A DNA stretch of 64,000 bases from Chloranthus sessilifolius (Eukaryota > Streptophyta > Magnoliopsida > Chloranthales > Chloranthaceae), in NCBI GenBank assembly GCA_021018995.1, contig CM037593.1, positions 14,474,088 through 14,538,087 on the forward strand, in the 5' to 3' direction. Below, piece by piece: positions 1 to 64,000 of the stretch (within the stretch, counting starts at the first letter, position 1; each line of letters opens with the position of its first letter). The notes under the pieces are model-generated. The model was not told the DNA's origin. It worked only from the letters and a program-made list of their open reading frames with translations, and made no database searches. Made by a program: the position numbers and the translations under genes.

Positions 1-1225
1 AGTAGCACCAAAATGTACCAGATTTGAAAAGAACTCTTTGGTGGAAGGGGTGAAGCAAGGCGGTGGCGGTCACGTGTCACGGTGTTTGACTTGTCAGCAA
101 GTGAAGGTTGATCATAGGCATCCTGCTGGACTATTGCAACCTTTACCAATACCAGAATGGAAGTGGGAATCGATCTCAATGGATTTCATTGTTGGATTAC
201 CCCGTACTGCCAAGAGACACAATGCCATTTGGGTCGTCGTAGACCGATTGACCAAATCAGCGCACTTTTTGCCGTACAATACTACATATACAGCAGGAAG
301 ACTGGAAGATTTATACATGAAGGAGATTGTAAGATTACATGGTATTCCAAGCAGCATAGTTTCAGATCGTGATCCACTATATATGTCCAAGTTTTAGAAG
401 AAATTTCAAGAAGGAATGGGAACACGACTAGACTTTAGTTCAGCTTTCCATCCTCAAACTGATGGACAGACAGAGCGAGTAAATCAAGTAATAGAAGACA
501 TGCTCAGGGCGTGCATGCTTGATATGCAAGGATACTGGGATGAGTATCTACCGATGCTCGAGTTCGCATATAACAACAGTTTTCAAACGAGCATTGGCAT
601 GGCACCGTATGAAGCTCTGTATGGACGACGATGCAAGTCACCTCTCAATTGGGAGGAAACAGGTGAGAGATTTGTATTAGGACCGAAACTACTTGAAGAT
701 AACGCCACCATCGTTCGAATTATCAGAGAAAGGTTGAAGACAACACAGAGTAGACAGAAAATTTATGCCGACATGAAGCGGACTAGTGTCGACTATAAGG
801 TGGGCGAGCACGTCTTTGTGAAAGTGTCACCTATGAAAGGTGTAATGAGATTTGGCAAGAGAGGGAAGTTAAGTCCACGTTATGTTGGACCATTTGAAAT
901 TTTGGGACGAGTAGGTGAAGTTGCATATCGCATTGGTTTACCACCGCTGTTTGATCGAGTACATAATGTTTTCCACATATCAATGCTCAGGAAGTATGTG
1001 AATGATCCGTCTCATGTATTAGGAAAGCAACCTATAGAGATGTGTGAGGACATGAGCATGATAGAGGAACTAGTGGAAATCTTGGATCGAAAAGAACAAG
1101 TACTGCGCACTAAAGTGATTCCCTTAGTGCTTGTTCGGTGGAACAACCATCCTAAAGAAGAGGCTACTTGGGAACGAGAGGCCGATGTGAAAGAACAATA
1201 TCCAGCCTTGTTTCCAACGACGTGA
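1..1225 (+). pseudogene. Element E pol 3' part: integrase and chromodomain (fossil)
   Basis: The region encodes the end of a chromovirus polyprotein. In order it shows the HHCC-type zinc region (CLTCQQVK near 90), the DDE core (MDFIVGLP, IVSDRDP, then the HPQTDGQTERVNQ block), the C-terminal GPFEILGRVGEVAYRI segment, and a chromodomain at about 1061-1222 (EELVEILDRKEQ, VLVRWNNHP, ATWERE). In this family the integrase inserts the cDNA and the chromodomain is thought to steer it to marked chromatin. The protein end at 1225 matches the usual end of Tekay polyproteins, so everything between it and the LTR is additional. The region is broken. Confidence 0.88.
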
Positions 1226-1439
1226 GAATTCAATGTAAACCACGAACGTGTTCGTAGAATCTCCACGATCCTTGTAATTCGATGAAAATTTTGCTCGATT
1301 GTATGATTAAAGGAATATTTTCTTTCTTGTGTATATATGACCAAGTGTATGTATTTTTATGGAACCATGAACCACTTGATGTCATAAACTACCAAAAGAA
1401 ATCAAAGAAATAAAGAGATTGAAATTCTGCAGAAATTGG

Positions 1440-2012
1440 GCAAAACCGATTAATCAAATTTCAAATCGATTAATCGATTTGGAATTTCGATTAATCGATT
1501 TTGTTCGATTAGTCGACTGGCATGTACCAGTGACTGGAAATTGAAAGGAGAGTTAGAATATATATAGAAGGCAAACTTCGATTGATCGAGTTGGAATCTC
1601 GATTAATCGATTTGGGATCGACTAATCGATTTTGAGAATCGATTAATCGATATTGGATTTCGATTAATCGAACTGAATCTCGATTAATTGATTTACTTAT
1701 GGGACTTGGAAGAAATTGAAGTCAGATAGACAATTTCGATTAATCGAAGTGAATTTCGATTAATCGATTTTGAAATTTCGATTAATCGAAATGGATTTCG
1801 ACTAATCGAATACTTAATGAATTCTGGAAATATAGAAGTTACTATACGATTTCGATTAATCGAAGTAAATTTCGATTAATCGATTTTGAATTTTCGATTA
1901 ATCGAATTTAACTTTCGATTGATCGATTTGGGAAATCGATTAATCGATTTTACGCGGCTTAACGTAGTTTTGAATTTCGATTAATCGAAATAGAATTTCG
2001 ATTAATCGAGCC
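1440..2012. repeat. Palindrome array TCGATTAATCGA, element E internal
   Basis: More than a dozen copies of the 12-base palindrome TCGATTAATCGA and near variants (TCGATTGATCGA, TCGACTAATCGA) fill this stretch. Neighbouring copies are mostly 20 to 22 bp apart start to start. The spacers differ in sequence, so this is not an ordinary tandem satellite. It lies between the end of pol and the extra ORF and stops about ten bases before a TATA-like box. Confidence 0.9.
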
Positions 2013-2018
2013 GAGGCC

Positions 2019-2031
2019 TATATATATAAAA
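2019..2031 (+). promoter_or_regulatory. TATA-like box upstream of the element E extra ORF
   Basis: TATATATAAA lies about ten bases after the last palindrome of the array and about 220 bases before the ATG at 2249. The leader between them is pyrimidine-rich, carries several CCCTAG/CCTAGG-type words, and contains an AAGGTAAAC that resembles a splice donor. Promoter activity is inferred from position and from the same arrangement in elements A and B. Confidence 0.5.
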
Positions 2032-2248
2032 ATTGGGGATTTCATTTCCCATTCGAAATTTTTCTTGCTTGGGATTTTGAGCGTTTCATCTTCTCCTTCT
2101 TCTCCAACCAACCGAGTGGTCTAGGGTTTGGATCTTCCGTTGATTCGCTTCCGAATCCGCCTTCGAAACCTAAGGTAAACCCTAGATTTCCGCTTTTCTT
2201 TCAATTTGAGTTAGTTAAAAACCCTAGATTCGTCCTATTTCACCCAAA

Positions 2249-3889
2249 ATGCCGCCCAAAACCCGATTATCTTCAAAGAAGGCGACTTCTAAGTTTCCGG
2301 TTAGGCGTAAGAACGCCGCACCACCACCACCTACCCCATCGCCGGTGAGGACTCCATCACCGTCGGCATCGGAGACCACCTCCGATTCGACGAGCGCGTC
2401 TACGCGCGAGTCTTCCCGCGAGTCCACCCCCATGCCCCCACCACCCACTAATGTAATACAACCAAACGAATGGTGGGCGGCCAAGACCTTTGAGGTCGAG
2501 TACATTATCGACCCTACCCTATTCACCGATCCCGATGTGCCGGGCGAGACCCAATGGGCTCGAAATTACCTCAATAACGCCGGCCTCGGCAACCTTCTCA
2601 AACCAATCCGGGGTTCATACTACCCTAGATTGGTTAGACTGTTCTACCAAGGACTAACCGATGGCCCTACCGATGATTGTATTTTGACCAAGATCGAGGG
2701 TCGTCTATACACGATCACTCGTCGTCACATCCACGAGGTACTCGAGTGTTACCTCGATTTCACTCCAGAGACCACCTTATTTCCACCCTTCGAGGAGGAC
2801 CCTCGATTCGAGGAGGTCATGACCCGCATGACCAATGGTAAAAACGGGTCGGGCTCCTCCATCAAGAGGGTTGACCTTCCACACTATATGTGGATGCTCG
2901 ACTCGGTGATAAAGTGCAACCTTTACCCGATGCGCCACGACACCGAGCGCGTGGACAAAGTGCAACATGCACTTTATGCGGCCTTCTGTGGCCGATGGTT
3001 TGATGCTACTTTAGTCATCCTAGAAGGGATGAAGTATATCAAGGGAAAACTGATGAAGGGCAACATGCGGCCCAAGGAGAAGATGCCGTATGCTCGGCTC
3101 ATCTCGAGCATGTTGGAGTGCTACTCGGCAGGCCCTCAACGACATCTCGCCTCACGAGGTGAGGGCTACGGATCGCGTGAAGGCGTTCTGAAGTCTTCAT
3201 GGACCCGTAGCTACAATCTTCTAGCAGACCCTCTGGCTCGGGTCAGCTCCGGCCCAGTGCAGCAGTGATGGCGACACCGTGTAGCACCTCCACCACCCCC
3301 ACCACCTCAGCAGGACCTACCCGTGGGTGGGGCACACCCTATCCTCGCCGAGCCATCCGTGGAGAGGGTTCCCTCCCACACCGCAGCCTCACCGACACCA
3401 CCTGCTCACTCCGCGCCCGCGACACCCACCTCATCCTACCGTCGGCGCGCCGCATCATCTGGGCCGACCATCGAGGAGGTGTTGGCCCGTATGGAGGCCA
3501 ACAATGAACGCATGAACCGGAGGATGGACTTCCTCCTCTTTCACACCCTACGCCACATCTATCCTACCGACTACCGCCGCTACCTCGCCCAGGAGGAGGA
3601 GTGGACTGCTGGACGCACCGCCTTCCATCGAGGACCCGTCTTCCATCCCACCATTGCAGACGCGGCTCCTTCCACATCTACCTCCGCTCACGGCCAAGGG
3701 ACGCCGCATGACCACAGCCAACCACCCGGCCCAAGACCGTCGCCACCACATGAGAGCCGGCTCAGTGGACCCACTAGCCTATGCAGCACCCGACCGGCTG
3801 GCGAGGGACCTGCGAGTCTTGTATTTCTTTTTGCATTTTGCTTGTGTACCTGTAACTTTCTTTTGTACGCCAATTTATTGGCATTGTAA
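2249..3889 (+). pseudogene. Extra ORF region of element E (plant-transposon-type accessory protein, fossil)
   Basis: The ATG at 2249 opens a protein with a Ser/Pro-rich N-terminal 70 residues, followed by a globular part. That part has LVRLFYQGL (about residue 130), a VDLPHYMWMLDSVI segment, and ALYAAFCGRWFDA followed by LEGM. The ALYAA...WFDA...LE-M and RLFYQ blocks align with the extra ORFs of Athila-like elements A (43825) and B (21541), so the family is shared across two Ty3/gypsy lineages. The 3' part is Pro/Ser/Thr-rich, with a short charged stretch rich in MEANNERMNRRM that may form a coiled coil. I see no signal peptide or envelope-type membrane layout, apart from a hydrophobic run at the extreme end of one reading. 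It resembles the 'putative plant transposon protein' families found in plant retroelements. The region is broken. Confidence 0.7.
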
Positions 3890-4010
3890 AATTTTCAATT
3901 ATAATACAAATCACAATTTCGGTATAATTGTTTCAATTAGTCAACTTTCAATTCTATGCCATATTGTAACTATCGGAATGCGTCTAGGTCTACTCGACCA
4001 CCTCACCCGA
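3890..4010 (+). other. Element E 3' untranslated stretch
   Basis: An AT-rich spacer between the extra ORF and the polypurine tracts. I see no ORF or repeat here. Confidence 0.5.
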
Positions 4011-4033
4011 GAGTGTGGAGGGGGGGGGGAGTG
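4011..4033 (+). promoter_or_regulatory. Internal G-rich tract (second polypurine-like tract) of element E
   Basis: A GTGTGGA sequence followed by a run of nine or ten G lies about 60 bases before the terminal polypurine tract. It resembles a plus-strand primer site but is not next to the LTR. Elements A, B and C also carry extra internal G tracts. Confidence 0.4.
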
Positions 4034-4077
4034 ACCCAGACAAACAAACCTTGGGTTATTTTTGAGGACGAAAATTC

Positions 4078-4092
4078 CCAAGGTGGGGAGGA
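4078..4092 (+). promoter_or_regulatory. Terminal polypurine tract of element E
   Basis: CCAAGGTGGGGAGGA directly precedes the LTR and follows the GAGGACGAAAATT word that chromoviruses of this clade usually carry here. It would prime plus-strand DNA synthesis. Confidence 0.75.
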
Positions 4093-4673
4093 TATAATAG
4101 CCCGAAAAATCATACTAAACTATGACCTCGGGATCCGTGCCCGATCGGTCATAGGTTTGACCAAATGAAAGTCCAATAGTTAGCATGAGGTGTGATGAAC
4201 GGATGAGATGTGATAAATTGAATGTCCACGTGGTGTGTGTTGTAAATGTGAAGTCGCATGCACCTATCGCGGTGTATGTGCTCAACACACAAGTGAGGAA
4301 AGGGATAAAAGGGTTTAATAACCCTAAATGTGTGTTTTTGGTTGTTGAGAGAGGAGTAAAGAAGAGAGAGAGAGAGAAGTAAAGAGAGGAGTAAATGCTA
4401 GTTGAGGAAGGGAGATTCGAGCAATAAACGTCGGATTCGACGCGAGGGACCTGCTAAAAGCAAAGCTGGAACCCTAGCCTTCCAACCATTTGATTTGAAA
4501 TCAATTTGAGATTGATTCAAGGTAAAAATTTTTGTGAATAAAATACATAGATCGTAGAGGCTAAGTTGTAGTTGAAAATGGTTAGAATCATAGGATAATG
4601 GCTTAGAAAAATAGAGGAAAAAGTATGGAAGAAGATTGGGAAGAACAGCTCGAAAAGGGGCTGAATTTGATAA

Positions 4674-5276
4674 TTTCGATTAATCGAAATTGGGTTTCGA
4701 TTAATCGAAATTGGCCAGGAAGTTGAGAAGTCAGAGGACCCGATTTCGATTAATCGAATTGGAGTTTGATTAATCGACTTTGGATTTCGATTAATCGATT
4801 TGAGTATCGATTAATCGAATGGGAACCTCCAGTGGACCCCAGGGGTTGGAGGAAATGGCTTGAGGAAAATCGACTAATCGAAATGGGATTTCGATTAATC
4901 GATTTCAGTTTTCGATTAATCGATTTGGGATCGATTAATCGATTTTAGGAACTCGACTACTCGAATCGAGAATCGACTTTGCGAAATTGAGAATTTCGAT
5001 TAATCGAATTAGGATTCGATTAATCGAATGAAAACTCGACTACTCGAATTGAGAATCGACTTTGCGAAACAGAGAATTTCGATTAATCGAATTAGGATTC
5101 GATTAATCGAATGAAAACTCGACTACTCGAATTGAGAATCGACTTTGCGAAACAGAGAATTTCGATTAATCGAATTTACTTCGATTAATCGATATTGACC
5201 TTTGATTAATCGATTTTGGAAATCGATTAATCGAATCAGATTCGATTAATCGATTTTGGAATTCGATTAATCGACT
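4674..5276. repeat. Palindrome array TCGATTAATCGA in the element E LTR
   Basis: A second, larger array of the 12-base palindrome and variants. Within it a block of about 76 bp (TCGACTACTCGAAT...GAATTTCGATTAATCGAA) is repeated nearly three times between about 4955 and 5175. Copies outside that block have unrelated spacers. Confidence 0.88.
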
Positions 5277-5595
5277 GAGATAAATTATGTTGACTTTTGG
5301 GTTTGACTTTAAGATTCTTGGAGGGTCTTATACCTTCTGTATTGCATCCTTTGTGATGTGTTTCACCTGTTATGTGGTACCATAGGTGGTACGTGTGAAC
5401 TGATGCACAAGGAGCCACGTGGGACCTTGATGCATTGATCAAATGAAGACTTGAGGTAGGGAACACCTTGAACATGTACTTTATTTTACAAGAGCATGTA
5501 TGTAGTGATATAGATTTCAATTCAAATGTTTAATTGCTTAAGGATTGTGAAAAGTGTGTGTGCGTGTGACATCCATAAGAGAAATTCTAATGAGC

Positions 5596-5988
5596 CATCC
5601 CCAGGGGATGAAGAAGTAAAGAGATGAGAGCATCAGGTGTGATGCAAGTAAATGGATACATCCCAGGGATGTATCCAATGATTGAATCATGTTTGATAGG
5701 GCCTAACTGATATAAGATAGCACACTTACACGGTGAATAACTATATGTAAGGCACCGATATTTTTGTTATTTGAGGTTTGATAGGTTACCCCACCGACGT
5801 GGCGGGATATCCACGACTGACACGGCAGGATATCCGTGACCGATACGGCGGCGAAACCGTAGGCCAGTGCAGAGGCTTATCCGTACATAGTAAGCACACC
5901 CCAGGGGTGTTGATTGAGACAAGTGAAACCCCGCCACCAATCCCCAGGGGAAAGGGGCTTGGGTACTATTTGTATTCCCAGGGAATAC
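5596..5988. repeat. Series of five perfect palindromes centred on CCCAGGG
   Basis: Perfect odd palindromes lie at 5596-5610 (CATCCCCAGGGGATG), 5653-5677 (25 bases; left arm TGGATACATCCC), 5896-5910 (ACACCCCAGGGGTGT), 5941-5951 (TCCCCAGGGGA) and 5972-5988 (GTATTCCCAGGGAATAC). All share CCCAGGG but have different arms, each matched by its own complement. Confidence 0.9.
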
Positions 5989-6000
5989 GGTTAAAACTGT

Positions 6001-6009
6001 CTATATAGA
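6001..6009 (+). promoter_or_regulatory. TATA-like box in the element E LTR
   Basis: CTATATAGA lies 13 bases after the last CCCAGGG palindrome. By position it could be the core promoter of the LTR. This is inference. Confidence 0.4.
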
Positions 6010-6763
6010 TGACGATGATGGGTAGCTCATCGGGGCTCGATGCTATATTGCTCGGGGATTACTTAAGTTGAAAGTTTAAGTTTTGCTTTAGGCCTTTTCA
6101 GCATCGTTCATGATTAAATGAAAACACAAGTAATGAACAGTAAAAAAAAATGAAATGATTTTTAACTGTTTTCATCAACAACTGCATAGACACATCATGC
6201 ATGGCATATCATGGAATATATGTGAGTCGTAATTTATATGTTCAACTGTGTTTGTTCCCTATTGAGCTAGGATGTAGCTCACCCTATAGACTATACGTCG
6301 CAGGTCCACTACTAGCAGCTGTCGAGGCTTCAGGAGACGCTGATCCCGGCGAGTCGGACCTTGCGGCCGGCGAAGAGTTGGAGCCACCTCCAGAGGACTT
6401 CTTCTAGAGGACTCCGTTGTGCCACTTTGAGAGATTTTTGGAGAGATTTTGTACGGCTTGGTATGTCAAGCCTTTATTTTGTTTAAAATCATGTATATAA
6501 GGAGTTGGGATTATTCTTTTGGGACGAACCATCCGTGATGATTGCTATCATCGATGGTTCGGATCGGTTCTCCATTCATGTAGAGGCATGAGGGTAGAAC
6601 TGTCTTTTGGAGAGTTAATTAATATAGATTTAAATTTCGCAATTTCGTTTATTATACTTTTTGATGCTTGATATACCAGTGTTCCGTGCTTAGCTAAAGG
6701 GCACGGTCAAGATGATCGTGCTGATGGCACGGGTTTCGGGGTGCCGAAATCCGGGCTGTCACA

Positions 6764-6900
6764 GTTCCAAACAGGATTTGGCTGGACTTGTTCAGGGTAA
6801 TAATTTGAGTTGTTCAAGGGACACACAGGTGAAATGTGCATCGAATTTCTACAAATAACACATAATTCTAGATTGAATCCATGCATTGACATGATTTCAC
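6764..6900 (-). pseudogene. Element D gag fragment with CCHC zinc knuckle
   Basis: The minus strand encodes CVICRNSMHISPVCP, which fits C-x2-C-x4-H-x4-C, the nucleocapsid zinc knuckle that binds genomic RNA. It is followed by an Asn/Tyr/Gln-rich stretch (NNSNYYPEQVQPNPVW) like gag C-termini of this group. The rest is cut off by element E. Confidence 0.6.
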
Positions 6901-7055
6901 CAATAACACCAAAAAAATTTTATTTTTTATTTTATTTTATTTATTTATTTATTATTTAATTTTGTTTTTTTTTTAGCAGGAATACTATGTTAATCCCCAG
7001 AAATTCTTTAAATTAATTGTCTATTTCTTAAAATTCAGATTTTCTTGATTTAATC

Positions 7056-7077
7056 CCCGGCAACGACGTCAAAAACT
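7056..7077 (-). promoter_or_regulatory. Primer binding site of element D (tRNA-Asp type)
   Basis: The minus strand reads TGACGTCGTTGCCGGGGA, which matches the complement of a plant tRNA-Asp 3' end apart from two bases. It directly follows the LTR end. Confidence 0.75.
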
Positions 7078-7507
7078 TGATGTGAATTTAATTGTGATGT
7101 TTTACTCGCAAGCGCACGAATCAAATTATAGATAGTGGGTGCAGAGTACGAGATCGTTTCCACGATGACTATTTTAAAAGATCTAAACAGATGAAATAGT
7201 AGTTTAAAAAATCTACCAAGACCTAACAGTACCCTACCAATATTATGACCTAGGCAGTTTTTGTGAGATGATAATTACTAACTATAAAATAAAGTTTAAT
7301 TGATAATTCAGAAATAAAGGTAAAGATGAAGATATTAAATCCTCTCATCTTTGGTTTGTTCTTCCCGTAATACAAATCTAAGGATTAAACTATGAGATAT
7401 ACCATTAAAAAGTATCTTTTATGAAAGATAAATGGTCAAAACCTGGATAGGTTCCACATTGCATCCCTGCAATCAGAACTTAATTTTAGAGATGATTTCC
7501 ATATATA

Positions 7508-7840
7508 GATCTGGGATCAAGGGCATGACTCGGCACACTTGATCTTAGATTTCAAATAAAAATTATTCTCGAAGTGGGTAAAAATTCCAACAAGAATACC
7601 ACCATAGATCTGAGATCAAGGGCATGACTCGGCACACTTGATTTCAGATTAGAGAGTAATTAAGATAAAATTACCATTACAGATCCAAGATCCAGGGCAT
7701 GACTCGAAACACTCGATCCCATATCATAATCGTAAGTAGATCCACACAATAAAAATAAAAATATCATATAATAATGATTGGGGTAAAATTATCGTCACAG
7801 ATCTGAGATCCAGGGCATGACTCGGCACACTTGATCCCAG
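7508..7840. repeat. Four dispersed copies of a 44-base hairpin unit in the D LTR
   Basis: Copies lie near 7508-7551, 7606-7650, 7682-7725 and 7800-7840. Each has a left arm like GATCTGAGATCAAG, the loop GGCATGACTCGGCACA and a right arm like CTTGATCTCAGAT. The intervening 40-75 bases are unrelated. Confidence 0.8.
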
Positions 7841-8299
7841 TTAGTGGCGAAAATTTCATCTGTTCGTGATAACATAACAACTATAAAATAAAATCTCATA
7901 TTTTAATCCTAGATTTATGCTATTAGAAGTATATCCCTCGGATGAGAATCATTAGATCCCCATCCCTAAGAAATTAGCCACACATGTTGTAATTGAACGA
8001 CATAAAAAAGTAATAAATGAAAAATAATATTAAAAATATCTCAACCTTCAATAGAAATTCTTTGATCCAAGCTTAATCCACAAGTACGATGATCTTTAGA
8101 AACGGAGTTAACAATGCTCTCTACTAATCTTTAAATTTAAACTAGGAATTAATTAAACAAAAATAAAATTCTTGAAGAAAGGAATGCTAAAAAGGTTAAA
8201 GGAACAAAGCTCTCAAAAAGAATAAAAATCTCTATCTCTACGTGTATAAAAAAATAAAAACTCTAATCTAGCTCTCCCCTCTCGAGTTGTTGGTTTGAC

Positions 8300-8307
8300 T
8301 TTAAATA
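8300..8307 (-). promoter_or_regulatory. TATA-like box of the D LTR
   Basis: The minus strand reads TATTTAAA about 40 bases downstream of the palindrome pairs in LTR sense. Confidence 0.4.
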
Positions 8308-8347
8308 CTCTCCAAGTCGCGCAACTTTACTGGTTCAAAAAGTCAGG

Positions 8348-8564
8348 GTCGATTAATCGACCTTATAGGGTCGATGCATCGACCCCCCTAAAAATTTGCA
8401 CTACGGAGTCACTTCCGTCTCAAACTCCATTGGTTACCTCGATTAATCGAGTGCAAGGTCGATGCATCGACCTCATATAATTTTGCAACCAAAAAGGTGC
8501 TTTTTGTGTCAGACTCAGTCACTTTTCTCGATTAATTGAGTGCAAGGTCGATGCATTGACCTTC
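8348..8564. repeat. Mixed palindrome pairs in the D LTR
   Basis: Three pairs join TCGATTAATCGA to TCGATGCATCGA (one pair with single-base variants). The spacing is 22, 20 and 20 bp. Flanking bases keep the palindromes symmetric (GGTCGATGCATCGACC, CTCGATTAATCGAG). Confidence 0.88.
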
Positions 8565-8947
8565 CCAGATTTTCGTGAACTCTAGCCCAACTTTACATCT
8601 GATACTACCTCAGTATTTCGGCTATAACTTTCTACTCCAAACTCTGATTGACATGATTCTTATGACATTAGAAAGATGACAGAAAGCGCTACAACTTTTA
8701 TGTTTTAGCAATTTCATAAATCGGACGTCCGAAAGGTCCAAATTGAGCTGCAAGTTACACTAAGTTCTTAATGACCTAAGGTTGCAGTGTTTTGACATTA
8801 TTTTCAGAATTCTTAGGCTGTTTTATGCACTTGGATTGTATTTACCTGAAACACTTTAAATCTAGTAATTCTCATCAGATAGCCTTCATCGGATGGCTAA
8901 ATATAAATATTTAGGGGTGGAATATTATCATATTTCACTACTCATCA

Positions 8948-9590
8948 TTTCTACAATTTCATGATATTGTCATTGAATCATTCTGTTATAAGTGCTTGAT
9001 TGAATATTATCGAGTCTTCGTTTACAGTCATTGATCATGGTTATCAACAACCGTAAAAGAAGCACTCCATCTAGATCTGTTTCTACAGGCCGATCTAGGC
9101 TGCAGAATGATTGATTTATTATTGTCGTGACTTAGAATTTTGAGATATGCTATCCTTTTTACATGATTCATACCGCAATGATAGGCTGAGTCATAGTTTT
9201 TAGATAGGGTAAGTCGGATCAATAGTCACGTTTTTCTCGATTCATTTATTTTCTTAATAAATAATAGTGTTTTGATTTTAAAAGAAATTGTGAGATTGAA
9301 TGGTAGAAAAGTTACGAATTAACGGTTAGCTAACTCCTTGATCAATTCATAAATTGTCATTTTTCTTCTTTATCATAATTTATTCTGGCCTAGATTGACT
9401 TTCTTTTATTGCATTGAGAATCGTGTGGCACTTGTGTGGTAAATCAAACTTTTACCCTTGGTACTTGGGTGTTTTAAATCTCTGAAAGGATTAGATAAAT
9501 TTCATATTTTCCTATGGGTTTGACACCCCTGTTCTTACCGTGCTACAATAGATCTTGTGCACTTGCAAGGGTATATTTTAAAATCGATCA
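8948..9590 (+). repeat. Element A 5' LTR, 3' portion only
   Basis: This is the reverse complement of the matching parts of the B and C LTRs: TGATTCATACCGCAATGATAGG, GATCTAGGCTGCAGA and ACTTGCAAGGGTA are shared words. It ends ...AAAATCGATCA right before the primer site. About 640 of an expected 1,470 bases remain, because D inserted inside it. Confidence 0.8.
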
Positions 9591-9612
9591 AGTTTTTGGC
9601 ACCGTTACTGGG
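9591..9612 (+). promoter_or_regulatory. Primer binding site of element A (tRNA-Asp type)
   Basis: TGGCACCGTTACTGGGGA resembles TGGCGCCGTTGCCGGGGA, the complement of the tRNA-Asp 3' end. The differences sit mainly at former CG or CC positions, as expected from decay of methylated cytosines. Confidence 0.75.
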
Positions 9613-10650
9613 GAAACGACAAAATTTTGATAAATTCGAAAAGAGATTTGTGTGTTTGTTTGATAGTCAATCGATTGATATCTGTTCCTCAATCGATCGA
9701 CTGTGTTCTGTGGCTGTTGAAGTGCTGATTTGTCAATAGATTGAGCCGAAAGCATCAATCGATCGACTATTTTGTGTGAAATCCGAATTATTAGTTTCGA
9801 AAACCGCAATTTAATGTTTGAATTTTGATTTTTGAAATTTGGAATTAACATTGTTGATTTATGATTTGCAAAAATCTTATTTTTCTGATTTTGTTATCAT
9901 TGGGTAAGATTTTGTGGAGTTTTTTTTTTAGGAAGTAGAGATTTTTAGGATTTCTTATTTTCGATTTTGTAGGAGTCCCTTTTCTTTCTTCCTCTTTTAG
10001 AGAATATTTTGTAGGATTCCCTAAATTCTAGTTATTGCCTTTTGTGGGATTGCTTATTTTAGATTTTATAAGATTCTTCACTTTCTTATCTTCTTTTAGG
10101 TAATATTTTGTAGGATTTTGCGGGATTATTTCTTTTAGATTTGAAAATTTTGAAATTAAAATTTTGAATTTAAATTAAAATTTTAAATTTTAATTTTCAA
10201 ATTTAATTTTGATTTTTGAAATTCGAATTAAAAAAAAAAAAAATTTTAAAAAAAATCGAATTTTAATTTAATTTAATTAAAAAAAAAAAAATTTTTTCTT
10301 CTGATACTGGCTATTGTTCAACGTAGAAATCGATCGATTGAAAAATCTCTTTCAATCGATTGAGACTGGAATATTATTTACTGTGAAAATTTGTGGAAGT
10401 GTATCAATCGATTGACATTTCTCTGTCAATCGATTGACTAGACCGCTGCTACTTGCCTTCTAAGCTGAAAAATCTGTGCGGACTCAGTTTGCCTTGTGGA
10501 ATCAATTGATTGAGACCACTACTTCAATCGATTGATTGATAAAGTCCTTCTTGGGAATTTTTGTTGTGTGCGTTACTTCAATTGATTGAATTTGAAGTTT
10601 GTGGATTTATTGTGAATTCATCAATCCTTATTTTGAGTGTTGGTGTATGA
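9613..10650 (+). other. Element A leader with TCAATCGATTGA pairs
   Basis: An AT-rich untranslated leader. Palindrome pairs lie at about 9667-9770 and 10330-10590, between them a very AT-rich stretch (10140-10300). Several palindromes have decayed to TCAATTGATTGA or TCAATCGATCGA. I see no coding potential. Confidence 0.75.
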
Positions 10651-12480
10651 GCTTTACTCGATCTCATCACCCACATCTGCAACCGTTTAATCTTGAGATC
10701 GAAAGGTCTCGCAGAGAGAATCGCATAGCTCAAAGGAATTAGTATCATCATACTGAAATCTTGGCAAATCAAAGGCCAGAAATGAATGAGAACAATCAAA
10801 ATTTCAATAATGAAAATAATGAAAATAATAATAATGATGAGGGCCCAAGAACATTAGAATATTATAATGATCCTGGTTTTTACGAGGATCAGGATAGTAT
10901 CATGCATGCCCCCATTCAAGGAAACCATTATGAATTCAAATCCGCGATGATTCAAATGTTACCAATTTTCTATGGATTATCTAATGAGAATCTACATCTT
11001 CATTAAATGAGTTTACTGGGGTGTGTAAAATGTTCAGAGTTCACAATGTCACCGGCGAGATAGCTAAGCTACGACTCTTTCCTTTCTCTTTAGGAGATAA
11101 GGTAAAAACTTGGTTCTATTCATTAGAACCACAATCTATCCAGAGTTGGGCAGAGATTCAATTCCTTAAAAAATATTTTTCGATGACCAAAACCATCGAG
11201 TTGCATCAGAAGATTCAATTTTTCTCCCAACAACCTACAGAAACATTTCATGAATGTTGGGAGCGCTTCAAGGAATTGATCAGAAGTTATCTTAATCATC
11301 AACTTCCAAGGTGGCAACAGGTCCAAAGTTTTTACAATTGACTGATTCCAGAAGAAAAACACATGGTTCATGCATCTTGTGGAGGATCATGCGCCACAAA
11401 GGAGGCAGATGAATTGTGGGCGTTGTTTGAAAAGTTGTATCAATCCTCAATATAAAATATGACTCTGGGGCGAACTAATTTGGATGTGGCAGCTAAATCT
11501 CATGTGTTGACCAGAGATGGACTATTTGATGTCAACAACAACACCTCAGACCTTTCAACAAAAGTTGACATGTTGTCCAAGCAAATGAACATGCTGTTAG
11601 CTGCAACTAAGCTAGCTAAAAGTCCTAACAACCCCACGGCTTGTTCAATTGTGACCACCCAGGTCACATGGCTAATGAGTGTCCAACTACCTTGTCATTC
11701 TTCCCTGATGAACCTGCTCCTCAAGAGCAGGTGAATCTGACTCAATCGTATCAGCAACAGGGTAGGAACATATACTCAAACACCTACAATCCAGAATGAA
11801 AAAATCACCCCAACTTAGGATGGGGAGGATCAAACCAAACTAGACAGGTGAACCAGCAGTACAGATCCAACTTAATGAGTGGACAGTAGAACTTTCGGCC
11901 ACAACAAAATTCTAATTTCCAATAGAATTCTCCTTATTATCATCCAAATTCTGAATACTGAAAGAATCAGAATTTTAATCAATCTCAGACCACCGCTTTG
12001 AAAGATTCTGATTTGGAAGAAAAGATCATATGAAATATATAAGCTTTTCAGCGGATGATGATGGACCAATTTAGCCAACTGACAAATCAGTTGAGTCAAC
12101 GAGAGGAAGATAGGCTTCCTAGCCAATCCATCAATAATCCTCAAGGCCAAGTATCATCTGATGAAGGACCATCAAATAGTCAATAGTTGAAAGTTGTTAC
12201 GGTGCTGAGAAGTGGGAGAGCAGTTGATAATCAAGTGGAGATGTCAGTGGAACCTGACAAGGAAGAAGAAAAAGAAGCGACAAAAGGTAAAGGACTAGAA
12301 AAAGGAAAAGAGAAAAAAGATCCTCAAATTATCCAACAAGTACCTGAAGAAGAACCAGAAAATGAACCATGTTCCTATACCCCAAAGGCACCATTCCCTG
12401 AGTGCTTAACACCTCTATCTAGAATGGGGAAAGGAGCGTCAAAAATGAAAGAAATCTTCGAAACATTCAAATAAGTGAAG
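10650..12480 (+). pseudogene. Element A gag region (fossil)
   Basis: The order is: an Asn-rich N-terminus (NNENNNNDEGPRTLEYYNDPGFYEDQ), the capsid-like core (ETFHECWERFKELI), a zinc knuckle-like CDHPGHMANECP-type segment near 11650-11690, Gln/Asn-rich linkers, then a Lys/Glu-rich tail starting VVTVLRSGRAVDNQVEM near 12190. Gag would package the RNA. It is more decayed than in B or C. Confidence 0.8.
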
Positions 12481-12639
12481 ATAAATCTCCCATTACTTGA
12501 AACAAGCAAGCAAGTCGCTGAGTACGCAAAATTTTTCAAAGATCTATGCACTAGTAAAAGAAAAGCACGTGCTCACGTTTCAAAGAAAGTGTTCCTAACT
12601 AATTAAGTCAGCTCGATACTGCAATTGAATGCCCCACGA

Positions 12640-13060
12640 AAACTTAAGGACCCTGGAGTCCCAACTGTTCCATGTGTCATTGGTGGGCAACCAATTGATA
12701 AGACGTTACTAGATTTGGGAGCAAGTATCAATTTGATCCCATACTCAGTGTACGAGAAATTAGGACTAGGCGAATTGAAAACTACGACAGTTACACTGTA
12801 ACTTACTGATAGGTCAGAAAGAAAACCTAGGGGTATCATCAAGGATGTTTTGGTTGGAATAGACAGATTTATTTTCCCAGTGGACTTTATTGTGTTGGAC
12901 ATGAAACCACCAGTTAAATCCATCAATCAAGTCCCAATCATTCTTGAGCGTCCGTTTCTCGCAACCGCGAATGCTTGCATCAATTGTCAAATGAGAGTCA
13001 TGGATGTTTCTTTTGAAAACATGAAAGTCAGACTCAATATATTTCATGCAATAAACCATT
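12640..13060 (+). pseudogene. Element A protease region (fossil)
   Basis: The retropepsin-like segment is recognised by the active-site context DLGASINLIPYSVYEKLGLG near 12710-12775 and the downstream PPVKSINQVPIILERPFLAT stretch. DLGAS in place of D(T/S)GA is usual for Athila elements. Confidence 0.8.
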
Positions 13061-13499
13061 TTTCCAATGAGGATGAGGTTGATTGTTTCTACATCGATCA
13101 GGTGGATGAAGTAGTTGATAAAGCTTTACCATCAATGCTTACCAAAGAAGAATTCGAAATTGCTTTGTTAGCAATCTATGAGGAGAAAGGATCTGAGAAG
13201 AAACAATCAGAAGAGAAGAGGATGAATTCATCAAGTGAAGATGATACGTTATGTGAAATTGAGACTAAGATGGAACCATTACCTATTGAAGTAAAAGATG
13301 AGCTGACTCTATCAATCGAGCAGCCACCAGCCGTCGAATTAAAGAAACTGCTTGAGTCACTCAAGTATGCTTTTCTGGGACCTCAAGAAATATTTTCGGT
13401 AATTATCTCATCAATATTATCGGAAAAATAAGAGCATGAATTGTTAAAAGTGCTTAAAGATCATAAAAAAGCCATCGAATGGACCTTAGATGATCTTAA

Positions 13500-14280
13500 A
13501 GGAATTGATCCATTAGTATGTATGCACAAGATACATCTCGAAGATGATAGTACCCCATTGAGAGAACCACAGAGGCGACTTAATCCAAACATAAAAAAAG
13601 TCGTTTTAAAGGAAATCAAGCTACTCGATGCTGGAATAATTTATGCGATCTCGGATAGTGAATGGGTAAGTCTAGTTCAAATTGTTCCCACAAAGTCTGG
13701 GATAACAGTGAAAGAGACTACTGAAGGAGAATTGGTACTTAGTCGTGAAACTACGGGGTGGCGCATGTGTATTGATTATTGAAAATTGAACACGGCTACC
13801 AGAAAAGATCATTTTCCTCTTCCATTCATTAATCAAATTCTTGAAAAGTTAGCAGGGCAGGAGTTTTACTGTTTTCTCGATGGATATTTAGGCTATAATT
13901 AGGTGCCCGTATTTCCTGCTGATCAGGAGAAGACAACATTCACGTGTCCTTATGGTACTTTTGCATATCGCAGAATGTCATTCGGTTTATGTAATGCTCC
14001 GACCACTTTTCAACGATGTATGTTAGCCATATTTTCGGATATGATTGAAAAATTCATTGAAGTATTCATGGACGATTTCTCTGTTTTTGGGAAGACGTTT
14101 GAATCATGTTTAAATCATCTTGCACAAGTGTTGCAATGTTGTGTAGAATCCAAACTTGTTCTCAGCTGGGAGAAGAGCCATTTCATGGTTCGACAAGGAA
14201 TTGTGTTGGGGCATATCATTTCGAAAAAAGGGATTGAAGTCGATAAGGCAAAAGTTGACTTAATCGCTAATCTGCCTCCA
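13500..14280 (+). pseudogene. Element A reverse transcriptase region (fossil)
   Basis: RT motifs appear in order: SEWVSLVQIVPTKSG, GWRMCIDY, the RKDHFPLPFI-like finger, CPYGTFAYRRMSFGLCNAPTTFQRC and the catalytic FMDDFSVF near 14065-14085. The Athila RT normally has FMDD in place of YxDD. Confidence 0.85.
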
Positions 14281-14870
14281 CAACAAAATATTCGTCAAAT
14301 TCGATCATTTTTGGGTCATGTTGGATTTTATCGACGATTCATCAAAGATTTTAGCAAGGTGGCTAAACCATTGTGTACCTTGCTTGGAAAAGAAATTCTG
14401 TTCGAATTTGATGAGGAATGCATGAAGGCCTTCCTAAAATTGAGTGAATTGTTATCAAATGCGCCAATAATCCAACCACTGGATTATTCTCTACCTTTCG
14501 AACTCATGTGTGATGCATCCGACTATGCTATTGGAGCAATCTTAGGACAAAGGGTAAACAAATTATCTCATGTTATCTACGCCAGTAAGACACTGATTGA
14601 TGCCCAACTGAATTACACCACCACCGAGAAGGAATTGCTAGCTGTGGTGTATGCATTGGATAAGTTTTGCTCCTATTTGCTTGGATAAAAAATAGTAGTC
14701 TTTTCAGACCACTCTGCATTAAATATCTATTGGCAAAAAAGGACACAAAATCAAGGTTGATCTGATGAATCTTGCTCCTCCAAGAATTAACTTCGAGATC
14801 AAAGATAAAAGGGGGGTCGAAATGTTGTAGCGGATAATTTGTCAAGAATTTTGTCTGAAGAATCATTGGT
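14281..14870 (+). pseudogene. Element A RNase H region (fossil)
   Basis: RNase H follows the RT connection (RQIRSFLGHVGFYRRFIKDFSKVAKPL). FELMCDASDYAIGAILGQ supplies the first acidic residue and TTTEKELLAVVYALDKF the second. Confidence 0.8.
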
Positions 14871-14899
14871 ATCTGAGGATATCCGTGACACTTTTTCGG

Positions 14900-15678
14900 A
14901 TGAGCAGTTAATGGAAATTGATACAACAGGTACAAAAGTTCCTTGGTTTACCAACATCATGAATTATTTGATCACTGGCAGAATCCCTACCCAATGGGGT
15001 AAAAAAGATAAAAATCTATTTTTCTCTCAAATAAAATACTATTTTTGGGATGAACCACAATTATTCAAATTATGTTCTAACCAAGTCATTAGAAGAGGTG
15101 TGCTTGAAGAAGAACAATTGAGTGTCATTAACTTCTGCCATGCTGGGGCCTGTGAAGGCCATTTCGGAGGACAAAAGATCGCACATAAGATTCCTCAGTA
15201 GATTCTATTGGCCCTCCATCTTTCGGGACACTGCGAAATTTTGTAAAGAATGCCAACGATGTCAACAGCTTGGAAATATTTCTCGACGAAATATGATGCC
15301 ACTAAACCCGATTCTGATTGTTGAAATTTTCGATGTTTGGGAGATCGACTTTATGAGTCCTTTTCCCCCATCGTTCGGGTATTCATATATTCTAGTAGTC
15401 GTTGACTATATTTCCAAAGGGATAGAAGCTGTGGCAACCGGTCGAATGACCACAAGGTCGTGGTCAAATTCTTGAAAGAGAATGTGTTTAACAAATTTGG
15501 GATTCTAAGAGCAATTATTAGCGATGGCGGTTCTCACTTCTACAATAGCCATTTTGCCACTTTCATGAAGAAATAAGGCGTTACCCACAAGGTGGCAACG
15601 CCGTATCACTCACAAACTAGTGGTCAAGTGGAAGTGTCGAATCAGGAAATCAAACGGGTTTTAGAGAAGACGATACGA
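14900..15678 (+). pseudogene. Element A integrase region, first piece (fossil)
   Basis: The zinc region ([27 protein letters not shown]) and the first catalytic motif region ([23 protein letters not shown]) are visible, then the [12 protein letters not shown]-type block, where element B interrupts. Bases 15674-15678 (TACGA) are the left target duplication of B. Confidence 0.8.
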
Positions 15679-17141
15679 TGATCGATTTTAAATATAACCC
15701 TTGCAAGTGCACAAGATCTATTTCAGTATGGCAAGAACAGGGGTGTCGAACCCACAGGGAAATCTGAATTTTTAATTAATTCTTTCAGGGATTTAAAAAC
15801 ATCCCCAAGGAAGTACCAAGGGGCAGATTCAATTTACCAAAAATTTATCACTTTTTCTAAATGCAAGAAAAATAAATTAATCTGAACAACTAATTATCGA
15901 TGAATCTAAGAACAATATTTAAATAAGATCAAGAAATATGCTACCCCAGATTTGTACCCTCTTTTTTTACCATTAACACCCTTAGTTTCATTAAAGCATC
16001 ATTCACACCATCATTCATTCATAAAAATGATTTGAAATAAAGTATGATCATCAATCCGGCATTCCCTATCTAAAAACAATGACTCAGCCTAACATTGCGG
16101 TATGAGTCATGTAAGAAGCATAGCGTATCTCATGATGTGTAGATCAAAATAATAAAAACATAATCGCTCTACAGCCTAGATCAGCCTGCAGGTCCAGATC
16201 TAGCGATTACGGCCATTGATTCGCGCAATCAATGGTCATAACAAGCATTCAATATATTTTCAATAATACAAACTTTTAGCAAAAACGATTCCACAATGAC
16301 AGTAATTAGACTATGGTATTAATCATAAATATGGGTACTTATCTGAGGATCGCATCTTCCCCGATCTACTGATTTAGCCGCTCATCTTTGGTGTATGATC
16401 TCCTTGTTCATTCAAAGCCATTCCTCTTTTTATTTCTTCCCAAAAGATATTTGTTTACAATGCTCTCTCCTAAATACAATCTATGTTTTAAAAGAAAACA
16501 ATACAAATCCTAGGTACAATCTACCCTGATCAAACCCTAGAAGAAGGAGAGAAGAAGACCTTAAAAAGATGAAAAGAAGTTCTCCAAAGTGAAAAGCCCT
16601 AAAATTCCAAAATAATCAAATCTACTTCTAATTCCTCCAAAGAAAAGTCTCAAAAGATCTCAACACCAAGTCCAAAAACAGAGAGTCCTCTATTCAAAGC
16701 TTTAGCTTCCTTTTTATAATGGCCGAGCACACCTAAACCTAATTGCCTCAATCGATTGAGCCAGAAGTCTCAATCGATTGAATTTGAGTTCAATTTCTTT
16801 CGGGCATACGCCTTATGTGTCAATCGATTGATTTTCATGTCTCAATCGATTGATTTTCAGGCCTGAAGTTTATTTCATCTGTAAATCGATTGACAATGAT
16901 TCCTCAATCGATTGACTCTTCAATGTAAAGTCTCCTTTCTTGATGGATATTGATTCTCTTCTCGGATCTCAATGCTTCTTTGGACCTTTTTTTCTATAGC
17001 TCTTGCATAGCCTTTAATTTCCTTCTTTTAGGCTTTTGAACGATCTAATGGTCGGAAACACCTGTAAACATCAAAACCTCACAACAACCATCAGATGCTT
17101 TCATCGAACAGCTAAATGTAGTCATATTTCAGCACCGATCA
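15679..17141 (-). repeat. 3' LTR of element B (1463 bp)
   Basis: The plus strand starts TGATCGATTTTAAATATAACC and ends ...CAGCACCGATCA. It contains three TCAATCGATTGA pairs (16748-16915) just upstream, in LTR sense, of a TATA box at 16711-16720. Confidence 0.92.
16711..16720 (-). promoter_or_regulatory. TATA box, element B 3' LTR
   Basis: The minus strand reads ATTATAAAAA. The nearest palindrome pair starts about 28 bases upstream in LTR sense. The same box is at 30171-30180 in the 5' LTR, where it would drive the genomic RNA. Confidence 0.6.
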
Positions 17142-17156
17142 CACCCCCAAACCTAC
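17142..17156 (-). promoter_or_regulatory. Terminal polypurine tract of element B
   Basis: The minus strand reads GTAGGTTTGGGGGTG directly before the 3' LTR. Confidence 0.8.
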
Positions 17157-18830
17157 ACTTTGCTAGTCCTCGAGCAAAGAGAATATATAACGCAAATAAA
17201 ACTAACTTAAATGCCACTTCCGTAGGGAACACGATTGCATTTAGCATATGCAACAAGCCTTTAAACCCCTAGGTGATCCCTAGTGGAGGAGTTGTGTCTC
17301 CTGCAGGTTTTCAGCGAAGGTACCTACAAACTTCAAAGCTTATGAATTTCAGAATTATTATTTTTTTATTTTTTTAGCCATGCTCTTAAGCAGTCAAATG
17401 CCCCTGGAAAATCGTTTAAAATGCATCCGACCATGCTTATTTTATTAATGCTCATCCACATTAGTCTACTGTTTTTCAATGCTCATATTTTATGCATTAA
17501 TGTTATGCAATCATCACTGCTCAAATTCTTTTGCCTGAGAAGAAGCTTAAACTAGGCATCTTTTGATCACATGTCTTGACAAAATCTTTATCATGGATAT
17601 ACACTCAGAATGAAATCGCTCCTGATGAATGGATTTTATGTTTCACGCACATGTGAGATGGAGTTACAATGCAATTTAGAAAAATCTCACAATTTATACG
17701 AAAGACGGTGTATCAAAGAGTTTTAACCGAGATCTCATTAAGAAAGATATTTGTATTTTAAACATGGATATATCAAGCACCATAGACAATGTGTAATTAC
17801 TCTCCACAAGGCATTTACCACTCATGATTTGATCAAAAAGGTCTTTTCTAAGGTTGTAATGGGACTCGGGTAAAGGTTTAAGAAAGAAAGGGAATTTGGA
17901 TTTAAATTTTCTGAGAAATTGGAAAAGAAACAAACTTTTATTTTCTCTATCTCTCTTTTTTTTTCTTTTCTACTTTCTCACTATTTTTTTTTTTTTTTTT
18001 TCAATTTGCTTTTCCTTTGTTTTCCTTTTCTTAAAACACCTCATATTTTTCACTATTTTTTTCAAAATTTCTTTCTCTTTTTCTTTTTCTCCCCCCTTTT
18101 CTTTTATATTTTTGCCATACACCCTTAGTAAACACCACAACTCAGTATCTCTCCACGTACTCTCTTTTCACTCATTTTCATCCATCGTTCCTAATTTCTC
18201 AGAAATAAGAAGGGTAAAGCCGAATTTTCAGAAATGGTAAAGGGTTAACGGTTAATGTGGCTTATCGAAGAATGTATAAAGATAAATTTTCCAATAGGCT
18301 CAAAGGGGTACTAGAATGATACATTTATGAGGTGGGTCATTTTAAGCAAAAACAATCCAAAGATGGCCTCAGATCCTTTCCTTTCATTATGGTAAAATAT
18401 GCCTATATGCTTTGAGTTAATACACATTGATGTCTAGTGTAATGGTATACCACACGTACAATAAACAAATCAAAGAAAAGTAAATGAGATGTTAACAATT
18501 GAAGCAGGAATTCAAAGATACTCCGAATTTATTTCCACACTCATCAAGAACGAAGATAAGGTTTCGAAACTCACTGGGTTGAAGCTTTTCTTGTGATTTA
18601 AAAATTTCAAGTCATACACTTTATTCTCAAACTTGGAATTGGAGCCACGTGGTGGTGTACAAATTTTCAGGCATAGATTATAAATATCGCTATTTTAATT
18701 TTGAACTTTATGAGCATTCATTAAAACAAACGTGGTGTGATAACAAACTTTTAAAGAAATTCAAGTATTCACAATTTAAGGGAAAAAAAAATCAAATTTC
18801 ATTAGCCTTCCTGTCATCAGTCAATCGATT
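17157..18830 (-). other. Element B long 3' untranslated region
   Basis: About 1.7 kb without a credible ORF. It contains a nearly pure pyrimidine stretch on the plus strand (17935-18120, purine in element sense). Equivalent regions occur in C (32362-34090) and A (46440-46811 plus 49065-50300), and ends like TTTAAACCCCTAGGTGATCC are shared. Confidence 0.7.
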
Positions 18831-18931
18831 GACAATGATTCCTCAATCGATTAATTATTGACAATTCCCAATTGCAAATTTTTTATGGTTGGCAGTCAAT
18901 CGATTGAGACCACAACCTCAATCGATTGACT
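18831..18931. repeat. Palindrome pairs in the 3' untranslated region, element B
   Basis: Two pairs. The second (18896/18918) is part of a larger inverted repeat: CAGTCAATCGATTGAG, eight bases, then CTCAATCGATTGACTG. Confidence 0.9.
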
Positions 18932-18997
18932 GATAAGATCCGAAAATCAGTCTTTCTTTTCTCTCTCTTTTTTTTTTTTATAGTAATTTACCAAATT

Positions 18998-19080
18998 TAC
19001 CTCCCCCCCCAAACCTGAACTGTCCAATGTCCTCATTGGTGAGGATGTTGAAAATAGGAGGGGAGCCCCCCCAAACCTGT
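18998..19080 (-). promoter_or_regulatory. Paired internal G tracts flanking a CAATGAGGACATTG hairpin, element B
   Basis: On the minus strand, CAGGTTTGGGGGGG (19065-19079), then CAATGAGGACATTG (19025-19038; CAATG pairs with CATTG), then CAGGTTTGGGGGGGAGG (19001-19016). The G tracts resemble the terminal polypurine tract near 17142-17156. Confidence 0.65.
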
Positions 19081-19325
19081 TTAATGCACTCGAGGGCCAA
19101 AAAGAACTAGATCAAGTGAAAGAAAAGGTAAACACAAAGAACAACACAAATATTTACCTAAACAAATATATATATATATATAAAAAAAAAAAAACTCTGA
19201 CAAATAATGCAAAATTAAAATTCTACCCTAGAATTAATCAAAATCAAACCTAAACTAACACGTTAAAAGCAAATATAACTGAAAGACTCTGAAAACTAGA
19301 CCCTAAAACAGAAAACCCTAATCCT

Positions 19326-19661
19326 CTAGTCTTCCATGGTAGAACCGTCTTCCCTCGGTTTTGGAAACGCGTAGCGCCACATCGCAGCAGTGATTCCCAC
19401 TTCGCCAATAGGTGGTATTGATGTACGGGGTGGTGATAAAGGTGGTGGTGGAGGTGTTGTTAAGAGAGGCGGAAAGGGGGCGGGAGCGGCCTCGGTGGAG
19501 TGCGTGAAAATAGAGCGGACTTCAAGAGGAAATTCATCATCAAGATTGATGACAGCATGATTGGACAAGTCGAGTGGCGGTGGCGGAGCATGATAACGTG
19601 CACGTTTGGTCGCGGGCTCCGTCATCTTTTTATCGCGGCTCGTGCGATGCAATGGACGCAT
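19326..19661 (-). CDS. Small accessory ORF of element B, 111 aa
   Basis: A 111-residue protein opening MRPLHRTSRDKK with a basic stretch (KKMTEPATKRARYH) that could be a nuclear localisation signal. Then comes HAVINLDDEF, which fits a SUMO-interaction motif (V-I-x-L followed by acids). A Pro-rich middle follows, and a conserved end, MWRYAFPKPREDGSTMED. The same layout is in element A (45639-45902). The start is chosen because an upstream TATA-like box and the N-terminal similarity to A both support it. I know no named family for it. It looks whole. Confidence 0.65.
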   Translation of the reverse strand: MRPLHRTSRDKKMTEPATKRARYHAPPPPLDLSNHAVINLDDEFPLEVRSIFTHSTEAAPAPFPPLLTTPPPPPLSPPRTSIPPIGEVGITAAMWRYAFPKPREDGSTMED

Positions 19662-19721
19662 ATAGGCGAGAGTTGGGAAAGGGAAACTGATTTTAACTCA
19701 AAGGACTACCCTACGGGTTCC

Positions 19722-19729
19722 TTAAATAA
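19722..19729 (-). promoter_or_regulatory. TATA-like box of the element B small ORF
   Basis: TATTTAAG on the minus strand, about 65 bases before the ATG at 19661 and downstream of the palindrome array. Element A has TATTTAAA at the matching place. Confidence 0.45.
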
Positions 19730-19815
19730 CTAAAAGTTTCCTCAAATAAAGGCTCAAAAAGACTCACTAGAACTCTAACAGAGTCGAGCGGCAGACTAGT
19801 TGATGCACTAGAACA

Positions 19816-20168
19816 GTCAATCGATTGACAGTTTAGTGTCAATCGATTGACAAAAGTTGGCAAGCATAGTGGTGCACTGGTCAAAGGTGACTTTTCCGAT
19901 TCAGGGTGGAAAGTTCAAGTAGCTGATTAATTTGACCGACCGACTATGCAGAAATCAATCGATTGACATTCCCTTGTCAATCGATTGACACAAGATACCA
20001 ATTATAGCTAAAAAAAAATGTCTATTTTTAGAATTTGCCTTTTTCTGATGCAGCAATCAATCGATTGAGAATAAATTCTCAATCGATTGACTGTGAGGAG
20101 TTGTGTTGCCTGAACTGCTAATAGAAAAGTGTGCAATCGATTGTGAGAGAAGCCTCAATCGATTGACT
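19816..20168. repeat. TCAATCGATTGA array between extra ORF and small ORF, element B
   Basis: Four pairs at 22-bp spacing (19817/19839 and onward), with unrelated spacers and up to 100 bases between pairs. Confidence 0.9.
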
Positions 20169-20396
20169 GATGCACTTGTGCTCCAAATTGAGAAGTACCA
20201 TAACAATTAACACAAAAAAGAAAAGCTAATTCCATTGATTTGTCCGATTGATTACACCATCGAGCCCGACACCCCTAACGGATTTAAATGAAAAACAAAA
20301 ATTAAAAACACCATAAACAACGAAAAAAAACAAACGAAACAAAACAAAGCACTAAACACTAAACACTAAACGTAAAAAGAACGACACAAAAACAAA

Positions 20397-21541
20397 CTAA
20401 ACATTAACATCATCATCATCATCATCATATTCAGGGTCCCTCTCCTCGTTCATCGCCGCTCGCGCTCCTCCGATAAACTCGTCGGCACGCCCAGGGAATG
20501 ATTCCCGGGCCATCCGCATGAGGAGAGAAGTTTGAAACCTTGACCGTCGATCAACACCACCAAGCCTCGCATTCAGCCCATCCATCCGCGCCTCATGGTG
20601 AGTAACAGCTGCCTCGGCATCAAAATCAGGGACCTCTTCGGGACGAGGTCGTCTTACACCGCCACGTTGGCATTGTGCGGGGTTAGAACGGGGAGGAGGA
20701 GGTACATAAATCGCAATCGGGGGTGGCTGCACACGAAGGATCGCTTTCATGCTCTTATCCCACACATTGACACCATACTGGTAAAATTGCATGTCGCCTA
20801 ACTCCTCATCATCATAGATGGGGCAGCCAAGGTGATCCAAAAGGTGCATCACATAATGTGGGAAATGGAGGAGAATCGCTGCACGCTTAGCGTGCGGTGG
20901 TGGTGGCTATATCAACGTGCAGCGATACATCTCCTCGAGCATCGGACTTTGGCGCGCCAGACAAGTGTTTGTATGTGCAGCGTAAAGTGCAATCACCCTA
21001 TTCTTGGTCCTCTCGCTTTTCGTGCCATGCGGTAGGAGGTTGTTTGCCATGACGATATCCCAAAAGAGAATGTCCATCGGAAGAACAACTCGTTTAGTGG
21101 CCTGACCGGTACCGCGGCACCCTCCACACATATCATTGATCATGTCGTCCTGACTACGATCAATCGCGGGATTAATGTGGTGGTTCACAGGTCGAACCAC
21201 ATAAAAATTGAAGGCACGCGCGAGATCGGCGGCATGCAGATTATATTGCCAGTTGTCGATCTCGATGGGAATGTAGGGCATTCCTGTGGGCGATAGTGTT
21301 TCCGGTACCCATACCATTTTCTGATAAAACAGATGGATCAGGCGTGGAGAGACATCGATGGGTGGCGGGGCAAGCAACATTTCCAATCGCAAGGCCTCAA
21401 TGAATTCGATCGACAGTACTTGACCAGATCGTAGAAATTTTCCGTTTAGAACTGGCGATCGAAATAGTGCTCATTGGGGATGCGCATCGGATCGTTGGCG
21501 GGACGCGGTTGACGGAAGAGCGGTGGGCCAGGCACTGCCAT
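20397..21541 (-). pseudogene. Extra ORF region of element B (accessory protein, fossil)
   Basis: The ATG at 21541 opens MAVPGPPLFRQPRPANDPMR. Recognisable blocks follow: LLAPPPIDVSPRLIHLFYQ, NLHAADLARAFNFYVVRPVNHH, VVLPMDILFWDIVMANNLLP, KSERTKNRVIALYAAH, then a Pro-rich linker (YVPPPPRSNPAQ), GVRRPRPEEVP, a predicted helical RARMDGLNARLGG-type region and an Asp-rich tail (DDDDDD). It matches the A copy throughout. No signal peptide or membrane segment is visible, so it is not an obvious envelope protein. It resembles plant-transposon-type proteins of unknown role, with a few breaks. Confidence 0.8.
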
Positions 21542-21629
21542 TCGATCGTGTATGAGGAGAATATAGATGATTGGCTTGAAATGGAGTGGATTGAAGTCGG
21601 ATGAGGGCTCCACGGGTTGGGGCTGCCAC

Positions 21630-21638
21630 TTATATAAA
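21630..21638 (-). promoter_or_regulatory. TATA box of the element B extra ORF
   Basis: TTTATATAAG on the minus strand, about 90 bases upstream of the ATG at 21541 and directly after the palindrome array. Distance and order match element A. Confidence 0.55.
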
Positions 21639-21645
21639 TTGAACC

Positions 21646-22122
21646 TCAATCGATTGAGAATGGTTGGGATGCCCACGTTGCGAAGCTGGAGCGACATCTG
21701 GCAGATGTGGAGGAGACCTGGCTCATCACAATTCCTCAATAAATTTCAATCAATTGAGACTGATGGGTCTATCGATTGAGGAAACCTGTTTTCGAAGAGG
21801 TGCACCGGTTAGGTGCCCTCGGAAACGAGAGCTTTAATTATCCCATTAATTCAATCGATTGAGATACCATCCTCAATCGATTGAGCCAAACGTGCTCGCA
21901 AAGTTAGCTGCCTCGACAAGATGTGTCGGTTGGCGCTTCAAATCCCAAGGACTGCACAAAATTTTATATGGTGTCAATCGATTGACACATACCTCTCAAT
22001 CGATCGACACAAGAAGAGGAAAATGATGATGATGTTGGAAATTCTCAATCGATTGACAGGTACATGTCAATCGATTGATAAACAAGGGTCAATCGATTGG
22101 TATTCACGATCAATCGATTGAA
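21646..22122. repeat. TCAATCGATTGA array between pol and extra ORF, element B
   Basis: About ten copies, in pairs at 22-bp spacing (for example 21851/21873). The last copy lies eight bases from the TATA box at 21630. Confidence 0.92.
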
Positions 22123-22189
22123 GCTTCTAAAATATGAACAAAAACAAAAATAAAGACAAAAATAAAGATGAAACTGAAAATAAAACAAA

Positions 22190-22224
22190 CTGGGTTGCCT
22201 CCCAGGAAGCGCTGAGTTTAAGTG
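22190..22224 (-). other. Conserved hairpin after pol, element B
   Basis: The minus strand reads AGCGCTTCCTGGGAGGCAAC followed by CCAG; CTGGG and CCCAG can pair around an AGGCAA loop. The same block follows pol in A (43152-43178) and C (34631-34665). Confidence 0.75.
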
Positions 22225-22248
22225 TCGCTAGCTCGACCTTTTCATTGA

Positions 22249-23559
22249 TCAATCATTTGGGTCACTGAGGTGCATCGCCTCAATCTTAAACTGGGTGATT
22301 GGCTCAAACATTGGTTTGAGACGTTGTCCGTTGACTTTGAAAACTCGATTGTCCTTGAGATTACGGATCTCAATTGCACCATGCATATTAATGGAAACAA
22401 CCTGATACGGGCCTTCCCATCTAGATTTCAGTTTTCCAGGGTGAAGCTTTAGTCTGGAATTAAACAGCCAAACCTTTTGCCCAATGTGAAACTCTTTTCG
22501 AGAAATTGACTCATCATGAAGCTGCTTGTATCTTTCTTTGTACATTTTCGAATTTTCATACACATCATAGCGTAGTTCGTCCAATTCACTCAACTATAGC
22601 CGTCGATTTGATCCTGCGGCTTGCATGTCGAAATTGAATCTTTTGATGGCCCAAAATGCCTTATGCTCTAATTCAACAGGAAGATGACATGCTTTCCCGT
22701 AGACAATTCTGAACGGAGACATTCCAATTGGTGTCTTGAAGGCGGTGCGATAGGCCCACTGAGCATCAGAGAGCCGGTTTGACCAGTCCCTTCTATCTGA
22801 TCGTACCGTCTTTTCTAAAATTCGTTTAATCTCTCGGTTCGACACTTCCACCTGACCACTAGTTTGCGGGTGATACGGCGTTGCAACCTTGTGGGTGACG
22901 CCGTATTTCTTCATTAAAGTAGCAAAATGGCGGTTGCAGAAGTGCGAACCGCCATCACTAATGATCGCTCGTGGAAACCTGAATCTATTAAAGACATTTT
23001 CCTTCAGAAATTTGACCACCACTTTGTGGTCATTTGAACGGGTTGCCACAGCTTCAATCCATTTGGAAACGTAGTCAACAACTATGAGAATGTATGGATA
23101 CCCAAAAGATGGGGGAAAAGGACCCATGAAGTCAATCCCCCAAACATAAAAAATTTCAACAATCAAAATCGGGTTAAGGGGCATCATATTTCGTTTTGAA
23201 ATATTTCCAAGCTGCTGACATCTTTGGCATTCTTTGCAAAATTGAGCAGCGTCACGAAAGATGGAGGGCCAGTAGAATCCGCTTTGAAGAATTTTCTGTG
23301 CAGTCTTCTGTCCTCCAAAATGGCCTCCACAGGCTCCAGCATGGCAGAAATCGAGAACGCTTAGTTGCTCTTCTGCTGGTACACATCTCCTGATGATTTG
23401 ATCTGAACAAATCTTGAACAAATGTGGTTCATCCCAAAAATAGTATTTGATCTGGGAGAAAAAGAGGTTCTTATCATTCTTTCCCCATTCAGTAGGGATT
23501 TTGCCAGTGACCAAATAATTCACGATATTGGCAAACCAAGGAACTTTCGTAGTTGCCAA
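22249..23559 (-). pseudogene. Element B integrase region (fossil)
   Basis: The zinc region ([27 protein letters not shown]), the core ([40 protein letters not shown]) and a C-terminal [19 protein letters not shown] segment are present in order. It ends about 25 bases before the conserved GGGAGGCAACCC hairpin. Confidence 0.87.
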
Positions 23560-24190
23560 TTGCCATTAATTTCTCATCCGGAAAAGTGTCCCGGATAGGT
23601 TCAGGTGTAACCGATTCTTCAAGCAAAATGCGAGACAAGTGATCAGCCACAACATTCTCGACTCCCTTTTTATCCTTGATTTCGAAATTAAACTCTTGAA
23701 GTAGCAGAATCCAGCGGATCAATCCTGGTTTGGCATCCTTCTTTGCCAACAAATATTTCAATGCAGAGTGGTCTGAAAAGACCACTATATTTTATCCAAG
23801 CAGATAGGAACAAAATTTATCCAAAGCATACACCACAGCTAATAGTTCTTTCTCAGTGGTGGTGTAGTTAAGCTGTGCATCGACCAACATCTTACTGGCA
23901 TAATAAATTACGTGAGGTAATTTGTTCACCCTTTGCCCTAAAACAGCTCCGATAGCGTAATCAGATGCATCACACATGAGTTCGAATGGGAGAGAATAAT
24001 CCGGTGGTTGGATTATTGGTGCATTTGATAAGAGTTCACGCAGCTTCAAAAATGATTTCATGCAATGCTCATCAAATTCAAAAGGTACATCTTTACCAAG
24101 CAAGGTACATAAAGGTTTAGCCACCTTGCTGAAATCCTTAATGAATCGCCTATAAAATCCAGCATGCCCCAAAAATGATCGAATTTGTCG
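23560..24190 (-). pseudogene. Element B RNase H region (fossil)
   Basis: FELMCDASDYAIGAVLGQ, TTTEKELLAVVYALDKF and VFSDHSALKYLLAKKDAKP are visible, with VVADHLSR at the end. Confidence 0.85.
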
Positions 24191-24975
24191 AACACTCTTT
24201 GGTGGGGGCAAATTGGCAATTAGGTCGACTTTGGCCTTATCCACTTCAATTCCTTTCTTGGAAACAATATGCCCCAGCACAATTCCTTGTTGAACCATGA
24301 AATGGCTCTTCTCCTAGCTAAGAACAAGTTTAGAATCCACACAACGTTGTAAAACTTGTGCGAGGTGATTCAAACAAGAACCAAACGTTTTCTCAAAAAC
24401 CGAGAAGTCGTCCATGAACACCTCGATGAACTTGTCAATCATATCTGAAAATATGGCCAACATACATCGTTGGAAAGTAGCAGGTGCATTACATAAGCCG
24501 AACGACATCCTTCGATATGCAAAAGTACCGTAAGGGCATGTGAATGTCGTTTTCTCTTAATCAGGTGGAAAAATGGGCACTTGATTGTATCCCGAATAAC
24601 CATCAAGAAAGCAATAAAACTCTTGCCCTGCAAACTTCTCGAGGATTTGATCGATGAACGGAAGGGGAAAATGATCCTTTCTGGTAGCTGTGTTCAATTT
24701 TCTATAGTCAATGCAGACACACCACCCAGTAGTTTCACGAGTAGGCAACAATTCTCCTTTCGCAATTTCTTTCACAGTGATTCCGAACTTTTTCGGGACA
24801 ATTTGGACTGGACTAACCCATTCACTATCAGAAATCAGATAGATGATTCTAGCATCGAGTAATTTAATGATTTCCTTTAAAACGATTTCTTGCATGTTCG
24901 GATTAAGTCGCCTCTGCGGTTCTCTCGATGGTTTACTCTTATCTTCCAGATGTATTTTGTGCATACATACTGATG
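24190..24975 (-). pseudogene. Element B reverse transcriptase region (fossil)
   Basis: RT motifs run MHKIHLEDKSKPSREPQRRL, SEWVSPVQIVPKK, CIDYRKLNTATRKDHFPLPF, MSFGLCNAPATFQRC and the catalytic FMDDFSVF (about 24405-24425). It makes cDNA from the element RNA primed by tRNA-Asp. Confidence 0.87.
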
Positions 24976-25399
24976 CAGCTAGGGTTCATCCGATAGCCTG
25001 CTTGTGATCTTGAAGCACTTTCAACAAGTCATGCTCTTGTTCTTCCGATAACGTGGATGAAATTATCACCGGAAACGTTTCTCGTGGCCCCAGAAAAGCG
25101 TATTTGAGCGATTCAGGCAACTGTTTCAATTCCACAGTTGGTGGCTCCTCAATTGATGGAGTCGGTTCAGCTTTTACCTCAATGGGTAACGGTTCTATCT
25201 TAGTCACAACTTCACATAAGTTATCATCTGGACATGATAAACTCAACCTCGTCTCTTCTGACTGCTTCCTTTCAGATCCTTTTTCTTCATAGATGGCCAA
25301 CAAAGCGGTTTCAAATTCTTCTTTGGTGAGCATTGATGGTAATGCTTCATCCACCACTTCGTCCATTTGATCGATGTAAAAACATTCGACCTCATCCTC

Positions 25400-25870
25400 G
25401 TTAGGGAAATGGTTCATCGCATGAAATATGTTCAATCTGACCTTCATGTTCCCAAAAGAAACGTCCATGACTCCCGTTCGACAATTAATGCAAGCGTTGG
25501 CAGTGGCGAGAAACGGACGTCCAAGGATGATGGGGACTTGATTAATTGATTTAACAGGTGGTTCCATGTCTAAAATAATAAAGTCCACTGGAAAGACAAA
25601 CTTGTCTATTCCAACCAAAACATCCTCGATAATTCCCCTAGGTCTTCTTTCTGACCTATCGGCCAGTTGGAGTGTGACCGTCGTGGGTTGCAATTCACCC
25701 AATCCGAGTTTCTCGTATATTGAGTATGGGATTAGATTCACACTTGCTCCCAAATCCAATAGTGCTTTTTCAATTGGTTGCCCACCAATGACACATGGAA
25801 CAGTTGGAACTCCAGGGTCTTTCAGTTTCTGTGGGGTTTCCAATTGTAATATTGAACTGACTTGATTAGT
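25400..25870 (-). pseudogene. Element B protease region (fossil)
   Basis: The active-site context is ALLDLGASVNLIPYSIYEK (about 25720-25775), followed by QLADRSERRPRGIIEDVLVG and PPVKSINQVPIILGRPFLAT. It cleaves the polyprotein in this family. Confidence 0.85.
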
Positions 25871-26109
25871 CAGGAACACTTTCTTGGAAATATGAGTACG
25901 CGCCTTTCGCTTACGAGTGCATAAATCTTTGAAAAATTTTGCATACTCAGGCACTTGTTTGATTGTTTCAAGCAATGGAAGATTTATCTTTACTTGCTTG
26001 AATGTTTCAAAAATTTCTTCCATTTTTGCTGGTCCCTTTCCCATTCTAGATGGAGGAGTTAGGCATTGAGGGAATGGTGCCCTTGGGACATAAGGTGCAG
26101 GTTCCATTT

Positions 26110-27984
26110 TTTATTCTTGTTCATGTCCTAGTTGGACAGTTGAGGGAGACTCATCCTCGATTACTTTTTCTTTTCCCTTCTCTCTTCTTTGCTCTTTCTC
26201 TTTCTCTTTTCTTTTCTCTTTCTCTGTTCTTTTCTCTGATTTGTTTTCTTTCTCTTTTGCTGCTTCTCTTGCTTCCTCTTTTTCCTGATCAGATTCCACA
26301 GGCATTTCCACTTGATTATCAACTTCTCTTCCACTTCTCAGCACCGTAACAGCTTTCAACTGTTGACTATTCGATGGTCCTGCATCAGGTGGTGCTTGAC
26401 CTCGAGGATTGTTGACGGGTTGGCTAGGGAGCCTACCTTCCTCTCGTTGACTCAGCTGATTTGTCAGTTGACTGAATTGATCTATCATCATCTGTTGGAA
26501 AGCTTGCATGCTTTGCATCACCTTTTCCTCCAAATCAGAATCTATAGAAACGGTAGCCTGAGGTTGATTAAAATTCTGATTTTTTCGGTAATCGGAATTC
26601 AGATGGTAATAAGGAGGGTTCTGTTGGAAATTAGAATTCTGTTGGGAAGTGGAATTCTGTCGTGGGAGGAAATTTTGTTGTCCACCCATTGTGTTGGCTC
26701 TGTACTACTGGTTTACCTGACCAGTTTGGTTCGAACCAGCCCATCCTAAGTTGGGGTGATTTTTCCATTCCGGGTTATAGGTATTGGAGTATATGTTTCT
26801 ACCCTGCCGTTGATAAGATTGAGTCAGATTCACTTGCTCTTGAGGAGTAGGTTCATCAGGGAATAATGACAAGGTAGTGGGGCACTCATTAGCCATGTGA
26901 CCTGGGTGGTCACAAATTGAACACACAGTGGGGGTGACAGGAGCTTTAGCTTGCTTGGTCGCAGCTAACAACATATTCATTTGCTTGGACAATATATCAA
27001 CCTTTGTTGATAGATCAGAGGTATTATTTTTTACATTATACAATCCATCTCTTGTCAACACATGAGATTTAGGTGCCAAATCCAAGTTAGTTTGCCCCAG
27101 TGTTTCACTTTGTATCGAAGTTTGGTATAACTTCTCAAACAATGCCCACAATTCATCAACTTCTTTTGTGGCGCACGATCCACCACACGATGCATCAACC
27201 ATGCGTCTCTCTTCAGGAATCAGTCCATTATAAAAACTTTGGACCTGTTGCCACCTTGGAACTTGATGATTTGGACAACTCTTAATCAATTCCTTAAAAC
27301 GTTCCCAACATTCATGGAATGTTTCAGTAGGTTGTTGGGAAAAGAATTGAATCTTCTGACGCAACTCAATGGCTTTGGTCATGGGAAAATATTTTTTAAG
27401 AAACTGACGGTGTAGCTCTACCCAACTCTGAATAGATTGCGGTTCTAAGGAATAAAATCATAATTTTTCCTTATCCCTTAAAGAGAAAGGAAAGAGTCGG
27501 AGTTTAGCTATCTCATCAGTGGCATTGTGGACTCTGAACATTTTGCATACCCCAGTGAATTCATTTAGATGAACATGCGGATTTTCATTTGCTAACCCAT
27601 GGAAAATTGGTAGCATTTGGATCATCGCTGATTTGAATTCATAGTGGTTTCCTGGAATGGGACCATGCATTATACATTCCTAATCCTCGTAAAAACCAGG
27701 ATCATTATAATATTCGAGTGTTCTAGGGCCCTCATTGTAATTATTATTCCCATCATTTCCATTATTTCCATTATTGCCATTATTGATATTCTGGTTGTTC
27801 CCATTCATTTCTTGCCTTTGATCAGCCATGGTATCAGTATGATGATACTGATTCCTTTGAATTCTACGATTCTCTCTACAAGATCGTTCGATCTCAAGAT
27901 TAAATGAGATGTGGGTGATGAGAACGGTAAAGCTCATACACCACGCCACAAAGTGATTGAAGAATCCAAAACAAATCCACAAAA
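26110..27984 (-). pseudogene. Element B gag region (fossil)
   Basis: MADQRQEMNG starts at 27829, with possible earlier starts upstream. Then come an Asn-rich stretch, the capsid-like core (FSLRDK, FHECWERFKELIKSCPNHQ, RMVDASCGGSC), zinc knuckle CSICDHPGHMANEC near 26880-26925, Gln/Asn-rich linkers, and a strongly charged Lys/Glu-rich tail (26150-26290). The gag protein assembles virus-like particles in the cytoplasm. It is broken in a few places. Confidence 0.85.
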
Positions 27985-29116
27985 TAGGCTCAATCGATTG
28001 CAGCAAAGATCTCAATCGATTGACAGAAGCACACTTAAAATTTCACAAAAATGACTTTATCAGTCAATCGATTGAAGAACTGTTCTCAATCGATTGAGGT
28101 TCAAAGGTCAAAGCAAGTTAACACAGGAATTTCAGCCGAAATGGCAAGCACAGAATTTTTGTCAATCGATTGACAGAGGAATGTCAATCAATTGAAAGAA
28201 AAGCAAAGATCACAACAGAGAATATTTCAGTCTCAATCGATTGAACCTGAAGCTTCAATCGATTGAGTTCTAATATGAACAGTGGCGAAAATAAGAAGAA
28301 AAGAAAAGCAAAACAAGATAAATTAATTAATTTTTTTTTTTTTTTTAATTCGAATTTCAAAAATTAAAATTAAAATTTTAAGATTAAAATTAGAAATTAA
28401 AATTTTAAATCTAATGGCAATCCTAAGAATCTTATCTAAAAGAGAAAAATAAGGAAAAGAATAAAAGATTCCTAAATTTCCTAAGGAAGGTATCCTAAAT
28501 TTATAAACTTCCTAAAAAAAAAAAATTAATAACTAATTTTAGAAAATCCTAGAATATCTAAAAGAGGAAAATAAGGAAAAAGAATCCTACTAAAATAAGA
28601 AGTCATAAAAACCTAAACTTCCTAAAAGAGTCCTACAAAAACTTACCTAAGAGAGAAAAATAAGGGAAAGAAGATTTTGCAAATCAAAAATCTAAATATT
28701 AGTTTTTTTTTTTTAATTCAAAAATCAAAATTCACACAAGAAAATCAAAATTTAATTTAGAAATTAAATTTCAAAAATTCTAATTGCAAAAATTTAAGTT
28801 CGAAAATCAAAAATCAACCTTTGAGTACCAAATTTCAGATTTCAAATCCACAAACTTCCAAATTTTCAGAATTAAAGATTTTTTTTTTTTTTTTTTGTCA
28901 ATCTATTGACAAGTTAGTGTCAATCGATTGACACAGAAGTGCTGATAAAAACACAAGACACAGTCAATCGATTGACAAGAAGGTCTCAATCGATTGTTTG
29001 TCAAGTAGTTTCTCCACCACAGAATAGAGTCAATCGATTGAGGAAGAAATCTCAATCGATTGACTGCTAAAAAAAAAAAAAAATCCCTAATCCGAATTAA
29101 TCAAAATTTCGCCGAA
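27985..29116 (-). other. Element B leader with palindrome pairs
   Basis: Untranslated leader between primer site and gag. Four palindrome pairs lie at 27990-28266 and three at 28902-29067, each with 22-bp internal spacing where measured. Between them is an A/T-rich stretch with repeated CCTAAA(A/G)GAG words. No coding region is seen. Confidence 0.8.
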
Positions 29117-29141
29117 ATCTCCGGCAACGGCGCCAAAAACT
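29117..29141 (-). promoter_or_regulatory. Primer binding site of element B (tRNA-Asp type)
   Basis: The plus strand carries CCGGCAACGGCGCCA, identical to the 3' end of plant tRNA-Asp, so the minus-strand RNA would pair with that tRNA. A seven-base spacer separates it from the LTR. Confidence 0.85.
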
Positions 29142-30623
29142 TGATCGATTTTAAATGTAACCCTTGCAAGTGCACAAGATCTATTGCAGTATGACAAGAA
29201 CAGGGGTGTCGAACCCACAGGGAAATCTAAATTTTTAATTAATTCTTTCAGGGATTTAAAAACATCCCCAAGGAAGTACCAAGGGGCAGATTCAATTTAT
29301 CAAAAATTTATCACTTTTTCTAAATGCAAGAAAAATAAATTAATCTGAACAACTAATTACCGATGAATCTAAGAACAATATTTAAATAAGATCAAGAAAT
29401 ATGCTACCCCAGATTTGTACCCCCTTTTTTTTACCATTAACACCTATAGTTTCATTAAAGCATCATTCACACCATCATTCATTCATAAAAATGATTTGAA
29501 ATAAAGTATGATTATCAATCCGGCATACCCTATCTAAAAATAATGACTCAGCCTAACATTGCGGTATGAGTCATGTAAGAAGCATAGCGTATCTCATGAT
29601 GTGTAGATCAAAATAATAAAAACATAATCGCTTCTACTAGATCACTGCAGTCCAGAGATCTAGCGATTACGGCCGTTAATTCACGCAATCAATGGACATA
29701 ACAAGCATTCAATATATTTTCAATAATACAAACTTTTAGCAAAAACGATTCCACAATGACAGTAATTAGACTATGGTATTAATCATAAATATGGGTACTT
29801 ATTTGGGGATCGCATCTTCCCCGATCTACTGATTTAGCCGCTCATCTTTGGTGTATGATCTCCTTGTTCATTCAAAGCCATTCCTCTTTTTATTTCTTCC
29901 CAAAAGATATTTGTTTACAATGCTCTCTCCTAAATACAATCTATGCTTTAAAAGAAAACAATGCAAATCCTAGGTACAATCTACCCTGATTAAACCCTAG
30001 AAGAAGGAGAGAAGAAGACCTTAAAAAGATGAAAAGAAGTTCCCCAAAGTGAAAAGCCCTAAAATTCCAAAATAATCAAATCTACTTCTAATTCCTCCAA
30101 AGAAAAGTCTCAAAAGATCTCAACACCAAGTCCAAAAACAGAGAGTCCTCTATTCAAAGCTTTAGCTTCCTTTTTATAATGGTCGAGCACACCTAAACCT
30201 AATTGCCTCAATCGATTGAGCCAGAAGTCTCAATCGATTGAATTTGAGTTCGAATTTCTTTAGGCACTTACGCTTATGTGTCAATCGATTGATTTTCATG
30301 TCTCAATCGATTGATTTTCAGGCCTGAAGTTTATTTCATCTGTCAATCGATTGACAATGATTCCTCAATCGATTGACTCTTCAATGTAAAGTCTCCTTTC
30401 TTGATGGATATTGATTCTCTTCTCGGATCTCAATGCTTCTTTGGACCTTTTTATCCATAGCTCTTGCATAGCCTTTAATTTCCTTCTTTTAGGCTTTTGA
30501 ATGATCTAATGGTCGGAAACACCTGTAAACATCAAAACCTCACAACAACCATCAGATGCTTTCCTCGAACAACTAAATGTAGGATTTAAGGTGTGAAATA
30601 TAGTCATATTTCAGCACAGATCA
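29142..30623 (-). repeat. 5' LTR of element B (1482 bp)
   Basis: Near-identical to 15679-17141. The longer length comes mainly from a 20-base stretch near the outer end (AGGATTTAAGGTGTGAAATA) absent from the other copy. Palindrome pairs lie at 30207-30380 and a TATA box at 30171-30180. Confidence 0.92.
30171..30180 (-). promoter_or_regulatory. TATA box, element B 5' LTR
   Basis: ATTATAAAAA on the minus strand, downstream of three palindrome pairs (30207-30380). This is the likely core promoter for the full-length transcript of B. Confidence 0.6.
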
Positions 30624-30628
30624 TACGA

Positions 30629-30869
30629 CCGGACAGAAGAGATTGGTTGAACCGGTTATCTGATGCTCTTTATGCATATTGTACTGCATTCAAGACCCCG
30701 ATCGAAATGTGACCGTTTAGGATTGTTTATGGGAAGGTATGCCATCTTCCAGTTGAATTGGAGCAGAAGGCATTCTGGGCCATAAAAAGATGTAATTTCG
30801 ATACGAAAGAGGCAGGGTCCAATCGACGCCTACAGCTGAACGAATTAGAAGAATTACGCTACGATGCAT
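30629..30869 (+). pseudogene. Element A integrase region, second piece (fossil)
   Basis: This piece between B and C encodes integrase sequence such as RRDWLNRLSDALYAY-type and [21 protein letters not shown], continuing the piece that stops at 15678. Bases 30624-30628 are the right target duplication of B; 30865-30869 (TGCAT) are the left one of C. Confidence 0.8.
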
Positions 30870-32346
30870 TGATCGATTTTCAATGTAACCCTTGCAAGTG
30901 CACAAGATCTATTACAGTATGGCAAGAACAAGGGTGTCGAACTCACAGGAAAACGTGAATTTTAATTAATTCTTTCAGAGATTTAAAAACGTCCCCAAGG
31001 AAGTACCAAGGGGCAGATTCAATTTACCAAAAATTTATCACACTTTTCCTAAATGCAAGAGAAATAAATTAAGCTAAACAACTAATTACTAATGAATCTA
31101 AGAACAATATTTAAATGAGATAAAGGAATATGCTATCCCAGATTAGTACCCCTTTTCTATCATTAAAACCCATAGTTTCATTAAAGCATCATTCACACCA
31201 TCATTCATCTAGCAAAATGATTCATAATAAAATATGATCATCAATCCGGCATACCCTATCTAAAAATAATGACCCAGTCTATCATTGCGGTATGAGTCAT
31301 GTAAAAAATATTGCGTATCTTATGATGTTTAGATCACAGCAGTAAATACATAATCGCTCTGCAGCCTAGATCAGCCTGTAGGTTCAGATCTAACAATTAC
31401 GGCCGTTGATATGCGCAATCAACAGTCATAACAAAGCATTCAATATATATTCAATCACACATACTTTGAGCAAAATGATTCCATGATGACAATAAATATA
31501 CTGCGGTATTAATCATAAAAATTGGTTACTTATCTGGGGATCGCATCTTCCCCGATCAACTGATTTAGCCGCTCATCTTTGGTGTATGATCTCCTTATTC
31601 ATACAAAGCCATTTTACTTTTCATTTCTTTTAAAGATCTTTTACACTTGTTTTTCCTAAATACAATCTATGATTTTCTAAAAGAAAAATAATGCAAACCT
31701 AAGTACAATCTACCCAGATTAAACCCTAGAAGAAGGAGGAAAGAAGACCCCTTGAAGAATGAAAAAGAAAAGTCCAATCCCAAATGATGAATCCTTCTTA
31801 ATGCAAACTCATAGCTTCCCTTTTATAGGGTCGAGCAAACCCTAAACCTAATAGCCTCAATCGATTGAGACTTAAACTCAATCGATTGACTTTTAAGTAC
31901 GGACAAAGTTGTCTTCATGTGTCAATCGATTGACACTTAGTCCTCAATCGATTGACATCTAAAAGCAATTTCCGTGAACTTCTGCCCAACTTTACATCAG
32001 ATACTGCCTTGGTATTTTGGCTATAACGTTCTGTCCCGAACTCGGATTGAGGCGATTCTTATGGCATTGGAAAGAAGACGACGAGCTTTAGAATGCTTAT
32101 GTTTTAGAAACTTCATAAATCTGACATCTTGAAGGTCCAAATTAAGCTGCAAGTTACACTAAGTTCTCGATGACCCAAAATTACAGTGTTTTGACATTAT
32201 TTTCGGAATTCTTGGGCTGTTTTAGAAACTTGGATTGTATTTACCTGAAACACTTCAAATCTAGTAAATCTCATCAGATAGCCTTCATCGGACGGCTAAA
32301 TATAGGTATTTAGGGGTAAAATATCATCATAGTTCACTACTCATCA
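30870..32346 (-). repeat. 3' LTR of element C (1477 bp)
   Basis: The plus strand starts TGATCGATTTTCAATGTAACC and ends ...TTCACTACTCATCA. Two palindrome pairs lie at 31857-31957 and the TATA box at 31820-31828. The 370 bases toward its outer end match element D rather than B. Confidence 0.92.
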
Positions 32347-32361
32347 CACCCCCAAACCTAC
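32347..32361 (-). promoter_or_regulatory. Terminal polypurine tract of element C
   Basis: GTAGGTTTGGGGGTG on the minus strand, adjoining the 3' LTR. Confidence 0.8.
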
Positions 32362-34096
32362 ACTTTGCTAGTCCTCGAGCAAAGCAAACTAAAAAAAAAT
32401 AAATGCCACTTTCGTAGGGAGCACAATTGCACTTAGCATGTGCAACAAGCCTTTAAACCCTTAGGTGATCCCTAGTGGAGGAGTTGTGTCTCCTGAGGGT
32501 TTACAGTAAAGTTACCCACAAACCTCCAAAAATTTCAAACCATCGGCAAAATTGAGTTTTCAAAACATTATTTTTTTATAACATATATACTATTCAAAAA
32601 AAAAAATATTAATTGTTTCAATATGTGAATCATCAATCTTAAATATTAATGTCATGTCAATTATGCTAGTGTCTATTTAAATTAATTTAATGCTCCAATT
32701 GTTAGATAACTCATTCATTCATGCCTAAACGTGAAGTGTGTGCATACCAAAGCTAAGATTCATCCATCTCGGAACCAATTTAAATAGTAAATCATCAGAT
32801 CTCATGTGTCGACTCAATCCTCACTTTAGGTATACTCTCAAAATAAAATCACTCCGATGATGGGTAAGTTTTCGCACACATATGAGAGATCAATTCAAAG
32901 CAAGCAAAAAGGTCTCACATGATAAATGAAACACGATGCAATCAATGGACAAAAATAAATCTCATAAGAACTGATACTTGTATATCCTAAGCATGCCATA
33001 TTAAGTGTCAGAAAGTATCACATACTTACTCTTCACAAGGCAGCTATCAATGCAAGATTGGATTATGAAGGTCTTTTGTAGGGTTGTAATGGGGCTCAGG
33101 AAAGGGTAAGAAAGAATTGGAAGTTGGGATTCAAAATTTCTGAAAAATTGGAAAAGAAACAAACTTCTGATTTTTCTATCTCTTTTTTTCTTTTCTGATT
33201 TCTCGCTATTTTTTTAAAAATATTTTTCTATTTTTCTCAACTTTTTTTTTCTTTTGACTTTTCTTTTCTTGAAGCACCTCATATTTTTCATTATTTTTCA
33301 TAATTTTCTTTTTCTTTTTCTCCCCCCTTTTTCTTTTATATTTTTGCCATACACTCTCAGTAAACACCACAACTCAGTATCTCTCCACTTACTCTCTTTT
33401 CGTTCATTTTCATCCCTCGCTCCTAATTTCTCAGAAATAAGAAGGGTAAAGCTGAATTTTCAGAAATGATGAAGGGTTAAAGGTTAACGTGGTTTAGCAA
33501 AGAATGTATAAAGGTAAATTTTTTGATAGGCTCGAAGGGATACTAGAATGATAAATTTATGAGGTGGGATATTTTAAGCACAAACGAGTCAAAGATGGCT
33601 TTCAATCATGCCCTTAAAAGATAGTAACCTTATCTATTTGTCTTGAGTAGATATACAGTACTTTCTAACACAATAATATGAATTTGATATCATGCAAAGT
33701 CACGAGCCAAAATAAAGTGTATGAGATTATGCAAAATAATTTGTATTCAAAGAAAACTCCGAGTTTATGTATTCACTCATCAATGACGGGAAATTAGCTC
33801 TAAAGCTTACCGGATTTAGTCTCCACTAAGAACCTAAGATTCAACGTTCAAAATAGTTCATTGATTTCTAAGTCTTAGCTTGGTATAAGTGCAAAAATTC
33901 TAAGCATGAATTTCAGAGTCATCCACAAATTATCACATCAAGATTCATCATCCTAGATACAAGTAATCAAAATATAACATCAATTTTCTCAAAATTAAAT
34001 TCACATGTATCATCAACTAAAGTTTGAAAACTATCGCAAATTTTTTTTTTTTTTTTGAACTAAATAAAAAAATAAGTGATGAAAGACAGATAAAAA
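32362..34096 (-). other. Element C long 3' untranslated region
   Basis: About 1.7 kb without an ORF. It includes a pyrimidine-rich stretch on the plus strand at 33165-33350, homologous to 17935-18120 in B. Confidence 0.7.
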
Positions 34097-34160
34097 TACC
34101 CCCAAACCTAAAAATAGCAATGTCCTCATTGTTTGAAATAAGTAGGCACCCCCAAACCTA
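34097..34160 (-). promoter_or_regulatory. Paired internal G tracts and CAATGAGGACATTG hairpin, element C
   Basis: TAGGTTTGGGGGTG (34147-34160), CAATGAGGACATTG (34118-34131) and TAGGTTTGGGGGTA (34099-34110) on the minus strand, the same order as in A and B. Confidence 0.65.
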
Positions 34161-34374
34161 TTGAAAAGTACCTCAACACAAAGATCAGGTGCAGAGAATA
34201 TGTGCATCAAATTAGAACATGACTAAAAATAGGTTGAAGGTAATGTGGCTACACTAATTTGGAAATTAAAAATAACCTAAACTAAACTAAAAACTAATAT
34301 TCTAGAACTAAACATACGAAAACCGAAATGCTAAATCCTCAATCCTAAACTAAACCTGAGTCCAACTCCTTTAA

Positions 34375-34610
34375 TCATTGGTAGGTGGGCCCATCCACCT
34401 TGGTTCACTTAAATTGATGTTCTTCAGCACAGGGAGTAATGTCTCCCAGAGTTCGAGTGGAAATTGATGAGTCACCGCCGATGGTATGGATGGAGGCGTG
34501 GAGGCGGCGGTAAGAGATGGACATGGAGGAGGTGGAGACGGAATCCCATCAATTATCTCGATATCAGTAGTGATGCTCAGTGTAGGAGATTTGGAACGAT
34601 TCTAACAAAA
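34375..34610 (-). pseudogene. Small accessory ORF of element C, C-terminal part only
   Basis: The minus strand encodes LSITTDIEIIDGIPSPPPP, a Pro-rich stretch, then LELWETLLPVLKNINLSEPR. DIEIIDG matches the place of VINLDDE in B and VIDLDLP in A; LELWETLLP matches the MWRYAFPKP end. Only the later part of the ORF is present. Confidence 0.55.
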
Positions 34611-34630
34611 ATAAAAATAAATAAAATACA

Positions 34631-34665
34631 CTGGGTTGCCTCCCAGGAAGCGCCGAGTTTAAGTG
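34631..34665 (-). other. Conserved hairpin after pol, element C
   Basis: The CTGGG-AGGCAA-CCCAG hairpin with GCGCTTCCTGG-type flank, as in A and B, although the genes that follow it there are missing here. Confidence 0.75.
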
Positions 34666-34689
34666 TTGACAAGTCGACCTCTTCATTGA

Positions 34690-35999
34690 TCAAGAATCTG
34701 GGTCACTAAGGTGCGTCGCTTCAATCTTAAACTGGGTGATTGGTTCAAACATCGGTTTAAGACGTTGCCCATTGACTTTGAAAACTCGATTGTCCTTGAG
34801 ACTGCGGATCTCAATCGCACCATGCACACTAATAGAAACAACCTGAAACGGGCCTTCCCATCTAGATTTCAGTTTTCTCGGGTGGAGTTTTAGTCTAGAA
34901 TTAAACAGCCAAACCTTTTGTCCAATGTGGAACTCTTTCCGAGAAATTGACTCATCATGCAGCTTCTTGTACCTTTCTTTGTACAGCTTGGAGTTTTCAT
35001 ACGCATCATAGCGTAGGTCTTCTAATTCACTCAGCTGTAACCGTCGATTTGATCCTGCCGCGTGCATATCAAAATTGAATCTTTTGATAGCCCAAAATGC
35101 CTTATGCTCCAATTCAACAGGAAGATGACATGCTTTCCCGTAGACAAGCCTGAACGGAGACATTCCGATCGGTGTCTTAAATGCAGTACGATATGCCCAC
35201 AGAGCATCAGATAGCCGGTTTGACCAATCTCTTCGATCCGGTCGTACTGTCTTTTCTAAAATTCGTTTGATCTCCCGGTTTGACACTTTCACTTGACCAC
35301 TAGTTTGCAGGTGATATGGTGTTGCAGCCTTGTGGGTAACGCCGTATTTTTTCATTAAAGTGGCAAAATGGCTGTTGCAGAAATGTGAATCGCCATCACT
35401 AATGATTGCTCTCGGGATCCCAAATCGGTTAAATACATTTTCTCGTAGGAATTTGACAACGACCTTGTGATCATTCGATCGGGTTGCCACAGCTTCTATC
35501 CATTTGGAGACATAATCAACAGCCACAAAAATATATGAATACCCGAAAGATGGGGGAAAAGGACCCATGAAGTCAATCCCCTAAACATAAAAAATTTCAA
35601 TAATTAAAATCGGATTAAGGGGCATCATATTTCGTGGTGAAATATCTCCCAGCTGTTGACATCATTGGCATTCTTTGCAAAATTGGGCAGAGTCCCGAAA
35701 GATGGAGGGCCAGTAGAATCCACTTTGAAGAAATTTTTGTGCGGTCTTCTGTCCTCCGAAATGGCCTCTACAGGCTCCAGCATGGCAGAAATTGATGATG
35801 CTTAATTGCTCTTCTTCCGGTACACATCTCCTGATGATTTGATCTGAACAGATTTTGAATAATTGTGGTTCATCCCAAAAATAGTATTTAATTTGGGAGA
35901 AAAAGATATGCTTATCATTCTTACCCCATTCAGTAGGGATTCTGCCAGTGACCAGATAATTCACAATATTGGCAAACCAATGAGCTTTTGTAGCCGTCG
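34690..35999 (-). pseudogene. Element C integrase region (fossil)
   Basis: [65 protein letters not shown] and the C-terminal [20 protein letters not shown] are in order. Confidence 0.86.
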
Positions 36000-36650
36000 C
36001 ATCAATTGCCATCAATTGCTCATCTGGAAAAGTGTCACGGATAGGTTCAGGTGCAGAAGATTCTTCAGGCAAAATGCGAGACAAGTGATCAGCCACAACA
36101 TTCTCTACTCCCTTTTTATCTTTGATTTCGAAATTGAACTCTTGAAGGAGCAAGATCCAGCGGATCAATCTTGGTTTGGCGTCCTTCTTTGCCAACAAAT
36201 ATTTCAATGCAGAGTGGTCTGAAAAGACCACTATTTTTTATCCAAGCAGATAAGATCAAAATTTATCGAGAGCTTACACCACGGCTAACAACTCTTTCTC
36301 AGTGGTGGTATAGTTAAGCTGCGCATCGATCAATGTCTTATTGGCATAATAGATTACATGAGGTAATTTGTTTACTCTTTGCCCTAAGACTGTGCCAATA
36401 GCATAATCAGATGCATTGCACATGAGCTTAAAAGGTAGAGAATAATCCGGTGGTTGGATTATTAGTGCATTTGATAAGAGCTCGCGCAATTTCATAAATG
36501 CTTTCATGCAATCTTCATCGAAGTCAAAAGGAACATCTTTGCCAAGCAAGGTACATAATGGTTTAGCCACCTTGCTAAAATCTTTGATGAATCTTCTATA
36601 AAATCCTGCATGACCCAAAAATGATCGAATTTGTCCAACACTCTTTGGTG
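36000..36650 (-). pseudogene. Element C RNase H region (fossil)
   Basis: FKLMCNASDYAIGTVLGQ, TTTEKELLAVV and VFSDHSALKYLLAKKDAKP are visible, with VVADHLSR at the end. Confidence 0.82.
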
Positions 36651-37450
36651 GTGGCAGATTAGCAATTAGGTCGACTTTGGCCTTATCAACTTTGATTCCT
36701 TTCTTTGAAATAATATGCCCCAACACAATTCCTTGTTGAATCATAAAATGACTCTTCTCTCAGCTAAGAACAAGTTTGGAGTCTACACAGCGTTGCAACA
36801 CTTGTGCAAGATGATTCAAACACGAATCAAATGTTTTTCAAAAAACTGAGAAGTCGTCCATGAAGACTTCGATGAATTTGTCGATCATATCCGAAAATAT
36901 AGCCAACATACATCGTTGGAAAGTAGCGGGTGTATTACATAAGCCGAACGGCATCCTTCGATATGCAAAAGTACCATAAGGACACGTGAATGTCATTTTC
37001 TCTTGATCAGGTGGAAAAATAGGCACTTGATTGTATCCCGAATAATCATCGAGAAAGCAATAAAACTCTTGTTCTGCGAACTTCTTAAGAATTTGATCAA
37101 TGAACGAAAGGAGAAAATGATCCTTTCGGATAGCTGTGTTCAGTTTTCTATAATCAATGCAGACACGCCACCCAGTAGTTTCGCGAGTAGGGACCAATTC
37201 TCCTTCAGCAGTTTCTTTCACAGTGATTCCCGACTTTTTCGGAACGATTTGTACTGGACTAACCCATTCACTATCAGAGATCGGATAGATGATTCCAGCA
37301 TCGAGTAATTTAATGATTTCCTTTAAAACGACTTCTTGCATGTTGGGATTAAGTCGTCTTTGTAGTTCTCTCGATGGTTTACTCTCATCTTCCAGATGTA
37401 TTTTGTGCATACATACTGATGGGTCAATTCCTTTGAGATCGGCTAAGGTC
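36650..37450 (-). pseudogene. Element C reverse transcriptase region (fossil)
   Basis: SVCMHKIHLEDESKPSRELQ, SEWVSPVQIVPKKSG, GWRVCIDYRKLNTAIRKDHF, CPYGTFAYRRMPFGLCNTPA and FMDDFSVF (about 36845-36870) are in order. Confidence 0.87.
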
Positions 37451-37849
37451 CATCCGATGACTTCTTTATTTTCTTTCAGCACTTTCAGCAACTCATACTC
37501 TTGTTCTTCCGACAATGTCGATGATATTATTACTGGCAATGTTTCTCGAGGTCCCAGAAAAGCATATTTGAGGGACTCAGGCAATTGTTTCAATTTCACA
37601 GTTGATGGCTGCTCAATTGACGGAGTCAGCTCGTCCTTTTTCTCAACAGGTAATGGTTCTACCTTAGTCACATTTTCACATAAGTTATCATCTGAGCATG
37701 ATAAACTTGACCTCGTCTCTTCTGACTGCTTCCTTTCAGATCCCTTTTCCTCATAGATGGCCAACAAAGTAGTTTCAAATTCTTCTTTGGTGAGCATCGA
37801 TGGTAATGCTTCATCCACCACTTCATCTATCTGATCGATGTAAAAACAT

Positions 37850-38340
37850 TCGACCTCATCCTCGTTAGGGAAATGGTTCATCGCACGGAATATGTTTAAT
37901 CTAACCTTCATGTTTTCAAAAGAAACGTCCATGACTCCCGTGCGACAATTAATACAAGCGTTGGCAGTGGCAAGAAACGGACGTCCAAGGATGATGGGGA
38001 CTTGATTAATTGATTTAACAGGTGGTTCCATGTCTAAAACAACAAAGTCTACTGGAAAGATAAACTTGTCTATTCTAACCAAAACATCCTCGATAATACT
38101 CCTAGGTCTTCTTTCTGACCTATCAGCCAGTTGGAGTGTGACCGTCGTGGATTTCAATTCACCCAATCCAAGTTTCTTGTACACAGAGTATGGGATTAGA
38201 TTAACACTTGCTCCCAAATCCAATAATGCCTTTCCAATTGGTTGCCCACCAATGACACATGGAACAATTGGGACTCCAGGGTCTTTCAATTTCTGTGGGG
38301 TTTCCAATTGTAATATCGAACTGACTTGATTTGTCAGGAA
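37850..38340 (-). pseudogene. Element C protease region (fossil)
   Basis: ALLDLGASVNLIPYSVYKK (about 38185-38240) is the active-site context, followed by PPVKSINQVPIILGRPFLAT. It shares one long open stretch with most of the RT. Confidence 0.87.
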
Positions 38341-38579
38341 CACTTTCTTTGAAACATGATTACGTGCCTTTCTCTTACGAGTGCATAAATCTTTGAAAAA
38401 CTTGGCATACTCAGGAACTTGTTTGATTGTTTCAAGTAATGGAAGATTTATCTTTACTTGCTTGAATGTTTTAAAGATTTCTTCCATTTTTGCCGGTCCC
38501 TTGCCCATTCTCGATGGAGGAGTTAGGCACTTAGGGAATGATGCCTTTGAGACATAAGGGGCAGCTTTAAGTTCTGGTT

Positions 38580-40510
38580 CTTTTTCACGTCCTTGTTGGA
38601 CAGTTGGAGGAGACTCTTCCTCTATTACTTTCTCTTTTCCTTTTTCTACTCCTTTCTCTTTCTCTTTTCCTTTCTCTACTCCTTTCTCTGGCTCTTTGTC
38701 TCTTTCTTTCTCTCTTTCCTGATCAGATTCCATAGGCATTTTCACTTGATTATCAACCGCTCTTTCGCTTCTCAGCACCGTAACAACTTTCAACTATTGA
38801 CTATTTGATGGTCCTTTATCATGTGGTGCTTGGCCTCGAGGATTATTGATGGGTTGGCATGGAAGCCTACCTTCCTCTCGTTGACTCAATTGATTGGCCA
38901 ATTGACTGACTTGGTCCATTATCATCTGCTGAAAAGATTGCATGCTGAAAAGATTGCATGCTTCGCATCACCTTTTCTTCTAAATCAGAATCTTTCGAAG
39001 TAATAGGATGCGATTGATTGAGATTCTGATTAAAATTCTGATTTTTTTTGTACTCAGAATTTGGATGATAATACGAAGCATTCTGCTGGAGATTGGAATT
39101 CTGATAGAAATTAGAATTCTGTTGGAAATTATGTTGTGGACAAAGTTTTGTTGTCCACCCATTGTGTTGGCTCTGTACTGTTGGTTTACCTGACCAATTT
39201 GGTTCGATCCACCCCATCCTAAGTTGGGGTATTTTTTCATTCCGGATTGTAGGTATTGGAGTATATGTTTCTATCCTACCGCTGATAAGATTGAGTCACA
39301 TTGACCTGCTCTTGAGGAGTAGGTTCATCAGGGAAGAATGACAAGGTAGTAGGGCACTCATTAGCCATGTGACCTGGGTGGTCACAAATTGAACACACAG
39401 TGGGGGTGACAGGAGCTTTAGCTTGCTTAGTCGCAGCTAACAATATATTCATTTGCTTGGACAACATATCAACCTTTGTTGATAGATCATAGGTATTATT
39501 TTTGACATCATACAATCCATCTCTTGTCAACACATGAGATTTAGGTGCCAGATCCAAGTTAGTTCGCCCCAGTGTCTCACTTTGTATCGAAGTTTGGTAT
39601 AACTTCTCAAACAATGCCCACAATTCGTCAGTTTCTTTTGTGGCACATGATCCACCACACGATGCATCAACCATGCGTCTCTCTTCAGGAATCAGTCCAT
39701 TGTAAAAACTTTGGACCTGTTGCCACCTTGAAACTTGATGATTGGGGCAACTTCTGATTAATTCCTTAAAACGTTCTCAACATTCATGGAATTTTTCTGT
39801 AGGTTGTTGGGAAAAGAATTGAATCTTCTGACGTAACTCAATGGCTTTAGTAATGGGAAAATATTTTTTAAGGAACTGACGATGTAGCTCTACCCAACTC
39901 TGGATAGATTGTGGTTCTAAGGAATAGAACCACGTTTTTGCCTTATCTCTTAAAAAGAAAGGAAAAAGTCGGAGTTTAGCTATCTCATCAGTGACATTGT
40001 GGACTCTGAACATTTTGCAGACCCCAGTGAATTCATTTAGATGAACGTGCGGATTTTCATTGGCTAAACCATGGAAAATCGGTAACATTTGAATCATTGC
40101 TGATTTGAATTCATAGTGGTTCCCTGGAATAGGGGCATGCATGATACATTCCTGATCCTCGTAAAAACCAGGATCATTATAATATTCCAATGTTCTAGGG
40201 ACCTCATCAAAATTACTGTTCCTATTATTTCCATTATTGGCGTTCCCATTGTTGTTATTCTCATTTCTCTCTTGCCTTTGATCTGCCATGGCTTCAGTAT
40301 AATGATACTGATTCCTCTGGATTCTACGATTCTCTCTACAAGATCTTTCGATCTCAAGATTAAACGGTTGCAGATGTGGGTGATGAGATCGAGTAAAGCT
40401 CATGCACCAACACTCACAACAAGGATTGATGAATCCACAACAAACCCAAAAAAATTCAACTTCAATCGATTGAAACAAGTATTTCAATCGATTGGCACAA
40501 GCACACACAA
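38580..40510 (-). pseudogene. Element C gag region (fossil)
   Basis: The order is: MSFTRSHHPH-type N-terminus, MADQRQERNENNNN, PRTLEYYNDPGFYEDQECIM, capsid-like core with FFLRDKAKTWFYSLEPQS and FSQQPTEKFHEC, zinc knuckle CSICDHPGHMANEC (about 39360-39400), Asn/Gln-rich linker, and a Glu/Lys-repeat tail (KGKEKEKGVEKGKEK near 38640-38700). It is broken in a few places. Confidence 0.85.
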
Positions 40511-41302
40511 ATTTTCAAACAAATGACTTGATCAGTCAATCGATCGAAGAATTGTTCTCAATTGATTGAGGTTCAATAGTCAAACGGAGTCAGCACAGAT
40601 TTTGCAGCTAAGATGGCAAACAACAGAGCTCTTGTCAATCGATTAACAGAGGAATGCCAATCGATTGAAATAAACCTGAGAATTCACAGAGAATGATATC
40701 CCAGTCTCAATCGATTGACAGTGAATGTTCAATCGATTGAGTCTAAGATAAACAGTAGCCAATATCAGAAGGAAAAGAAGAGAAATTTTTTATTTTTTAT
40801 TTTTTATATTTTTTTTAAATTCGAATTTCAAAAATAAAAATTAAATTTGAAAATTAAAATTTAAGATTTAAATTTTAAAATTCAAAATCCACAATTAAAA
40901 ACTAAAAATTTAAATTTTAAAGCCTAAATGCAATCCTACAGAATCCTATAAAATCTTACCTAAAAGAGAAAAAAAAGGGAGAGAATAAAAAGATTCCTAC
41001 AAATCCTAAAGCAAGTAGTCCTATAAAAATTAATAACTAGATTTTAGAAAATCCTACAAGATATCTAAAAGAGGAAAATAAGAAAAATGGACTCCTACAA
41101 AATCTAAATAAGAAATCCTAAAAATCTCTACTTCTTAAAAGAACTCTATAAAATCTTACCAAAGAGAAGAAAAATAAGGGAAAGAAGATTTTACAAATCA
41201 AAAATCTAATCAAACTTCCAAATTTTCAGAATTAAAGATTTTTTTTTTTTTTATACTACTCACAACTGATCTCTTCTCGAATTAATCAAAATTTCGTCGA
41301 TA
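40510..41302 (-). other. Element C leader with palindrome pairs
   Basis: Three to four TCAATCGATTGA pairs at about 40461-40741, just before gag, then an AT-rich stretch up to the primer site. The palindromes next to the primer site seen in B are missing here. Confidence 0.75.
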
Positions 41303-41327
41303 TTCCCCGGCAACGGCGCCAAAAACT
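41303..41327 (-). promoter_or_regulatory. Primer binding site of element C (tRNA-Asp type)
   Basis: The plus strand carries TCCCCGGCAACGGCGCCA, a full match to the 3' end of plant tRNA-Asp, next to the 5' LTR. Confidence 0.88.
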
Positions 41328-42803
41328 TGATCGATTTTAAATGTAACCCTTGCAAGTGCACAAGGTCTATTGCAGTATGGCAAGAACAAGGGTGTCGAAC
41401 CCACAGGGAAACATGAATTTTAATTAATTCTTTCAGAGATTTAAAAACGTCCCCAAGGAAGTACCAAGGGGTAGATTCAATTTATCAAAAATTTATCACA
41501 CTTTTCCTAAATGCAAGAGAAATAAATTAATCTAAACAACTAATTACTAATGAATCTAAGAAAAATATTTAAATGAGATCAAGGAATATACTATCCCAGA
41601 TTAGTACCCCTTTTCTATCATTAAAACCCACAGTTTTATTAAAGCATCATTCACACCATCATTCATCTAGAAAAATGATTCGTAATAAAATATGATCATC
41701 AATCCGGCATACCTTATCTAAAAATAATGACTCAGCCTATCATTGCGGTATGAGTTGTAAAAAGCATAGCGTATCTCATGATGTTTAGATCACAACAGTA
41801 AGCACATAATTGCTCTGCAGCCTAGATCAGCCTGCAAGTTCAGATCTAGCGATTACGGCCGTTGATATGCGCAATCAATGGTCATAACAAAGCATTCAAT
41901 ATATATTCAATCATACATACTTTGAGCAAAACGATTTCATGATGACAATAAATATACTGCGGTATTAATCATAAAAATTAGTTACTTATCTGGGGATCAC
42001 ATCTTCCCCGATCAACTGATTTAGCCGCTCATCTTTGGTGTATGATCTCCTTGTTCATTCAAGGTCATTCCACTTTTCATTTCTTTCAAAGATCTTTTAT
42101 ACTTGTTTTTCTTAAATATAATCTATGATTTCCTAAAAGAATAACAATGCAAGCCTAAGTACAATCTACCCAGATTAAACCCTAGAAGAAGGAGGAAAGA
42201 AGAGCCCTTGAAGAATGAAAAAGAAAAGTCCAATCCCAAATGATGAATCCTTCCTAATGCAAACTTGTAGCTTCCCTTTTATAGGGTTGAGCAAATCCTA
42301 AACCTAATAACCTCAATCGATTGAGACTTAAATCTCAATCGATTGACTTTTAAGTAGGGACAAAGTTGTCTTCATGTGTCAATCGATTGACACTTAGTCC
42401 TCAATCGATTGACATCTAAAAGCAATTTCCGTGAACTCTCGCCCAACTTTGCATTAAACACTGTCTCGGTATTTTGGCCATAACTTTCTGTCCCGAACTC
42501 GAATTGAAGCGATTCTTGTGGCGTTGGAAATAAGACGACGAGCTCTAGAACGTTTGAGTTTTAGAAATATCATGAATCTGACATCTTGAAGGTCCAAATT
42601 AAGCTTCAAGTCACACTAAGTTCTTGATGACCCAAAATTGCAGTGTTTTGACATTCTTTTCAGAATTCTTGAGCTGTTTTAGAAACTTGGATTGTATTTA
42701 CCTGAAACACTTCAAATCTAGTAAATATCATTAGATAGCCTTCATCGGAAGGCTAAATATAGGTATTTAGGGGTGAAATATCATCATATTTCACTACTCA
42801 TCA
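41328..42803 (-). repeat. 5' LTR of element C (1476 bp)
   Basis: Partner of 30870-32346, about 95% similar by eye. Palindrome pairs lie at 42313-42414 with 22-bp spacing and the TATA box (CTATAAAA on the minus strand) at 42277-42284. Confidence 0.92.
42277..42284 (-). promoter_or_regulatory. TATA box of the element C 5' LTR
   Basis: CTATAAAA on the minus strand, about 30 bases downstream of the palindrome pairs in LTR sense. The copy in the 3' LTR is at 31820-31828. Confidence 0.6.
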
Positions 42804-42808
42804 TGAGT

Positions 42809-43085
42809 ATGAGAATTCGAAGATGTATAAGGAACGATATAAAAAGTTACACGATCAATCAATTTCGCGGAAGGAGTTTCACATCGGGCAAAAAGTTTGG
42901 CTGTTCAACTCTAGATTTAAGCTTCATCCGAAAAAATTAAAATCACGATGGGAAGGACCATTTCAGGTTGTTTCCACTACCGTGCATGGGGCGATTGAAG
43001 TTAGAAGCCTTACAGATAATTGAATTTTCAAAGTCAATGGGCAATGACTCAAACCAATGTTTGAGCCAATGACCTAGATGAGGAT
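42809..43085 (+). pseudogene. Element A integrase region, third piece (fossil)
   Basis: [37 protein letters not shown] and [20 protein letters not shown] form the C-terminal part of Athila integrase and continue the pieces at 14900-15678 and 30629-30869. Confidence 0.82.
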
Positions 43086-43151
43086 TGAGGCAACATACTT
43101 CAGTGACCCGAAAGAGTGAACAATAAAGTAGTCGAGCTATCGACACATAAA

Positions 43152-43178
43152 CTCAGTGCTTCCTGGGAGGCAACCCAG
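43152..43178 (+). other. Conserved hairpin after pol, element A
   Basis: CTGGG (43163-43167) and CCCAG (43174-43178) can pair around AGGCAA. The flank CAGTGCTTC matches B and C. Confidence 0.75.
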
Positions 43179-43220
43179 TGTGTTTATTTTGTTATGTTTT
43201 TAATTGAGGAAGAGTCTTTT

Positions 43221-43724
43221 TCAATCGATTGACTCCACAAAGTCAATCGATTAACCTTTTTCACTCAATCGATTGACACTTATCCTGTCAATCGATTGAT
43301 GTTCATCGTCATCATCACCTCCTTCTTTCAGATGCCAATCGATTGAAACTCATTTTTCAATCGATTGACATTATCTCGAATTAATAACCAACTTTCAGAT
43401 AGCGGAGCGCCAATAGACACATCTTGTCGATTGCAGCTAATTTTAAGGGCACGTCAATGTCAATCGATTGGGATAAACCTCTCAATCGATTGACTTGATT
43501 GCATATTAACTCTGTCGGTTCCCAAGGCACCTAAACGGTGCGACTTTTCGCGAAAAGGTCATTCTCAATCGATTGACATAACTATGTCAATCGATTGACA
43601 TTAAAAATGGATGAGTGGATTGTACCACGTCACATCCGCATGCCTTGTGTCTCTTCGCATTCCCACGACGTGGTAAGAGCAACCGTTTTCAATCGATTGA
43701 GACTCCATCCTCAATCGATTGACA
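43221..43724. repeat. TCAATCGATTGA array between pol and extra ORF, element A
   Basis: Six pairs, spaced 22 bp (one pair 23 bp), for example 43689/43711. Most copies are intact even though the neighbouring coding regions of A are badly decayed. Confidence 0.92.
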
Positions 43725-43731
43725 TTTGCAT

Positions 43732-43738
43732 TATATAA
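43732..43738 (+). promoter_or_regulatory. TATA box of the element A extra ORF
   Basis: TATATAA lies nine bases after the last palindrome and 93 bases before the ATG at 43825. B has the same order and distances. Confidence 0.55.
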
Positions 43739-43824
43739 TGGGGACACCCGTGGTCCCCTCCTTCACTCGCCTCCTCCAATCTGAGTTAGTGTTTTAATTT
43801 CCACTCTCCTCATACGCAATCAAA

Positions 43825-44985
43825 ATGGCGGCGCTTGGACCACCTATATACCGACCACCTCGTCCCGCCAACACTCCTATGCGCATTCCTAACGACGAGT
43901 ACGTGAATCGTCAGTTTCAAATGGAGAATTTCTTCAATCTAGTCAAATACCGTCGCATTGCAAAGGCCGCCCGTTCGATTGAATTTGTCGAGACTCTACA
44001 CTTGGAAATATTGCTCGCTCCTCCTCCTATAGATGTTTCGCTCCGTATTCTAAGGCTATTTTACCAGAACATGGAATGGGTGTCCGCTCCAGTGTCGCTA
44101 ACGGGATTACCCTTCATCCGCCTCGAGATCGACAATTGGAGATATAACTTGCATGCTGCCGATCTCGCACGGGCTTTCAATTTCTACGTGGTTTGCCCAT
44201 TAAACCACCACATCAATCCTGTCGTTGATCGCAGCTAGGACCTTATGATCAACAATATGTGTAGAGGACGTCGCGGGTCCGATTTGGCCACTAAAAGAGC
44301 CGTCCTACCAATGGACATCCTGTTTTGGGACATCGTTATGTCAAACAATTTGCTACCGCATGGAACGAAAAGCGAACGAACCAAGAATAGGGTATTGGCG
44401 CTTTATGCGGCACACATGAATACATGGTTTGATGCTCCGGGACTAATGCTTGAAGAAATGTATCGGTGTCACAGCGACATCGTGATCATCACCGCACCAA
44501 AGAAGCGAGAAGCTATTCTTTTGCATTTCCCTCACTATTTGATACGTCTTTTAGACCAAGTTGGGTGCCCGATTTATGATGATAAAGAGATGGGTGATTT
44601 GCAATTTTATCACTACGACACGAACGTTTGGGATAAGAGCATCAAGGCTATTCTTCGTGTGACGCCACCTCTTATTGACATTGATGATGTGCCTCCTCCT
44701 CCCAGACCAAACCCCGCACAACGCCAATGCGGCAGCATTAGACGGCCTCGTCCTGAAGAGGTCCCAAATTTTAACGCCGAGGTAGCAGTCGCTCACCTCA
44801 AGGCGCGGATGGATGGGTTGAGTACCACTGTAGGAGGTATTGATCGACGTTCACGGTTTCAGACTTCACTTGTCATGCGGATGGCCCGAGAATCGTTCCC
44901 TGGGCGTGTCGATGGATTCATCGCAAGAGCGAGAGTGGCGATGGATGAGGAGGGAGACCCTGAAGATGATGATGATGATCAGTGA
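43825..44985 (+). pseudogene. Extra ORF region of element A (accessory protein, fossil)
   Basis: The ATG at 43825 opens MAALGPPIYRPPRPANTPMR. The blocks are LLAPPPIDVSLRILRLFYQ, NLHAADLARAFNFYVV, AVLPMDILFWDIVMSNNLLP, SERTKNRVLALYAAHMNTWF with a following LEEMYRCH, CPIYDDKEMGDLQFYHYDTN, a Pro-rich linker, IRRPRPEEVPNF, a helical RMARESFPGR region and an acidic Asp-rich end. The RLFYQ and ALYAA...WFDA...LE-M blocks also occur in chromovirus E. No signal peptide or membrane anchor is seen. Function unknown; a nuclear or DNA-binding role is only a guess from the acidic and basic patches. Close to whole. Confidence 0.8.
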
Positions 44986-45202
44986 TTGTTTGTTTGTGTT
45001 TTGTTTGTGTTTGTGTCTGTTTAGTGTTTGTGTGGTTGTTTTATTTTGTTTGATGTGATTTTCATTTTGTTTTTAGGTAGGATTAATCGTAGTGTGTTTT
45101 CTAGTGATGATGGGATCATGTGGGTGTAATCAAATCAATAAATTCGAAATGTTTTTAGTGTGTTAATTTCTGTTTGTTCTCCGATTGGTACATAAGTGCA
45201 TC

Positions 45203-45442
45203 AGTCAATCGATTGAGATTAAACTCTCAATCGATTGAGCCCTTAATTCCTGAACAGCAACTCCACTTAGTCAATCGATTGAGGAACAACTCTCAATCGA
45301 TTGATTTCTGCATGGGCAGAACTGTTTAATCTATCAGGAACAGAAAGTTTCTCTATAGAAATTATTTCGAAAAAGGCAAAATTGTACTTCCCTTGGCATG
45401 TTGTGTCAATCGATTGACACTAAAATGTCAATCGATTGACTG
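45203..45442. repeat. TCAATCGATTGA array between extra ORF and small ORF, element A
   Basis: Three pairs at exactly 22-bp spacing (45205/45227 and onward). Confidence 0.92.
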
Positions 45443-45561
45443 AGGTATAATTCCATAAAGTTGCATCTTCCATTCCGAAAATCCAGATTTGAACCGTCCG
45501 TAGAGTCCTTAGTTTAGGAGTCTTCTTTGAGTCCAAGAAGTTCATGTTTAGAATGCTTTCT

Positions 45562-45570
45562 TTATTTAAA
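45562..45570 (+). promoter_or_regulatory. TATA-like box of the element A small ORF
   Basis: TTATTTAAA lies about 70 bases before the ATG at 45639 and downstream of the palindromes, as in B. Confidence 0.45.
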
Positions 45571-45638
45571 TCTCTTCTAAGATAGCCCTTTCAATCACCT
45601 TCGTCAAAATAGTATTTCCTCCTCCCCAAGCTTTCGCG

Positions 45639-45902
45639 ATGGCTTCCATCAAGTATCGTACTCGCTCAGCTGTTAAGAAATTGATGGAACCGGCTAGGAA
45701 ACGTCCACGACACCACTCACCTCGCCCACCGACTGCTTTGGAGAATCATGAAGTGATTGATTTAGACTTGCCATCGCCTAGCCCACCACCATCTCCGCCA
45801 CACGCACTTATTCCACCACCACGCGAGGACAGGATCACAGAGGAGATGTGGAAGTATGCATTCCCGAAGCCGAAGGAAGGAAGATCCTTCATGGATGACT
45901 AA
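45639..45902 (+). CDS. Small accessory ORF of element A, 87 aa
   Basis: The ORF reads MASIKYRTRSAVKKLMEPAR followed by KRPRHH, a basic run that fits a nuclear localisation signal. ENHEVIDLDLP fits the SUMO-interaction pattern V-I-D-L with acids next to it. A Pro/Ser-rich middle follows, then EEMWKYAFPKPKEGRSFMDD. It aligns with the 111-residue ORF of B, with the middle shorter. The ATG is supported by that alignment and the TATTTAAA box 70 bases upstream. It looks whole, in contrast to the rest of A. No known family recognised. Confidence 0.65.
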   Translation: MASIKYRTRSAVKKLMEPARKRPRHHSPRPPTALENHEVIDLDLPSPSPPPSPPHALIPPPREDRITEEMWKYAFPKPKEGRSFMDD

Positions 45903-46163
45903 AGGTTTAGGAATGGTAGTCTTAAGGAGCGAGTTTAGGTTTTAGTCTTAAGTTCTTCTAATATTTCTAAATTTTAGTTTCCTTCATGTTTTAGATTAGG
46001 TTCTTTTTAGACTCGTTTTAAACTAAGATTATTTTCTTTTTCAATAAGTGTAATAATATGCACAAATTTAATAAAAGTTTAGTAATTAGTTAATTGTGCT
46101 TTTAATTTTGATCACAATACCTTTCACTTGGTCCGCCAATTAGTTTTCGATTGCAGTAAACAT

Positions 46164-46237
46164 GTTTGGGGGAGTCTTTTACGCTCTCTAATATTTTCAC
46201 CAATGAGGACATTGGCCGACTCAAGTTTGGGGGGGTA
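46164..46237 (+). promoter_or_regulatory. Paired internal G tracts and CAATGAGGACATTG hairpin, element A
   Basis: ATGTTTGGGGGAG (46163-46174), CAATGAGGACATTG (46201-46214) and AAGTTTGGGGGGGTA (46224-46237), the same order as in B and C. Confidence 0.65.
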
Positions 46238-46317
46238 TTTCTTTCGATTCATAGGTATAGAATTTATTATTTAAAAAAAAAAGAAAAAAAAAGAGACTGT
46301 TCTCGGATATTAAGGTA

Positions 46318-46434
46318 CATCAGTCAATCGATTGAAACCAACTTCCTCAATCGATCGACTGATGATCAACAGACTTATTGGAAACCCTCATCAGTCAATC
46401 GATTGAGGAATTGAAGTCAATCGATTGACTGATG
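46318..46434. repeat. Palindrome pairs in the 3' untranslated region, element A
   Basis: Two pairs, each nested in a larger inverted repeat: the outer arm CATCAGTCAATCGATTGA is matched by TCAATCGATTGACTGATG. Confidence 0.9.
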
Positions 46435-48085
46435 ACAATTAGACTTATGAATTTCGAATTTCATTCATTATCTTAAATTGGTGATGACCGAAAATTCTTT
46501 AAAGATTGTTATCATGCCATGACTATTTTAGGAATGCTCATTAATTTCAACATAGGATGAATGATGATTTGCATAATTTATGCCTGAAAATTTTTGTACC
46601 ATCGCATTGCTTTAAGTCCCAAATCTGAGAGTTTAAGTCAAGAATTAGAAATCTCAAGATTCCAAAGGAAGACTAAATCCCAGTGAGATTTGGAACGTGT
46701 CCTCGTTTGTTTATGAGTGCTAAAAATATGCGGAGTATCTTTGAACTTCATTCCCAATTGATGAAATCTCGTATAATTTATTTTGATTTGTTGATTTTGC
46801 ATATGTTATATTGTGATGACCCGACTTTTCCAATCCCTCAGGTATAGGAAAGGCCGGTTCGCCAACCTATCGAATAAACGATAAGCCGGACAAACATGGC
46901 ACATATCAGAGTAAAGCGCAATAAATATCTATAGCTAAAATAAATGCGGAAGCAATTAAAAGTAAAGAACCACCGATGATGGCCGACCATCATCGAAACA
47001 TGGCTCATAACAGAAATCAACGTCAAATATAAAACTATGGTATCCAACTAAAATGGGCCCATAAATTCAAGTCTAACTCTCACCACAAATAAGAAAATCA
47101 GTAAGTTCTATACTGGGAAAAACTCCTCAGGAGGAACCTCAAGCTCTTCCTCAGGCACGTAGTCAGGATCGATCTCACGATACGAATAGCCACGCCAAGA
47201 TCTCGAACCTGTGACGTATAGTCGGAGTGAGCTAACCAACAAAGCTCAGTAGAAGAAAGACATCTACGGCATTTTACTTTAACTAATATGGTTTCAAAAC
47301 AAATATCGAAATATAGCTTGTCAAACATATAAGCAGATAATAAACTGAATTTAGGTGCAGAAATCATATGTAAGATTTATTTCTAAATGTGTAAAGCAGT
47401 TCAAGAATGTATCACGATGTTTGGTGTCTTAGTTTCTCTAACTTCTATATGCAAAGTTCAGTAATTCATGACTTAATCCTCAACTTAAAATACCTCCCGA
47501 GTAAACTATATCTCGAGAGCAGGAATATAGCCGATGGAAACCCCTACCTACCATCGTCGTTCATGAACCCTTTTTCAGGATGCAACAAGCTCCTACGTAA
47601 TGAGGGAAACTTGTGCCAGGAAATTGTTCAGGAATTTTTGAGGGGTCGTTCAGGTCAATCATAAAACAAATGCAGATACTAATATAAATCAGATGCAAGT
47701 CTCTTATACATAGTTCCGGTTCTTGATTTCAGATTTTCAGAGCTTAAGCAGATTCAGGTTTCAGGATTCAGGTAGATTTAGATTTTCAGTTATTCATATC
47801 AATTTCAGTTTATAGATGTGCTTTCAATGGTATATGCAAGTTTAAAGATTTTAATTCAAAATATCCATGCGAATTAAAATAAAATACTGTAAAGATGAGA
47901 TTCTCCTACCTAAAACTCGGAGTAATGCGAAGTCAAGCAAAGTCCTATTGATGACCTTTCGCCCTCAATCTACATCACAAAATACGTTCATGCATTAAAA
48001 TTAACTCTAATTACTAATAATATAGACCTATTTAAGTGTTTCCTCAAAAATAAGTCAAAACAGGCAAGTTGCGCCAATCCTAGAA

Positions 48086-48500
48086 TTTGACGTAACATTC
48101 TCATATATTTTTGACCATCAAGACGATTGATTCATAAGTTGGTCAAAATATAAAAGTTGTAGATTTTTCTATTAGCTTTTTAACGCAAAATGAATTGTCT
48201 CAATCGGAGTTTAGAATAAAAAGTTATGACTAAAATACTAAGGCAATATCGAAGTTCGACAATACCTCGCTCGAGCGATGATAATAGCTCGCTCGAGCTA
48301 TTTGATGTAACATTCTCATATATTTTTGACCATCAAGACGATTAATACATGAGTTGGTCAAAACATAAAAGTTATAGATTTTTCTATTAGCTTTCCAACG
48401 CAAAAAGAATCGTCTCAATCGGAGTTCGGGATAAAAAGTTATGACTAAAATACTAAGACAATGTCGGAGTTCGGTGATACCTCGCTCGAGCGATGATAAA
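48086..48500. repeat. Tandem duplication in solo LTR F (about 215-bp unit)
   Basis: Two adjacent copies begin TTTGACGTAACATTCTCATA (48086) and TTTGATGTAACATTCTCATA (48301). Each ends near CCTCGCTCGAGCGATGATAA. Confidence 0.85.
48269..48298. repeat. GCTCGAGC palindrome pair at 22-bp spacing
   Basis: GCTCGAGC at 48269-48276 and 48291-48298. The first copy extends to the 12-base palindrome TCGCTCGAGCGA. A single further copy lies near 48485. Confidence 0.8.
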
Positions 48501-49064
48501 AACCGACGGGTTTCCTCAATGATTCGCGCCGCGATCGATCCCACGAGTTCACAGAGACAACTCCAACACGCCCTCAATGATCTCAACCTCTCCCAATGGC
48601 CAACTACGAATCCAAGGTTGATTCAAGTTCTTTCTAAGGTTTAAGTGTTTTCAACAAAGAGGGTTCTAGAGAAGGAGGTTTTCTAAACCGATCTCCTACG
48701 ATGATTGAAGAAGAGAGAAGACGGAGTTTCACACGGTTGGGTAACTATCCTCTCTTAACAAAACCTAGTATAATACGGAAATGCAATTCCTTCTTATAAT
48801 AGGATTGCTCACAAAGTAAAACACACACACACATCTTATGTATTATACACTTCTAATTTTAAAACTCAAGTCCGGTGTTGAGCGGCTACACCGAGGTCGG
48901 TGCACAACTTTCGCACGAGGGTCTAAATGGGCTCTAAATTAAAATCTGTCCGCACAATCACATCTAGATAAAAATTTAAAACAAATGGTGACGTCGGTTG
49001 CCGAGCCGAATACACACACAGGGTCAGTCTAACTCGGGTTCAAAATACGAGTCTTTACATATAT

Positions 49065-50300
49065 CATTGTACTAGAAAACGTTGTATAAAAATTTAAGAC
49101 AAATAGACATTAATGCCATCATGAGAGGAGATGATCAAAGGCCATCTTTGGATTGATTGTGCCTAAAATATCCCACCATACATTAATTTATCTTGTTGCA
49201 CCCCCTTTGAGCCTTGACTGAAACATTTTATCCTGAAACATTCCTTGTTAAGTAATATTAACCATACCCCACACCAGTTTTAAAGGCCTTACCCTTTTAT
49301 ATCTGAGAAATTAGGAATGAGAATGAGAAAGGAAATTGAGAGCTGTGGCAATAATATTTGTAAGGAATATACGGCAGAAAAACAGAAAAGGGTAAAGAAA
49401 AAGAAAATTCAGCTTAATGCAAGAAGTAGAGAAATGTATGAAAAGGATGTTCAAAAGAAAAAAAAAAAAACAAACAAAAGAAAGAGAAAAGTGTATGATG
49501 AAGAGGAAAGGGTTCTAGAGAATTCAAAAGTGTGAAAAATATCAGAAAATCAATTGTCTCTTTTACCAATTTCTCGGAGAAACTTGAATCCAATTTTCCC
49601 TTTCTTTCGTAACCTTCACCCGAGCTCCATTATAACCTTTGAAAGACCTTTTTGATCTAATCATGAATGGTAAATGTCTTGTGGAGAGTGATTATAAAAT
49701 GTCTATGGTGATTGGTATCTACATGCTTAAAATACAAATATCTTTCTGAGATTTCTTTTAAACTTTCTTTTGATGTAGCGTCTTTCTTATAGCATGTGAG
49801 ATCTTTCTAATTTGTATTATAATTCCATCTCACATATGAGTGAAAAATAAAACTGTTCATCATAAGCGATTTCATTTCGAGTGCATACCTATGGTGAGAA
49901 TTACGTCTAGATATGGAATCTAAAGACTTTTAGTTTAAACTTATTCTCAGATAAAATAACTTTAGCAGCGAGAAGTGCATAAAACTATGGGCATGAGTTA
50001 TGAGCATTGGAAAAATAATTAACTAAATTGAATGAGCATTACGAAAATAAGTAGGGACAGTAGCATCTTATAAGAATTCACGGATAATTAATCATGCAAG
50101 GACATGACTATAATTCTGAAAATTCATAAACTTTGAAGTTTGTAGGTACCTTCACTGAAAACCTTCAGGAGACAAAAACTCTTCCACCAGGGATCACCTA
50201 GGGGTTTAAAGGCTTATTGCATAGGCTAAATGCAATCGTGTTCCCTACGAAAGTGACATTTATTTGCTAAATTGATTAGTTATTCTCTTTGCTCGAGGAC
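49065..50300 (+). other. Element A 3' untranslated region, last part
   Basis: Homologous to the 3' untranslated regions of B and C. It includes a purine-rich stretch (49310-49510), the counterpart of the pyrimidine stretches at 17935-18120 and 33165-33350, and the end words GGGATCACCTAGGGGTTTAA and GCTCGAGGACTAGCAAAGTG. Confidence 0.75.
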
Positions 50301-50314
50301 TAGCAAAGTGTAGG
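50301..50314 (+). promoter_or_regulatory. Truncated terminal polypurine tract of element A
   Basis: AGCAAAGTGTAGG matches the start of AGCAAAGTGTAGGTTTGGGGGTG in B and C. The G run and the 3' LTR do not follow; a different repeat begins. Confidence 0.65.
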
Positions 50315-50800
50315 CCTCACTAATTTGTAACTTTGTGTCATCCAATCATATGATCGGATGTCATAACTATGAGCGGCCCAATGGTCAAAATATAAAAATC
50401 ATATTGTCAAATGACCTAATTACATGTAAAATGAATGCTAAAATTATATTTGGTTTTATTGTTCATTTCTCACTATGGTTGACACCATTGACTATGATGT
50501 TTTATATTTTATATTTTAATTTTCTTTTGCAAAATAATTATAATCATTTAGCCGCTCTTTTCCATGACACCTAATCATGAGATTCGGTGCTACCGGGACT
50601 ACATAAATTATGTGGTTCATAGTACCAGGCTACCTTTACCATTTACTATCTGTGTTTGGTCATCTGACTTGTTAGTCGACTTGTGACGTTATGACATTGT
50701 AAGGCTATCAAGCTTATTAATTAGATCCTATCACCGGAGGGTCTCAATGGCTTGGGCTTGGTCTTAAACGGGAGAATTATAATCGGGACCTTTTGAAGCG
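50315..50800. repeat. Dispersed repeat, copy 1
   Basis: Shares about 480 bases with 59412-59935, recognisable by TGACACCATTG, ATATTTGGTTTTAT, TATCAAGCTTAT and GGTCTCAATGG. It carries the near-perfect palindrome CATCCAATCATATGATCGGA near its start. A partial third copy lies at about 57280-57420. No ORF; class unknown. Confidence 0.7.
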
Positions 50801-50996
50801 GTGGCCTAGCCCTCTTTTTTAATGGATGATACTAAAGATCATCAATCAAATAGTTCACATTCACTAATTATAGGCATGTCTCTTTCGGATGAGTCATATA
50901 TGTTTCAATGATAGATCGCCACTTGGATGGCAAGATGATAATCACATTTCAATGGGTGACATTAAAACTCTAACCTTAATAGTATGAGATCACTTA

Positions 50997-51311
50997 GGCT
51001 GCGTATGACATAGCTCTTTAGTTGGTTTTTATTCTCTTTTCTAACTCCCTACAAAGGAGGATTTACCTGTTCTAATAGCAGCCTCCCTGCTCTCTACTAT
51101 CAAAGCAAATAAAATATGCACTCGCAAGGAGTGAGTAAAGAGGAAGGTAAAACTACTGAACAGGTAAATCTTATATAAAATCTTGCTATATATGCAAGGA
51201 GTTATCAAGGAGAAGGGGTACCTGCTAAAGCAGGTAGCGGGATGCTAGCAAAGAGGATGGAAACCTGCTTGCTTTAGCAGGGGCTAGCAAAAAACTGTGC
51301 CATACGCAGCC
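50997..51311. mobile_element. Tourist-like (PIF/Harbinger) MITE, 315 bp
   Basis: Terminal inverted repeats GGCTGCGTATGACATA and (inverted) GGCTGCGTATGGCACA, flanked by the 3-bp duplication TTA (50994-50996 and 51312-51314). There is no coding region. Internal words such as TAGCAGG and CCTGCTAAAGCAGG are repeated. Confidence 0.8.
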
Positions 51312-51379
51312 TTAAACACCATTCTAGTGTTTAAAATGTAGGTCCGGAGTCATTATCCCAATGCCAATATGCTAACTAC

Positions 51380-52412
51380 AGTGAGAGAGTATAAAATTCA
51401 CACAATTTATGCTCTAAAAAAACTCGTAAATCCGGTGTGGGTAGCATTATTCACACCCCGTATAACGGTAATCTCATCCCATCTCCTCCAGCTAACATGA
51501 GTTGACTGTTTTGAATGGACATTCGAGAATGGTTTTTTGCCCGATCATCCACAAAATGGATCTTGAGATCATGGGCATGAAATCAGAGGGTCAGTTTTCA
51601 ATTCCACATGGCCCACACCCCAAAACAGGGACTCTTAGGCGTCATGTGTGCCATGTGATTTAAGAATTGATTTTGAGATGTGTGCCTTGTGACGTTAAAA
51701 ACTGATCGTTATTATCGTACGTTCAGTCGCCCTTGGCCTCAAGTTCCATTATATGGAATTTGGGGATAAAAATGGGTCTTCATTATCTTATTCATAGCGG
51801 TGAATGCATTTTAACGGGAGGAGATAGGCCAGGATCATATCACATTTTCACTAAGTGTGAATAATGCTAGCTATCCTAAAACTATTTTGTGTATTTTATT
51901 TTATGTCATTTTTTGACGAATATTGAAGACTATTTTATGTATTAAATTGATTCTTCACCTGCACCATATTCATGTGATTCATACTTAAGCTGATTCATGC
52001 AGTTCTTAGGGCCCCAAAACTTTGTGGGAGTCAGCTTTTGACAGGGTTCAGTAGTTAAAAAGTGTTTGATAACCTTTCATAACTTTATGAAGCAGCGCAT
52101 CATTGGCATGGTAAGGCTATCAAGCATATAAAGGTATATAAAGGTGCAGTGTCTCTCCAGTCAAAAGTTGTCACAAATTTTTTAGGCCCTGAAATATGTA
52201 GTAACTCAGATTCTAACAAGGCTAAATGCGTTTAAATTAAGGACCATTTCATGGCCTTGGTAGCCTTTTGATAGACGGTGGGAGTCGATCTCTGTTTTGC
52301 GGTCATAGATCATAGTTTACTTTGGCAACAAATAGGTCACCTTAGAACTTGCAAAGTGCGTTGATTGGACGGCTTGGATCAGCTAACCAGTGTGAATTTT
52401 ATACTCTCACCT
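51380..52412. repeat. Possible decayed TIR element bounded by a 21-23 base inverted repeat
   Basis: The left arm at 51381-51403 starts GTGAGAGAGTATAAAATTCA. The right arm at 52392-52412 is its inverse apart from a two-base indel. Flanking octamers (CTAACTAC and CTAAGGAC) agree at six of eight positions, so a hAT-like duplication is possible but weak. No ORF inside. Confidence 0.35.
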
Positions 52413-52481
52413 AAGGACAGGTCAATTGTTGATCAGCAGTTTATGCTGTTTGCAAATTTTAGAAAAATTGATTTGTGATTT

Positions 52482-52484
<3 letters not shown>

Positions 52485-52556
<72 letters not shown>
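52485..52556. repeat. (AT)n microsatellite
   Basis: About 36 uninterrupted AT units. Confidence 0.95.
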
Positions 52557-52558
<2 letters not shown>

Positions 52559-52939
52559 TCCTTCGACCTTGAACTTAAGTGCTTAAATCATTGATTGCTT
52601 TCAATATAGAATAGAGATTGTTTTTTCTTCCAAGCCGATAAAATGGATCTTGAGATCGTGGTCTTAAAATCAGATGGTCCTATTTGGATTTCACGTAGCA
52701 TACACCATGAAAAGTGATCCGAGAATGGTGATTCTTATATTTGGAAGCGGGTCAAGTGTAACAATAAGGAAATAATGGGCAATTGTAAGTGACTTTTTCG
52801 GCATAATTTTACTTTTTCCATCAGTAAGGCTCCTTGGTGCACTTCTACATTTGACTGCACCATTTGTGAAGCTTAGGGGGAAATTAGCTGGAAGAACCCG
52901 GTTTTTGAATTTTTTTCTTTCCAAGTTAAAAAAGATATA
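52557..52939. other. Decayed repeat sequence
   Basis: TGGATCTTGAGATCGTGG near 52640 repeats a word at 51555 with similar flanks (AAATCAGANGGTC), so both belong to one old dispersed repeat. No gene seen. Confidence 0.45.
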
Positions 52940-53063
52940 ATAAATTAGACAAAATAGTTTGGAAATAACATAGCAATGAAAATTTCTCTTTCAAATCTGC
53001 TTGGGAAACAATCAGAATTCACCATGAATCATCTGCACTTTCAAAGAAACTATGAAAGTCTAA

Positions 53064-54831
53064 GGGCATGTTTGGATAGTGGGAAAAGAAAAGAAATTAT
53101 GGGAAAGGAAAGGATATGTGATAATTTCTTATGTTTGGCAATAAAGTTGTGTCACTGAAAATCATAGGAAAATTCAAAATTTTCTTTTTCATTGGAAATC
53201 GATAAATCCCTCTAAAATAAGAGGATTTTATCGGAAAATTTTTGCTATTCTCGATTTCTTTCTTTCACTCTCCTCTATCTCTCACTCTCTTTATTAATGA
53301 ATAAATTGAGACAAAATCAACTATTGAAAAAATTATAAAAATTAAAATAAAATAATAATAATTTAAAATTTTTAAAAAACTAAAAAAAAAATAAAGATAA
53401 AATAAAAAAAATAAAAATAAAATAAAATAAGACTTAAAAAATAATAATAATAAATTTTTTTAAAATAAAATAAAAATAATTAAACAAAAAAATAAAAAAA
53501 TAAAATAAATACTAAAAAATTTAAAAATAAAAATAAAATTAAAATTAAAAAATCAAAAATAATAAAAATAATAAAATAATAAAATAATAAAAAATCAAAA
53601 ATATTTTTTAATAAAATAAAAAATAAATAAAAATACAAAATACAAAATAAATAAAAATTAAATTTAAATTTAAAAAATTAAAAAATATTAAAAATATAAA
53701 AATGAAAAAAATAATAATAAATAAAATAAGATTTAAAAAAAATAAAATAAAATACAAAAATTAAAAATTAAAAAATTAAAATTAAAATTTAAAAATTTAA
53801 AAATTTAAAAAATAAAAATAAAAAAAATAAAAAATAATTTTTTTAAATAAAAAAAATAAAAAATAAAAAATAAATTTAAAAAAATAATAATAATAATACA
53901 AAATTTAAAAAAATTAAATAAAAATATAAAAATTAAATAAATAATAAATAAATAAACAAATAAATTTTTTTTTTAATAAAATAAATTAAATTAAAAAATA
54001 AAAATACAAAATTTTAAAAAATTAAAATTTTAAAAAAATAAAAAAAATACGAAAATAAAAAAATTTAATAAAATAAATAATTAATAATAAATAAATAAAA
54101 ATAAAAATGTAAAAATAAAATTAAAAAAATTTTAAATAATAAAATAGTCAAATAATAAAATAAAATAAATAAATAATATAATAAATAATAATAATAATAA
54201 ATTAAATAATAAAATAAAATAAAATAAATAAAATAATTTTTTATTATTTATTTTTATTTTTTAATTTTTAATTTTTTAAATTTTATTTATTTTATCAAAA
54301 GAAAGAAAGAGAGAGAGAGAGTGATTTTATTTTTTATTTTTTTATTTTTTATTTAATTTTTATTTATTTATTTTAAAAATAAAGAAAAAATAAATAAATA
54401 TAAAATTAAATATAAAAAATTAAAAAAAAAATAAAATAATAAATAAATAAAAATTAAATCTCTCTCTCTCTATCTCTTAGCTCTTTATTATCATTCTTTT
54501 TTTAAGATGTTTCTCTCTCCTAACTTTTCTCTCTCTACATATTTCTTTTAATTATTCTCTCTTAAATTTTTTCTCTTTCCTCAAATTTCTCTCTTAAAGT
54601 CACTTTTTTTCTTTCCTAATTTTTCTTTCTCTCACGAAATTTTCTTCATAATAGAAAATTAAATTTATTGGATGTGTGAGATATACTATCGATAATGGTC
54701 ATTTTTTATGTACCAATTACACAATTCAAACACCGAAAAATAATGAATTTCTATGAATTCCCAAAGAACTAGAATCCATTGGATTCACAAAATCTTTTCC
54801 GATGTTTTCCGAAAAATTGCCAAACAGACCC
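53064..54831. mobile_element. Tourist-like (PIF/Harbinger) non-autonomous element, 1768 bp
   Basis: Ends GGGCATGTTTGGATAG and (inverted) GGGTCTGTTTGGCAAT, flanked by TAA on both sides (53061-53063 and 54832-54834). It lies inside the zinc-binding domain of the LINE; with the element set aside, the LINE reading continues in frame. Most of the interior (53300-54480) is simple A/T sequence. Confidence 0.82.
53300..54480. repeat. Low-complexity A/T block (AAATAAA-like)
   Basis: About 1.2 kb made almost only of A and T, in short AATAAA/AAATTAAA words, with small GAGAGA and CTCTCT islands at 54300 and 54455. It sits wholly inside the Tourist-like element. Confidence 0.9.
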
Positions 54832-54948
54832 TAAAGGTCCTTTGAAAATAAAAATATTCGCATGGAAGATTCTACATGCAACACTGTGTGGCCACCAATG
54901 ATCGGATCTCAGGGTTGAAGATCTTGTTAGTCTCTAGGTGTAAGCTAT

Positions 54949-55260
54949 TACTACAAAAAATAAGACTATTAGCGGCAGCCAAAAACAACCGCTATTAACA
55001 AAAAATTGTGGCTTAATAGTCTTAATAACCTTTAATAAATTTTTTTGTTAATAGTGGCAGTTTTTTATAACAAAAAGCTGTCGCTAATAGTGTCATTTTT
55101 TAAAGTGTCATTACAAAAAATAAGACTAGTAGCGACAGTTTTTTTAACAAAAAATTGTTGCTATTAGTTTTGTCACTACCAAAAACTGTCGCTATTAGTC
55201 CTGCCGTTACAAAAAATTGCCTTAACAGCAAGTACCGCTAAAACACTTATTTTTGTAGTG
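54949..55260. mobile_element. CACTA-like (En/Spm) MITE, 312 bp
   Basis: The left end (T)ACTACAAAAAATAAGACTA and right end CTTATTTTTGTAGTG are inverted, flanked by the 3-bp duplication TAT (54946-54948 and 55261-55263). Inside, a (C/G)ATTACAAAAAATAAGACT-like subrepeat recurs with GCGACAG/CTGTCGC words. Inserted in the LINE. Confidence 0.85.
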
Positions 55261-56053
55261 TATATGCAAGAAGGCTATGGAAACGTGATGTCATCTCTTT
55301 ATCTTGTGCGAATTCTCTATCATAATTTGGAGAAGGCTATCGAGTATATTCCATATTCTTTATCAATGTTTTCAATCTATTAAAGATATATAGAGTTTGG
55401 TGTTGGAACAAGAAGAATCAGTCTCATTTTAGTTTGGTGTGTGGCTTGGCTCCCTTAGTGCTTTAGTGGGAATTATGTTTAGCCATAAATTCATCAAGAT
55501 TCGATGTTGCGATATGTTCAATCGATACTATCTTCAACAAGGTTTGTAATTGGTTGAGAGAGCTTGCTCTCCTAATTCATCCGAAAGTAAACATTACTCA
55601 GTCCGAAGCCATTATTTTGGAATGATTGGGCATTATTCATAAGAGGAATAAGCCTTTGCTAATGCTTGAAGTGTTTTGGATCCATTCCCCTAAGAATTGC
55701 ATCAAGCTTAATATTAATGAAGCTTCGTCTAATAACTCTGGCCCAGTGGGTGACAATCTTACAAAAATTTGTCTGAAATTTGTCTAATAACTCTGGCCAG
55801 TGTTTTATTCTTATAAGGGGTCTTAATGGTGAGCATCTCCCATAAAATTTGTCTGAAATTATTGTCCAAATTATGAATATTCCGGCAGCTTTGTAATAGA
55901 AGCGAAACATTGTGTAAGGGAAGTAAACGAGATTGCTGACAATCTTACAAAAATGGCGATCCTCAATTCTCATAGTATCACTTTTTCTTATTTGGTTAAT
56001 GTGCCTTGGTTTATTAAGAGTATTATTAGGCTAGAAAAGCAGGGTCTATGCTA

Positions 56054-57840
56054 GAAGTTAGCCCTTCTTCATGCTAATTTTTTTTGGTTGAGGATGCATG
56101 TGTGCTGTTATGAAAAATGCCATATTTCAGAGGAAAAAGAAAAGCAAGGTACACGCCACGTTCTATGGCACGTGGAAGGCAGAATGTGTCCGTGGTGAAG
56201 TTTACAAAAACGATTATAGTGACTATATTTTCTTGTTGGGCAACTGCGGTTTCATTTTTCTAAGGTGCGTGCACGTTCCTTTGATATTAGCAGGGTGCTT
56301 GAAGTGGCGCCGACACCCAGATTATCAAAAATATAAAAAAGATAAAAACGACCGCCTATGCATATATGATGCGATGCGGGAGTCTTAACTGTGTCATTCA
56401 TGACATCATTTATTAGGCTTACGGAGAACCCATCCCCTTCAAACTTGTCACTTGTATGATGTTGATCTCCACATAAACATGCCCGGCCGTAGGGGCTAAG
56501 GCTTAGGCCCTAACTTAGGACGATTTTGATATGGCCAGCCCTAGCCCTAGCTTAGGCGGGCTGGAGTCGTGCTTCGAGCTTTATTTGATTATTTGTAATT
56601 TTGCTTAAATTTTTTATAAACTTTTTTTGGTATAAATTTTCTTTTATTAAAGCTAGAAAAAAATATTTTAAATAAAAAAAAATAAAATCTTAAGACCTCT
56701 CTTTATAAATATTTAAATTATTAAAATTTTCTTAAAACTATTCACTTGATAAGTCTAGTGGCAATTTGATTTTAAATAGTATAATATATTTTATATTATT
56801 ATATCAATACATTTAATATATAATTAAAAGTGATACACGAGTTGAGTCTAGCTTACGGACTTTAACTTGTTAAGCCCATACCCGGCCTGATGGATAGAGG
56901 GCTTTTGGTTTGAAGGCCCTAAACTTTTAAGCCTTAGCACTAAGATTTTAGGGTTGGGCCAAGCGGGATGACAGGCCAGGCAGGCCCTATTGACGGCCTT
57001 AGTTGAAGCTAATATATCAGGGCCCATCATCATCACTATAACCTTATTTAATCTATTTGCATGAACAAAAATAATAAACTTGACCCTAGATGCGGTTTAA
57101 ATAATCGCCAGCCATGTAATCGTTCCATAAATCCCCTCATAAACAATTAATAGTGTGGATAACAAACACCATGTGATATTTAGTAAAATCTGGCTAAAAA
57201 CATCTGATAAACTATTGACTGTGTTCGGTAATAAGCTATAATCTCCTAAATAAACTATTGATTGTGTTAGGTCAGGTGAACAAGCTTTTGTAGAACCTTT
57301 CCCATCAATAGGATCCTCAATGGGCTGGGATGGGCCTTAAACGGTTTATAATCTAATAATTGGGCTGGGCCAGCCCATTTAAGAATCGGGCTTACCTTAC
57401 CTTAAGGTTCAGGGTTTAAGATTTTTGTCTTATTCATTTGTGTGGGTTAACTTTTGTTCCCACACAATCAATAGAGAGAGAGATCTACTCCACAAATAAC
57501 TTCTCCAGCTGCCCCTTCAATTTTTTTTAATAAAAAATAATGCTGGTGTTGCTACCACACCACTATATGTTATAGCCACCTCAGATAAACTAAAGGAAAA
57601 TCGATTGACTACTTTAAATCAGATGATGGAAATTATTTTTCCTCCCAATCATTAGAGAGGATGACGACTCCTTGTGCTTAAAACTAGCTGAGTCAGCCAT
57701 TGCTTGCCCCGTCAACGAACCCACGTAGCAACTTGACGACCGTTTTACGCTTAGTGAGTGATTTCCGTCGAACATGAGACAGAGGTTGATAGTGGGGGTC
57801 TAAATTTGAAAATTTGTATTCAATGGGGTGCTAGGTTGCA
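56054..57840. other. Gene-poor spacer with decayed repeats
   Basis: AT-rich stretches (56580-56830), blocks with GGCCC/GGGCC words (56480-56560, 56880-57010, 57310-57410), and a twice-repeated ATAAACTATTGA(C/T)TGTGTT (57210, 57255). A partial copy of the dispersed repeat is at 57280-57420. A 96-codon open frame at 56098-56388 has no recognisable feature and I do not call it. Confidence 0.5.
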
Positions 57841-57871
57841 TTTATTATAGTTCAGGCGTCTTGTCACGGAG

Positions 57872-58666
57872 TTACTCTTTCCCGTACGGCTTCTTTTCAG
57901 GCGTGCCGCTCTTGCTTTTCTTGTTAACTTTCGTCGGATTCTTTGAATCACTCTTGTTCTCATGTGGTCTCTTCTTATTTTGATCAGATGGCCCATAGTC
58001 TGTTAATCGTTTCGCAGCAGCCTGCGCAGCTGTCAAGTCCGGTAGTTCTCTTCTGTTTAACTCGGTTTGCGCCCAGGGCTTGAGGCCTTCAATGAAGTAA
58101 AATAACTTATCCTTTTCAGACATTTCGCTGATGTCTAACATCAAAGCGGAGAATTGCCTCATGTATTCTCTTATTGTGCTCGTATGTTGCAGCTTCCGTA
58201 GTTTACGTCGAGCGATAAAGTCGACGTTTTTGGGCAAGAACTGAGCTTTTAATTCTTTCTTCAAATCCTCCCACGTATCTACCACACAGCGGCCATCCTG
58301 AATCTCTGCGTAGCGTGTACACCACCACAGTTTAGCATCTCCCTCAAGATACATGGTCGCTGTGACTACTTTCATAGCTTCGGTGGCAGGTAGGACGAGA
58401 CGAAAGTATTGCTCAATGTCCCATAAGAAATTCTCTAACTCAACATCCCGAGCACTCCCGTAGCACCACGGCTCGGGTAGCTTGACCTTCCGTTGGGGAG
58501 TTTCTGATTGTTGAACAGTCCCATAACCAATCGCCCTCATCAGGACGCTCATCTTTGTGGTCAGGTCGTCGATCTGTAAACAAAGGACTTCGATGGTACC
58601 CCTAGTGTCCTCATCAGGACGTTCATCTTCGTGGTCCTCATCAGGACGTAATCTCTCGTGCGACAA
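57872..58666 (-). CDS. Ty3/gypsy chromovirus-type gag ORF, no pol attached
   Basis: An uninterrupted minus-strand frame of about 264 codons contains the capsid-like retrotransposon gag domain: KVKLPEPWCYGSARDVELENF, VVTATMYLEGDAKLWW, DTWEDLKKELKAQFLPKNVD, RKLRKLQHTSTIREYMRQFS and MSEKDKLFYFIEGLKPWAQ. It ends in a Lys-rich tail (KKSKSGTPEKKPYGKE) before any CCHC knuckle. The frame does not begin with ATG: it opens just after a stop, and the first in-frame Met is about residue 39 (MSVLMRAIGYG). AATAAA lies about 25 bases after the stop. Protease and RT do not follow. It may be a recent gag fragment, or less likely a gag-derived host gene. Confidence 0.65.
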   Translation of the reverse strand: MSHERLRPDEDHEDERPDEDTRGTIEVLCLQIDDLTTKMSVLMRAIGYGTVQQSETPQRKVKLPEPWCYGSARDVELENFLWDIEQYFRLVLPATEAMKVVTATMYLEGDAKLWWCTRYAEIQDGRCVVDTWEDLKKELKAQFLPKNVDFIARRKLRKLQHTSTIREYMRQFSALMLDISEMSEKDKLFYFIEGLKPWAQTELNRRELPDLTAAQAAAKRLTDYGPSDQNKKRPHENKSDSKNPTKVNKKSKSGTPEKKPYGKE

Positions 58667-59411
58667 CTAGCTTTTCTCTAACTAGATCAGCCTACTCACG
58701 TTTCAAACCTGCATGCTAACGCATTAGGTTAGAAACTATGCGGATTCTCGAATGCTATTCATTTAGCTATACACAGCGACATTCCTAGGGGCAGCCCCAC
58801 ATAGAGTTTAGGTCCGCACCGTGAGGGTGGTCGTGGACTACCAACACAATGGCTCCAGCGCACGACGGGACAAGAGCGACCTAACACCTATGCGAGGCCC
58901 AGATGCGTAACTCAAGCCCACAAGGTTATCGAATGCGTTCCGTAGGGGATCACTTAGGCTAGCAACACGTCACGTGTCTGTTAGATCCTTTCCCTATATA
59001 TATGGTTTAAACTTCAACAGTGCCAAAATGGCAGGAGGACCTCAAACCTATTGGTTTGACATACCGCAACGCCTTTGCACTGCTGACCCATCTGGTTCAT
59101 GTCACGACTGCATCGCGTGCCCTGCTGGTACTGCATCACGACCCAAACTGCCACCATGTCGCGTGCCCTCCTGGCCTACGACCGAAGCTCTTGGAGTACC
59201 AATGGCGAAGCCCTTATGGCTTGGTGACACGTCGACGATGCCCCAGCTTCAATCCACCAATGCTCGACGCATTAGTGGCATAAGTGGCCCTGCGGCTGAC
59301 TCGGATGGCCACGTCGTGAGCCCACGTCACAGTCCGTCGGTGAAAGTTCAGGTCGTTTTATGAAATTTTCCCTAAAATATGATCTCCTTCAACTATGGGT
59401 AAAGATGGACT
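58667..59411. other. Region upstream of the gag ORF
   Basis: On the minus strand a TATATATAGG box lies at about 58994-59004, 330 bases upstream of the gag frame, close to a CACGTG near 58973. A GC-rich open frame on the plus strand (58974-59363) shows no known domain and is not called. I could not place an LTR or primer site here. Confidence 0.35.
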
Positions 59412-59935
59412 AGTACTAATTTGCAGTCATGTGCCATCCAATCACATGATTGGATGCCATTGATAAGAGCGGCTCAATGCTCAATATCATTTTGTAAATA
59501 ATATTAGAATAAAAATATATAAAATCATACTATCAAAAAGAGCCAATTACGCATAAAATGAATGGTAATCATATTTGGTTTTATGGTTCATTTCTTATCA
59601 AAGTTGACACCATTGCCTATGATGTTATATAATTTTTATTTCAAAATTTTTTTTTTGCACAATAGCTGTGACGACGATCAAGCCTCTTATCCATGACACC
59701 AAATCATAAGATTCATTGCCACACGGCTGCAAATAAGTGTGGGACTAAATGAGTTACGTGGTGCGTGACTACTTTTACCATATATTGACCGTGTTATATC
59801 ATGTGATGCACGAATTCAGCTGATATGTTCATGGCATCACGAGGTTATCAAGCTTATGCAGAACCTATCACCGTAGGGGTCTCAATGGGCTGGGTCGGGT
59901 CTTAAAAGGGTGAGTTAAAATCAGGCCTCTCGAAA
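59412..59935. repeat. Dispersed repeat, copy 2
   Basis: Counterpart of 50315-50800. Its opening palindrome reads CATCCAATCA-CA-TGATTGGATG, with ten-base perfect arms. Confidence 0.7.
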
Positions 59936-60115
59936 CTAGCTCATACTCGGCCCGATTATTAATCCACCCAACCCGGCATGGCCCTATTTTTTAATTAGTC
60001 TTTTTATTCTAGTATTTCCTTGTGCTTATAATGCTTCAACCATTTGTACAGTGCCTAAATATCAAGACCACCTTAAGCGACATTTCATAATTTTTTCTTT
60101 TATAAGTGTTATAGA
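59936..60115. other. Spacer left of the copia LTR
   Basis: No gene, repeat boundary or motif recognised. Confidence 0.4.
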
Positions 60116-61054
60116 TGTTAGATTCTGTTTATCACGTTCTACCTCAAAAAATGTGTAGATCTCCCTTAGGAAATGTGTGTGCCAAGATGGATGAGTTCTA
60201 CCTTGTTTAATCAAGGATATCAGTAACACATCTTTCACCTGACGCTTTTACAATCCAAAAAACCTTTAAAAGTGTTTTGAAATAACTTGAAGATATGTCC
60301 ATAACGCGTTGTGGTTGTCTCCACAGCGTGCTGTCGCTGCAGGGATCTCTCAGTGCTCATAGCGTGTTGCTGCTGATCTAACAATGCGTTGTGACCATAG
60401 TGTGTTGTCATTGGGATCACAGCTTGTTGTGGTTCCTTAGGACAACCATCTTTACTTTTTTGGAAAATGGGCTTTTTGAACTTTTCTGGGTTTTTGGTTT
60501 TTTGTGGGTTTTAGGGTTTTGATAAAATCTTTTTGGAGAGAGAAAGGAAGGGAAGAAAGCTAAGAGAGTTCTTTCCTCCTCCATCTTCTTCTTCCTTTTG
60601 ATATTTTGGATTTGAAAAGATAGTTTGATTCAAAAGGGTTCTCTTCTTCTTCAACATCTCTTATTTGCTCAAGTGAGTTGAGTGTATTGGGCCTTAGAGA
60701 TTAGGGTGTGTGATTGATAGATTTGGGAATCTCAAGGTGGATCATTGTGCGTTCATCAACGATTGAGGAGTGTGTTCAAATCTGGATACTGTGGAGGTGA
60801 CCTGTGACGGGAAGTTGAGTAGCTTGGGGGTTTGATAGGGCATGTGGATGTGTCGGTATATCATTCTGAGCTCCTTGTAATTATTTGTCTCATAGTAGAT
60901 TTGGTGTGTGGACTTCGATCCCGTGATTTTTTTCAGTGATTGGGTTTCCACGTATATTTTGTTTTGTGGTGATTGTTGATATTATTGTGTAATCTTTAGA
61001 TTAATTAAAATTAACCGAATAATCCAAAAAATTCCATCGATTTATAGAATTTCA
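60116..61054 (+). repeat. Probable 5' LTR of the copia element
   Basis: It starts TGTTAGATTCTGTTTATCAC and ends ...ATAGAATTTCA next to the primer site. The left edge is chosen only from the TGTTAG start. No second LTR is in the window. Confidence 0.45.
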
Positions 61055-61056
61055 AT

Positions 61057-61074
61057 TGGTATCGAAGTCGGTTA
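61057..61074 (+). promoter_or_regulatory. Primer binding site, tRNA-iMet type
   Basis: TGGTATCGAAGTCGGTT resembles TGGTATCAGAGC..., the usual site in plant copia elements. Confidence 0.6.
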
Positions 61075-61105
61075 GCTTGTTTTGATTTTTTTGAATCGAG
61101 CGTCT

Positions 61106-62950
61106 ATGGCTTATTCGGATATTATTGATTTACCTAGAGAGGACATTTCTACAACACGACCTCCTCTATTTGATGGTCACAATTATACTTATTCGAAGGC
61201 TAGGATGAGGCCCTTTCTTAGATCTATGAATATCATGGTTTGGTCTACGGTTGAGACTAGTTGGTCACCACATCAAAAAATGATCAATTTAGATGGATTT
61301 AAGAAAATCACTTTTAAACCCATTAACCATTACAATAGTGAAGAAAAATACGTTACCAATGATAACTCTAGAGCATTGTATACTATTTTTGGAGCTGTAA
61401 TAACTTCTGAGTTTAAGAGAATTTGTAATTGTGAGGTGGCTAGAGAAGCCTGAAAAATCTTAAAGACCACCTTTGAAGGGACTCCACAAGTTAAGATCAA
61501 CAAATTGCAAATGCTAACAACGCATTTGAAAATCTTCGAATGGATGATGATGAGAAGTTTTTGGACTTCTACACCAAGCTAAATGATATTGTCAATGACT
61601 CATTTTACTTAGGAGAAGAGATCCTGCCACACAAAATTGTCAGGAAGATCCTTCAATCTTTGCCTGAAAGGTTTAGACCTAAAGTAATGGCAATCTCCAA
61701 GAGTAAAGACATTAATAGGATCAATATTGATGAGCTTGTTTGGTCTCTTCAAACCTTTGAATCTGAGATTCAGGGTAATCAAAAGCAAAAAAGTATTGCT
61801 TTCCGATCCACTAAGAAAAAGAATTGTGATGAGGATCATAAATGTGATGATGAAGAGGACTTTGCCTTATTTGCCAAAAAATTTAAGAAAATTTTCACAA
61901 ATAAAGAGAGTGTCGGCAAGTCCTTTGAGAAATAAAATGCCCTCTATGTGAAACCCTATAAGGAATCATGCATTGAAGAAAATTCAATGATTTAAGTGTT
62001 GCAGCTATGGGCATTTTGCTTCTGAATGTCCCAACAAGAAGAAATATGGAGTTAAATCTAAAGTCATGGTCATATCCAAAGAAGATGACACTAGTGAGGA
62101 GATTTCTTTCGATGTGTTGGATGAGTCCCAACATGGGTTTTGGACATTTGTTGTTTCCGTTCATGAGGAGACCCAAGATTATCCTCTTGCTAGTCCTGTT
62201 GTTTCTGATGAAGAGGATGATATGAACATATTTGAAGTCTACGATGAACTTTATCTTGTAAGTGTTCAATTGAACAACGAGAAGATGAAGTTGATCAAAG
62301 ATGTGTCATTCCTCACATCCTCATGTGTTCGTAAAAATGTTGAGTGTAATTTATTGGTTGAAAATGTTGTCTCTTTGGAAAGTGATGTGAAAAATTTAAG
62401 AGACAAAGTCAAAATTTTGAAATTTGAAGGAGCTGAGTATTGCTCCAAATACAACAATCTTTATACTGAGAATGAAAGGCTAAAAAATGAGCTTTCAAAT
62501 GAAAAAGTTACCTTAGAAAAATTGTAAAATGCTAGGGTGAACACTCAGAGAGCTTGGGATGCCTACAAAGGCTGGAATGATAGAACCGGGTTGGATTTTA
62601 AGGAGGTTATGTACTCTCCTTCTAGGAACAAAGGAAAAGAAAAAATGAAATATGTTCCTAAACTCCCTGGTAATAGGAACAATGGAACCACTACAAAACT
62701 AAGGTGTTTTAGTGGCACTTGCTGTTAAGGCAATTTTTGGTAGCTACAAGATTAATAGCGGCAGTTTTTGATAGCGACAGGACTAATAGCAACAATTTTT
62801 TGTTAAAAAAATTGCCGCTAATAGTCTTATTTTTTGTAGTGAACTTCATCAATTTTACCTCTTTTCCTTCCCACCCCCTCACATCCTCCATTGGCTAGTG
62901 GCAAGAAGGCCACCAGTTGCTTCTACTGTGGTAGAAATGACACATAAATC
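61106..62950 (+). pseudogene. Ty1/copia gag region (fossil)
   Basis: The ATG at 61106 opens MAYSDIIDLPREDISTTRPP with a following FDGHNYTYSKARMRPFLRSM, the N-terminal gag block of plant copia elements (DUF4219/UBN2 type). Next come EFLDFYTKLNDIVND-type and VRKILQSLPERFRPKVMAI segments, a HFASECPNKKKYG zinc-knuckle area near 62010-62040, and a long coiled-coil-like stretch (62240-62520, LNNEKMKLIKDVSF to LKNELSNEKVTLEKL). After the MITE, a CFYCGRNDT knuckle-like piece follows near 62915-62945. It binds element RNA in the particle. Broken. Confidence 0.7.
62689..62841. mobile_element. CACTA-like MITE, 153 bp
   Basis: It starts CACTACAAAACTAAGG and ends GTCTTATTTTTTGTAGTG, flanked by AAC on both sides (62686-62688 and 62842-62844). 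It shares GCGACAG, AATAGCGGCAG and the ends with 54949-55260. Inserted in the copia gag. Confidence 0.85.
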
Positions 62951-63060
62951 TCACATGTCATATTAGGAAAGTAGACATTTTTAGCTAAAAGCATGACAAG
63001 ATAGTTATCTATTGATTGAGGGCTCTTGGTAACTTAATGGAGTGGAAATGGGTGAGGAAA

Positions 63061-64000
63061 AATATTATTGGTCATGTGCATGGATGAGTAGGGTCTATGT
63101 GTTGTTTTTATGTTTTTTTATTTTTTTTTGCAGATCCTTCTATTTTCCTGTAGTCATTTTCATGTTTTCTATACTGGTTTAATTTTTGTTGTTGCTCTAT
63201 CAAGTCTTTTATTTGTGCTTGAACTTCATGGGTGATATAGTTGATTGACTTGATTCATTAACTGGCTCATCTATCATGAATTGAGTATGCCCTCCCATTG
63301 TCTTTTAGTGGCTATTCATGTGCTTGATTTCCTTGTTATTCATGATTTTTGGCTGCGTCACATGAAATGATGGATCTCTTCCTCTACCTTTGTGTTGTTC
63401 ATCTTTGGATGTGTACTAAGAGTGGCTACTTGATCCCATAATATCTCATGTGGTTATGTGAAGCTCTCCTTATTACGTCATGGCTACAATATACACCTAA
63501 TTAGTGTAAGTTGGTATATCATTCTGTAGGACATGTAAAACAGCTTCCATTGGTTTGGACGATTTAAAAATATGGAGAGTTGTGTCTTGTGTTTCATTTA
63601 ATATGCCCATAGTGTGTCTTTCTTCTATGTTTAAAATTTTGAAAATTTTGGGAAAAGAAAGTCGTGTAGAAAAGATAAAAAGTGGGGTAAAGTTAATAAG
63701 CATTTGGTCATCACATTATGACGGCCACTTGAAGCCGGCCTTAGCGTCTTACGTAGAAACCTACCTATAAGTGTGTTCAATCGCAGGAGAGACAATGACA
63801 ACATGTATGACATGATTGAAATGCGTCCTTACACTACCTTTGAGCAATGCTTTGGATCGAGATGTCACTTCTTAGTATGTGTGTATATTGTTGATCTTGC
63901 AATGTGAAGATGAGAGTCCATTGAAATCCCTCTGTTTGTTGCTGAAATCATGATTAACTCGTTCGGTCAATCGCTAAAATAGCCCAGTTCTGCATGTCAG
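63061..64000. other. Unassigned sequence at the right edge
   Basis: T-rich and AT-rich, with short open frames only (none above about 70 codons). No domain, repeat or RNA gene recognised. Confidence 0.4.

Follow-up and report, generated by a model that had tools for sequence, protein, structure and literature searches.

The closest known counterparts of the repeats described here are the palindromic repeated motifs (RMs) of Sireviruses. In the excerpted text of Bousios et al. (2010; PMC2829016), RMs are high-copy palindromic boxes in the LTRs of these Ty1/copia elements, 5′ of the TATA box and, where an env-like ORF is present, also 5′ of that ORF; the motif depends on the element, the boxes form CpG islands, and the core is CGG-CCG except in Tnd-1. 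The same excerpts list Tnd-1 without ENV and without a conserved TATA motif, and give it the RM ACAATCGATTGT, whose core CAATCGATTG is shared here. Sirevirus RMs are defined by at least eight palindrome copies per element, in the LTR and 5′ of the env-like ORF, and element B of the present locus carries such a set. The carriers here, however, are Ty3/gypsy elements; the CGG-CCG core is absent, the half-sites being TCRAT/ATYGA; and, unlike the RMs in those excerpts, the palindromes form strict 22-bp pairs, with 9 or 29–31 bp to a TATA box.

A second comparison is with VANDAL transposons and their VANC proteins. As in our elements, the short noncoding motifs of VANDALs are often arrayed and differ between related elements, according to the available portion of PMC5735166. 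By the same account, however, VANDALs are DNA transposons, their motif (YAGTATTAC/T) is non-palindromic, and VANC is a known binding protein, whereas here a binding protein is only postulated. Among open-licence PMC papers, we found no description of these paired palindromes, and the two containing the 12-mer were, by title and abstract, not relevant; a subscription paper could hold such a description.

Paired palindromes in the window and the genome

The window is a 64,000-nt stretch of Chloranthus sessilifolius DNA (GCA_021018995.1, CM037593.1, positions 14,474,088–14,538,087, forward strand). It contains three elements, A, B and C, which a previous sequence-only reading had named Athila-like; the ORF layout fits this name. 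The carriers of the pairs have gypsy-type gag and pol domains (Pfam), and when the open pieces of A, B and C are taken together, gag, protease, RT, RNase H and integrase domains are all present. The window has no Rfam match at gathering scores and no tRNA gene.

The 12-bp palindrome TCAATCGATTGA has 72 exact matches in the window and 97 with at most one mismatch, as against a mean of 0.55 and a maximum of 3 in dinucleotide shuffles, a control of the kind that the sequence-only reading had proposed. A partner with at most two mismatches lies 21–23 bp away from 95 of the 97 sites, and exactly 22 bp away from 89. Among 50 pairs (at most two mismatches per site), the spacing is 22 bp in 46, 21 bp in two and 23 bp in two. 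That reading had reported just such a near-universal 22-bp distance, and its seven example pairs lie where it placed them, each 22 bp apart; the paired-palindrome pattern is thus confirmed, and its extent is greater than had been stated. Partner remnants were sought at the lone sites 10578 and 21646, and a third site on the 22-bp lattice in six 44-bp gaps; neither was found (8–11 mismatches in the gaps).

The word consists of two 5-bp half-sites, TCRAT/ATYGA, flanking a 2-bp centre. Its dyad is perfect at 72 of the 97 sites, as expected if a dimer binds. Half-site substitutions fall seven times at positions 4–5 and 29 times at positions 1 and 3. Between copies, identity is 89–92% in site columns and 58–65% in the remaining columns, a comparison biased by the choice of site columns by motif. 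The spacers are mostly dissimilar: when those of the 46 pairs at 22 bp are clustered at 8/10 identity, 32 groups result. The merged groups include LTR duplicates and homologous positions in A, B and C.

The 2.17-Gb genome holds 64,441 copies of TCAATCGATTGA; the reversed-sequence control gave 79. Exact pairs show the sharp genome-wide peak that had been predicted, with 18,872 at 22 bp, 921 over 13–21 bp and 1,402 over 23–32 bp. Motif, pairing and the 22-bp rule recur in other insertions, and an unrelated palindrome, TCGCTCGAGCGA, has the same peak in the genome (4,250 pairs at 22 bp vs. 367 over 23–32 bp, the distances counted for it). These two palindromes are the ones covered by the genome-wide spacing counts; a further one, TCGATTAATCGA, has 241,617 genome copies and is spaced at 19–22 bp where sampled, in the window and fetched loci. 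The palindromes vary by element type.

Fragment D shows such a difference at close range. It is 82.6% identical to the C LTR over the 379 columns preceding the array, and both LTRs have their first site at position 392; the palindromes are unlike, and the pairing is retained (spacings of 20, 20 and 22 bp for TCRATGCATCGA/TCRATTAATCGA in the minus-strand reading). The array of one LTR thus appears to have been swapped as a unit.

Arrays, TATA boxes and ORF3

The features of the window are collected in Table 1. The gag-to-integrase coding stretches of A, B and C, and that of a further locus (L008), contain no sites with at most one mismatch; two-mismatch sites at 25149 and 38886 lie inside coding stretches, and both are unpaired. 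No relatives of the A ORF3 were found at E 1e-3, and IMG/VR yielded no exact pair; for pol and the E1 ORF, too, it gave no relative that could be confirmed.

Table 1. Arrays and associated features in the window, by element.
Element	Feature	Position	Strand
E1	TCGATTAATCGA array between chromodomain integrase and PF20167 ORF; near spacings 20–22 bp	1466..2009	+
E1	PF20167 (Transposase_32) ORF piece; match at E 1.1e-7, short of Pfam cut-off; Athila ORF3 homologue	2249..3265	+
E1	Second TCGATTAATCGA array, past PF20167 ORF	4676..5274	+
D	LTR fragment homologous to start of C LTR, with TCRATGCATCGA/TCRATTAATCGA pairs in place of TCAATCGATTGA pairs	8349..8559	-
A	Two pairs, leader past LTR	9667..9766	+
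A	Array immediately 5′ of gag	10330..10589	+
A	Array, integrase–ORF3 interval; 9 bp between last site and TATATAA	43221..43722	+
A	TATATAA of putative ORF3 promoter	43732..43738	+
A	ORF3 fragment; weak sub-cut-off PF20167 match; homologous to B and E1 ORF3s	44239..44982	+
A	Post-ORF3 array, three pairs; TATA not seen close by	45205..45439	+
A	Two pairs by 3′ end, between CATCAG/CTGATG	46324..46428	+
B	3′ LTR: three pairs; TATA starts 29 bp past last site	16748..16915	-
B	Two pairs, 3′ noncoding region	18821..18929	-
B	Post-ORF3 array	19817..20166	-
B	ORF3, two open pieces in one frame, stop between	20400..21470	-
B	Array, integrase–ORF3 interval; 9 bp between unpaired last site and TATATAA (21636-21630)	21646..22121	-
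B	Four pairs 5′ of gag	27990..28266	-
B	Leader, three pairs; pair starts every 66 bp	28898..29063	-
B	5′ LTR: three pairs; TATA 29 bp past last site	30208..30376	-
C	3′ LTR: two pairs; TATA 29 bp past last site	31857..31955	-
C	Four pairs 5′ of gag	40462..40740	-
C	5′ LTR: two pairs; TATA 29 bp past last site	42313..42412	-

Arrays that border a TATA box usually end 9 bp (ORF3 promoter) or 29–31 bp (LTR) before it. In the window and fetched loci, the scope within which the LTR distances were counted, 15 of 21 outward TATAs are phased in this manner, six at 9 bp and nine at 29–31 bp; the remaining six lie at 3, 4, 16, 27, 38 and 39 bp. The 9-bp cases come from A, B, E1 (whose first array stops 9 bp before the TATATATATAAAA stretch) and the loci L006, L007 and L021, and the intervening letters differ in all six. 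Genome-wide, in a count that starts at 9 bp and leaves shorter spacings out, TATATAA occurs 385 times at exactly 9 bp vs. 231 times summed over the 19 spacings of 10–28 bp. Common descent links most of the TATA-phased copies, which therefore count as few independent events. Most array ends are not beside a TATA: outward TATAWA occurs within 60 bp at 21 of 129 ends and inward TATAWA at 14 of 129, the baseline in random 60-mers being 140 of 2,580 (5.4%). No TATA was found beside the pre-gag and post-ORF3 arrays that were read. A link to promoters had formed no part of the sequence-only reading.

What might these arrays do? We think it probable that the pairs are promoter-proximal candidate sites for a sequence-specific DNA-binding protein, of host or element origin, that acts as a dimer, with two dimers cooperating on one face of the DNA. 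One dimer would occupy each 12-bp palindrome through its two half-sites, and two dimers separated by 22 bp, roughly two turns of the helix, would cooperate. The arrays would then make up the upstream portions of two promoters in each element, that of the LTR and an internal one for ORF3, each phased to its TATA box at 9 bp or 29–31 bp. The array-adjacent TATA boxes are presumably active promoters, and the internal ones suggest that ORF3, the accessory gene, has a promoter of its own. We infer activation rather than repression, along with the dimeric binding and its cooperativity.

Could ORF3 itself encode the protein? The sites could be targets of an element-encoded anti-silencing or regulatory protein (ORF3, PF20167), with specificities that co-evolve as they do for VANC of VANDAL. 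Arrays adjoin a PF20167-like ORF in the Athila copies A, B, L006, L007 and L021 and in E1, and the palindromes differ among element types. VANC targets, in the available portion of PMC5735166, often lie in tandem repeats and differ from one related element to the next, and the accessible part of PMC11728184 gives a predicted nuclear localisation signal for a sunflower Athila PF20167 protein. The ORF3s of A (PF20167 at E 0.022, below the cut-off) and B (no Pfam match) are homologous to the E1 ORF with its own sub-cut-off PF20167 match. However, Pfam assigns none of the ORF3 pieces a DNA-binding domain, the E1 piece has no PDB relative, and a structure model built from three window sequences was uninformative (pLDDT 38.8). 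Loci L011 and L013 have E1-ORF3-like matches but zero TCRATNNATYGA sites, and C, in which a search for ORF3 found no match, nonetheless retains LTR and pre-gag arrays. We regard this proposal as unlikely. What sets it apart from the two-dimer explanation is that it specifies the protein and the part it plays; the confidences placed in the two therefore overlap.

Possible stems, copying by-products or dimers

The sequence-only reading had offered two interpretations, a dimeric protein on paired sites and a nucleic-acid hairpin. In the latter, each pair would fold, as RNA or as single-stranded DNA, into a 12-bp stem with a 10-nt loop, and selection would act on that structure; a palindrome present twice is, after all, an inverted repeat. 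The first and last spacer bases match in 27 of 45 window pairs (14.5 expected; p = 0.0005), in 17 of 32 of a non-redundant set (p = 0.006) and in 21 of 39 at other loci (p = 0.0014), and one of 12 pairs changed in both arms is perfectly compensated, at two positions (L006:3679). Yet the spacer ends are the sole positions beyond chance. Complementarity over 14 outer-flank positions is not above that of permuted pairs, and neither is that over five positions around single sites. The symmetric bases claimed to flank each palindrome are therefore within the permutation range, and the claimed larger inverted repeat fails as a rule, surviving in single pairs (CATCAG/CTGATG at 46324 and 46395). A stem does not require palindromic arms, and these arms are conserved in sequence rather than drifting with compensation. 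Changes that preserve G-U pairing are not favoured (18 vs. 20 in element orientation), and some arrays finish directly 5′ of a TATA box. With its predictions mostly failing, we judge a hairpin very unlikely.

The covariation and the compensated pair are not predicted by a simple two-dimer model; template switching would fit both. In a further reading, tandem duplication and, in reverse transcription, template-switch (quasi-palindrome) copying left the arrays behind with no function under selection. Tandem arrays do exist, in D (units of 89–90 bp) and in E1 (repeats 4996/5079/5162 at an 83-bp period), and an identical spacer is found at 16882 in the B LTR and at 18821 in the B 3′ region. Such copying, however, does not readily account for 12-mers and a distance that are kept while most spacers differ, or for an unlike palindrome also at 22 bp, and it leaves the TATA phasing and the absence from coding stretches unexplained. 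We consider this origin improbable.

The dimeric-protein interpretation is partly supported and is the better of the two originally offered: the genome-wide 22-bp peak argues for it, although the arguments drawn from symmetric flanks and inverted repeats fail statistically. It gains from the lack of coding-stretch sites (at most one mismatch), from the TATA-phased arrays and from the unrelated palindrome with the same peak. We also count in its favour a bacterial setting: in Acidobacteriota (L001 and L002; Pfam on L001), TCAATCGATTGA-N10-TCAATCGATTGA separates two divergently oriented TetR-type genes, where a dimer operator would be placed. The pair is identical to that of the plant elements, but the double operator is bacterial; we take the match as a convergence of sequence and geometry, and there the pair presumably serves as an operator.

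Among plant proteins, a WOX homeodomain is a lead only. TCAATC fits each half of TCAATCGATTGA, and the site of tomato SlWOX9 is given as (T/C)CAATCA in the available part of PMC12781540, which describes neither a palindrome nor 22-bp pairing for it. The WOX consensus mismatches the TCGAT and TCGCT half-sites.

A possible shared promoter code

The three palindromes counted together exceed 330,000 copies in the genome. Tentatively, and with less than even confidence, we propose that they belong to a shared retrotransposon promoter code, in which several 12-bp palindromes of common build (5-bp half-site, 2-bp centre), paired about two turns apart and, at promoters, docked at a set distance from TATA, would be read by related dimeric proteins. 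Each protein would recognise its own half-site, and elements would switch regulator by exchanging arrays as whole modules, as may have happened at the C/D LTR boundary.

To our knowledge, the on/off control of few plant retrotransposon promoters has been worked out. Given how often the presumed sites occur and how rigid their spacing is, DAP-seq or one-hybrid screening should be able to find their binder. Half-turn shifts would put the spacing itself to the test, and different palindromes under one spacing rule, together with the seemingly swapped LTR array, would provide a natural series for the study of regulator change in these elements.

Pairing and spacing of the palindromes

The 12-bp palindrome TCAATCGATTGA is present in the window in 72 exact copies, or 97 when one mismatch is allowed (shuffles, 0.55). 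Almost every one of these sites has a partner at 21–23 bp (95/97), and the distance is exactly 22 bp for 89 of the 97. A looser pattern, TCRAT-NN-ATYGA, was found at 126 places in the window, as against 0.85 in 20 shuffles. In the genome at large (2.17 Gb, 32 contigs), we counted 64,441 copies of TCAATCGATTGA and 79 of the reversed word, counts of repeats being lower bounds here. The sequence-only reading had anticipated a sharp genome-wide peak at 22 bp, and such a peak was observed: exact pairs numbered 18,872 at this spacing, compared with 921 over 13–21 bp and 1,402 over 23–32 bp, and the reversed-word control formed none in any spacing class counted. Three of 14 unselected 10-kb stretches (L010–L023) also carried sites (L014, L017 and L021).

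Other palindromes of similar build behave comparably. TCGATTAATCGA has 241,617 genomic copies (control, 55); in the window and the further loci compared with it, its neighbors within 12–32 bp stand at 19 (7), 20 (8), 21 (13) and 22 bp (2). Of its 33 copies in the window, 31 fall in two arrays that flank a PF20167 ORF and stand with it behind a chromodomain integrase; the integrase and the ORF are placed in a single element, E1 (1–5.3 kb), on the basis of position alone. TCGCTCGAGCGA occurs 30,274 times (control, 141); counted from 22 bp upward, its pairs number 4,250 at 22 bp and 367 over 23–32 bp. Pairs of TCGCTCGAGCGA 22 bp apart were also seen at L010:1966–2215, a locus that has a distant gag match. 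The 22-bp distance is not kept by every repeated palindrome (L022, L004, L005, L009). At L022:3255–4109, GGCACCTAGGTGCC occurs 12 times, several steps measuring roughly 29 bp and others close to 118 bp. L004, L005 and L009 have TCAATNNATTGA sites with non-palindromic centers (AG, GG, CT, CC) at spacings of 16 and 19 bp, and perhaps represent another element family.

Placement of the arrays and distance to TATA

Three Athila-like Ty3/gypsy elements (A, B and C) lie in the window; taken together, their open pieces have Pfam hits to gag, protease, RT, RNase H and integrase domains. Self-comparison of the window suggests that B and C are nested inside A.

Elements, arrays and further stretches of the window
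Feature	Position	Strand	Observation
Element A	pieces around B and C	plus	self-comparison
Element B	LTRs 15679–17121 and 29142–30582	minus	LTR–LTR identity 96.8%
Element C	LTRs 30869–32346 and 41327–42803	minus	LTR–LTR identity 93.3%
D, LTR fragment	8251–8950	minus	82.6% identical to C LTR over 379 columns
D array	8349–8559		at the position of C's array; mixed TCGATTAATCGA/TCGATGCATCGA pairs, 89–90 bp units
E1 arrays	1466–2009 and 4676–5274		TCGATTAATCGA
3' pairs of A	46324–46428		two pairs enclosed by CATCAG/CTGATG arms; CATCAG-like flanks seen again at other pairs
Diverged repeat block	53290–54460		self-identity 66–76%; palindromes absent from block

Arrays occupy the LTRs before the TATA box, the leader, the stretch just before gag, the interval between integrase and ORF3 (an extra, putatively PF20167-like ORF between pol and the 3' LTR), and the stretch after ORF3. 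The gag-to-integrase coding stretch of A, B and C has no TCAATCGATTGA site with one mismatch or fewer; two unpaired two-mismatch sites lie inside it (25149 and 38886). The stop-to-stop gag frame of C extends upstream into the pre-gag array, as do the matches in B and L008, and in B a start codon of the gag frame stands downstream of the array. The order integrase, array, ORF3, array is found also in L007 and L021, and L006 repeats it with an interposed TCGATTAATCGA array. In L008, arrays are present before gag and in the LTR, and are absent from the integrase-to-gag stretch (2 to 5212). The ORF3 products of E1 and A are homologs, at 38% over 72 residues and an E value of 5e-10 for a single comparison.

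Upstream of ORF3, the last site precedes a TATATA box by exactly 9 bp in A, B, L006, L007 and L021, the same distance separates array end and TATA in E1, and the nine intervening letters differ among these cases. In the LTRs, the corresponding distance is 29 bp (B, C, L007, L008, L021) or 31 bp (L014, L017). Across the window and loci, a TATAWA lies within 60 bp outward of 21/129 array ends and inward of 14/129 (background, 140/2,580 random 60-mers, or 5.4%); thus, the majority of array ends do not adjoin a TATA. Fifteen of the 21 outward TATAs stand at 9 bp (6) or 29–31 bp (9), and the remaining six at 3, 4, 16, 27, 38 and 39 bp. The two preferred distances are 20–22 bp apart, roughly one array step. 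Genome-wide, with spacings of 9–28 bp counted, TATATAA is exactly 9 bp from a site at 385 places, compared with 231 summed over the 19 spacings from 10 to 28 bp.

The array itself differs between C and D. Their LTR homology, as detected, ends about ten bases before the array, and position 392 holds the first site in either LTR; C continues with TCAATCGATTGA pairs and D with TCRATGCATCGA/TCRATTAATCGA pairs at 20, 20 and 22 bp. It looks as if the whole array was replaced in one block.

Proposed protein site versus hairpin stem

The pairs are best read as predicted sites for a DNA-binding protein, a reading carried by the genome-wide counts, rather than as hairpins, in which each pair would form a stem. 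The TCAATCGATTGA word is a dyad, which we counted for a protein. Half-site positions 4 and 5 were changed 3 and 4 times, as against 15 and 14 times for positions 1 and 3; such inequality speaks for a protein, because the positions of one hairpin stem should be alike. Changes that keep a G-U pair in the element's orientation (18) were not commoner than those that do not (20). The outer flanks do not covary.

Some observations count against a protein site. The bases at the two ends of the spacer match one another more often than under permutation, both in the window (27/45, p 0.0005; 17/32, p 0.006 with similar spacers removed), in the other loci (21/39, p 0.0014) and among the genome-wide 22-bp pairs listed, a set overlapping the other-loci set (16/33, p 0.025). 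The first of these values comes from a set of 39 flank tests and is alone moderate; the weight lies in the repetition across sets. Among 109 pairs, 49 were perfect, 48 had one arm changed and 12 had both changed, and one of these 12 was compensated, at two positions. The spacer-end match and the compensated pair could reflect a bound complex with a preference for inner half-sites that match each other, or else be left over from template switching. Where homologous arrays were aligned, identity was found in 529/596, 309/345 and 1,242/1,344 comparisons at site columns and in 935/1,433, 645/1,119 and 2,766/4,740 at other columns, a contrast inflated by the choice of site columns for their likeness to the motif.

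Candidate binders and relation to known elements

What might bind such sites? PMC12781540 gives (T/C)CAATCA as the WOX-type DAP-seq site of SlWOX9. TCAATC fits such a site, which makes a WOX-type protein a possible lead, although the TCGAT and TCGCT half-sites are left unexplained by it. ORF3, as a candidate binder, would by analogy resemble VANC (PMC5735166); among its Pfam hits there is no DNA-binding domain, and the structure model of ORF3 was of no use. The same 22-bp pair is present in two stretches of a bacterial collection, both from Acidobacteriota (L001:3649–3682 and L002:5233–5266). These are alike in their neighboring frames, and the pair lies between divergent genes, those of L001 being TetR-type by Pfam. 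It is perhaps a double operator and, by analogy, may be an independent case of a 22-bp geometry suited to dimers.

According to PMC2829016, Sireviruses have palindromic repeated motifs upstream of the TATA box in their LTRs and upstream of the env-like ORF; these vary from element to element, that of Tnd-1 being ACAATCGATTGT. The present arrays are of the same kind, but in Ty3/gypsy elements. Within the open-licence PMC literature searched, four features are new: pairing at a strict 22 bp, the exact distances to TATA, one spacing rule common to palindromes of different sequence, and what appears to be a block exchange of the array.
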